A stretch of DNA of 42,322 nt from Acidobacteria bacterium RIFCSPLOWO2_02_FULL_61_28 (GTDB taxonomy: Bacteria; Acidobacteriota; Terriglobia; 2-12-FULL-54-10): positions 1 to 42,322 of the forward strand of contig MEKR01000127.1 in assembly GCA_001767035.1 (NCBI GenBank), given 5' to 3'. The position numbers and the translations under genes are program-made. The notes under the pieces were generated by a model that was given only the letters and a program-made list of their open reading frames with translations, searched no databases and was not told the origin of the DNA. Each line of letters begins with the position of its first letter. The first letter of the stretch is position 1. Positions 1-42,322 of this stretch are shown here, piece after piece.

Positions 1-1246
1 AAGCGTTGTTCTGCGAGTCCGACATCATCTGGTAGTGGTTCGGGCGCGGGACGGGATACGCCTCGAATCTCTCCCATTTGCGGGTCGCAAGATCCAGGCG
101 GAATATAGCCCACTCCCCGTTGTTCATTACCCACACCTTGCCATCCACTTTGTGGTGCTGCGGAGCTACGAAGAGCAGTTCCGGATGGTCTCCGTCGAAC
201 TCCGGGGAAAGAGGGTAGGTCTGGAATGTCTCGGTTTTCCGGTCAAATTTCTGAATGGCATTTTGGAACCCATTGCCGAGCCACACATTCTCATCCTCGT
301 CAAATTCCACATCCAGGACTCCCATGTTGCGGTTGGGTTTATTCACCGGGATCGGCCACTCCTTGGTCTCACCGGTCTTCGGATTCAGTCTTCCCAAAAT
401 CTGCTCGCCGAAGCTGGAATACCATACCAATCCTTGCGAATCCACGATGACATCATGCGGCTGTCTCGTCTTGGCGGGCAGGTCGTACTCCGTGTAGATG
501 ACCCTCGTGGCCTTGCCGGTGGGACGGGGGAGCGTCTTGAAGGAATACTCCCAAGGGGAAGCCTTGCTCAGATTAATCGAGCTGATAAATTCAGCCTGCC
601 GGCGACGGTTGTCCTGTTGCCGCTGGCGCCCCTCCGGGGTCGGGGCTCCGGTGCCGATCCGCCGTTGCGGGTCCGGCTGGACCATTAGCGGAAATGAACT
701 CGGCGAGTAACGTCCCATCCGCTCCAGGGTAACCATCAAGGCATTGGCATCGTAGCGCGTCCTCAGAAGCCGCTCCAGTGTGTGGCAGTGGTTACAGCCG
801 CGGATGGCGTTTTTTTGCTGTTCTGTTCCGGGAATGCTCATGAGCAATTCGGAATTGGTGAGCTGCGACGCCATTTCGTCCACGCTCGCTTTGCGGAGCT
901 TGAGGTCGGCTGTGGCTGCCTTCTGCGAGACAACGTCCACTGGCTTGGAGCCGTCCAGTTCGTAGCCCACCGCCCGGATGCGCAGGGCATACTGCCCCGG
1001 TTCCAATCTGTTTGCAGGGAACCGATAGCGACCTTGCTGGTCGGTCACGACGCTTACGGAGATGGTAGAACCCGCTCTCTTGGCGCTGACTATCACCCCC
1101 TCCATGGGACCGTCCGCTTGTGAACTCACCTGGCCAGTCAACGCCGCCGAGGTCCCGTTCTGGGCCTGGACCGAGCTCAGTCCCTGGATCAATAGGATTA
1201 CTGCCAAGCTTGCTCCGAGCATCCACAAATAGCCTTTTTTCAACAT
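1..1246 (-). CDS. Secreted carboxypeptidase-regulatory-like domain + CxxCH (cytochrome c-like) + streptogramin lyase (Vgb)-like beta-propeller protein; C-terminus off left edge
   Basis: Not in the ORF track because it has no stop in the window. Manual reverse-complement translation: MLKKGYLWMLGASLAVILLIQGLSSVQAQNGTSAALTGQVSSQADGPMEGVIVSAKRAGSTISVSVVTDQQGRYRF...IRGCNHCHTLERLL...QPHDVIVDSQGLVWYSSFGEQILGRLNPKTGETKEWPIP. Signal peptide, Ig-like CarboxypepD_reg fold, CNHCH motif, Vgb-like repeats. Confidence 0.8.
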   Translation of the reverse strand, partial: MLKKGYLWMLGASLAVILLIQGLSSVQAQNGTSAALTGQVSSQADGPMEGVIVSAKRAGSTISVSVVTDQQGRYRFPANRLEPGQYALRIRAVGYELDGSKPVDVVSQKAATADLKLRKASVDEMASQLTNSELLMSIPGTEQQKNAIRGCNHCHTLERLLRTRYDANALMVTLERMGRYSPSSFPLMVQPDPQRRIGTGAPTPEGRQRQQDNRRRQAEFISSINLSKASPWEYSFKTLPRPTGKATRVIYTEYDLPAKTRQPHDVIVDSQGLVWYSSFGEQILGRLNPKTGETKEWPIPVNKPNRNMGVLDVEFDEDENVWLGNGFQNAIQKFDRKTETFQTYPLSPEFDGDHPELLFVAPQHHKVDGKVWVMNNGEWAIFRLDLATRKWERFEAYPVPRPNHYQMMSDSQNNA

Positions 1247-1414
1247 GAGTGCCTCCTTCAAATTCAACGAACGGTTCGTGTTCCTCGCTTCGACTCCCCA
1301 GCCCATTCTATCATGTCGTTTCCCGATCTTTACGGCCCAGTGAACGGGCATCACCCTCCCTCGAACAAGTCGCGAAGAGGGTTCTGCCCGTTTGTCGCTT
1401 CAGCTCGGCTCTCA

Positions 1415-3109
1415 CTACGGCAGTATTTCAATGTAGCCGATATGGTTCGCAGTATCCCCGGCCCACCAAATGCGGTTCGGATTCGTGGGATCGGTCTCAA
1501 TCCTTCTGGCATCCGATTCGATGATCGGCAGGGAGTACTCCGTCCACGTGTTCGTCTTGGGATCGTAGCGGGCAATCTTGTCCGCCGTCTGCTCGCTCAC
1601 CCAAATCCAATTGCGCTTCGTGTCTGCAACCACGGAGTAGGGGGAACTGCTCTTGGTGGGGGGATCCAAGACAGTCATCTTGGTCGTCTTGTAATCAATC
1701 TTCACAAGCTGCCCGGTTTCATGGAGGCCCACCCAGATGTTGCCTTCCTGATCCGCTCCCATCCTTCGGGGAACCGAGCCCGGCTTGGGCAACTGATCTT
1801 CGCCGGGCACCTTGAACTCCTCAATCTTGCCCGTGGTCGGGTCGAGCCGGCCGATGAGGTTGGCGTCCCGTTCGGCGAACCAGACCTTGCCGTCACCGGA
1901 GACTGCCACCCCGTATGACCCGGCGTTTTTCTTGGTCTTTTCATAGGAAGGAAGGGTATAGGAGGTGAACTCCTTGGATGCGATATTCAACCCCAGGATG
2001 CGGTTGCCGTTGGACGACCAGACGGTTTTCCCGTCCGGGTGGACATACATTGTATTTCCGCCGACGTTGCCCGGCAGGTTCCTGGGCGCCGAATAGATTG
2101 TGAATTTCTCGCTCTTGGTGTCGAACTGGAACCAGCGGCGGTTGCGAGCGCCGTCGGCCGCCCAAATCGAGTCGCCGTGTCCAACGGCCGGGGAACCCAC
2201 CCAAGTATAGCTCTCTCCGGCGGGAGGCTCGACTTGCGTAAAAGTATAGGTTTTCGGATCAAACTTGCCAAAGCAGCAACCTTGCCGATAATTCGTCCAG
2301 GCAACTCCTCGGGGATCAATCACGAGGTCGTGAGGCTCGGTGTCATGGATCGGAATCTCAAAGTCCATGGCGACATACTTGGCGGCGTCGCCCTTCAGCA
2401 ACGTTCGGGACAAGCGGCCATTGAGATCGAACTTGGCGTTGGCAGTCCCAGGCTCGCCGGAATAGTTCTTCGCCAGATAATCCACCACGATCTTCGCTTC
2501 CTCCGCGGTCCATTCGGTATATTTCTTGCCAGAAGTGTCCGCACGGAGACGCTCCCGCATATTCTCGACCTTTTCGGCCCACTTCTCCTTGGTCCAGCGT
2601 TGCAGCACGATGCGGTAAAGCTCGTGGCATTGGACGCACTTGGTCCCCACAATCCGCTTGCCATCGCCTTCCGCCAGCGTCGGCTGTGGCGTCATGTACC
2701 ACACCTCGTTGCCGCCCACCGTTCCGGGCGAACCCGGCCAACCGTGCTCCACATACAGTCCCTGCTTATCCGTTAACGATACATCGGCGGAACCGGGCTT
2801 GCCCGCCGCTACGTCCACGGGCACAAACTTGCTCTGATATCCATTCCCAATTCCCTGCACGGTCCATTTCCCGGGAGGGAGATTGCTCGCCGTGTAGCGA
2901 CCCTGGTCCTGGCTGATGACCATGAAAGTGATGCGCTTGTCCGCATTGTACAACTTGACATAAGCCCCGGAAAGCGCCTCTCCGGATGCGCTTTTGACTA
3001 CTCCCTGAACGACGCCGGGAAAGTCGGCCGCTCGCACCGTTCCGGCCCAGAAGGCCGCGACCGCAACCAAACCCGCCAAAATTGCTTTCGGTCTCACTTG
3101 CCTGGACAT
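1415..3109 (-). CDS. Secreted carboxypeptidase-regulatory-like domain + CxxCH (cytochrome c-like) + streptogramin lyase (Vgb)-like beta-propeller protein
   Basis: C-terminal 564 aa of the 658-aa ORF. Preferred start MSRQVRPKAILAGLVAVAAFWAGTVRAAD with a GGAGGAGAG Shine-Dalgarno. Contains CVQCH and repeats such as GVAWTNYRQGCCFGKFDPKTYTF and KVWFAERDANLIGRLDPTTGKIEEF. Confidence 0.82.
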   Translation of the reverse strand: MSRQVRPKAILAGLVAVAAFWAGTVRAADFPGVVQGVVKSASGEALSGAYVKLYNADKRITFMVISQDQGRYTASNLPPGKWTVQGIGNGYQSKFVPVDVAAGKPGSADVSLTDKQGLYVEHGWPGSPGTVGGNEVWYMTPQPTLAEGDGKRIVGTKCVQCHELYRIVLQRWTKEKWAEKVENMRERLRADTSGKKYTEWTAEEAKIVVDYLAKNYSGEPGTANAKFDLNGRLSRTLLKGDAAKYVAMDFEIPIHDTEPHDLVIDPRGVAWTNYRQGCCFGKFDPKTYTFTQVEPPAGESYTWVGSPAVGHGDSIWAADGARNRRWFQFDTKSEKFTIYSAPRNLPGNVGGNTMYVHPDGKTVWSSNGNRILGLNIASKEFTSYTLPSYEKTKKNAGSYGVAVSGDGKVWFAERDANLIGRLDPTTGKIEEFKVPGEDQLPKPGSVPRRMGADQEGNIWVGLHETGQLVKIDYKTTKMTVLDPPTKSSSPYSVVADTKRNWIWVSEQTADKIARYDPKTNTWTEYSLPIIESDARRIETDPTNPNRIWWAGDTANHIGYIEILP

Positions 3110-3387
3110 GCTCTCTCCTCCTTTTTGCATTTCCTTCTTGAAAAGGCGCTCCCGCCCTCCCTGGACATCAATCTTCGCTCCTGGAACCGGCGTCTCCACT
3201 GGCTGGACAACTGCTTCCGTTATCGCCCCAGTTTGCTCCGAGTCCGCTGCGGCTGTCAAACGCGAAAACCGGCGCGGAACAATCTGCTGCGCATCGGAAT
3301 TCCGCCGCCGGATGTTCTCCTCGATCCTCGCTATCCCTACTCGTCTCCCCAAGCAGCCTGACAGACCGAAGCATCCATTCCCGTCCA

Positions 3388-4824
3388 TCAACGAACCGGC
3401 GGATTGATGGAAGGCCGACCCTCAATTTTTTGCCTGAGTTCCGCAAATGGCACCACTTCCCTGCCATGCGCCGGGAAAATGTGCGCGATGTCCAGCTTCA
3501 ACCGCTGGATGTTCTCCCATAGGTTCATCGTGTAGGGGGTCGAATAGCCATCGGGAGGGTCGTTGGGACGAGGCACATAGAACATGTTGAAGATGTCGGT
3601 GACGATCAAGAGTTTTTCTTTCGGCAGGTACGACATCAGTAGATTGGAGGCGTGCAGGTTCCCCCGGATCCAGTGGATTTCCATGGTGCGATCGCCGTCC
3701 GTCAGAACTTCTTTGTCCCTTACGTACACAAATTTCCCCTCTTTCGGGGTCCGGGCGTACGCATCGGGATGCAAGGTCCAGGGGTTGCGAAGCAGCAAGT
3801 CGTAGTACTCCCGATTCATCGCGTGCGTGTAGATGGTTGCGCCTTCGGAAATCCAGTCCCGAAGCCCGCTCACGTGGTCGCTGTGGTGGTGGCTGTTGAT
3901 TTGGACGATCCGCTTGTTAGGGACCATCCGTTTGACTTGCGCGATGTTGGCGAGGGCGCGCGATTGATCCTGTCCGGTTTCGACAACCACCGCGAAATCC
4001 TTGAACTCCACCAGCGCGCTGTTCACGCCGCCGCCGCTCAAATACCAGATGCCCTCCGCGAACTTGAGCGGCTCTACCTTTTGCGCTGCCGGAGGTCTCG
4101 GCGCCGGCGCTTCCAGAGTGACTGCTGCATTCGGCTGCACGTTGCTCACATTGTATTCGAACGACGGGAGCCCGCCCTGCTTCTGCACGATCTTGGTCGG
4201 GAACTTCACGCCGGCGAAATCCCGGTAGTCGGAAAAGCTCGTCTCCACCAGTATGTCGCCGAGCACCTCATTGGGGAGCCAGGTTTCCACTTTCTCGAGC
4301 AAGTTCTCACTGTTGATGTAGCCTCTTACCTTGTACATTCCCTTGGCAGTGTATGAAACCATCGTCATCGGTCTGCGTCCGATGGTCAAAGACTGCGCGG
4401 TCGGATTTGCCGTCATCGCCGCTTTGACCCAGCCGTGCGGAATGGTCAGGGCGAGGGAGTTGGCGTTAAAGCCGGCCTCTTCGGACTGCACGCCACCCGC
4501 GCGCGATTCTGTGTAAAGCGGCTGTCCTCCCGCCCCGCGCGGCGGATCCAATAATTGCGTCCGTACCAACTCCTGCCGCGAAACGCCTTTTTCGAAGTCC
4601 ACCGAACGAGAATAGGTCGCCTTGAATTGCGGCCCTTCCTCAAAGGGCCGATAACTCTGACCCAAGGAAGCGGTGATCCCGGTGGCGGAATACTGCAGTG
4701 ACTTCAAGTTGGTGGCCCCGATGGTTTGCGCCACATTATTCACCACGTTTCCCGCGTTCTGCGCCCTGCTGGCGCTGCCGAATACTGCTAACACTGCAAG
4801 AACCGTGAGCCCTTTTTTCAACAT
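3388..4824 (-). CDS. Secreted MBL-fold metallo-hydrolase
   Basis: Preferred start MLKKGLTVLAVLAVFGSASRAQ (signal peptide) inside the 496-aa ORF. Metallo-beta-lactamase motif QINSHHHSDHVSGLRDWI, downstream H (GNLHASNLLMSYLP) and D (LLIVTDIFN). Confidence 0.82.
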   Translation of the reverse strand: MLKKGLTVLAVLAVFGSASRAQNAGNVVNNVAQTIGATNLKSLQYSATGITASLGQSYRPFEEGPQFKATYSRSVDFEKGVSRQELVRTQLLDPPRGAGGQPLYTESRAGGVQSEEAGFNANSLALTIPHGWVKAAMTANPTAQSLTIGRRPMTMVSYTAKGMYKVRGYINSENLLEKVETWLPNEVLGDILVETSFSDYRDFAGVKFPTKIVQKQGGLPSFEYNVSNVQPNAAVTLEAPAPRPPAAQKVEPLKFAEGIWYLSGGGVNSALVEFKDFAVVVETGQDQSRALANIAQVKRMVPNKRIVQINSHHHSDHVSGLRDWISEGATIYTHAMNREYYDLLLRNPWTLHPDAYARTPKEGKFVYVRDKEVLTDGDRTMEIHWIRGNLHASNLLMSYLPKEKLLIVTDIFNMFYVPRPNDPPDGYSTPYTMNLWENIQRLKLDIAHIFPAHGREVVPFAELRQKIEGRPSINPPVR

Positions 4825-4893
4825 CGTTACCTCCCTGACCACAAATCGAACCCCTGTCTTGAACAGCGATTGCCCCATCCGCTCCCGGGCAAC

Positions 4894-6186
4894 CTATGAG
4901 GACATTTCTTCCGGCCGCAAAGCCAGCGCCAGAACCGCCGCAACCAGGGAAAACAGCGAGATCTGGATTTGTCCTGCGGTCACCCACCCCGCCTGGTTGG
5001 CGAGCCATCCCATTAAATAGCCGGCCACGGCGCTCGACATGTAAAGGCTTGTCACGAACATGCCGGAGCCCCGGCTGGACATACTCGCCCGCACCGCCTT
5101 CACGTGATTGGCCGCCAGATTCACGTACAGAACGGCGCTTCCGATCACGCCATAAAGACAAGCCAAGACCGCCTTCGCCGCGACCGCTTCCGAGCCGTGG
5201 AAAAACAGGTATCCCAGCACTGCGGTGCACACAAAGGCGATCGGCAGCACGACACGCGGGGATACTCGATCGCCCAGCCAGCCGCCCGCGATGGAGGCCA
5301 AGGCTCCCAATCCGAAAAAGCTCATGACGAATCCGGCCGTTTCGGGCGAGTAACCGAGCCCTTCGCGGAGGTAGGTGGGGTACATGCCGAGAAAGCCGTA
5401 GAGCACCAAGCCGTACACTACGCTGAGCAGGGTCAGCAGAATCGAATTCCGGTTCAGTAGAGATGGCGCCCCGCCGCGGTCTTCCCGTGCCGTCGCGGAG
5501 CCCCGCGTCTCGGTGAACCACGATCGGACTGTCAGTAAGATCAGGCCGATCATCACGAAGCCGAAGCCCCCAAAGGCGATCATGGGGACCCTCCAGGTCC
5601 CATAAGTGGTCAGCAGTATGGGGGCCAAGAAGTAACCGGACCAGGTGCCTATGCCGAAGCAAAAATTGACCGAACCGACGGCGGCGCCCCGGTTCCGCGA
5701 AAAATAGCTGGCCGCCAGAGCAAACATGACCGTCGCCAGCATCGCCATGCCGATCCCGGTCACCGCCAGACAGAAAAGCATACTCCAGAATCCCGTCATG
5801 ACGGCGGTGAGCGCGGTTCCGGCGGAAAAAATGGCGATCCCGGTCAGCGCCACCGCCTTGCGGGGAAACCGCGCCAGCAGGTAGCCCGTCGGCAACCCTC
5901 CGATCCCCAGTCCGAGGGTAAAGATGGTTGAGAGGAGTCCGGTATTGGCGAGGGAAAAACCGAAGTCGCGCCGGATGTCGGGAGCGAGCACCGGAAACAG
6001 GTAGCGATCGGCCGCCATCAGCGCATATCCGAGCAGCAACACGCAGTACATAGAAATGGCGACACTGCGTGTGCCGGTTTGCTCCTGCACAGGGCCGGTT
6101 TGGTTAGCGGCTACTTGGTTTTGAATTGTTTTCCTCCGTTGCGCTGCAACGCGCCCCTGGACCCAACTGGAAACGAACGCCCACAA
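4894..6186 (-). CDS. Major facilitator superfamily transporter
   Basis: 430 aa, about 12 hydrophobic segments, MFS-like loops (YLLARFPRKAVALTG, GGWLGDRVSPRVVLP). Confidence 0.85.
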   Translation of the reverse strand: MWAFVSSWVQGRVAAQRRKTIQNQVAANQTGPVQEQTGTRSVAISMYCVLLLGYALMAADRYLFPVLAPDIRRDFGFSLANTGLLSTIFTLGLGIGGLPTGYLLARFPRKAVALTGIAIFSAGTALTAVMTGFWSMLFCLAVTGIGMAMLATVMFALAASYFSRNRGAAVGSVNFCFGIGTWSGYFLAPILLTTYGTWRVPMIAFGGFGFVMIGLILLTVRSWFTETRGSATAREDRGGAPSLLNRNSILLTLLSVVYGLVLYGFLGMYPTYLREGLGYSPETAGFVMSFFGLGALASIAGGWLGDRVSPRVVLPIAFVCTAVLGYLFFHGSEAVAAKAVLACLYGVIGSAVLYVNLAANHVKAVRASMSSRGSGMFVTSLYMSSAVAGYLMGWLANQAGWVTAGQIQISLFSLVAAVLALALRPEEMSS

Positions 6187-6424
6187 AACGCACCCACCCC
6201 GTTTTCAGCGACGACTTCTCGTCCACAAACCTTACCCAAGGTTACACAGAAACCATTGCTGCCGTGGTGCCAGGCCCCACAGACGATGTCTTCTAATTCC
6301 AGAGACAAACACCCGAGGGAAGCGTCCTCCCTCGAGCCGTCCCGCGGGCGCTCACGCAGCCAAGTGCACGGATTCCTCGGCACTCAGCCACGCGAGTAAC
6401 CAGCGAGCGTACCTTAAATGTAGC

Positions 6425-7687
6425 CTACCAAGCCGAACGGACCGGCTTGCCGACCAGCTTGGCCTGGACCGCACCCGGTTTGGGCCGGAACTTCTGAGCG
6501 ACTCCCTTGCAGACGTCGGAGGTGTAGAGATTGCCTTCCTCGTCCACCGTGATTCCGTGATTGCACCAGAGCGCCCCTTGCGCCTCACTGAGGAAGCCCC
6601 AGGATTGCAGGAACTTGCCGTTCCGGTCCCACTGAACCATCTTATTGGTCCCGGCATCGGCGCCCCACAGAGTTCGGTCAGTCCCCATGTAGAGCTGGTA
6701 GATGTGCGCGGGCGGATGACCAACCCACCACATGTCAACAAACTTGCCGTTTTCATCGAAGACCTGAATCCGGCGGTTGCTCCGGTCCGACACATAGAGT
6801 CGCCGTTCCACGGGGTCAATGGCAAGGCCATGCACGGTGTTGAAGTAGCCGGGACGCGTCTCATTGCCGTCAATCCCCTTCTGACCCCAGGCCGTCAGAT
6901 ACTTGCCGTCCTTGTCGAATTTCACGACGCGCGTGTTGGTGTAACCATCCGTCAAGAACATGGTGCCGTCGGGAAGCCAGGCGAGGAAGGTCGGCCTGCC
7001 GTAGTGCTTGTCATCGTTCCCCGGTTCGTTGGGGGTGCCGATGGTCAGAACGAGCTTCTTCCCGTCGTTGGTGAACTTGAAGATGGCGTGGCGCATATCG
7101 TCCACCACCCAAACGTGCTTTTCCCGGTCGTAGGGACTGATGAAAACGGCATGGGGCCGCTTGAAGGTCGAATCCCACTGGTTCCAGGCCTCGATCTGAT
7201 TGCCGTTGCGGTCCACCGCGAACAGGACGTTCTTCCAGCGCCAATCCACGCCTTCCTTCGTCAGGCCTGTGTCAGCAGCCGCATTGGGCGGGCTGGCCAC
7301 CGGGCCTTGCGAGTGGTTCCGCCACGGCACCGCGTTGACAGGGAAAGAAAGGCTCGGTCCGAACTGCGGGACCGGCGTAAGCGGCGGCTTTTTGATATCC
7401 GGCAATTCGCCGCGCTGAAGGATGAAGACCTTGTTCGCACTCTCGGCATAAATGCCCTGCATGGATCCCCAGGTCCATTTTCCTTCATTTCCCGGCAGTG
7501 GCTTCGGCCAACCCGGCACGATCAAGTATTGTCCATACTGTTCCTGAAAACCCTTTTGTCCGTTGTCTTCTGGAATCCCCGTGGCCTGGACAACCTGCCC
7601 CTGGACGGGCGCCGGCTTGCCGCCCAGAATGAAAGCGACCAGGAAACCAAGCGCGATCACAGTTATTAATACAACACGTCTCAGCAT
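6425..7687 (-). CDS. Secreted NHL/6-bladed beta-propeller protein
   Basis: 420 aa, N-terminal signal, repeats such as GTMFLTDGYTNTRVVKFDKDGKYLTAWG and RRLYVSDRSNRRIQVFDENGKFVDMW. Confidence 0.82.
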   Translation of the reverse strand: MLRRVVLITVIALGFLVAFILGGKPAPVQGQVVQATGIPEDNGQKGFQEQYGQYLIVPGWPKPLPGNEGKWTWGSMQGIYAESANKVFILQRGELPDIKKPPLTPVPQFGPSLSFPVNAVPWRNHSQGPVASPPNAAADTGLTKEGVDWRWKNVLFAVDRNGNQIEAWNQWDSTFKRPHAVFISPYDREKHVWVVDDMRHAIFKFTNDGKKLVLTIGTPNEPGNDDKHYGRPTFLAWLPDGTMFLTDGYTNTRVVKFDKDGKYLTAWGQKGIDGNETRPGYFNTVHGLAIDPVERRLYVSDRSNRRIQVFDENGKFVDMWWVGHPPAHIYQLYMGTDRTLWGADAGTNKMVQWDRNGKFLQSWGFLSEAQGALWCNHGITVDEEGNLYTSDVCKGVAQKFRPKPGAVQAKLVGKPVRSAW

Positions 7688-7826
7688 ACAATTCCCCCTT
7701 CACGCACAAATTCTTCTTCGTCCCGAAGGACCAAGAACGAACGACTCCGACCACCGATTCGTGACACTCCAGGAGGGAGGCCGCCGGGGCGCAAGGCTGC
7801 GGAGGCCTCCGGGTATTGCGACGACG

Positions 7827-9170
7827 TTAATCTTTCCACGCCGCGCGGACGGGTTGGCCGATCAAGAATTCCGAAGGCGCCCCTCTCTTGGGCCGGAACA
7901 TCTGCGGACGGCCGCCCCACACCTCTGCCGTGTAGAGATTGCCATCCTGGTCAACGCTGAACTGATGGGTGCCCCACAGTCCTCCAGGCTCTGGCATCAT
8001 GGTGCCCCACGTAAACAGCAGCTTCCCGGTCAGATCGTATTTGTAGAACTTGAAGTTCCCGTGGCCGTCAGACGCCCAGACGTGCTGGTCCGCGGTCATG
8101 TAGATGTGATACGTCGCGGTGGGTCCGTCGCCCAAGTACCACTGCGCCAGAAACTTCCCGTTCTCGTCGAAGACCTGGATGCGGCGGTTGCCCCGGTCGT
8201 TGATGTAGACGCGGCGCTGGTTGTCGGTGACGATGCCGTGCGGGGTATTGAAGTAGTTCGGCCGCATCTCCTTGCCCTGCTCGCCTCTCTCGCCCCACGC
8301 CATCAGGAATTTGCCGTTCTTGTCGAACTTCACGACGCGGGTTTCCTCGTAGCCGTCGGCGACAAAGAACGTGCCGTCCGGCAGCCAAGCGATGTCCGTC
8401 TGACGACCGAAGGTCGCGTTGGACGGACCGCTCTTCTTGGTCAACGACGGCCGCCCGGTATTGCCGGTCATCTTTGCGTTCCTCTCGGTCGTCGTGTTCC
8501 TCGTGCCGATCGTCTGGAGCAGTTTCTTGCCGTCGTTGCTGAACACATGGATGACCTGGTGCCCGTCGTCAATGGCCCACACGCGCTTTTCCGGATCATA
8601 GGGGCTGATCAGAATCTTGTGAATGCGGCCCTGGGCCAGCACTTTCGGGTTGTCCGGCTTGAACAGCGAATCCCACTGGGTCCAATCTTCTATCAGATTT
8701 CCCTGGCCGTCGAACACCGTGATGATGTGTTCCCAGCGGTAGTCCTTCCCCTCTTCGCCCACAAACTGGTCGGTTGCTTCCCCCGGGCTAGAGTAGAGAC
8801 CCACGGACGCGTTCCGCACGTACATCCCGCGTCCAGGGACCGGCAGGCGCACCGTCCGTCCGTCCTCGGTTTCGACCTCGACGGACTTGGTCTTGAGGTT
8901 GGAGACGTCGGGCAGCTCGCCTCGCATCGCCACGAAGATGCGGTTCGGGTTCTGGGCGAACACGCCCTGGACCGCGCCCCACGTCCAGCCCTTGTGGTTT
9001 GGCAACTGCGACAGCGGCTTGGGCCAGTCTTTGACAACATCATAGTATCCAGTCACTAACTGGTCACTCTTGTTTGCATGTGGCCCCTGCCCCTGGCCAA
9101 TCACGAGTCTACCCGCGAGCAAGACCAGGAAAGCAGCCGCTGCCACTATCATCACACGTTGCTTATTCAT
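7827..9170 (-). CDS. Secreted NHL/6-bladed beta-propeller protein (paralogue of 6425..7687)
   Basis: Preferred start MNKQRVMIVAAAAFLVLLAGR with GGAGGAAGCTA ribosome-binding site. Repeats GTFFVADGYEETRVVKFDKNGKFLMAWG and RRVYINDRGNRRIQVFDENGKFLAQW. Confidence 0.82.
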   Translation of the reverse strand: MNKQRVMIVAAAAFLVLLAGRLVIGQGQGPHANKSDQLVTGYYDVVKDWPKPLSQLPNHKGWTWGAVQGVFAQNPNRIFVAMRGELPDVSNLKTKSVEVETEDGRTVRLPVPGRGMYVRNASVGLYSSPGEATDQFVGEEGKDYRWEHIITVFDGQGNLIEDWTQWDSLFKPDNPKVLAQGRIHKILISPYDPEKRVWAIDDGHQVIHVFSNDGKKLLQTIGTRNTTTERNAKMTGNTGRPSLTKKSGPSNATFGRQTDIAWLPDGTFFVADGYEETRVVKFDKNGKFLMAWGERGEQGKEMRPNYFNTPHGIVTDNQRRVYINDRGNRRIQVFDENGKFLAQWYLGDGPTATYHIYMTADQHVWASDGHGNFKFYKYDLTGKLLFTWGTMMPEPGGLWGTHQFSVDQDGNLYTAEVWGGRPQMFRPKRGAPSEFLIGQPVRAAWKD

Positions 9171-9247
9171 TAGCTTCCTCCGGAAAATGTAGTAACCAAA
9201 ATATGCCAACCTTTAACGAGCGTAAGTCTGATGTCTCTCGGGTCGCC

Positions 9248-10357
9248 CTACTTCTCCGCGAACTCAAAGGCGTCGGTTTGATCGGCGTGGGCCGCCGCGC
9301 CCGCAGTGCCCGCTCCCTGGATGTGTCCGCCCGCCACGATGAGACGATTGCTGATCACCGCAACATTAACGCCGTGCCGCGCCAGCGGCATGCGGGGATA
9401 TAGGGTCCAGGTGTTGGTGGCAGGCTCGTAGGCCTGGACGGACCGGAAAGCGGAATAGATATGCGCTTCGGCCGTCTCGCCGCCCACAATGAAGATCTTG
9501 CCTCGATAGGTCGCCCAGCCAAATCCGCTTCCTACGACGGGCAGTCTCATTCCCGCTGCGCCCCAGAGATCCGCCGCTGGATCATACACCTCCACGATAT
9601 TCACGTTCATGGCGCTGGTAATATTGAGCGCGCCGACCCGGCCGCCGATGACGTAGATCTTGCCGTTCACCACGCCCACGGCCGAATGGTTGCGCGCGGT
9701 CGGCATAGTCATGCGCGTTTCCCACCGGTTGGTTGCCGGATCATACGCCTCGTTCGCATCCAACGAGCGATGCGGGGTGTTTCCTCCGATGGGGGCCGCG
9801 AGGTCCTTCGCGCTCGGATGATGCCCTGCGCCGCCCAGCACGTAAATTTTTCCGCCCACTGCCGCAGCCACAGCCGAGACGCGCCGGGTGGGCATTGGAG
9901 CCAGCGACTTCCACGAATCGGCCACGGGGTCATATTCCCAGGATGTATTGAGCGCAATATTACCCGGCCCGGCGGCCTGCGACTGGGTGGCGCCGCCGAA
10001 GGCATAAATCTTTCCGTTGTATTCGGTGACGGCCATGTGGTCCGCTGTAAACGGGAGATTCTTCTTCTTGGTCCACTTGTCGGCGGCCGGATCGTACTCC
10101 ATCACAAGTCCTTTAGGCCCGTCACCGTTTCCACCGATGACATATAGTTTGTTATTGGCAGTGGCGAAATTGAACTCCTCGTTCTTTTCCGGCATGGGCG
10201 CGAGCCTCACCCAGCGCCCTAGCGAGGACGATATTTCCTGTGGGGGGCCTTGGCCCACTTGAGCTTGCGCCCCGCCGCTGACCAGCACAAGAACCGAAAT
10301 GACGGCAGCGACTGCGAGAAGATATTGCATTGCTGACTGCTTGCTTGTTTTCCTCAT
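9248..10357 (-). CDS. Secreted Kelch-repeat beta-propeller protein
   Basis: Preferred start MRKTSKQSAMQYLLAVAAVISVLVLV with SD AAGGAAAGG. Multiple Kelch motifs (NKLYVIGGNG, GKIYVLGGAGHH, YDPATNRWETRMTMPTARNHSA). Confidence 0.85.
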   Translation of the reverse strand: MRKTSKQSAMQYLLAVAAVISVLVLVSGGAQAQVGQGPPQEISSSLGRWVRLAPMPEKNEEFNFATANNKLYVIGGNGDGPKGLVMEYDPAADKWTKKKNLPFTADHMAVTEYNGKIYAFGGATQSQAAGPGNIALNTSWEYDPVADSWKSLAPMPTRRVSAVAAAVGGKIYVLGGAGHHPSAKDLAAPIGGNTPHRSLDANEAYDPATNRWETRMTMPTARNHSAVGVVNGKIYVIGGRVGALNITSAMNVNIVEVYDPAADLWGAAGMRLPVVGSGFGWATYRGKIFIVGGETAEAHIYSAFRSVQAYEPATNTWTLYPRMPLARHGVNVAVISNRLIVAGGHIQGAGTAGAAAHADQTDAFEFAEK

Positions 10358-10483
10358 AGCGCCTTTCCTTATTGGAGTATGACGAATCGGCCCCCTAGGA
10401 CGTTTCTCGATAGATGACAACCGCAGCTTCCGAACCGGGTCCAGCGTTCCAGACGGCTGGGGAGAAGCTCTTCGCCACCCGCC

Positions 10484-11551
10484 CTACCGGTCCAACTCGA
10501 ACCCGTCGTTGGCATCGGAGTCCATGGGAGTTCCGAAGACGGCCCCCGACTGCAAGTGGCCGCTCACGACATGGAAACGGTTGGTGATGATCCCGCCTAC
10601 CGTGCCGTGCCGTGCCAGCGGCAGTGGGGGAAACGAAGTCCACCGATTGGCGGCCGGGTCGTATGCATCCAGGTCCCGGAAGGTCCCCACGATGTCATTG
10701 TCCAGGAACTCGCCGCCAGCCACGTAAATCTTGCCTCCGAAAGTCCCGTAGGCCGTTCCGCTCCGCGCCAGGGGCATCCGCGCCTTGAGCAGTCCCCAGC
10801 TATCCGTCGCCGGATCGTACTCCTCGACGACATCGGCGTTGCTGGCGACTACAAAGACCGAACCGATGCGGCCGCCGAGAACATAGATTTTGCCGTTCAC
10901 CGCGCCGATCGCGGCGTGGTTGCGGGCGGTCGGCATCGGGCTGCGGCTTCGCCACGTGTTGGTCGCGGGATCGTACTCTTCATTCGTCCCCAACGCGCGA
11001 TGCGGCACGGTGGCGTTCAGCCCAACGATCTTCTGACCGGGATGAACGGAAGCGCCTCCGATCACGTACATCTTCCCGCCCACCTCCACTGCAACGGCTG
11101 CGCCGCGGGCCGTCGGCATGGGCGCAAGCTCTCTCCAGGTATCGGCGGCTGGGTCGTACTCCCACGCCTTGTTGGTCGGGACCCAATTCGAGCCGCCGGG
11201 TTCTACCTGCGTCCCGCCGCCGAACACGTACAGCTTGCCGCGGTATGAGGTCACTGCAACGTGGTGCGCGGGAGCCGGCATGTTCTTCTTCTTGGCCCAC
11301 TTATCGGTGGCCCCATCGTATTCCCACACAATCCCCTTGGGGGCAGGGCTTTGCCCGGCGGCAAAGGGCAGTCCGCCGATGATATACAGTTTCCCGTTCA
11401 CGGACGTGCCGCCGATCTCCTGGGACGGTTCCGGGAACGGCGCAAACTTCGTCCAGCGCCCCTGCCCCGGTGCTTGCGCCACAACGGTTCCCGTCAGGAT
11501 GACGGCCACGGTGGCAACCGCTGCGAGCATACGTTTTATTGCCGATGACAT
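10484..11551 (-). CDS. Secreted Kelch-repeat beta-propeller protein
   Basis: MSSAIKRMLAAVATVAVILTGTVVAQ signal. Kelch motifs GKLYIIGGLP, GKMYVIGGAS, GKIYVLGGRIG, YDPATNTWRSRSPMPTARNHAA. Confidence 0.87.
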   Translation of the reverse strand: MSSAIKRMLAAVATVAVILTGTVVAQAPGQGRWTKFAPFPEPSQEIGGTSVNGKLYIIGGLPFAAGQSPAPKGIVWEYDGATDKWAKKKNMPAPAHHVAVTSYRGKLYVFGGGTQVEPGGSNWVPTNKAWEYDPAADTWRELAPMPTARGAAVAVEVGGKMYVIGGASVHPGQKIVGLNATVPHRALGTNEEYDPATNTWRSRSPMPTARNHAAIGAVNGKIYVLGGRIGSVFVVASNADVVEEYDPATDSWGLLKARMPLARSGTAYGTFGGKIYVAGGEFLDNDIVGTFRDLDAYDPAANRWTSFPPLPLARHGTVGGIITNRFHVVSGHLQSGAVFGTPMDSDANDGFELDR

Positions 11552-11635
11552 AGTACCTCTCCTCATGAAAGAACGATCTGCGCGACCAGGCGGGAATCGG
11601 CGGCCGAGGACGGCTGCCTCCCCTTCCGGCCCACC

Positions 11636-12691
11636 CTACCTATCCGAGATTTCCAGCATGTCGTGTGATCCCGTGTGGACGTTGGAATCCGGCGCTCCCC
11701 CCGACACGATGTTCCCGCTGACCAGGTGGAGGCGATTCCCGACGAACGCTGCGGCCACACCGTGCCGCGGAAGCGGCATCGCGGGAAGAATAGACCAGGT
11801 GTTGGTGGCGGGATCGTACGCCTCCAAGGCCCGGAAGCCCGCCAGCATCTGCGGTGTCTGAAGCTCACCCCCGGCCGTGTAGATGCGGCCTCCGAAGGTC
11901 GTATAGCCCCCCCCGCTTCGTGGGGTGGGCATGCGCGCCTTGATGGCGCCCCAGCTATCCGTCGCCGGATCGTACTCCTCGACGACATCGGTGTTGCTGG
12001 AGACCGTAATGAAGGTATGGCCAACCCGGCCGCCGAGGACATAAATCTTGCCGCCCACAGCGCCCACAAAAGCGTGATTCCGCGCGGTCGGCATCGGGCT
12101 GCGGCTTTCCCAGCGATTGGTCGCCGGGTCGTACATCTCGTTGGTACCCGTCGCGCGGGCCGGCCGGTTCGGGTACACTCCCGTCTCCTTCGTATTGGGT
12201 TGAGGGATAGCGCCGCCGATCACGTAAATCTTGCCGCCGACTTCCGCCGCGACGGCGGAGCCGCGTTTGGCCGGCAACGGTGCGAGCGCCTTCCAAGAAT
12301 CGGCTGCGGGGTCGAATTCCCACGCATTGTCCACCGGAAACCATCCCGGCGACTCGGTGCCCGGCGGACGATTATAGCCGCCGAAAACGTAAATCTTGCC
12401 CTGGTAAACGGTCATCGCCTGGTGATGTACGGGGACCGGCATCTGCTTCTTCTTGGTCCACTTATCGCCGGCGGGATCGTACTCGTAGACCATACCCGCG
12501 GGCACTCCGCCCTGGCCGAATCCGCCGAGGACATACATTTTGCCGTTCACAGAAACACCGTAAAGCTCCTCGTCTGGTTCCGGAAACGGCGCCAGCTTCA
12601 CCCAGCGCATCTGTGCTTGGGCGCTGGCGTTAAACAATAGGATCACTGCGGTAGCAACGACCGCCAGCGTTTGTTTCATTGCCGATGACAT
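11636..12691 (-). CDS. Secreted Kelch-repeat beta-propeller protein
   Basis: Preferred start MSSAMKQTLAVVATAVILLFNASAQAQ with GAGGAGAG. Kelch motifs GKMYVLGGFG, GKIYVIGGAIPQ, YDPATNRWESRSPMPTARNHAF. Confidence 0.87.
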   Translation of the reverse strand: MSSAMKQTLAVVATAVILLFNASAQAQMRWVKLAPFPEPDEELYGVSVNGKMYVLGGFGQGGVPAGMVYEYDPAGDKWTKKKQMPVPVHHQAMTVYQGKIYVFGGYNRPPGTESPGWFPVDNAWEFDPAADSWKALAPLPAKRGSAVAAEVGGKIYVIGGAIPQPNTKETGVYPNRPARATGTNEMYDPATNRWESRSPMPTARNHAFVGAVGGKIYVLGGRVGHTFITVSSNTDVVEEYDPATDSWGAIKARMPTPRSGGGYTTFGGRIYTAGGELQTPQMLAGFRALEAYDPATNTWSILPAMPLPRHGVAAAFVGNRLHLVSGNIVSGGAPDSNVHTGSHDMLEISDR

Positions 12692-12777
12692 AACTATGGC
12701 TCTCCTCTTTATAGTGGATGGGCAACCCCCAGGCATGGAAAGCGGCCCGTTTCTCGATTGCTCAAAAACCTCTCGCC

Positions 12778-13842
12778 CTACTTACTCGTGAACTCAAACA
12801 CATCGTGGGACACGGTGGCAGACTGCGTGTCGGGACCTCCCACCCCTCCCGGGGTTATCCTGCCGCTGATCAGGTGGAGGCGATTGCCGAGGATAGCACC
12901 GGCAACGCCGTGTCGCGGAAGCGGCATGGAGGGGAGTACGTCCCACGTGTTGGTGGCGGGATTGTACGCCTCCAGAGCGCGGAAGGTCGCAGCCATCTGC
13001 GAAGACTGGAACTCGCCGCCGGCCGCGTAGATTCGGCCGCCGAAGGTGGCCGAGGCCCCTCCGCTCCGGGGGGTGGGCATCCGTGCCTTGATCGCACCCC
13101 AACTATCCGACGAGGGATCATATTCCTCGACGACATCGGTGTTGCTGGCGACCGAAATGAACGAATGGCCCATCCGTCCGCCGATGACGTAGATCTTGCC
13201 GTTGACCACACCATAGAAGGCGTGGTTGCGGGCGGTGGGCATCGGGCTGCGCGTTTCCCAGCGGTTGGTCGCCGGATCATACACCTCGTTTGTCCCTACA
13301 CTTCGAGCCGGGCGTGTGGGAAGCACGGCGGTCTCCGCCGTATTGGGCTGAGGGACGCCGCCGCCAATCACGTATATCTTGCCGCCGACTTCCCCCGCGA
13401 TGGCCGAGCCGCGTTTGCCCGGCATCGGCGCGAGCGCTTTCCAGGAATCGGCCGCGGGATCGTATTCCCAGGCATTGTCCACCGGCTCCCACCCCGAAAG
13501 CCCTCCGGAAACCTGTTGATTCACGTACCCGCCGAACATGTAAATCTTGCCGCGATATTCCGCCATCGCCTGGTGATGCACGGGACGCGCCATCATTTTC
13601 TTTTGGGTCCACTTATCGGCGACGGGATCGTATTCGTACACACGTCCCGTCTTCCCGCCAGAGAACCCGCCGAGGACGTACACCTTGCCGTTCGCCGTAA
13701 TGCCGTAGAGTTCTTCGTCCGGCTCCGGGAAGGGGGCCTGCTTCACCCAGCGGCCCTGCGCCGGCGCACTAACGGTAGAGAATAAAATGCTCAACGCGGC
13801 GGCAACGACCGCGAGCCTGCGTTGGATTGATGATGATGACAC
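12778..13842 (-). CDS. Secreted Kelch-repeat beta-propeller protein
   Basis: MSSSSIQRRLAVVAAALSILFSTVSAPAQ signal. Kelch motifs GKVYVLGGFS, GKIYVIGGGVPQ, YDPATNRWETRSPMPTARNHAF. Confidence 0.87.
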   Translation of the reverse strand: MSSSSIQRRLAVVAAALSILFSTVSAPAQGRWVKQAPFPEPDEELYGITANGKVYVLGGFSGGKTGRVYEYDPVADKWTQKKMMARPVHHQAMAEYRGKIYMFGGYVNQQVSGGLSGWEPVDNAWEYDPAADSWKALAPMPGKRGSAIAGEVGGKIYVIGGGVPQPNTAETAVLPTRPARSVGTNEVYDPATNRWETRSPMPTARNHAFYGVVNGKIYVIGGRMGHSFISVASNTDVVEEYDPSSDSWGAIKARMPTPRSGGASATFGGRIYAAGGEFQSSQMAATFRALEAYNPATNTWDVLPSMPLPRHGVAGAILGNRLHLISGRITPGGVGGPDTQSATVSHDVFEFTSK

Positions 13843-13918
13843 GGTGGCTTTCCTCCTTGAGGGAACGACCAGCCCGATGGGCGCGGAAAAACACCCCGGT
13901 TTCGGCCGGTTAATGCAG

Positions 13919-13946
13919 ATTATAACGAATGTACCTCATGACACAA
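13919..13946 (-). promoter_or_regulatory. Sigma70-type promoter of the Kelch gene cluster (TTGTGT-N16-TATAAT)
   Basis: Minus strand: TTGTGT (13946-13941), 16-nt spacer, perfect TATAAT (13924-13919), about 77 nt upstream of the Kelch start at 13842. The same architecture occurs upstream of the distant Kelch paralogue at 39780-39807. Confidence 0.6.
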
Positions 13947-14165
13947 GCGGACCTCCCCGGCGCACCGGCGAGGGGTGGATTACTACGTAGGAAGCCTTCC
14001 TAAATTATCAGCACGAGCGACGTGAGGATCATACCATGAAGGGGACCGGGTCGGGGAACTTCTCTTGCCGCTCAACGGAAAATTTCGCGTAAGCCTGATC
14101 CGCGAGAATCGTTCAGCCGTCCTGTGCTTCGCTTGAAGATCCCTTCCCGGTCTCCCCCCTAGCTA

Positions 14166-17100
14166 TCAAAATGTCAACTTCAGCCCAAATTGGAGCTGGC
14201 GGTTTTCCGTAGCCGTTGCCGTGATCCGGCCCACATTCGGGTTTCGGGCCCCCGTCGAGAGAAATTGCGCAGCGGCCGGGAGCTGGAAGTTAGCGCGGTT
14301 GAACAGGTTGAAGGCCTCGGCCCGAAACTCCAGGTTCATGCTTTCCCGGATCGCTCGCAACGACGTATTCTTGACCAGACCCACGTTGACGATGAACAGT
14401 CCCGGGCCGATCAGCGTGTTCCGGCCCAGATTCCCGTAGGTCCCAGCCAGCGGAAGCGCGAACGCGCAGGGATCGAAGTACCGGTCTGGAGTCCCCAGCT
14501 TTTGTCCCGCAGCGATACCCGGACACCCGGCCGTCACGCCCTCATTGGGACTGTTGCTGAAGCCGGGGTTCAGGTCCGGGCGATCGGCGGAAAGCACGTG
14601 CCGGTTTCGGGAAACGTTGAAGCCCGCTCCCACCACTTGCGGCAACCCGGTGGTGGCCCGCCAGTTGGTGTTGATCTCCCAGCCTCCCAGGATGGTTCGG
14701 GCCACTCCCGTGGTTAAATAACGGTCCCAGGGCATCTGGTATTTCCCGTTGATGTTCATCACATGGCCTTGATGGAAGTTGGAAAGCGAGTAGTCGCGCG
14801 CCAGGTCATCCAGGTCCAGCGGACCCACCAACTGGTTGGTCACTTCTCCGCCAAATTGCTGGTCCACGCTGGAGAGATTCCGGCTCCAGGTGTAGGAAAA
14901 CTGACCCGTCAGGCCGTGCGAAATCCGCTTCAGAACCCCCACCTGCAAGCCGTGGTAGATGCCCCACCCCGGCGTGCTCACCCACTGGATTTGGGAGAAA
15001 TTCGGATTGATCAGAGGCAGACCCGCCGCGAAGAACTTCCTCCCGTCCGGCAGCAGCGTGGCCCCTCCCAGGTAAGAGCCTACCGCGCGGTTTGCCTCCG
15101 GCCCTTGCTCCAAGTGCGTGAGCTTGGAGGCCACGTAGCCCACTTGCAAGGAGAGGGTCGGAGTAATCTGCTGTTGGAGCTCCACGTTCCAGTGGACCGA
15201 GGTGGTCGTCTTTACATCCTGCTGGACCCCCCGCGTAGATGGCAATCCCGTGAAGGTCCCGGCCAGCGGGTTTGGAAACGGAGGGTCGTTAATCACGAAG
15301 GACCGGGCAAAGCGGTAATCGAAGGTTGAAGTGTCCCAAATCCTCCCCATGAGGGGCAAGCTGTAAAACATTCCGAAGCCCGCCCGAATCGAGGTCCTGC
15401 CCCGCCCAAAGGGGTCCCAGGCCAGGCCCACCCGAGGACTCAAATTATCCTTGCTGGTCGGAAAGGGCGGCCCGACAAAGCCCTGCACCGCCGTCACGCT
15501 GGGCAGGCTTCCATGTCTGCCGTTCGCATCGCTGGGCGAGGTAACAAACTCTTGCCGCAACCCCAGGGTCAGCGTCATGCTAGGCCGCACCTGCACGGCA
15601 TCCTCCACAAACCACCCGAATAACGTCTGTCGCCACCCGCGGATCGGATCGCTGAATCCATCCCCGCGGACCGGATCGGTGAACGGTCCCAGGGCCGGGA
15701 AATTCACTTGCGCTGGCCGACCCAGCAGGAATTGGTTGAAATTCGCGAAGGCGTAATTTCCCCGTTGGTTCGGGAACGGCGTCCAGCGGTAATTGGCCTG
15801 CAACCGCTGCACGTCAAAGCCAAACTTCCAGGCGTGCGCCCCTCTCACGTAACTGAAGGTATCGCTCACCTGGAAGAGATTGTGCAACAGGTCGCGCGGC
15901 GCCGTAATGCCGTTCCCGAATCCCGTCAGGGCCACGTCCTGGCCTCCGGTGGCGATGGCGCCGGTCCGGAAAACAATCGCTCCAAACCCCTGCCCGGGCA
16001 GGAAATCGAGCGCCCCATTCTGGATATCGAGAGGCCCGGTGGTGCTGCGGGGGAAGGTGCGATTGAACGCAAAGCGCATCTCCGTCAAAAACGTGGGCGA
16101 AAAGATGTGCGTTCCGCTCAGGATGTGAAATTGATACCTGTTCGTGCCTCCCCCAAACCAGGGTTCCCAACTCCCCGGGGAAACCCTTTCCGACGGAGAG
16201 ATCGCGAAGCGGTAGTACAGGCTGCTGCTTTCCGACAGGCTGAAGTCCACTCGGGCCAGGCCATAATCCTCATTCGCGGTCTCCTTGGCATCCACGGAAT
16301 ATCTCGCGATCCCGCCTCCCAGGTTCTGCCCGTTCGGCAGCGGAAACAAATTCAAATAAGGAAGCATCACCGGATTGATCCCATTGTTAGGCCCCGGCCC
16401 CACTGGTCGCAGCACGCCGCTGGCATCCGGCAGCAATCCCTGGCGCGCATTCGCGTCCGGAACGCTGGACACTCGCGGTGCTCCTTGCCTGCGCCGGAAG
16501 CCCTCATAGTTGGCGAAGAAGAAAATCCGGTCGCGGACCACGGGGCCGCCCAAGGCCGCCCCGAACTGGTTGCGGCGGAAGGCCGGCAGGTCTCCCCGAT
16601 TGAAGAAGTCCCTGGCGTCCAGCGCGTTATTCCGCAAGAACTCGTACACGCTCCCGTGAAACTCGTTGGTGCCGGCGCGCGTGATCATGCTGAACACGCC
16701 GCCGGAGTTGCGTCCGTATTCCGCGCTGAAGCTGTGGGTCAGAAGGCGGAACTCCCTGACCGATTCCACGCCCAGCGCCTGGCCGGATTCACCGCCAATG
16801 CTGCTCACGTTGTAATCGCTGGCCACCGTCCCATCCAGCAGAAAGAGGATGTGTAACGGGCGCGCTCCGCTGATAGACAACCTCCGGCCCATGCCTCCAA
16901 AGGCGCCGCGCCCAGTGTTGGTCTGCTCCACCACGCCCGGAGCGAGCAAGGCCAGCTCATCGTAACTTCGCCCGTTCAGCGGCAGGTCCCGCAATTGTGT
17001 CTGGCTGACCAGATTGGAAAGGGTCGCGCTGGTGGTCTCAATGGCCGGCGCTTCTCCGGTCACTTCCACCCGTTCCGCCACCGCTCCCACGTTCAACTCC

Positions 17101-17420
17101 ACGTTCACGGTCACTTCGCTGCCCACCGTCAGCGTGATCCCGCTACGCACCACGGTCTGAAAACCAGATTGTTGGACCGTCACCGTATAGCTGCCCACCG
17201 GAAGGTTCCGGACCACGTAGCGGCCACCGGCATCGGACTGCACGCTCCGCGACAAGCCGGTTTCGACGTTTTGCACCTGCATGGTTGCCCCCGGAATCAC
17301 CGCCCCCGATGTATCCGTGATCCGCCCCGCAATCGCCCCGGTCACCACTTGCGCAGCCAATGGCGCTACGCTCAGCAAGACTGCCAGCAGCAACCCCCGA
17401 ATTCGATTTGCTAGAGACAT
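14166..17420 (-). CDS. Oar-like TonB-dependent receptor with N-terminal carboxypeptidase-regulatory-like domain
   Basis: Preferred start MSLANRIRGLLLAVLLSVAPLAAQVVTGAIAGRITDTSGAVIPGATMQVQN. Plug-like LRDLPLNGRSYDELALLAPGV, C-terminal NRQLQFGLKLTF ending in an aromatic residue. The 1213-aa ORF has a spurious N-terminal extension. Confidence 0.9.
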   Translation of the reverse strand: MSLANRIRGLLLAVLLSVAPLAAQVVTGAIAGRITDTSGAVIPGATMQVQNVETGLSRSVQSDAGGRYVVRNLPVGSYTVTVQQSGFQTVVRSGITLTVGSEVTVNVELNVGAVAERVEVTGEAPAIETTSATLSNLVSQTQLRDLPLNGRSYDELALLAPGVVEQTNTGRGAFGGMGRRLSISGARPLHILFLLDGTVASDYNVSSIGGESGQALGVESVREFRLLTHSFSAEYGRNSGGVFSMITRAGTNEFHGSVYEFLRNNALDARDFFNRGDLPAFRRNQFGAALGGPVVRDRIFFFANYEGFRRRQGAPRVSSVPDANARQGLLPDASGVLRPVGPGPNNGINPVMLPYLNLFPLPNGQNLGGGIARYSVDAKETANEDYGLARVDFSLSESSSLYYRFAISPSERVSPGSWEPWFGGGTNRYQFHILSGTHIFSPTFLTEMRFAFNRTFPRSTTGPLDIQNGALDFLPGQGFGAIVFRTGAIATGGQDVALTGFGNGITAPRDLLHNLFQVSDTFSYVRGAHAWKFGFDVQRLQANYRWTPFPNQRGNYAFANFNQFLLGRPAQVNFPALGPFTDPVRGDGFSDPIRGWRQTLFGWFVEDAVQVRPSMTLTLGLRQEFVTSPSDANGRHGSLPSVTAVQGFVGPPFPTSKDNLSPRVGLAWDPFGRGRTSIRAGFGMFYSLPLMGRIWDTSTFDYRFARSFVINDPPFPNPLAGTFTGLPSTRGVQQDVKTTTSVHWNVELQQQITPTLSLQVGYVASKLTHLEQGPEANRAVGSYLGGATLLPDGRKFFAAGLPLINPNFSQIQWVSTPGWGIYHGLQVGVLKRISHGLTGQFSYTWSRNLSSVDQQFGGEVTNQLVGPLDLDDLARDYSLSNFHQGHVMNINGKYQMPWDRYLTTGVARTILGGWEINTNWRATTGLPQVVGAGFNVSRNRHVLSADRPDLNPGFSNSPNEGVTAGCPGIAAGQKLGTPDRYFDPCAFALPLAGTYGNLGRNTLIGPGLFIVNVGLVKNTSLRAIRESMNLEFRAEAFNLFNRANFQLPAAAQFLSTGARNPNVGRITATATENRQLQFGLKLTF

Positions 17421-17501
17421 GTTGTTATGACCTCCCCTTATTCCACGGTTTCCACCAGAGGAATCTGGCGCAAACTTCCCTGACGAGACTTTTTCGCTTT
17501 C

Positions 17502-17536
17502 GGTAGATTCTACCAAGTATCGAGCCGCGAGTGCAA
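17502..17536 (-). promoter_or_regulatory. Candidate promoter of the TonB receptor (TTGCAC-N18-TAGAAT) overlapped by the palindrome GGTAGATTCTACC
   Basis: Palindrome GGTAGA-T-TCTACC at 17502-17514. The candidate -10 TAGAAT (17512-17507) lies inside it; -35 TTGCAC at 17536-17531. Confidence 0.3.
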
Positions 17537-17758
17537 CCACAATTCGTGGCTCCACTGTGGACCTTCCAACCAGCACGGTCTTTTTTGAACGGGAGCTTCC
17601 TGCGCTCCATGACGAACAACACCGACTTTTGATGCTCCAGAAGCATTCTTGGCGTGAGGCCGTCCGTTGTCTGTGCGTTGTCGCACACTGCAACTTCATT
17701 CGTCCGGCTGTTCCACGACTGTCGGTGAGGGGGGCAGCCATACAGCTTTTCCGAACCT

Positions 17759-17786
17759 TTGCGAATCGTACCGTTTGAGCTATAAT
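17759..17786 (+). promoter_or_regulatory. Candidate sigma70 promoter of the Crp/Fnr regulator (TTGCGA-N16-TATAAT)
   Basis: TTGCGA 17759-17764, 16-nt spacer, TATAAT 17781-17786. Confidence 0.5.
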
Positions 17787-17826
17787 GCAGTTCAGCGAAT
17801 CGCCCACTCAAATAAGGCAGGATGCA

Positions 17827-18624
17827 GTGTTCGTTCGTTCGTCTGTGGAACAAAGGGATGCCTTCTGGCGGGGAAAGGACCTGCCCAGCGTCGAAAAAGC
17901 TGACCTGGCCCTGAATCAAATTCTCGCCGATTTGCCTTCCGAGGAGACCCGCCGCGTCTTAGCGAATCTGGAACTGATCCACGTTCAAACCAATGACATC
18001 CTGGCCGAAGGCGGCGTACCGATCAGCCATTGTTATTTTCCTCTGGATGCTGTTGTTGCTTTAGTAGCCAACCTGGAAGAGGGAGCTACGGTCGAGGTGG
18101 GTTTGATTGGCAATGAGGGAATGGTGGGTATCCGCGTTATCCTGGGTCGCAGCACGGGAGCGTATCTCGCCGTCGTCCAAATCCCGGGGAAGTGCTTGCG
18201 AATCAAACCGGACCTTCTCAAAGCCGAGTTCAAGCGGGGCGGCGTGTTGCAAGATCGGCTCCTTCAATACGTCCGTTACATGTTGGCCCAGGTTTCCCAG
18301 ACGGCTGCCTGCAACCGCATGCACCTGCTGGAACAGCGTCTTTGCCGCTGGCTATTGAGCATTCAGGATCGCGTAAAGACCGCTGAACTACTCATCACTC
18401 ACGAGGCGATCGCTCATATGCTCGGCGCCACTCGGTCCGATGTGAGTCGCGTTGTCGGCGCCCTTGGGAAACTCGGGATTCTTCACTCCAGTCGCGGCAA
18501 GACTACAATCCTTGACAGAAAGGCCCTGGAATCCACTTCGTGTGAATGCTACTGGATCGTCCGCAACGATTATATCTACCCGCTCCGGGCCCGAAAGGCA
18601 TCGTCAGGAAAAGGAAATTTGTAA
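17827..18624 (+). CDS. Crp/Fnr-family transcriptional regulator
   Basis: cNMP-binding-like N-terminus and C-terminal HTH (LLITHEAIAHMLGATRSDVSRVVGALGKLGIL). The ORF is open from 17785, but that ATG overlaps the TATAAT box; the GTG at 17827 preceded by AAGGCAGGA is preferred. Confidence 0.82.
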   Translation: MFVRSSVEQRDAFWRGKDLPSVEKADLALNQILADLPSEETRRVLANLELIHVQTNDILAEGGVPISHCYFPLDAVVALVANLEEGATVEVGLIGNEGMVGIRVILGRSTGAYLAVVQIPGKCLRIKPDLLKAEFKRGGVLQDRLLQYVRYMLAQVSQTAACNRMHLLEQRLCRWLLSIQDRVKTAELLITHEAIAHMLGATRSDVSRVVGALGKLGILHSSRGKTTILDRKALESTSCECYWIVRNDYIYPLRARKASSGKGNL

Positions 18625-18900
18625 GTGAGGTTTACTATCAGTATGATCTGGATCGCTTCCCTTCTTCGCACGGATGCCGCCGCCGTCAAACTCGGGACAC
18701 CCATGTGTGCGGTATCACACAGACAGGAATGGCCTGTTAGAGCAAAGTGGACCTCTCACAGAAGAGCCAGGCTGCGCGAGCGTTTGCAGTCGTTCCTTCC
18801 CTTTGCGCGTGGCGCCATGCGCAAGACTGGCTGAGGAAGGAAGAGTCTTCCGAAATCAAGCAGTTTTCCGAGCAGGGGTGGTATAAGGAGGGGAAATCCC

Positions 18901-19584
18901 TTGAAAGACGAAGAGAAGAAACCTACGAATGGTTCGTCCCGACGGGGCATGTCCCGGCGCAAATTCTTGAGGGGGGTTGGGGTCGGGAGCAGCGTCTTGA
19001 GCACCGGCCTTTTGGGGGGGCCACTTCTGCCGGAGGCAGAGGCGCAAGGCTCTGCGGCAAGAGCAGTCGGTCCCACGGCAGTGCCGATTGAACTGACAAT
19101 TAACGGCCAGCGGCGCAGCTTGCGGCTCGAGCCGCGGGTTACGTTGCTCGAAGCCCTTCGGGACCACCTGGAGATGACCGGGGCCAAACGAGTGTGCGAC
19201 CGATCGAGCTGCGGCGCCTGCACCGTGATTTTGAACGATATGGCCGTCTATTCTTGCTCGGTGCTGGCCATCGAGGCTCAAGGGAAGAACATCCAGACGG
19301 TCGAAGGTCTGGCTCGGGGCAGCGAGTTGCATCCCGTACAATCGGCGTTTGTCGAGCATGACGGGCAGCAATGCGGCTTCTGTACTCCCGGTTTTGTCAT
19401 GGCGGTCAAAGCCTTCCTCGACAAACATCCGAACCCGACCCCCGAGCAAATGCGCGTCGGGTTGGGCGGGAATCTGTGCCGTTGCAGCTCCTACGAAGGG
19501 ATCAGGAAAGCAGTGATGGAGGCCGCGCGAAGGCTCCCAGCCGGTCGAAACCGCGATGCTCCAGGAGGAAGACCCAATGCCTGA
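18901..19584 (+). CDS. Tat-exported [2Fe-2S] subunit of a xanthine dehydrogenase-family molybdenum hydroxylase
   Basis: TTG start after AAGGAGGGG. Twin-arginine signal MSRRKFLRGVGVGSSVLSTG. Cluster motifs CDRSSCGACTV, QCGFCTPGFVM, GNLCRCSSYEGI. Confidence 0.9.
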   Translation: MKDEEKKPTNGSSRRGMSRRKFLRGVGVGSSVLSTGLLGGPLLPEAEAQGSAARAVGPTAVPIELTINGQRRSLRLEPRVTLLEALRDHLEMTGAKRVCDRSSCGACTVILNDMAVYSCSVLAIEAQGKNIQTVEGLARGSELHPVQSAFVEHDGQQCGFCTPGFVMAVKAFLDKHPNPTPEQMRVGLGGNLCRCSSYEGIRKAVMEAARRLPAGRNRDAPGGRPNA

Positions 19585-21709
19585 GTACAAGTGGCCAGAG
19601 CCTGGCACGACCGCACTCCTCGGCAAGCGCCTGAACCGGTTGGATGGGCCGGCCAAGGTCAGGGGAGACGCCAAGTATGCCTACGACCTGAAACGGCCGG
19701 GGATGCTCTACGCCAAGATGTTGCGCTGTCCCTATGCGCACGCCAAAATCGTCTCGATTGACACCAGCGAAGCGGAACGGCTCCCCGGCGTCGCTGCTGT
19801 GCACATTGTGCAGGGGCCGGGCACGGAGATTCACTGGGCCGATGACGATTTGGTGGCGGTGGCCGCGGTGGATGAGGGAAAGGCTGAGGACGCACTCCGG
19901 CGGATCAAGATCGAATATGAAAAGCTGCCTCATTTCGTGAACGAGCGCGATCTCTCGAAAGTCGGGGACCGGGGCCGGTCTGCTGCCGAACAGGTGGTGG
20001 GCGACCCCGACAAGGCGTTCCAGGACCCGGACGTGGTGGCGATCGAAGGAGAGTATGGCACGTCGGTAGTGACGCATTGCGCGCTGGAGTCCCACGGTCA
20101 GGTGGTCGAATGGGACGGCGAGAATGTGACCGTCTACCCCTCGACACAAGGGGTCGAGCGCTACGTCAACCAGTTTGCGGAAGCCCTGAAAGTCCCGGCG
20201 GCGAATGTGCGGGGCCTGATGCAGTACATGGGGGGCGGATTCGGCGCCAAGTTCACCGTGGACCGTTGGGGCATTGCCTGCGCACAGTTGGCCAAGAAAG
20301 CGGGCAAACCGGTCAAGCTCATGCTGGAGCGCAAGGAAGAGGTGGAAGTGGCCGGATGCCGTCCCTCTGCGTACACCCGAGTCAAGCTGGCGGCGAAACG
20401 CGACGGCACGCTGGTGGCCTGGCAGTCCGAGACGTGGGGCACCAGCGGACCCGCCGGGGGTGGCAGTCCTCCCCTCCCCTACGTCTGGACCATTCCCAAT
20501 CAGAGGAAGCGTTACATCTTGGTCCCCACGAATAACGGCCCGGCCCGCGCCTGGCGTTCTCCGAACCATCCGCAGGCCTGCTACCTGACGATGTGTCCGT
20601 TTGAGGACTTGGCGGCCAAGCTCGGGATGGACCCCTTCGATCTAGTGATGAAGAACATTTCGCTGTTGGGCGAGCGCGCGGAGCTTTACCGCCGGGAGCT
20701 GCTCAAGGCCGAAGAGTTGATGGAGTGGAAGAAGAAGTGGCATCCGCGGGGCGACCGCACGCCGGGGCCGATCAAGCGAGGTGTCGGGCTGGCGCTTCAT
20801 ACCTGGGGAGGCCGTGGGCACGACAGCAGTTGCGAGGTCACCATCCATCCCGACGGCTCCGTAGAAGTGAACATCTGCACGCAGGACCTCGGCACGGGCA
20901 CGCGCACCGCCGTAGCCATGATTGCGGCGGAGACCCTCGGTCTGCCGCTCGAGGCGATCAAACTCAACATTGGCGACACCCGCCTGCCGGACTCCGGGTC
21001 TTCGGGAGGCAGCACGACCATCGGCGGCGTCAGCGCAGCTACCCGGCGCGCGGCACTGATGGCGGCAGAACAACTCTTCAACAAAGCTGCCCCGTCCTTG
21101 GGAGCCTCGGCGGATCAGTTGGAGGCTGTCGGCGGGCAAGTCCGGGTCAAAGGCGACTCCAGCAAGAGCCTTGCTTGGAAGCAGGCCACCGCCAAGCTGG
21201 GCGTCGCGCCGATTAGGGAACTGGGCAAGCAGCCCGGGCCGGGCGAGTTGAACTCCAGCGGCGTGTGTGGAGTCCAGATGGCCGAGGTTTCCGTGGACGT
21301 CGAGACGGGGATCATTAAGGTCGCAAAAATGGTCGCCATCCAGGACTGCGGTTTGATCATTTCGATGAAGACGGCGGAAAGCCAAGTCTACGGCTCGTTA
21401 ATCATGGGCATCAGCACCGCGCTGTTTGAAGAACGAGTGGTGGACTCCGTCACCGGCCGAATGCTCAACGCCAATATGGAGTTCTACAAGCTCGCCGGCC
21501 TCGCCGACGTCGGCGAGTTGGTGGTCCACATGGTGACTGACGCAGACCAGCAACGGCGCGGCCCGATCGGGCTTGGGGAACCGCCGATGAATTCCCCGGC
21601 GGCTGCCATTGCCAATGCGGTAGCCAACGCCATTGGCGTGCGCGTCCCGACCTTGCCGCTGACCCCCGACAAGGTGCTCGCCGCCCTGGAGAAAGGAGGA
21701 ATGGCCTGA
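19577..21709 (+). CDS. Xanthine dehydrogenase-family molybdopterin-binding (large) subunit
   Basis: Start MPEYKWPEPGTTALLGKRLNRLDGPAKVRGDAKYAYD. GGGFGAKF motif, RAWRSPNHPQ, C-terminal conserved GLGEPPMNSPAAAIANAVANA. Confidence 0.9.
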   Translation: MPEYKWPEPGTTALLGKRLNRLDGPAKVRGDAKYAYDLKRPGMLYAKMLRCPYAHAKIVSIDTSEAERLPGVAAVHIVQGPGTEIHWADDDLVAVAAVDEGKAEDALRRIKIEYEKLPHFVNERDLSKVGDRGRSAAEQVVGDPDKAFQDPDVVAIEGEYGTSVVTHCALESHGQVVEWDGENVTVYPSTQGVERYVNQFAEALKVPAANVRGLMQYMGGGFGAKFTVDRWGIACAQLAKKAGKPVKLMLERKEEVEVAGCRPSAYTRVKLAAKRDGTLVAWQSETWGTSGPAGGGSPPLPYVWTIPNQRKRYILVPTNNGPARAWRSPNHPQACYLTMCPFEDLAAKLGMDPFDLVMKNISLLGERAELYRRELLKAEELMEWKKKWHPRGDRTPGPIKRGVGLALHTWGGRGHDSSCEVTIHPDGSVEVNICTQDLGTGTRTAVAMIAAETLGLPLEAIKLNIGDTRLPDSGSSGGSTTIGGVSAATRRAALMAAEQLFNKAAPSLGASADQLEAVGGQVRVKGDSSKSLAWKQATAKLGVAPIRELGKQPGPGELNSSGVCGVQMAEVSVDVETGIIKVAKMVAIQDCGLIISMKTAESQVYGSLIMGISTALFEERVVDSVTGRMLNANMEFYKLAGLADVGELVVHMVTDADQQRRGPIGLGEPPMNSPAAAIANAVANAIGVRVPTLPLTPDKVLAALEKGGMA

Positions 21710-22695
21710 TGCGATCCTTTGAATATGCGGCCCCGGCCACCAAAGAGCAAGCGTTTGGGCTGCTCGGCAACCTCTGGGAGGATGCCTCGATCCTGGCCGG
21801 CGGGACCGACCTCCTCAGCTTGATGAAGGACCATGTAGTCGCGCCCCGCCGCGTGGTGGACATCAAGGGAATCGGCGAGTGGACCGGCATCCAGTACAGC
21901 GCGCGCTCCGGTCTGCGCGCGGGCGCGCTGGTCACGCTCGAACAACTCCGCGAGCACTCCCAGGCCCGGCAGGCGTATCCCGGCCTGATTCAGGCGATCG
22001 AAGGCATTACCAGCCCGCAGGTGCGCAATCGCGGCACGCTGGGAGGAGACCTCTGCCAACGGCCGCGCTGCTGGTACTTCCGCAACGGCTTCGGACTCTT
22101 GCCCAAGGACGAATCCGGCAAGCCGCTGGTCCCTGACGGCGACAACCGGTATCATGCCATTCTCGGCAATCAAGGCCCGGCGTATTTTGTGCATCCGTCG
22201 AGCCTGGCGCCTTTGCTGATTGCGCTGGGAGCCAAAGTGCGAATCGCCGGCGCGGGCGGCGCGCGCGAGGCGCCGGTGGAGCAGTTCTTTGTGATCCCGA
22301 AAGCCGAGGGAGAGCGCGAGAACGTTCTGCGGCCGAACGAGATCGTCACCGAGATTGTGATCCCCGCAGGCTCGTGGCGCACCGCCACCTACGAAGTCCG
22401 GCAGAAGGAGGCGCTCGACTGGCCGCTGGCGGCCGCGAGCGTGGCGTTGCAATTGCGAGGCGGACGTGTGGAGTCCGCACGGGTAGTGCTCGGCCACGTG
22501 GCCCCGATTCCATGGCGTGCGCCCGATGCCGAGCGGTTCCTGGCTGGGAAAGCGATCACGGAAGAGACGGCGAAGGAGGCGGGCCAGGCCGCTGCGAGCC
22601 AGGCTCGGCCGCTGAGCATGAACGCGTACAAGGTCCGGTTGGCACGGGTCGCCGTCCAGCGCGCCCTGCTGCAAGCTGCCCAAGGAGGTGCGTAA
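21709..22695 (+). CDS. FAD-binding (medium) subunit of the xanthine dehydrogenase-family enzyme
   Basis: ILAGGTDLLSLMKD and ITSPQVRNRGTLGGDLCQ match the FAD-binding domain of XDH/CoxM subunits. The start overlaps the stop of the Mo subunit. Confidence 0.9.
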   Translation: MRSFEYAAPATKEQAFGLLGNLWEDASILAGGTDLLSLMKDHVVAPRRVVDIKGIGEWTGIQYSARSGLRAGALVTLEQLREHSQARQAYPGLIQAIEGITSPQVRNRGTLGGDLCQRPRCWYFRNGFGLLPKDESGKPLVPDGDNRYHAILGNQGPAYFVHPSSLAPLLIALGAKVRIAGAGGAREAPVEQFFVIPKAEGERENVLRPNEIVTEIVIPAGSWRTATYEVRQKEALDWPLAAASVALQLRGGRVESARVVLGHVAPIPWRAPDAERFLAGKAITEETAKEAGQAAASQARPLSMNAYKVRLARVAVQRALLQAAQGGA

Positions 22696-22697
22696 CC

Positions 22698-22904
22698 ATG
22701 TATGAACTCATACCGAAGGCCGACGCGGATGTCTGCCGGTGCTTGATGTGGAAGGGCAAGCTGATCGGAGTGGAGTGGGACCCCACGGTGCCGCCCGCCA
22801 ATGACCGCAATTTCTGGTGCGTTCATACGCAGGCCTGCGTCGGCCTGGATGGACATTTTGCCGAACCGGAATTGTGCAAACCCGGCCGCTCCTGCCATGA
22901 GTAG
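22698..22904 (+). CDS. Small Cys-rich protein (68 aa) of unknown function at the end of the molybdenum hydroxylase genes
   Basis: ATG 22698 two nt after the FAD-subunit stop, upstream AAGGAGG. MYELIPKADADVCRCLMWKGKLIGVEWDPTVPPANDRNFWCVHTQACVGLDGHFAEPELCKPGRSCHE (6 Cys). Confidence 0.7.
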   Translation: MYELIPKADADVCRCLMWKGKLIGVEWDPTVPPANDRNFWCVHTQACVGLDGHFAEPELCKPGRSCHE

Positions 22905-23029
22905 GCTTTCCAGCGCAGATTTCGCTTGATTCGAAATTCGCAGAACCAGCAAAATGTAAGATTGTACTGTCCGAAGGAAGGATCACTGTCATCAAGAGTA
23001 AAAAATCTTAACAGGAGAGAAACAAAGCA

Positions 23030-24286
23030 ATGGATATCAGTTTCATAGGCAAGCCGCATGAATGGGAGCCCCGGAGGCTTTACAGCCAGACCGGGGCCGA
23101 GTGGCAACAGCGCGTGAACTTTGAACGGTTGCGAAAGGACCGTTTGAAGCGGCTTCAGGACCAGATGAGCGCCAATGACTTGGGGGCGCTCGTTCTGTTT
23201 GCCGGGGCCAACATCCGTTACGCGACGGGTTCCTACCAGGGAAACTGGAAATACAACATCAACATCCGTTATGTCGTCGTGCCGAACGGCGCCGAGCCGG
23301 TGCTGTTCGAGACGGCCGGTTCCGATTTGCAGTGCGCCAAGATTGACCTCCCCTGGATGGAGGGCCGCATTCGTCCGGCCATTACGTGGCAATGGGCCGA
23401 AGGAGCCGTTCCGTACATGGCGGGCCGCATGGCCGAGAGCGTTGCCGAAGTCTTGAAAGCGCACAACCTCACCAAGGAGCGCATCGGCATTGACAACCTG
23501 GACATGCAGGCCCTGGCGGCGTTCCAGAAAACCGGTCTCAACATCGTGGACGGCTGGCCGACCATCTCGAAGGCGCGCGTCATCAAGACCCCGGACGAAA
23601 TCGAGCTGCTGAAGCAGGCCTCGAGCATCGGCGATGCCGCCATGTGGAAGATCAAATACGAGTGGCTCAAGCCCGGCGTCCGCGAGCGGGAAATCGAGTC
23701 GAAGGTGCACGAGTTTATGCTCGAGAGGGGCTGCGAAATTATCTACGACATCATCGTGGCTTCCGGAGGCAATACGAGTCCCTACCGCCGCTGGGCAACC
23801 GACAAGATGATCCGCCAGGGCGACCTGGTCATTGTGGACATCAACGCCGTGGGACCCTCGGGATACTTTATTGACTTCGTGCGTTGTTTCAAGGTGGCCG
23901 CGAAAATGACTCCAAAGGAAATTGACCTCTATCGGGAGGTCTACGATTCCATGTATGCCGGCCTGGCACACCTGCGGCCCGGCAAGACCACCGCGGATGT
24001 GGCCGGCGCCTTTCCCGAATACGACGACGATAAGTATGGAACGGTCACCCTCCAGCAGTTCGCTCACAGCATCGGTCTCACCCTCTACGAGGGCATGTGG
24101 ATGTCCCGGGCGTATTCCCTGAAGTATCCCGCCGAGATCAAAGAGAACATGTACTTCGCGATTGAAACGTTTGCCGGACATCCGGGGCTTCCGCAAACAA
24201 CCCGCTTGGAGGAAAACGTTCTGGTGACGGCAGAAGGCCCCGTGGTGTTTACGATGATGGAGCACATGGCGGAAGCGGCGAGATAG
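23030..24286 (+). CDS. M24-family (pita-bread fold) metalloenzyme, aminopeptidase P/creatinase-like
   Basis: Creatinase-type N-domain plus VDINAVGPSGYFIDFVRCF, FAHSIGLTLYEG, AIETFAGHPG and RLEENVLVTAEGP. SD AGGAGAG upstream. Confidence 0.8.
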   Translation: MDISFIGKPHEWEPRRLYSQTGAEWQQRVNFERLRKDRLKRLQDQMSANDLGALVLFAGANIRYATGSYQGNWKYNINIRYVVVPNGAEPVLFETAGSDLQCAKIDLPWMEGRIRPAITWQWAEGAVPYMAGRMAESVAEVLKAHNLTKERIGIDNLDMQALAAFQKTGLNIVDGWPTISKARVIKTPDEIELLKQASSIGDAAMWKIKYEWLKPGVREREIESKVHEFMLERGCEIIYDIIVASGGNTSPYRRWATDKMIRQGDLVIVDINAVGPSGYFIDFVRCFKVAAKMTPKEIDLYREVYDSMYAGLAHLRPGKTTADVAGAFPEYDDDKYGTVTLQQFAHSIGLTLYEGMWMSRAYSLKYPAEIKENMYFAIETFAGHPGLPQTTRLEENVLVTAEGPVVFTMMEHMAEAAR

Positions 24287-24288
24287 CC

Positions 24289-25275
24289 ATGGACTCCCTC
24301 CTAGTAGCTGTCACCGATTCCGTCTTCCCTAACCTGGATGCCGCCCGGCGCGTGCTTTCGGCGGTCCATGCGGAAGTGCGCCTTGCCAGCCAGCCTACAC
24401 CGGAAGCCATCGTCGAAGTGGCTCGGGAGGCCGACGGAGTTCTCGTGACGTACGCCAAAGTCACGGCCGAGATGATCCGCGAGATGAAGCGCTGTCGGAT
24501 CATCTCCCGCTTCGGAATCGGCGTGGACAACGTGGACATTGCGGCGGCCACCAGCGCCGGCATTGTAGTCACGAAAGTTCCGGACTACTGCATTGATGAA
24601 GTTTCCGATCACGCCATGGCGCTTCTGCTGGCGCTGGTTCGCAAGATACCGTTTGCCAACCGGCGCGCGCATGCCGGTAAATGGGAGATGTCGGCGGTTG
24701 TGCCCATCCATCGGTTGCGAGGAACTACCCTGGGGCTGGCTGGCTTTGGGAGAATTCCGCAACTGGTTGCGCCCAAGGCACAGGCGTTTGGATTAAAGGT
24801 GATCAGTAACGACCCCTATATCCCCAAGGAAGTGATGGCGCGGGTAGGGGTCGAGTCTGTCACGTTCGAGGAGTTGTTGGAGCGCTCCGACTACATATCC
24901 GTCCATGCTCCTCTGACGCCGGAGACTCATCACTTGTTCAATGCCGATGCGTTTCGGAAAATGAAGCCAAGCGCATACCTGATCAACACGGCGCGTGGGC
25001 CGCTGGTGGACGCCCAGGCGCTGGCGGACGCGCTCGATGCAGGGCAGTTGGCCGGCGCTGCCTTGGACGTATTGTCCCAGGAACCGCCCCCGCAGGATTC
25101 GCGCCTGTTCGGCCGGGACAACGTCATCCTGACGCCACACACAGGTTTTTACTCAGAAGAATCGCTGGTGGATTTGCAGGTCAAGGCCAGCGAGGAGGTT
25201 GCGCGGGTCCTCACAGGACAGACGCCTCGCAACCCCGTCAATCCGGAAGTCTTGCAGACAGCCCGGAAATCGTAA
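24289..25275 (+). CDS. D-isomer-specific 2-hydroxyacid dehydrogenase (phosphoglycerate dehydrogenase-like)
   Basis: IISRFGIGVDNVDIAAATSAGIVVTKVPDYCIDEVSDHAMALLLAL, LINTARGPLVDAQALADAL, ALDVLSQEPPP, NVILTPHTGFYSEES. Confidence 0.88.
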   Translation: MDSLLVAVTDSVFPNLDAARRVLSAVHAEVRLASQPTPEAIVEVAREADGVLVTYAKVTAEMIREMKRCRIISRFGIGVDNVDIAAATSAGIVVTKVPDYCIDEVSDHAMALLLALVRKIPFANRRAHAGKWEMSAVVPIHRLRGTTLGLAGFGRIPQLVAPKAQAFGLKVISNDPYIPKEVMARVGVESVTFEELLERSDYISVHAPLTPETHHLFNADAFRKMKPSAYLINTARGPLVDAQALADALDAGQLAGAALDVLSQEPPPQDSRLFGRDNVILTPHTGFYSEESLVDLQVKASEEVARVLTGQTPRNPVNPEVLQTARKS

Positions 25276-25303
25276 ATTTTTCTACTTTTTGGAGGAACCG
25301 ATC

Positions 25304-26542
25304 ATGCCGAATGAGCCGTGGAAAACCGACAAGTGGTTCGTCAGCCCCTGGAACTTTGCCGCGGAGGTGCAGGCTGGGCTTCATTTTTCCAAGCGAATCG
25401 AAGTTCACGACATCACCCTGCGCGATGGAGAGCAGCAGACGGGCATCATTTTCACGAAGGATGACAAAATCAGAATCGCGGAAGCTCTGGCGGAGGCGGG
25501 CGTTCATCGCATTGAGGCCGGGATGCCCGTCGTGTCTCCCGGCGATGCGGCGGCCATCAAGGAAATCGTCAAGCGGAATCTGGGACCCGAGATTTTTGCC
25601 TTTTCCCGCTGCATGGTGGACGACGTCAAGCGGGCCGTGGATTGCGGTGTTTCCGGCGTCGTGATGGAGGTGCCCTCCAGCGAGCACATTATCAAGTATG
25701 CGTACAAGTGGCCTTTGGAAAAGGCCATTGATCTTTCCATCGAAGCGACCGCGTACGCCCACCAACAGGGCCTGGAGGTGATTTTCTTTCCCATTGATTT
25801 CACGCGCGCGGAAATGAACTGGGTCCTGGACCTGATTACGCGGGTTGCGCGGGAAGGTCACATGGACGGCCTGGTGTTGGTGGATACCTTTGGGGTCTGC
25901 CATCCACACGCCATGCAATATTTCGTGAGGCAGGTAAAGGCCCGCATCAACAAGCGGCTGGAAGCCCACTTCCACATGGATTTCGGCATGGGAGTTGCCA
26001 ACACCATTATGGCCCTGGCGGAAGGGGTCGAGGTGATGCATACGACGGTGCTCGGGATTGGCGAGCGCGCGGGCAATACGCCCATGGAAGAGACCGTCAT
26101 GGGCCTGCTGACTCTCTACGGAATTGACATCGGCTTGAAGTACGAGAAGCTGTATGACCTGGCGCATCTGGTGCAAAAACTTTCGGGCCAGGCGGTCCCC
26201 TCCAACAAGCCAGTCGTGGGAGATATGCTCTACCAGATCGAGTCCGGCATCATTGCCAGTTGGTACCAAAACTGCGGCGATGAGAACGCGATCGAGTTGT
26301 TTCCGTACCGCTGGGACGTCGTCGGTCAGTCCCCCGCGAAAGTGGTGATGGGAAAAGGCAGCGGCATTGACTCGATCAAGATGTGGCTAAAGAAAATCGG
26401 CGTCCAGGCGAGCGAAGAGGAAGCGCTGAAGATTTTGGCAGCGGTCAAGGACTTCTCGCTGCAGCGCAAGCGTCTTCTTACGGAGGAAGAATTCCGGGGG
26501 ATCGCCAACGCGAATGTGCCGGCCCGGGCCAGCGCTTCGTAA
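25304..26542 (+). CDS. DRE-TIM metallolyase, HMGL-like (isopropylmalate/homocitrate synthase-related)
   Basis: DITLRDGEQQTGI, VDTFGVCHPH, AHFHMDFGMGVANT, GIGERAGNTPMEE. ATG 25304 preceded by GGAGGAA. Confidence 0.85.
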   Translation: MPNEPWKTDKWFVSPWNFAAEVQAGLHFSKRIEVHDITLRDGEQQTGIIFTKDDKIRIAEALAEAGVHRIEAGMPVVSPGDAAAIKEIVKRNLGPEIFAFSRCMVDDVKRAVDCGVSGVVMEVPSSEHIIKYAYKWPLEKAIDLSIEATAYAHQQGLEVIFFPIDFTRAEMNWVLDLITRVAREGHMDGLVLVDTFGVCHPHAMQYFVRQVKARINKRLEAHFHMDFGMGVANTIMALAEGVEVMHTTVLGIGERAGNTPMEETVMGLLTLYGIDIGLKYEKLYDLAHLVQKLSGQAVPSNKPVVGDMLYQIESGIIASWYQNCGDENAIELFPYRWDVVGQSPAKVVMGKGSGIDSIKMWLKKIGVQASEEEALKILAAVKDFSLQRKRLLTEEEFRGIANANVPARASAS

Positions 26543-26806
26543 TGCGGCTGCCGATGGTCCCGATTCCCGTTCGCTGACTCCCGTTCCGCCAGGTGAAATG
26601 GCGATCCGGCGGGTGTCAACGATGCTCCTCGGTGGTTGCGGTCGCCAGAGCAAGTTGCGAACGAATCGGTGGCGGTTCAGGGCGCCGTCGGAGGCTCCGC
26701 GCGGCACTCTTTTCCTCTTCTTCATCTGAAACCGCAGGGAACTCACGCTCGGGATGACCCTGTATCTCCGGGTTCAGCCGCGAGTCGCGCGAAAGGATGT
26801 GTTCCG

Positions 26807-27829
26807 ATGAAGGCGATGGTTCTGAGAGCGCCGAGTGAACTGGCGCTGGATGACGTACCCTCCCCACAACCCGGGCGGGATCAGGTTCTGATTCGCGTTA
26901 CCAACAGCGGTATCTGCGGCACGGATCTGAAAATCTACAACGGCGCGATCCCCGTCCAGTATCCGCGGATCATGGGCCACGAGATGGTTGGGGAAGTCGT
27001 TGAAGGTTCCGACGGCGAACGGGTCCGGCCGGGAGACCGGGTCCTGGTTGACCCGGTTCTGTTTTGCGGCGTCTGCTTGTTGTGCCAGGCGGGCCGGAGC
27101 AACCTCTGCCCGCACGGCGCCCTGATCGGACGGGATGCGAACGGAGGCTTCGCCGAGTACGTCACTGTTCCGCGACACCACGTTTTCCCTTTGCCGGAGA
27201 CCATTGACAGCCAGACGGCGCCGCTGATCCAGGTTCTGACCACTTGTTTGCACGCGCAGCGCCTGGCAAACATCTTTCCCGGTGAATCGGTCGTCGTGTT
27301 TGGCCTCGGCGTAACGGGCCAACTGCATGTGCAGTTGGCCAAAGCTCGTGGCGCCTATCCTGTCATCGGCATCACACGCAGCGCCTGGAAGCGCGAACTG
27401 GCGGAGAAACTGGGGGCGGACCTGACGATGCCTCCGGGAGAAGATGCGATTCGCACCGTAGTGGAGGCCACGAACGGGCGCGGCGCGGACCTCATCATCG
27501 AATCCTCTTCGATTGTCCAGAGCATTGCCGACAGCATTTCCATGGCCCGTTTGGGGGCCAGACTGCTTCTGTTTGGATTGACGACTGCGCGCGAAGGAGC
27601 GCTGCCGTTTTACCAACTCTATTTCAAAGAGCTGACCCTCATCAACTCGCGCGCTGCCAAAAATGAGGATTATCCTCCGTCCATTGACTTAGTGCGGCGA
27701 GGGGTCGTGCAGCTCAAGCCTTTGGTGAGTCACGTGGTGTCGCTGGCAGAATTGGGGACGGCAATCGGCATGTTGAAGTCAGAGACGGGTCGGTGTATGA
27801 AGATCGTCCTGGAAAACACCGCGCGCTAA
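26807..27829 (+). CDS. Zn-dependent medium-chain alcohol/threonine-type dehydrogenase
   Basis: MKAMVLRAPSELALDDVPSPQPGRDQVLIRVTNSGICGTDLKIYNG, GHEMVGEVVEG, structural-Zn Cys cluster CGVCLLCQAGRSNLC, VFGLGVTGQLHVQLAK. Confidence 0.88.
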   Translation: MKAMVLRAPSELALDDVPSPQPGRDQVLIRVTNSGICGTDLKIYNGAIPVQYPRIMGHEMVGEVVEGSDGERVRPGDRVLVDPVLFCGVCLLCQAGRSNLCPHGALIGRDANGGFAEYVTVPRHHVFPLPETIDSQTAPLIQVLTTCLHAQRLANIFPGESVVVFGLGVTGQLHVQLAKARGAYPVIGITRSAWKRELAEKLGADLTMPPGEDAIRTVVEATNGRGADLIIESSSIVQSIADSISMARLGARLLLFGLTTAREGALPFYQLYFKELTLINSRAAKNEDYPPSIDLVRRGVVQLKPLVSHVVSLAELGTAIGMLKSETGRCMKIVLENTAR

Positions 27830-27906
27830 AGAGCCAATTCAACCCTCCCGCCTGCCGGGCATGGCCGATCACCATTTCGATGAAAAATGAGTAAAGTGAG
27901 CCCCCC

Positions 27907-28761
27907 GTGGTATATCTCCTCAGCCAGACTCTGAACGGGCTTTTTTCGGCTGCCTTGCTCTTCCTCATTGCCAGCGGTCTCACGCTGGTTTTTGGAGTGA
28001 TGAAAATTGTAAACATCGCGCATGGCTCCTATTACATGCTGGGCGTGTACATTGCGCTTACGGTCGTCAGGCAGACCCACAGCTTGTTGCTCGGCGTGAT
28101 TGCGGCCGCCCTGGTTGTTGCCGCCATCGGCTGGGGGATGGAGCGCCTGTTCCTGCGCAGGCTTGCCGGGCAAGACCTGGCCCAAATGATGATGACCATG
28201 GGATTCGCGCTGATATTCCGCGACGCAGCCCTTTTGATCTGGGGCGGCGATCCCTTCACGCTTCCATACCCGGCGATGTTCCGCGGGTCCATTGAGTTTC
28301 AGGATATCGTCTTCCCGATCTACCGTCTTTTCGTCATTCTCCTTGCCGCCTGCGTCGCCGCCTTCCTCCGGATTCTGAATGAAAAGACTCTGCTCGGGGC
28401 GAAACTGCGGGCCGCCGTAGATGATCCGGAAATGGCGGGAGGCGTCGGCATCAACGTGGCTCTGCTTTCCGGGCTCGTATTCGCCGCCGGCGCCGGTTTG
28501 GCCGCGTTCGGAGGAGTGATGGGGGGACCGATTCTGGGAGGGTATCCTGGAATTGACTTTGACCTTCTTCCGCTGGCATTCGTTGTCGTCATTGTGGGAG
28601 GAATGGGGAGTCTGCCGGGCGCAGCGGCAGGGAGCATTCTGGTTGGATTGATTGATAACTTTGGAAAAGCCCTCGTCCCCGAGCTGTCGTATTTTACCCT
28701 TTTTGCGCCAATGGTAATTGTACTGGCCGTCAAGCCAACAGGGCTCTTTGGAAGAGGGTAA
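27907..28761 (+). CDS. livH: Branched-chain amino acid-type ABC transporter permease (LivH family)
   Basis: GTG start. LTLVFGVMKIVNIAHGSYYMLG and GGMGSLPGAAAGSILVGLIDNFG are hallmark LivH sequences. Confidence 0.9.
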   Translation: MVYLLSQTLNGLFSAALLFLIASGLTLVFGVMKIVNIAHGSYYMLGVYIALTVVRQTHSLLLGVIAAALVVAAIGWGMERLFLRRLAGQDLAQMMMTMGFALIFRDAALLIWGGDPFTLPYPAMFRGSIEFQDIVFPIYRLFVILLAACVAAFLRILNEKTLLGAKLRAAVDDPEMAGGVGINVALLSGLVFAAGAGLAAFGGVMGGPILGGYPGIDFDLLPLAFVVVIVGGMGSLPGAAAGSILVGLIDNFGKALVPELSYFTLFAPMVIVLAVKPTGLFGRG

Positions 28762-29734
28762 GAAAATCAAGCATACGACCGGCACACGAAACAAGCTGGC
28801 TGGACTGGTTCTGGTAATTGCTATTCTCGTGGGCTTTCCTCCCCTTTTGAGTTCGTATTGGGTGGGCTTGCTCACCGAGATGCTCATCTTTGCCACCCTG
28901 GCCATGAGCCTGGATATACTCGTGGGGTACACGGGAATGCCCTCCTTGAGCCATGCCGGTTTTTTCGGAGTCGCGGCTTATACGGTGGCGATCCTATCCA
29001 CCCGCCATCAGGCTGGATTCTGGCTGTGCTTGTTGGGCGGCATCGCCATGGGCGTGTTCGCTGGCGCAGTCTTGGGTCTTTTCGTGTCGCATGTGAAAAG
29101 TGTTTATTTCCTGATGATTACTCTGGCGCTGGGAATGGTCCTGTGGGGGCTTAGTTACCGCTGGATTCCGATGACGGGCGGGGACAACGGCATTTCCGGC
29201 ATCCCCAGCCTGGAAGCACATACCGGACTGCCGCTTGCCGGCCCGTTGCCTTTTTACTATGTGACGTTGTTTGTGTTCGCGCTTTGCGGTTCCCTCATGG
29301 CGCTTTTCGTCAGCTCCCCTTTCGGCCACACCCTGAAAGGGATCCGCGAAAGTGAATCGCGGATGAGCAGCCTGGGTGTGAACACGTGGCTCCACCGGTA
29401 CTTGTGCTACATCGTGGCGGGAGCGTTTGCGAGCGTGGCGGGAATTCTCTGGGCTTATTACAATGGTTTTGTCAGCCCGAGTTATCTCGATCTAACGGCG
29501 TCGGTCGAGTTATTCTTTATGGTTACCCTGGGAGGCGCGGGAACATTGGTCGGCCCGGCGCTCGGTGCTGGTATTATCGTCTTTCTGAAGAATTTCATCA
29601 GCGCTTACACCGATCGTTGGCTGCTGATCTTGGGCACAGTTTACATTCTCGCGATCTTCTTTGCCCCGCGAGGGTTGTGGAACCGTTTTTTGAGAAAAGC
29701 TAGAAATAGGGAACGGATCACGTCGAGACCTTAG
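28718..29734 (+). CDS. livM: Branched-chain amino acid-type ABC transporter permease (LivM family)
   Basis: ATLAMSLDILVGYTGMPSLSHAGFFGVAAY, VTLGGAGTLVGPALGAGIIVFLKNF. The TTG start overlaps livH; the true start may be further in. Confidence 0.9.
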   Translation: MYWPSSQQGSLEEGKKIKHTTGTRNKLAGLVLVIAILVGFPPLLSSYWVGLLTEMLIFATLAMSLDILVGYTGMPSLSHAGFFGVAAYTVAILSTRHQAGFWLCLLGGIAMGVFAGAVLGLFVSHVKSVYFLMITLALGMVLWGLSYRWIPMTGGDNGISGIPSLEAHTGLPLAGPLPFYYVTLFVFALCGSLMALFVSSPFGHTLKGIRESESRMSSLGVNTWLHRYLCYIVAGAFASVAGILWAYYNGFVSPSYLDLTASVELFFMVTLGGAGTLVGPALGAGIIVFLKNFISAYTDRWLLILGTVYILAIFFAPRGLWNRFLRKARNRERITSRP

Positions 29735-29759
29735 CTGGCGTTGCAATTTGGGAGGAGTC

Positions 29760-30926
29760 ATGTACAACCGGAGGGAATTCTTGAGAGAAGCATCCAGCGC
29801 AACAGCGGGAATCTTTTTCGTGGGCTGCGGCCTGGCAGAATCTGCGCTCGCGTCCTGGCATGCCGGCGGCGGCCCGCAATCCGGCGCGCGGCCATTGCGC
29901 CGGCAAGTCGTGGTGGGCGGACGTCGGGCGGTGACCGTGGACGTGCATTGCCACTGCACCATCCCCGATGCCTGGGAGTTGATCAAGGGGGTGGAGGGAG
30001 CAATCAATCTACAAGTCGGCCAGACCGATCCCGCCTCCCCGGTGGGTCCGCAACTGGACCCGCGCAATGTGAACGATCGCTTGGCCACCATGGACGAATG
30101 GGGAATTGACGTGCAAGCCGTCGGCATCAATCCCTTCTGGTACCGCACGGAGCGGGACCTGGCTCGCCAAATCATTCAACTTCAGAATGAACGAATTGCC
30201 GAGTTGTGTGGCGCCCACCCGGACCGCTTTGTGGGCATGGCAACGGTGGCGTTGCAGCATCCCGACCTGGCCGCGGAGCAGTTGGAAGAGGGGATCAAGA
30301 AGTTCGATCTGCGCGGCGTCATGATCGGCGGCAGCGTCAACGGAGAGGAGTTGTCGGCGCCCAAGTTTCATCCCTTTTGGGCCAAGGCCGAGGAACTGGG
30401 AACTCTGGTCTTCATCCATCCGCAGGGGTTTGCCGAAGGCCAGCGCCGGTTCCAGGGAAACGGCACGCTAGGCAACGTGATCGGGAATCCCTTGGAAACC
30501 ACGGTGGCGCTGTCCCATTTGATCTTCGAGGGAACCCTGGACCGCTTCCCCGGACTGAAGATCTGCGCGGCGCACGGCGGCGGTTTCCTGGCGTCCTACG
30601 TCGGCCGTTCGGATCACTGTGTCGAGTACACGGGCCAGTTTCCCGCGAATTGCAAACCCGTCGGGAAACTTCCCAGCCAATATCTCAAGCAGCTCTATTT
30701 TGATTCCCTGGTCTTCACTCACCAGGGTCTGCGGCATCTCGTCGCCGAAGTCGGCGCCAGCCAGATCGTCCTGGGCACGGATTACCCTTACGGGATGGGC
30801 GATCCGAAGGCGGTGGACCACATCCTTGGCACGCCGGGATTGCGAGACGCGGACCGAAGAGCACTGCTCGGCGGCAATGCGGCGAAGTTGCTGCGGATTG
30901 GGTCGCAGCCGGGAAGACAAGGCTGA
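29760..30926 (+). CDS. Amidohydrolase-family (PF04909-like, ACMSD-type) metal-dependent hydrolase/decarboxylase with Tat-like signal
   Basis: MYNRREFLREASSATAGIFFVGCGLA twin-Arg leader. HxH motif VDVHCHCTIPDAW, CAAHGGGFLASYVGR, VLGTDYPYGMGDP. SD GGGAGGAG. Confidence 0.87.
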   Translation: MYNRREFLREASSATAGIFFVGCGLAESALASWHAGGGPQSGARPLRRQVVVGGRRAVTVDVHCHCTIPDAWELIKGVEGAINLQVGQTDPASPVGPQLDPRNVNDRLATMDEWGIDVQAVGINPFWYRTERDLARQIIQLQNERIAELCGAHPDRFVGMATVALQHPDLAAEQLEEGIKKFDLRGVMIGGSVNGEELSAPKFHPFWAKAEELGTLVFIHPQGFAEGQRRFQGNGTLGNVIGNPLETTVALSHLIFEGTLDRFPGLKICAAHGGGFLASYVGRSDHCVEYTGQFPANCKPVGKLPSQYLKQLYFDSLVFTHQGLRHLVAEVGASQIVLGTDYPYGMGDPKAVDHILGTPGLRDADRRALLGGNAAKLLRIGSQPGRQG

Positions 30927-30941
30927 GCCACGAATGAGCGG

Positions 30942-31119
30942 TGGGTCAATTTCGGTGTCAGGGCATGGCTTTAGCCATGCCGAAAAGTCGCGCCTTTCGG
31001 AGAGGGCTTTAGCCCCTGAGGTACGTCCCTCAGCGGCTGAAGCCGCATTTAGAAGCCCGCCAGGTACGGCACGACTGAAGTCGTGCCCTGACGAAACGAA
31101 GGGGGAATTGACCCGCTGC
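30942..31119 (+). repeat. Palindrome-rich intergenic repeat element (REP/BIME- or MITE-like) with terminal inverted repeats, flanked by 14-bp direct repeats
   Basis: Direct repeats CCACGAATGAGCGG at 30928-30941 and 31120-31133. Terminal inverted repeats GGGTCAATT (30943-30951)/AATTGACCC (31106-31114) and GTCAGGGCA (30957-30965)/TGCCCTGAC (31084-31092). Internal palindromes GGCATGGCTTTAGCCATGCC, GGGCTTTAGCCC, GCGGCTGAAGCCGC, GGCACGACTGAAGTCGTGCC. Confidence 0.8.
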
Positions 31120-31139
31120 CCACGAATGAGCGGCACGAT

Positions 31140-32378
31140 ATGAAACTGCGCAGAGTTATTTTCCTCGGGATCACCGCGATCTGGGTTGCGTTCGGCTTTC
31201 TGCCATTGCGGGCCCAAACCAGAGGCCCGATCAAGATTGGTTTTACGGTTCCTCTTTCCGGCCCGTACGCTCAGAATGGACGGGACATCCTGAACGGCTT
31301 TCAACTGTACCTGGAACAGATCGGGTATCAAGCCGCCGGACGGCGGATTGAACTGCTCGTGGAAGATTCCGAAGCCATTCCCGCCGTCGCGCTCACAAAG
31401 ACGAGGAAGCTGGTGGAAAGGGATCAGGTTCACATGATGGCCGGCCCTCTGCTCACCTCCACCGGGTATGCGCTGGCGCCGTACATTGACTCCCGAAAGA
31501 TTCCGATGCTCTATCCGGTCGCCTCGGGGGATGATCTGACGCAACGGAAGCGGAGCAAGTGGATCATTCGAACCGGGTGGACAGCTAGCCAGCCCAACCA
31601 TGCGTTTGGCGAATACGCTTACCGGGTTCTGAAGTACCGGAAAATCGCTACTATCGCGCTCGATTACGCGTTCGGCTGGGAGTCGGTGGGCGGCTTCCAG
31701 AGGACGTTCGAGGAGGCGGGCGGAACGATTACCCAAAAAATCTGGTGCCCCGTCACCGTGCAGGACTTTGCTCCTTATCTGGTTCAGATCTCCCGGGACG
31801 TGGATGCGGTTTATGCACTGTTCCTGGGAAGGTCCGCGCTGCAATTCCTGAAGCAATATCAAGAGTTCGGGCTGAAGAAAAGAATTCCCTTGATCGGCAG
31901 TGGCACCACCACCGACGAGCACGTGCTTCCCTTTATGGGGGACGAAGCCCTCGGGGTCATTTCCATCCTCCATTACAGCGCGGCGCTCGACAACCCGGCG
32001 AATCGGGAGTTCGTAAGGGCCTATCGCAGCAGAAACAAGAAACTCCCCAGCTATTATGCCGAAAGCATGTACACGGGAGGCAAATGGATCGTAAAAGCCC
32101 TGGAGTCGGTCCAGGGGAATGCGGAAGACTCGGAGGCGCTTTTGGAAGCGCTGCAACAAGTGAGACTGACCGATCTCCCGCGCGGGCCGATGGAACTGGA
32201 TGAATACGGCAATCCAATCCAGAATCAGTACATCCGCAGAGTGGACCGGGTGAACGGAGAGCTTCAGAATACGGTCATTGACACGCGCCCAAACATTTCC
32301 CAATTCTGGCGTTACAATCCCGCGGACTATCTGAAGCAGCCTATTTATACAAGAACCTATGTCTCCCTCAAGCAATGA
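31140..32378 (+). CDS. livK: Periplasmic substrate-binding protein of branched-chain amino acid-type ABC transporter (Peripla_BP_6/LivK-like)
   Basis: Signal peptide MKLRRVIFLGITAIWVAFGFLPLRAQ, then IKIGFTVPLSGPYAQNGRDILNGFQLYLEQIGYQAAGRRIELLVEDSE. Confidence 0.88.
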   Translation: MKLRRVIFLGITAIWVAFGFLPLRAQTRGPIKIGFTVPLSGPYAQNGRDILNGFQLYLEQIGYQAAGRRIELLVEDSEAIPAVALTKTRKLVERDQVHMMAGPLLTSTGYALAPYIDSRKIPMLYPVASGDDLTQRKRSKWIIRTGWTASQPNHAFGEYAYRVLKYRKIATIALDYAFGWESVGGFQRTFEEAGGTITQKIWCPVTVQDFAPYLVQISRDVDAVYALFLGRSALQFLKQYQEFGLKKRIPLIGSGTTTDEHVLPFMGDEALGVISILHYSAALDNPANREFVRAYRSRNKKLPSYYAESMYTGGKWIVKALESVQGNAEDSEALLEALQQVRLTDLPRGPMELDEYGNPIQNQYIRRVDRVNGELQNTVIDTRPNISQFWRYNPADYLKQPIYTRTYVSLKQ

Positions 32379-32463
32379 ATTGACTTCTTTGTTGGCTCTT
32401 GGGTTGTGTTAGCTGTACTTAGCTCTAACCTTTCCGCGCCATGGTGGAATCCGAGCCGGACGA

Positions 32464-33311
32464 TGCTACCACCCACATTCACTTCATTTGACGGTACCTC
32501 GATCCGTTGTTGGGCAGCGGCGCCGACTTCGGTCCGGCCTGCCGCCAAAATCCTCCTCGTGCATGGTCGGGGCACCCACAGCGACTCGCTGCCATACCGC
32601 AACCTACGCGAGTATCTGACAGGCAGAGGATTCGCAGCCTACGGTTTCGACTTGCGGGGGCACGGGCGATCGGGAGGCCGGCGCTCGTTTGTAAATCAGT
32701 GGAGAGACTTTCGCGAGGACCTGCGGCTCTTTGTGAAAGCAGTTGAGGTGGATGGCGCAAGCGTACCGCTATTCCTGTTAGGCATGAGCCTCGGGGGATT
32801 GATTGCCGTGAACTACGCTGTTTACCACCCCGAAGGGATACAAGGTTTGATCGCCGCCGCCCCAGCCTTGGACGCTTCGGGCGTGCCTGCATGGCTTCGA
32901 AAGTTAAATGTCGTACTCTCGAAGGTATTTCCCACGTTGGCCTTGAAGCCTGGCCTTGACGAGGCGTGGCTTACCCGTGACCAGCAAGCCCTGCAAGAAT
33001 TTGTCCGTGATCCCTTGCGCCAAGAAAAAATGACACTTCGCTTGGGTTCAGAGACGATCGCAGCAATTTCCGGAACGCTGGAGCGGCTGCCCCTGCTGAA
33101 GCTGCCGCTTTTGGTTCTGCACGGCTCGGCGGATGCGATTGTTCCCCCTGTTGCCGGAGAACGCCTATATCAGCTCTCTGGGTCGGCAGACAAGGAGTAC
33201 CTCGTTTACGAGGGCGCGTATCACGTTTTGTTCATGGAGACTAATCGCGAGCAGGTGTTCGAGGACATCAGTAGGTGGGTCATGAAACGGCTCGGGCCAA
33301 CGTGCGGCTGA
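32464..33311 (+). CDS. Alpha/beta hydrolase (monoacylglycerol lipase-like)
   Basis: ILLVHGRGTHSDSL, YGFDLRGHGRSGG, LLGMSLGGLIAVNYA (GxSxG), LLVLHGSADAIVPP. ORF open from 32406; start choice uncertain. Confidence 0.85.
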
Positions 33312-33346
33312 CGCTTTGATTCTCTAAGTAATTGGAACTTGAATTC

Positions 33347-34150
33347 ATGACGGAAAAGCAAACAGGCTTCGGCCATAGAAAAGGATCGAATGTGGAGAAC
33401 ACTGTTCCGTGTCTCGCACTCGAGAACCTCACGAAGGACTTTGGCGGATTGCGCGCTGTCGCCAAGATTACCCTTTCCATTCAGCCCGGCGAGCGGCATG
33501 TCTTCATGGGACCAAACGGCGCCGGCAAAACAACGCTGTTTAATTTGATCAGCGGAGAAATTCCGGCAACGGACGGGAGAATCGTTCTCTTCGGGCGCGA
33601 TGTTACCCAATTGGCATCCTATCAACGCGCTGCGCTCGGGATCGCCAGGACCTTTCAAATCACGAATCTTCTTCCGAACCTGACTGTCTTCGAGAATCTG
33701 TTGCTGGCTTGCGAGGCGTTATCGCGGACAAAGTTTGTAATGCTCTGGCCCGTTTCCCGCTACGGCCACCTCCTCGAAAGAGCACAGCACCTTCTCAACG
33801 ACTTCGGGCTTGGGGAACTCCGCGACGAGCCGGTCAAGAATATTTCCTACGGGGATCAGCGGAAAGTCGAAGTCGCCCTATCGCTCGCAACCCGTCCCCG
33901 CCTCCTGCTACTGGACGAACCGATGGCGGGGCTTTCCTCCTCGGAAACTCACTCCATGGATCTGCTTCTCAAGAAGCTGGATCCGGCGATTACAGTTCTC
34001 TTGATCGAACATGACATGGATGTCGCCCTTGCATTCGCTGAGAAAATAACTGTCCTCCATCAGGGACAAGTTCTCGCGCAAGGGACCAAGGATGAAATCC
34101 GAACCAATCCGATGGTGCAGGAAATCTACTTGGGAGTGGATGTGGAGTAG
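33347..34150 (+). CDS. livG: ABC transporter ATP-binding protein (LivG family)
   Basis: Walker A GPNGAGKTT, Walker B RLLLLDEPMAGLSS, LivG-like AALGIARTFQITNLLPNLTVFENLLLA. ATG 33347 preferred over the TTG at 33332. Confidence 0.9.
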   Translation: MTEKQTGFGHRKGSNVENTVPCLALENLTKDFGGLRAVAKITLSIQPGERHVFMGPNGAGKTTLFNLISGEIPATDGRIVLFGRDVTQLASYQRAALGIARTFQITNLLPNLTVFENLLLACEALSRTKFVMLWPVSRYGHLLERAQHLLNDFGLGELRDEPVKNISYGDQRKVEVALSLATRPRLLLLDEPMAGLSSSETHSMDLLLKKLDPAITVLLIEHDMDVALAFAEKITVLHQGQVLAQGTKDEIRTNPMVQEIYLGVDVE

Positions 34151-34155
34151 GCTCG

Positions 34156-34863
34156 ATGTTGAAAGTTTCCAATATTCATACCTATTACGGTGACAGCCAT
34201 GTGCTGCAAGGAATCAGCCTGGACGTTCCGAAAGGAACGGTCGTGGCCTTGCTCGGACGAAATGGCGTCGGGAAGACTACTCTCGTTCGGTCCATCGTTG
34301 GGTTTACCCCTCCTCGCCGGGGCCAAGTCCTCTTTAACGATGTGGAAATCACTCGCATGGCCCCTTATCAGATCGGGCGCATGAAGATCGGCTTGGTTCC
34401 GCAGGGCCGCCGCATTTTCCCCTCCCTCACGGTCAACGAAAATCTGGCGATCGCTCTCAGAAACTCCACGGAAAATCCTTGGGACCTTCAGAAGATTTTT
34501 GGGCTTTTCCCTGCTCTCAAAGAACGGGGCAAGAATAAGGGAAACGAATTGAGCGGCGGAGAGCAACAGATGCTGGCCATTGCCAGGGCGCTCGTCTCCA
34601 ACCCGGTCCTTCTCTTGATGGACGAACCCACAGAAGGCTTGGCTCCGGCCTTGGTCCGAGAGGTATCTCGGTTGATCCTAAGGCTGAAGGATGCGGGGAT
34701 GACCATTCTGTTGGTAGAACAGAATATTGCTCTGGCGGCGAAAGTGGCGGATGAGGCGCATGTGATGAGCAAGGGAACCATTGTCTACTCTTCCAGCCCG
34801 AGGGAACTCTGGGAAAACCAAGAAGTCAAAACCCGTTTTCTGGGAGTCCCGACGAATATCTAG
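34156..34863 (+). CDS. livF: ABC transporter ATP-binding protein (LivF family)
   Basis: Walker A GRNGVGKTT, signature LSGGEQQMLAIARAL, Walker B LLLMDEPTEGLAPALV, GLVPQGRRIFPSLTVNENL. Confidence 0.92.
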   Translation: MLKVSNIHTYYGDSHVLQGISLDVPKGTVVALLGRNGVGKTTLVRSIVGFTPPRRGQVLFNDVEITRMAPYQIGRMKIGLVPQGRRIFPSLTVNENLAIALRNSTENPWDLQKIFGLFPALKERGKNKGNELSGGEQQMLAIARALVSNPVLLLMDEPTEGLAPALVREVSRLILRLKDAGMTILLVEQNIALAAKVADEAHVMSKGTIVYSSSPRELWENQEVKTRFLGVPTNI

Positions 34864-34901
34864 ACAGCAAATGCCCCCTGCTCTGCGGCAGAAAAACAAT
34901 C

Positions 34902-34932
34902 GCCGGCCCTTATTGCAAGCCTAAGGGCCGGC
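34902..34932 (-). terminator. Rho-independent terminator-like hairpin in a convergent intergenic region
   Basis: Perfect 11-bp stem GCCGGCCCTTA/TAAGGGCCGGC with 9-nt loop. On the minus strand it is followed by GATTGTTTTTCTGC. Lies between livF (+) and the NTF2-like gene (-). Confidence 0.65.
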
Positions 34933-34977
34933 TGGGTCCGGCCCGCGAAATCGGCAGTCCGGGCAATTTTTCTGCGA

Positions 34978-35484
34978 CTATCTTCCGGCGCTCGGGGCGG
35001 CGCTCGGGGCGGCCGGGGGATCGGCGATGCGAGTCAATTGCAACGCCACCATCTTCCACCCTTGCTGGCGGGCCCAGACAAACGTATATTGAGCCAGAAA
35101 ATCGTTGGCGGGACTATTATTATTGACCACTTTGATGTGGATACGCCCCGTGGCGAGCGCGGTCGTGCCATAAAGGCGAACCTGAACGTTTTCGAGGTGG
35201 AAGGTCTCGTACCGGCGGCTGCCCGTTCGGATCGTGTTCACATACACAGACTTCGTATCTACTCTCCCCCCCGAATGAGCGAAGGTAAAATCATCCGCAA
35301 AAATGCGGTTCAGGGCATCGGCGTCTCCGCGGGATGAGGCGGCGGCGTACTCCTGAGTCAATCGAATCACTTCTTGCTCCGCATTCGAGCCATTCGGCAG
35401 ATTGGCTTGCTGACCGAGAGCGGAGCGGGGCACCAACGCCAAGCCGCAGGACAAGGCAATGACCAACAGAGATTTCGTGAACAT
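34978..35484 (-). CDS. Secreted NTF2/SnoaL-like (DUF4440-type) protein
   Basis: MFTKSLLVIALSCGLALVPRSALGQQ signal, then EQEVIRLTQEYAAASSRGDADALNRIFADDFTFAHSGGRVDTKSVYVNTI. Confidence 0.8.
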   Translation of the reverse strand: MFTKSLLVIALSCGLALVPRSALGQQANLPNGSNAEQEVIRLTQEYAAASSRGDADALNRIFADDFTFAHSGGRVDTKSVYVNTIRTGSRRYETFHLENVQVRLYGTTALATGRIHIKVVNNNSPANDFLAQYTFVWARQQGWKMVALQLTRIADPPAAPSAAPSAGR

Positions 35485-35533
35485 GAGAGTACCTCCTCGT
35501 GGAAAAAGTTGCCGGCGATAATTGAAATCCTCG

Positions 35534-37225
35534 CTATCGAGCCGCAGACGCACGCGGCTTTTTCGTACTGGTGACCCCTTCCAGCGACCACCAGAAGCTG
35601 CGGTCTTCGCAGCGGTAGTTCTCGGCCGTCTTGACGTCCCCGGAGCCATCGTAGACCGGGACCTGCGGGTAGGGACACAGGGGCAGGGTGCGGTCCACGA
35701 CACCGTTCGTCAAGTGAGACGCGATGATCTTCTCGGGCGCTATACCCTCCTCCACCCACCGATCAAGCGCCTTGACGAGGTTGTGCTGCGCGTCATCGCC
35801 GGGCAGGAGGTCCTGATTGGCGCCGCCGAAAACGTTGGGGCCGGGGCCGTTGCCGCAGTGATGCATCCCCGGAGCCACGAACAAACGAGCGAAGTCGCTC
35901 ACCCCTTTGGGGTTCTCCTCCGCTTTCTTTTTCGTCATCGCTTCGATGACTTCCGAGTAATATTCGACGGTTCTGATGGGCGTGATGGAATGATCCGCCC
36001 AGCCATGGTAGAGAAGCAGCTTTCCGCCGCGGGCCTTGAACGCGGAGAGGTCCGGATTGTCGGCATCCTGCGCCTTGGCAAACGGTTTCAGCGCCTCCAG
36101 ATGCTTATCGAAGTTGAACTGCGTGACCGGATCGAAGCTGGGGCCGAAGACGAAGTACCGCATGAAGACGTTCTGGAGCGCATTCGACGACGCTCCGACG
36201 GAGTTGGCCGTTCCGGTGCCGGCGATGTACTGCGAGTAGTCCTCCTCATGGCCGGGAGGGAATCCGGCATGAAGCTGCACTCCGGCGGAATTGACCGGGC
36301 CCTGGAGAATCTTCTGCAGCGCCTGGACCTGACCGGACGTCAAACAATCGGGGCCGTCTCCCGAGGCGCACTGGATCGTTTTCGGGTCAAACCGGCAACG
36401 GCCGGGATTCATGATCAGGCCGTCAATCACTCGCCCGCTCTCCCGGCAGGCGTTCATGGTGGCCTTTTCGATCACAGGGATTTTGCTGGGTGGAATCGGA
36501 GCCGGCGCCAGGGCCTGGGCATTCCAGGCGAATTGCATCATGAGCTTGGTCCGATCAATCACGGGGTTGCCCGAGATGGCAGCGTCAAAATCCTCGGGAT
36601 ACCGCTGGACTTCCGTCAGCGCCATTTTGCCGCCGTTCGAGCAGCCGACGAAATAGGAGCGTTTCTCCCGCTGGGAGTAATAACTCCGCAGAATCTCCTT
36701 CCCGAGGAGCGTAACCACATGGGTGCCGAGATAGGCGTAGTTGTTCTGTGCGTCGGGGTTGTTGAGCGCCCACGAGCCATCGCTCGAATCTTTCGGAGCC
36801 ACGTGGCCGGTGTCCGAGCCGGCGGCCGCGTAGCCCTCGGTGAGCGGCCGGATGAGCCGGGGAATGGTGCCGTTGTATCCCCCGCCTCCGGCGACCCAGT
36901 ACTTGCCGTTCCATTTCGTGGTCGGCATAGCGACTTCAAACAGAATCGTGGATTGCGGCAGATTGCGGATGCTCCCCAGAACCTTGCAGTATTCCGGCAC
37001 CGGGCCGTTGGCCGGGATCACGGTTGCGGATGTGATCGTCGTGTCCTTCAGCTTCAGGCCCGTCAAGCTCCCACAATCTCCGGCTGCCGCTGCGGCCGGG
37101 CCAAAGGCGTGGGATGCCAGCAGCCCCAGCGCGAACGTCGCCAGCGACGCGCCCAAGTTCGAGCGCGAGAGGACAAAATCGAACATGAAACCAGAGGTAC
37201 GTCGTAGTTTCTCGCAAGTTTTCAT
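35534..37225 (-). CDS. Secreted tannase/feruloyl esterase family protein
   Basis: Preferred start MKTCEKLRRTSGFMFDFVLSRSNLG. CS-D-HC architecture typical of the family: FVGCSNGGKMALTE, LLYHGWADHSI, FVAPGMHHCGNGPG. Confidence 0.88.
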   Translation of the reverse strand: MKTCEKLRRTSGFMFDFVLSRSNLGASLATFALGLLASHAFGPAAAAAGDCGSLTGLKLKDTTITSATVIPANGPVPEYCKVLGSIRNLPQSTILFEVAMPTTKWNGKYWVAGGGGYNGTIPRLIRPLTEGYAAAGSDTGHVAPKDSSDGSWALNNPDAQNNYAYLGTHVVTLLGKEILRSYYSQREKRSYFVGCSNGGKMALTEVQRYPEDFDAAISGNPVIDRTKLMMQFAWNAQALAPAPIPPSKIPVIEKATMNACRESGRVIDGLIMNPGRCRFDPKTIQCASGDGPDCLTSGQVQALQKILQGPVNSAGVQLHAGFPPGHEEDYSQYIAGTGTANSVGASSNALQNVFMRYFVFGPSFDPVTQFNFDKHLEALKPFAKAQDADNPDLSAFKARGGKLLLYHGWADHSITPIRTVEYYSEVIEAMTKKKAEENPKGVSDFARLFVAPGMHHCGNGPGPNVFGGANQDLLPGDDAQHNLVKALDRWVEEGIAPEKIIASHLTNGVVDRTLPLCPYPQVPVYDGSGDVKTAENYRCEDRSFWWSLEGVTSTKKPRASAAR

Positions 37226-37259
37226 CGTGTTTTCTCCTTTCGGTCGGCAGGCTCCGGAT

Positions 37260-38486
37260 TTAGGATGGGGGTACCAACTGCTTTGCCATCCAATCAGCCA
37301 GGATTGGCGGGCGCAGAGGACTTGGCCGAGCGCGGCCGACATCATGGCCCATTTCCGCCACCATGCTTCTCTTCGAGTTGACTGCGGCCTGGTAAAGCCG
37401 GAACGCCCCCTGCGGGTCCATAATCCGATCGTCCTTGCCATAACCAATCAGCATAGGGCATTCGATCTGCTGCGCCCGGCCTTCCAGCGTGAATTCCCGA
37501 ATCTTCTTTCGGGCGTCGGCCAAATCCTTGGCTCCAATCAGCCAACGGAGGCGCTCCTGAATGGGAGGATAATACTCGAAAATATCCTCCAGCAAACTGT
37601 ACGCCCCGCTTGACATGGAACAGGCTCTAATCCTCTTGTCGCCCGAGGCACATCGCGGAGCGGTGTAGCCGCCCATGCTTCCTCCGGTAATTCCGATCCG
37701 GTTCGGATCTACGTCGGGCCGGCTAACCAGGTAATCAATCACCACTTTGGCGACGCGCTCGGAGTCGGGAGGGGCATACACGCGCTTCAGTCGAAGAGGG
37801 ATTCCTTGCCCAGGACCATCCAGGAACAGATATGCCATGCCGCGCGAGGTGTAGGCTCCCCCTCCGCCCCCGACCAGGCTCGAATCGGCTCCACCGAACG
37901 CATAGACGGTCGGGAAGCGCTGGCCGGGATTTCCTCTTGGTTTCGAGAAATAGGCGGGCAGCGTGGTTCCTTCAAAGGGTATCTCTAAGCGTTCAAACGG
38001 CGGAGGCACTAACTGCCAGGCTCTCTTGTACATCTCGATCAGTTTATTGAAAGTGGGAAGCATCGGGGGATCGCCTTCCGATTGATAGATCACCGCCCGC
38101 TGGTAGAACCGCGCAGCCCGCAGATAGTATTCGTTCGCCGTGACCTTGTGCCCCTCTTTTTCGAACCCCTCCGCCAACCGCTCGTTCTTTTCCGCTATCC
38201 GTTTCCACTCCGCATACCATGACACCGGGTTAAAGGGACTCATCCGCTCGGCCAATTCCACCAGATCCAAGTCGCTGCTATAAGGAGAAACGGTCATCCG
38301 GATTTCCAACTGCCCGCCTCCGGGTAGGTTCTTACTCCCAAAAAGCTCTTCTTCCGCCCTACCTCCGACCTGAGCGGGGGAAGCCAATGCAGTAGAAAGA
38401 CGCCCCTTGGGCAACAGGGACAGACCGGAAGAAAGCAGGCCCCATTTCATCGCGCTTCTTCGGCTGATCTTCCTTATGGTACCCAT
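37260..38486 (-). CDS. Alpha/beta hydrolase, FrsA/2,6-dihydroxypseudooxynicotine hydrolase-like, with Tat-like leader
   Basis: RKISRRSAMKWGLLSSGLSLL leader. RIGITGGSMGGYTAPRCASGDKRIRACSMSSGAYS (GxSxG), CPMLIGYGKDDRIMDPQGAFRLY. SD AAAGGAGG. Confidence 0.8.
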   Translation of the reverse strand: MGTIRKISRRSAMKWGLLSSGLSLLPKGRLSTALASPAQVGGRAEEELFGSKNLPGGGQLEIRMTVSPYSSDLDLVELAERMSPFNPVSWYAEWKRIAEKNERLAEGFEKEGHKVTANEYYLRAARFYQRAVIYQSEGDPPMLPTFNKLIEMYKRAWQLVPPPFERLEIPFEGTTLPAYFSKPRGNPGQRFPTVYAFGGADSSLVGGGGGAYTSRGMAYLFLDGPGQGIPLRLKRVYAPPDSERVAKVVIDYLVSRPDVDPNRIGITGGSMGGYTAPRCASGDKRIRACSMSSGAYSLLEDIFEYYPPIQERLRWLIGAKDLADARKKIREFTLEGRAQQIECPMLIGYGKDDRIMDPQGAFRLYQAAVNSKRSMVAEMGHDVGRARPSPLRPPILADWMAKQLVPPS

Positions 38487-38618
38487 CGCTTGTCCTCCTT
38501 TAGGTTTTCCCGGTGAGGTTCATACCACAAATTGCTGTTTGAGAACGGATTCTGGCCGCTGCCTTCATCGGTCGAGAGTTTCATGTTACCAGGAAGCCGG
38601 CTCCCCCCTCGCGTCGGC

Positions 38619-39704
38619 CTACCGATCCGGAATTTCTAACACGTCGTGAGACCCGGTGGAGAGGTTCACGTCGGGCGCTCCCCCAGAGTTTATCTTACCG
38701 CTTACCAGGTGAAGGCGGTTCCCGATAAACGCGCCGGCAACGCCGTGCCGGGTAATCGGCATCGAGGGGAGGATACTCCAGGTGTTGGTTGCGGGATCGT
38801 ATGCTTCCAGGGCTTTGAACGCGGCGTTGAACTGCGGAGTCTGCAGCTCGCCGCCGGCCACGTAGATCTTGCCCCGGTAAGTGGCCCAGCCCCCGCCGCT
38901 CCGCGGGGTGGGCATCCGCGCTCGAACCGCGCCCCATTGGTCCGTCGCCGGATCATACTCCTCGACAATATCGGTGTTGCTGGAAACCGGAATGAAGCTC
39001 GATCCCATCCGGCCGCCGATGACATAAATCTTGCCGTTCACGACACCCGCGAACGCGTGGTTCCGGGTGGTCGGCATCGGCTTGCGGGTTTCCCATTTGT
39101 TGGTCGCCGGATCGTACACCTCGTTCGTACCCAGCGAGCGAGACGGCCGGGTCGCCGCCATGGAGGTCAGGTTCGAGCCGGGTTCCGTTGTAGCGCCGCC
39201 GATCACGTAAATCTTGCCGCCCACTTCGCCCGCGACGGCGGAGCAGCGTTTGCCCGGCATCGGCGCGAGCGCCCTCCAGGAATCGGCGGCGGGGTCGTAT
39301 TCCCACGCATTGTCCACCGGCTCCCATCCCCCCGCTCCCTCGCCGGATAGCGGCCTCATACAGCCGCCGACCACGTAAATCTTGCCGCGGTACTCGGCCA
39401 TCGCCTGGTGGTGTACGGGGACCGGGATCGGCTTCTTCTTAGTCCACCGGTCGGCGGCCTCATCGTACTCATACACCATCGCCGTAGCGGGCTTCCCGGC
39501 GGAGCCGAATCCGCCGATGACATACATCTTCCCGTTCGCGGTGATGCCGTAGAGTTCCTCCTCCGGCTCCGGGAACGGCGCCATCTTCACCCAGCGCAAT
39601 GGCCCCCCTTGCGCCTGGGCTTGCGCTTGCGCGCGAATGCTAAACATCAGAACGATCGAAGCGGCGGCAACGACCGCGAACATTCGTTGAATTTTCGACG
39701 ACAT
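38619..39704 (-). CDS. Secreted Kelch-repeat beta-propeller protein (fifth paralogue)
   Basis: Preferred start MSSKIQRMFAVVAAASIVLMFSIRAQAQ. Kelch motifs GKMYVIGGFG, GKIYVIGGATTE, YDPATNKWETRKPMPTTRNHAF. Closely similar to the ORFs at 12778 and 11636. Confidence 0.87.
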   Translation of the reverse strand: MSSKIQRMFAVVAAASIVLMFSIRAQAQAQAQGGPLRWVKMAPFPEPEEELYGITANGKMYVIGGFGSAGKPATAMVYEYDEAADRWTKKKPIPVPVHHQAMAEYRGKIYVVGGCMRPLSGEGAGGWEPVDNAWEYDPAADSWRALAPMPGKRCSAVAGEVGGKIYVIGGATTEPGSNLTSMAATRPSRSLGTNEVYDPATNKWETRKPMPTTRNHAFAGVVNGKIYVIGGRMGSSFIPVSSNTDIVEEYDPATDQWGAVRARMPTPRSGGGWATYRGKIYVAGGELQTPQFNAAFKALEAYDPATNTWSILPSMPITRHGVAGAFIGNRLHLVSGKINSGGAPDVNLSTGSHDVLEIPDR

Positions 39705-39779
39705 AGCGCCTCTCCTCCGTGAGTGGACGATCAGCTCGATAGGCGTGTACACGATTCCCTCTTCGGCCGGTCGAAGCGC

Positions 39780-39807
39780 ATTATACTACAAGTGAATCCT
39801 GACACAA
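39780..39807 (-). promoter_or_regulatory. Sigma70-type promoter of the fifth Kelch gene (TTGTGT-N16-TATAAT)
   Basis: TTGTGT (39807-39802), 16-nt spacer, TATAAT (39785-39780). Followed at the same spacing as in the 13919 copy by ACCGGCCGAA in the leader. Confidence 0.6.
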
Positions 39808-39900
39808 GGGCATCTCGCGAGGCGGCAAAGCGCGGCCCATTGAATGCGCATCTACAAAATACGAATTAATTACTAAAGGAGAATCTGCGGCAGGCAGAAC

Positions 39901-39925
39901 GGGTCAAGACTACCAGCCTTGACCC
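39901..39925 (-). terminator. Terminator-like hairpin downstream of the amidohydrolase pair
   Basis: Perfect 8-bp stem GGGTCAAG/CTTGACCC, 9-nt loop, between the amidohydrolase stop (39960) and the Kelch promoter (39807). Weak U-tract. Confidence 0.4.
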
Positions 39926-39959
39926 AACCGGACAGTTCTCAGGATCAGGCCAGGCGCGC

Positions 39960-41018
39960 TCATGATTTCAGACGCGGGAACAATTCCAGCGCGTTCTCGC
40001 GCTCGATGGCGCGAAGCTCACTCGCGCTGAAGTCTCCATTATCCCTCAGCCCCTTGGCAACCGGCGCCGAACCGGTACCGAACGGATAATCCGTCCCGAA
40101 CAAGATGTGTGAGATCGGCACGAGCTTCTTAAAGGACGGCAACGTGTATGGGTTAAACGCCTGCGCGGTATCGTAGTAAAACTTCTGCAACTCGTAAATC
40201 AGCCCTTTCGGCAGCTTCGACGCCGCTCCGCCCAAGCGGCTGGTAATGTACGGCGCCGTGCCTCCCCCGTGGGACCAGAGGAAGCGAATATCCGGGCAGC
40301 GTACGACGGTGCTACTGATCAAGACGCTCGTAATCGCGCGGGTCGTGTCGTTCACCAGTTCGCCGCCGAGACCGGTCCCTTGCGGAAGAAGGTTCTGGCA
40401 GCACGGAGCGCGGTAGGGATGGAAATAGACGACCGCCTTGCGCCGGTTGAGTTCGTCCATTACCGGCTCGAAGGCGGGATCGCCGGGGTACTTGCCACCA
40501 ATGCTCGTCATCATGCAAATGCCGTCTGCCTTGAGGGTGTCCAGACTGTATCCGATCTCGCGGAGGGCCCCGTCCACGTCGGGCAGCGGCAGGATTGCAA
40601 ACTGGCCGAAGCGTCCCGGATAGTCCGCCATCACCCGGGCTCCGAGTTCGTTGCACTCCCGCGCCATCTTTCGGGCCGCGGCGTCATCGCCGAACCAGAC
40701 GCTCGGCTCGCTGATAGACAAGATGGAGGTGGCCACGCCGCCCTTGTCCATGTCCTCGACGGATTTCTGAGGCGTCCACTCGATCAGAGGGGTCTGGCCG
40801 GTCTTCCTGGCGATCATCTCGGCCACCTGTCCGGGTGCCGAGAAGTGGTGGTGGGTGTCAATCCGGAACGGCCGGGCGGGAGCGGCAGCTGGCGTCTGAG
40901 CCGATGAAAGAACTCTTGGAAGGGCGGCAGCGGCCCCGAGCGTGGCCAGCCTAATCAGGAATTCCCGCCTCGAGTGCGACAGTCTCGCTTCCCCTTCAAC
41001 CATATTCATGATTTTCAT
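39960..41018 (-). CDS. Amidohydrolase-family (PF04909-like) protein with Tat-like signal
   Basis: SRREFLIRLATLGAAAALPRVLSSAQ leader. RIDTHHHFSAPGQ, FLWSHGGGTAPYITSR, LFGTDYPFGTGSAP. Confidence 0.88.
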   Translation of the reverse strand: MKIMNMVEGEARLSHSRREFLIRLATLGAAAALPRVLSSAQTPAAAPARPFRIDTHHHFSAPGQVAEMIARKTGQTPLIEWTPQKSVEDMDKGGVATSILSISEPSVWFGDDAAARKMARECNELGARVMADYPGRFGQFAILPLPDVDGALREIGYSLDTLKADGICMMTSIGGKYPGDPAFEPVMDELNRRKAVVYFHPYRAPCCQNLLPQGTGLGGELVNDTTRAITSVLISSTVVRCPDIRFLWSHGGGTAPYITSRLGGAASKLPKGLIYELQKFYYDTAQAFNPYTLPSFKKLVPISHILFGTDYPFGTGSAPVAKGLRDNGDFSASELRAIERENALELFPRLKS

Positions 41019-41095
41019 GGCGCCCTCCTTAGCTTTGCGACCTAAGGGAAACCCGATATAGGGATTCTGAATCGAATCTCAGCACAACGTCGCGC

Positions 41096-42181
41096 TCATG
41101 TTTTCAGCCGCGGAAACAATCCCAGTGCGTTTTCGCGCTCAATGGCGCGAAGATCGCTCGCGCTGAATCCATAGTCGCTCAGCCCCTTGGCTACCACCTG
41201 GGCGGGCGCAGCACCGAACGGGAAATCGGTCCCGAACAGAACGTGCGATACCGGCACGGTCTTCATCAAAGTCGGCAATGCGTAGGGGTTGAAAAAATTC
41301 GCGGTGTCGTAATAGAACTTCTGCACTTCGTAGAGCAGTCCTCTCGGCAGCCGCGGCGCCATATCCGGCCGCTGCGCGACTCCCAGGAAGCGGTTCATGA
41401 GGTACGGGAACGTGCCACCGCCGTGGGACCAGAGGAAGCGGATGTCCGGGCACCGCGCTGCCGTGCCGCTGAACAGCACACTCGCAATCGTGCGGGTCGT
41501 ATCGGTCCCCAGTTCGATCACAGCCGGCCCCAACTCCGGCTGCAGGTTCTTGCAGCACTCGGCCCGGAAGGGATGGCAATACACGACCGCCTTGCGCCGG
41601 TTGAGTTCGTCCATCATACGCGCGAACGCAGGGTCGCCGAGGTACTTGCCTTCGTAGCTCGTCATCACGGTGACGCCGTCCGCCTTGAGGGTGTCCAGAG
41701 CGTATTCGATCTCGCGGAGGGCTCCTTCAACATCCGGGAGCGGCAGGATTGCGAACTGGCCGAAGCGTCCCGGATGATCCGCCATGAACCGGGCTCCGAG
41801 TTCGTTGCATTCCCGCGCCAGACGGCGCGCTGCATTGTCATTGCCGAACCAGACGCTCGGTTCGCTGATCGAAAGGATGGCGGTGGCGACGCCGCCTTTG
41901 TCCATGTCCTCGAGGGATTTTTGAACGGTCCACTCCATCAAGGGGCGCTGGCCGGTCTTGCGGCCGGCGATCTCGTCAACAAATCCGGGCGCCGAGAAGT
42001 GGTGGTGGGTGTCAATCCGGAACGGCTGGGCGGAAGCGGCGGCTCGTGCCTGTGCCGCCATGAGGGCTTTCGGGAGGGCGGCGGCAGCGCCGAGCGCGGC
42101 GAGTCCCACCAAGAATTCGCGCCTCGGGACGCCTCCAGAGTGCAATTGGTTCATCTTGGGTTCGTTCGAGTGGTTGTACAT
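41096..42181 (-). CDS. Amidohydrolase-family (PF04909-like) protein with Tat-like signal; tandem paralogue of 39960..41018
   Basis: PRREFLVGLAALGAAAALPKALMAAQ leader. RIDTHHHFSAPGF, FLWSHGGGTFPYLMNR, LFGTDFPFGAAPAQ. SD GGAGGGGGA. Confidence 0.88.
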   Translation of the reverse strand: MYNHSNEPKMNQLHSGGVPRREFLVGLAALGAAAALPKALMAAQARAAASAQPFRIDTHHHFSAPGFVDEIAGRKTGQRPLMEWTVQKSLEDMDKGGVATAILSISEPSVWFGNDNAARRLARECNELGARFMADHPGRFGQFAILPLPDVEGALREIEYALDTLKADGVTVMTSYEGKYLGDPAFARMMDELNRRKAVVYCHPFRAECCKNLQPELGPAVIELGTDTTRTIASVLFSGTAARCPDIRFLWSHGGGTFPYLMNRFLGVAQRPDMAPRLPRGLLYEVQKFYYDTANFFNPYALPTLMKTVPVSHVLFGTDFPFGAAPAQVVAKGLSDYGFSASDLRAIERENALGLFPRLKT

Positions 42182-42214
42182 GCGGAAAGTCCCCCTCCAG
42201 GTGAGACGAACAAA

Positions 42215-42247
42215 CGGTGGGGCAAGCTTTCGAGAATTGCCCCACCG
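42215..42247 (-). terminator. Strong hairpin between TonB receptor C-terminus and amidohydrolase (terminator/attenuator-like, possibly bidirectional)
   Basis: Perfect 11-bp stem CGGTGGGGCAA/TTGCCCCACCG, 11-nt loop. Followed by TTTGTTCG on the minus strand and TCTTTTGAGTTTT on the plus strand. Confidence 0.6.
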
Positions 42248-42281
42248 TCTTTTGAGTTTTCTTCCGGTCCAACTGAGCCGA

Positions 42282-42322
42282 CTAAAAAGTCAATTTCATC
42301 CCGAGCTGAAGCTGCCGGTTGT
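42282..42322 (-). CDS. C-terminal end of a second Oar-like TonB-dependent receptor (rest off right edge)
   Basis: Not in the ORF track. Reverse complement of the last bases reads NRQLQLGMKLTF-stop, matching NRQLQFGLKLTF at the C-terminus of the receptor at 14166..17420. Confidence 0.7.
   Translation of the reverse strand, partial: NRQLQLGMKLTF

Follow-up and report, generated by a model that had tools for sequence, protein, structure and literature searches.

The acidobacterial contig studied here carries TonB-dependent receptors, secreted propellers, exported enzymes and a complete Liv importer, which raises the question of whether these genes form one catabolic locus and, if so, for which substrate. 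The window analysed is the entire contig of 42,322 nt from an Acidobacteriota draft genome (Acidobacteria bacterium RIFCSPLOWO2_02_FULL_61_28, MEKR01000127.1). A foreign or misbinned origin was ruled out by its tetranucleotide profile, which matches those of other contigs in the bin (r 0.90-0.93), and by its terminal 76 bp, exactly identical in contig C191 of the same genome. A preliminary description had tentatively read the window as a single locus for a plant-phenolic or aromatic-ester substrate. Its inventory was largely correct, as Pfam and NCBIfam models recover the families listed. The genes are arranged as a left Oar-led block (minus strand), a Crp-type regulator, a central operon at ~18.9-34.9 kb (plus strand) and a right block (minus strand), as follows:

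2-1354, minus: CarboxypepD_reg, CxxCH (heme c) and Vgb-type propeller; 3' end lost at the window edge (Pfam, CxxCH motif)
1415-3391, minus: CarboxypepD_reg, CxxCH (heme c) and Vgb-type propeller (Pfam, CxxCH motif)
3388-4878, minus: metallo-beta-lactamase-fold protein, HHHSDH (Pfam, ligand residues)
4894-6186, minus: MFS transporter (Pfam/NCBIfam)
6425-7687, minus: NHL propeller (Pfam)
7827-9209, minus: NHL propeller (Pfam)
9248-10420, minus: kelch propeller (Pfam)
10484-11566, minus: kelch propeller (Pfam)
11636-12736, minus: kelch propeller; two further ones of the window are 71% identical to it (Pfam, pairwise comparison)
12778-13842, minus: kelch propeller (Pfam)
14166-17807, minus: Oar-type TonB-dependent transporter, heading the left block (PF13620 and PF25183)
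17785-18624, plus: Crp/FNR-type regulator, between the divergent blocks (Pfam/NCBIfam)
18901-19584, plus: molybdenum hydroxylase FeS subunit with a Tat signal and the two 2Fe-2S Cys sets (Pfam/NCBIfam, motifs)
19556-21709, plus: molybdenum hydroxylase molybdopterin subunit; expected catalytic Glu present within a GEPP motif (Pfam/NCBIfam, residues)
21709-22695, plus: molybdenum hydroxylase FAD subunit (Pfam/NCBIfam)
23030-24286, plus: M24-fold metalloenzyme, operon core (Pfam/NCBIfam, ligands)
24289-25275, plus: D-2-hydroxyacid dehydrogenase (HADH), operon core (Pfam/NCBIfam, neighbourhood)
25274-26542, plus: DRE-TIM (HMGL-like/LeuA-like) enzyme without the Claisen Glu-Tyr-His set (Pfam/NCBIfam, alignment, model)
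26636-27829, plus: zinc alcohol dehydrogenase (ADH), operon core (Pfam/NCBIfam, neighbourhood)
27907-28761, plus: LivH permease (Pfam/NCBIfam, neighbourhood)
28718-29734, plus: LivM permease (Pfam/NCBIfam, neighbourhood)
29748-30926, plus: twin-arginine PF04909 protein (Pfam/NCBIfam, ligands)
31140-32378, plus: LivK binding protein (Pfam/NCBIfam)
32406-33311, plus: S33-type alpha/beta hydrolase (Pfam/NCBIfam)
33332-34150, plus: LivG ATPase (Pfam/NCBIfam, neighbourhood)
34156-34863, plus: LivF ATPase, closing the operon (Pfam/NCBIfam, neighbourhood)
34978-35703, minus: DUF4440/SnoaL-like secreted protein (Pfam/NCBIfam)
35534-37447, minus: tannase/feruloyl-esterase/MHETase family protein (PF07519, CS-D-HC set)
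37260-38486, minus: FrsA-like hydrolase, twin-arginine N-terminus (Pfam/NCBIfam, motif)
38619-39752, minus: fifth kelch propeller (Pfam)
39960-41018, minus: Tat-type PF04909 amidohydrolase (Pfam, ligands)
41096-42181, minus: Tat-type PF04909 amidohydrolase (Pfam, ligands)
42285-42322, minus: 3' end of a second Oar gene, remainder on C191 (overlap with C191)

The M24, MFS, metallo-beta-lactamase-fold, Crp-type, S33 and DUF4440 genes are absent from the preliminary description. Of the two Oar-like receptors that it counted, one is complete, with an N-terminal PF13620 (CarboxypepD_reg) domain and a C-terminal PF25183 barrel, and no separate plug model matched it in the Pfam and NCBIfam searches; the second is present only as its last ~38 bp. 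The count of nine propellers stands (two Vgb-like, two NHL, five kelch), but the two Vgb proteins are composites that also carry CarboxypepD_reg and a heme-c CxxCH. The kelch proteins score above the cut-off of the NanM-type epimerase model PF24996 and likewise match several generic kelch models. The Tat-exported molybdenum hydroxylase was recovered with three subunits and the Tat motif SRRKFLRG on its FeS subunit, and the two dehydrogenases and the DRE-TIM enzyme were also identified. All three PF04909 proteins have twin-arginine motifs and keep the HxH, H, H, D metal/catalytic ligands, a pattern compatible with either hydrolase or decarboxylase. The FrsA-like hydrolase is barely above its model cut-off, and its ORF overlaps at the 3' end with that of the tannase, whose 5' end is overlong. 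The tannase-family protein has an intact CS-D-HC catalytic set (GCSNGG/D/HHC); feruloyl esterases and MHETase are among the solved proteins closest to it, and since the family includes both, the name tannase gives no substrate.

The central region, comprising the molybdenum hydroxylase, M24, HADH, DRE-TIM, ADH and LivHMKGF genes, is a real conserved operon. Its most conserved gene is M24, and 15 other Acidobacteriota carriers of this gene (M24 80-88% identical) were compared. Both dehydrogenases adjoin M24 in all 15, and the full LivHMKGF set lies nearby in 11. In two others the importer is replaced by an MFS transporter 62-63% identical to that of the window's left block; more widely in Acidobacteria, MFS homologues (62-67%) lie 3' of the operon ADH (or HMGL), where the window has Liv. 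The DRE-TIM gene is nearby in 8/15; it was not seen within the stretch read in the other seven, whose contigs are often short, so that it may not be obligatory. A molybdenum hydroxylase is found near the operon in 7/15 carriers, a tie that reflects class association and not orthology, since these relatives are only 24-36% identical. M24 (68-88%) and DRE-TIM (57-79%) share loci across Acidobacteriota, Pseudomonadota, Chloroflexota and Desulfobacterota, and DRE-TIM homologues at 55-83% identity occur in several phyla. One cultured bacterium that carries the DRE-TIM gene is Rhodoplanes elegans DSM 11907 (L075), where M24 was not found within the stretch. The hydroxyacid step seems exchangeable, with a GlcD-like FAD oxidase 3' of the DRE-TIM gene in one locus (L087) and an Ldh_2 gene near it in another (L119). 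Further neighbours in relatives are also catabolic (FAA hydrolase, MR/MLE, MmgE/PrpD, TRAP). In relatives of the same class whose DRE-TIM homologue is 52% identical, no other operon gene lies nearby. The operon offers a testable unit of four to nine genes with conserved order and exchangeable importers.

By sequence and fold, the DRE-TIM protein is closest to homocitrate and isopropylmalate synthases (closest solved structures 6ktq, 3rmj and 6e1j), with which it shares the TLRDGEQ motif and the HxH metal site; its AlphaFold model (pLDDT 89.7) has the expected fold. The metal site (R50, D51, H232, H234) is intact and kept across 104 homologues, which form a clade with 100/100 support, and the conserved Gln is present in the subfamily alignment. 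Unlike LeuA, however, the protein lacks the regulatory domain, lies in a catabolic-looking operon and has isoleucines (I174, I340, I327) in place of the catalytic Glu-Tyr-His set (E227, Y399, H388 of solved MAMS). This set is replaced by hydrophobic residues or Thr/Pro in 104/104 homologues: Glu by Ile in all, His by Ile, Val or Pro, and Tyr by Thr, Leu or Ile. In methylthioalkylmalate synthase, activity was undetectable for E227A/D and H388A/Q/D/E and was lost in Y399S (PMC11532901). The LeuA/homocitrate synthase mechanism was rejected because the set is replaced throughout the subfamily, and, judged by its residues, the enzyme is not a standard LeuA or homocitrate synthase. A Claisen synthase acting through other residues, in a biosynthetic or anaplerotic operon, would fit the fold, the nearest sequences, the Gln and the metal site; it is nevertheless improbable given the loss of all three residues across the subfamily, the effect of Ala at the Glu or His of the homologue, and the catabolic neighbours. 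About evenly balanced is the case for a new DRE-TIM metallolyase subgroup without Claisen chemistry, present in several phyla and serving as the C-C lyase of an undescribed catabolic pathway (with M24, 2-hydroxyacid dehydrogenase, alcohol dehydrogenase and exchangeable Liv/MFS/TRAP importers). A large LeuA-like group lacks residues needed for the textbook mechanism, and for that reason automatic names such as 2-isopropylmalate synthase and homocitrate synthase may be wrong.

Among the operon enzymes, none has a characterised close relative. The M24 protein keeps all five metal ligands (D270, D282, H346, E379, E394), and of the M24-fold proteins with solved structures it is the DMSP lyase DddP that it matches best in sequence. 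However, the DddP ligand Asp297 and the proposed catalytic Tyr366 and Asp377 (PMC4108388) are N, L and L in M24, invariant in 22 orthologue matches, and the protein reaches 121 bits against the NCBIfam DddP model (cut-off 600). Identity as a DMSP lyase was rejected on the missing catalytic residues. The predicted structure of M24 was poor (pLDDT 59) and was left out of the analysis. The molybdenum hydroxylase resembles PaoABC in having three subunits, of which only the FeS subunit bears a Tat signal, and in the two 2Fe-2S Cys sets of that subunit, but its FeS and molybdopterin subunits score well short of the cut-offs for PaoA and PaoC. Its FAD subunit shares an insert loop with solved relatives (aligned to 5y6q_B and 1rm6_B) but lacks most of the cluster-binding cysteines of that loop, having only C116 and C121 in the whole protein; identity as PaoABC was rejected.

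With a binding protein, two permeases and two ATPases in one operon, the importer is of the Liv/HAAT type. The closest solved relative of LivK is 4zpj, followed by Rhodopseudomonas palustris binding proteins (4ey3, 4evs, 4f06, 4evq), which we take to be benzoate-derivative binders. This likeness to the R. palustris aromatic-acid importers, whose adjacent catabolic genes differ, lends mild support to a possible aromatic substrate. On balance we slightly favour reading the centre of the window as an operon for organic-acid catabolism, so far uncharacterised, with recurrent outer-envelope blocks next to it, and the earlier idea of a catabolic locus that combines periplasmic processing with a Liv importer is supported as a reading. 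Tat-exported enzymes (the molybdenum hydroxylase and the PF04909 enzyme) would modify the substrate in the periplasm, and LivK/LivHMGF, or the MFS carrier in relatives, would import a small carboxylated product. Cytoplasmic M24, HADH and ADH might then turn this product into a 2-oxo acid for cleavage by the DRE-TIM enzyme. Gene content, the order of the genes and its conservation, the catalytic residues kept or lost and the family placements are observed. Compartment, direction, step order and lyase chemistry are those that we infer; a metal-dependent lyase or aldolase-type cleavage is proposed because the residues for acetyl-CoA condensation are missing. Such an operon would point to a carbon source of mostly uncultured soil, subsurface and marine bacteria.

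The gene combination in the window is not due to chance, and it is conserved as separable blocks and not as a single 42-kb unit: a gene-neighbourhood check, which the preliminary description had proposed, found the central block co-conserved but not the entire window. That the whole window is one locus for plant phenolics or tannins, in which the tannase and FrsA-like hydrolase free aromatic acids outside the cell for decarboxylation by PF04909 enzymes and import by Liv or MFS, is unlikely, although LivK's relatives agree with it, the PF04909 protein at 29748-30926 has ACMSD and 5-carboxyvanillate decarboxylase as its closest solved relatives, and the MFS transporter weakly matches an aromatic-acid symporter model. 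One genome (G471, L064/L158-L159) even has AmH, M24-HADH-HMGL-ADH-MFS, a PF04909-like gene and a tannase all on one strand. Near the operon of the 15 carriers, however, tannase and kelch genes each occur once and amidohydrolase genes twice; the operon core is found in other phyla, including marine and subsurface lineages, without flanks or tannase; MHETase belongs to the same Pfam family; and no gene of the window was recognised as coding for a ring-cleavage enzyme such as a dioxygenase. The proposed tannin or phenolic substrate is only weakly supported.

Three independent blocks with different substrates, lying side by side, are a possible but less than probable arrangement. The source genome does repeat the flanking patterns, and other Acidobacteriota do so in part. 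Contig C187 has an Oar-kelch-kelch-Vgb block, Oar-amidohydrolase sets lie on C25, C55, C96, C168 and C191, and two other genomes (G343, G086) have Oar/metallo-beta-lactamase/kelch clusters on contigs apart from the operon's; the operon also stands alone in many genomes. Yet the left-block MFS takes the place of Liv elsewhere, kelch or NHL genes lie near the operon in several relatives (kelch immediately upstream of M24/HADH in L063, L067 and L068), and the 71% identical kelch paralogues are split between the left and right blocks. The tie of the flanks to the catabolic operon is partial, and these Oar-led propeller/hydrolase blocks probably supply or scavenge substrates. They resemble SusCD-type loci in pairing a TonB-dependent transporter with secreted enzymes, repeated in the genome, but the receptor is Oar-type, no SusD was seen, and Tat amidohydrolases and propellers replace glycoside hydrolases. 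Oar receptors are a lineage trait, with 51 merged regions in the source genome and 38-55 matches per genome in six same-family genomes; being this generic, they were rejected as substrate indicators. In Myxococcus xanthus, Oar is the export port for the protease PopC. A similar export role for adjacent Tat/Sec-exported enzymes, in place of nutrient import, is very doubtful here: 8/26 PF04909 genes have a same-strand Oar gene within 1 kb (p about 1e-9 same-strand, 3e-7 on any strand, from family matches and a rough genome-wide binomial model), but this adjacency equally fits a receptor with its enzyme, and about 50 Oar regions exceed any plausible cargo list. No description of the operon or of the Oar/tannase/amidohydrolase sets in Acidobacteria was found in the open-access literature. 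Of the left-block proteins, the Vgb-type protein at 1415-3391 has a 47% identical paralogue with CxxCH within the C187 block, and the metallo-beta-lactamase-fold protein has homologues (49-52%) next to kelch genes in two further genomes of Acidobacteria.

The window is contig C127 in full; the draft genome to which it belongs totals 3.86 Mb over 199 contigs. The contig agrees in tetranucleotide profile with other contigs of its bin, and its DRE-TIM (HMGL-like/LeuA-like) protein has its nearest relatives in Acidobacteriota (Bryobacterales/Terriglobia) draft genomes. Pfam and NCBIfam assignments of 32 open reading frames bore out almost all families named in the preliminary description, whose inventory was good. 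The frames divide into three blocks:

1-17.8 kb, minus strand: Oar-type receptor (first gene), two Vgb-like proteins, metallo-beta-lactamase-fold (MBL) protein, MFS transporter, two NHL and four kelch proteins
17.8-34.9 kb, plus strand: Crp-type regulator, Mo-hydroxylase, M24 protein, D-2-hydroxyacid dehydrogenase, DRE-TIM enzyme, alcohol dehydrogenase, LivHM, PF04909 protein, LivK, S33 hydrolase, LivGF
35-42.3 kb, minus strand: DUF4440 protein, tannase-family protein, FrsA-like hydrolase, kelch protein, two PF04909 proteins

The Crp/FNR-type regulator (17785-18624) lies between two divergent blocks and is a candidate regulator of both.

The genes of the plus-strand block make up a conserved operon. 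Used as the query in a genome-wide search, the DRE-TIM protein retrieved 80 loci, distributed over Acidobacteriota, Pseudomonadota, Chloroflexota, Actinomycetota, Rokubacteria, Desulfobacterota and others; at many of them, genes for M24 and a D-2-hydroxyacid dehydrogenase lie no more than a few kb away. With M24 as anchor, the surroundings were read in 15 further acidobacterial genomes (M24 80-88% identity). Both dehydrogenases adjoin M24 in all 15, and 11 encode the full LivHMKGF importer in the window's order (54-80% identical); in two, Liv is replaced by an MFS transporter 62-63% identical to that at 4894-6186. Within the stretches read, the DRE-TIM gene was present in eight of the 15 carriers, a Mo-hydroxylase in seven, an NHL propeller in six, a PF04909 gene in two, and a tannase and a kelch gene in one each. 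The operon is divided between two contigs in G423, and Syntrophaceae locus L087 holds M24 with the same Liv set (58-71% identity). No close DRE-TIM homologue was detected in the same-family genomes G001-G006; therefore, the operon was either gained in the window's genome or lost in those six. In two genomes (L139 and L141), LivF is followed by genes for a PHP_C-domain protein and a threonine-dehydratase-like PALP protein. The operon is real, conserved and made of known families, and no description of it as an operon was found in the open literature searched. Its core is a more interesting object than the single locus proposed in the preliminary description.

The DRE-TIM proteins form one clearly anomalous enzyme subgroup among these known families. 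The metal-site residues Arg50, Asp51, His232 and His234 are retained, while alignment to solved homologues places Ile174, Ile327 and Ile340 at the positions of E227, H388 and Tyr399 of methylthioalkylmalate synthase (MAMS). MAMS variants E227A, E227D and H388A/Q/D/E had no detectable activity (PMC11532901). Across 104 homologues (identity 48% or higher), Ile invariably stands in place of the Glu; the His is replaced by Ile, Val or Pro, and the Tyr by Thr, Leu or Ile. In the tree, they stand apart from other LeuA/NifV-like proteins on a long branch with 100/100 support. The predicted structure is confident (pLDDT 89.7), and its first matches are homocitrate synthase and MAMS. Judging from these residues, the enzyme is probably not a normal synthase, and we infer a metal-dependent lyase or aldolase rather than an acetyl-CoA synthase. 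A DRE-TIM protein on G010:C8 (L018/L048), long-branched and with Tyr at the Glu position, is possibly another catalytic variant; the placement of L018 next to the subgroup is uncertain. A fumarylacetoacetate-hydrolase family gene lies directly upstream of the DRE-TIM gene in L071 and near it in L075, L089, L091, L098, L100, L103 and L104.

The best match of the M24 protein among solved proteins is DddP, and all five M24 ligands are present. However, DddP's additional ligand and the two residues proposed as catalytic are missing in 22 of 22 orthologue matches checked, so DMSP lysis is unsupported. A second M24 type, ~31% identical to the window's, is paired with a PPDK_N/PEP-utilizer phosphotransferase-like protein and adjoins the same DRE-TIM gene (L058, L069, L070, L074, L078 and L119). 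The Mo-hydroxylase shares the subunit plan of PaoABC but scores far under the curated cut-offs, and its FAD subunit lacks most insert-loop cysteines.

An aromatic substrate appears unlikely. It would fit LivK, whose nearest solved relatives are 4zpj and then Rhodopseudomonas palustris binding proteins, which we take to be benzoate-derivative binders (a literature search on their ligands found no paper), and also the Liv-adjacent PF04909 protein, nearest to ACMSD and LigW-type decarboxylases. However, no ring-cleavage enzyme was identified in the window, the operon hardly ever has a tannase with it, and the genes found around it across phyla belong to general catabolism of hydroxy acids and keto acids (FAA hydrolase, GlcD-like oxidase, Ldh_2, MR/MLE, MmgE/PrpD and TRAP). 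Links between the flanks and the operon are partial, comprising the MFS swap, the NHL genes in six genomes, kelch genes adjoining M24 or the D-2-hydroxyacid dehydrogenase in L063, L067 and L068, and one locus with operon, tannase and PF04909 genes. On these counts, the tannin or phenolic reading of the whole window as a single locus finds little support.

Oar-type receptors are numerous in the lineage whatever their neighbours, with 51 merged hit regions in the source genome and 38-55 hits in each of six same-family genomes. PF04909 is expanded in the source genome (26 above cut-off vs 0-10 in same-family genomes), and eight of the 26 genes have an Oar gene at most 1 kb away on the same strand, an adjacency for which the binomial figures are approximate, assuming independent placement on one sequence. 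The two right-block copies come after an Oar gene that runs on into contig C191, the terminal 76 bp being common to both contigs. On C25, C55, C96, C168 and C191 of the source genome, an Oar gene precedes a single PF04909 amidohydrolase gene or a pair of them on the same strand, and these repeated sets resemble small receptor-enzyme cassettes. Transport by Oar could run in either direction, since the only Oar that has been studied in depth acts in protein secretion (PMC6434023). The two Vgb proteins (2-1354 and 1415-3391) are fusions of CarboxypepD_reg, a CxxCH heme-c motif and a Vgb-type propeller; the motif, also found in several of their homologues, suggests a periplasmic or outer-membrane redox protein. 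A second recurring set, Oar-kelch-kelch-Vgb, occurs on C187 of the source genome (L154), and Oar/MBL/kelch clusters occur on G343:C11 (L150 and L151) and G086:C40 (L152), in each case on a different contig from that genome's operon. The clusters include some in other acidobacterial families.
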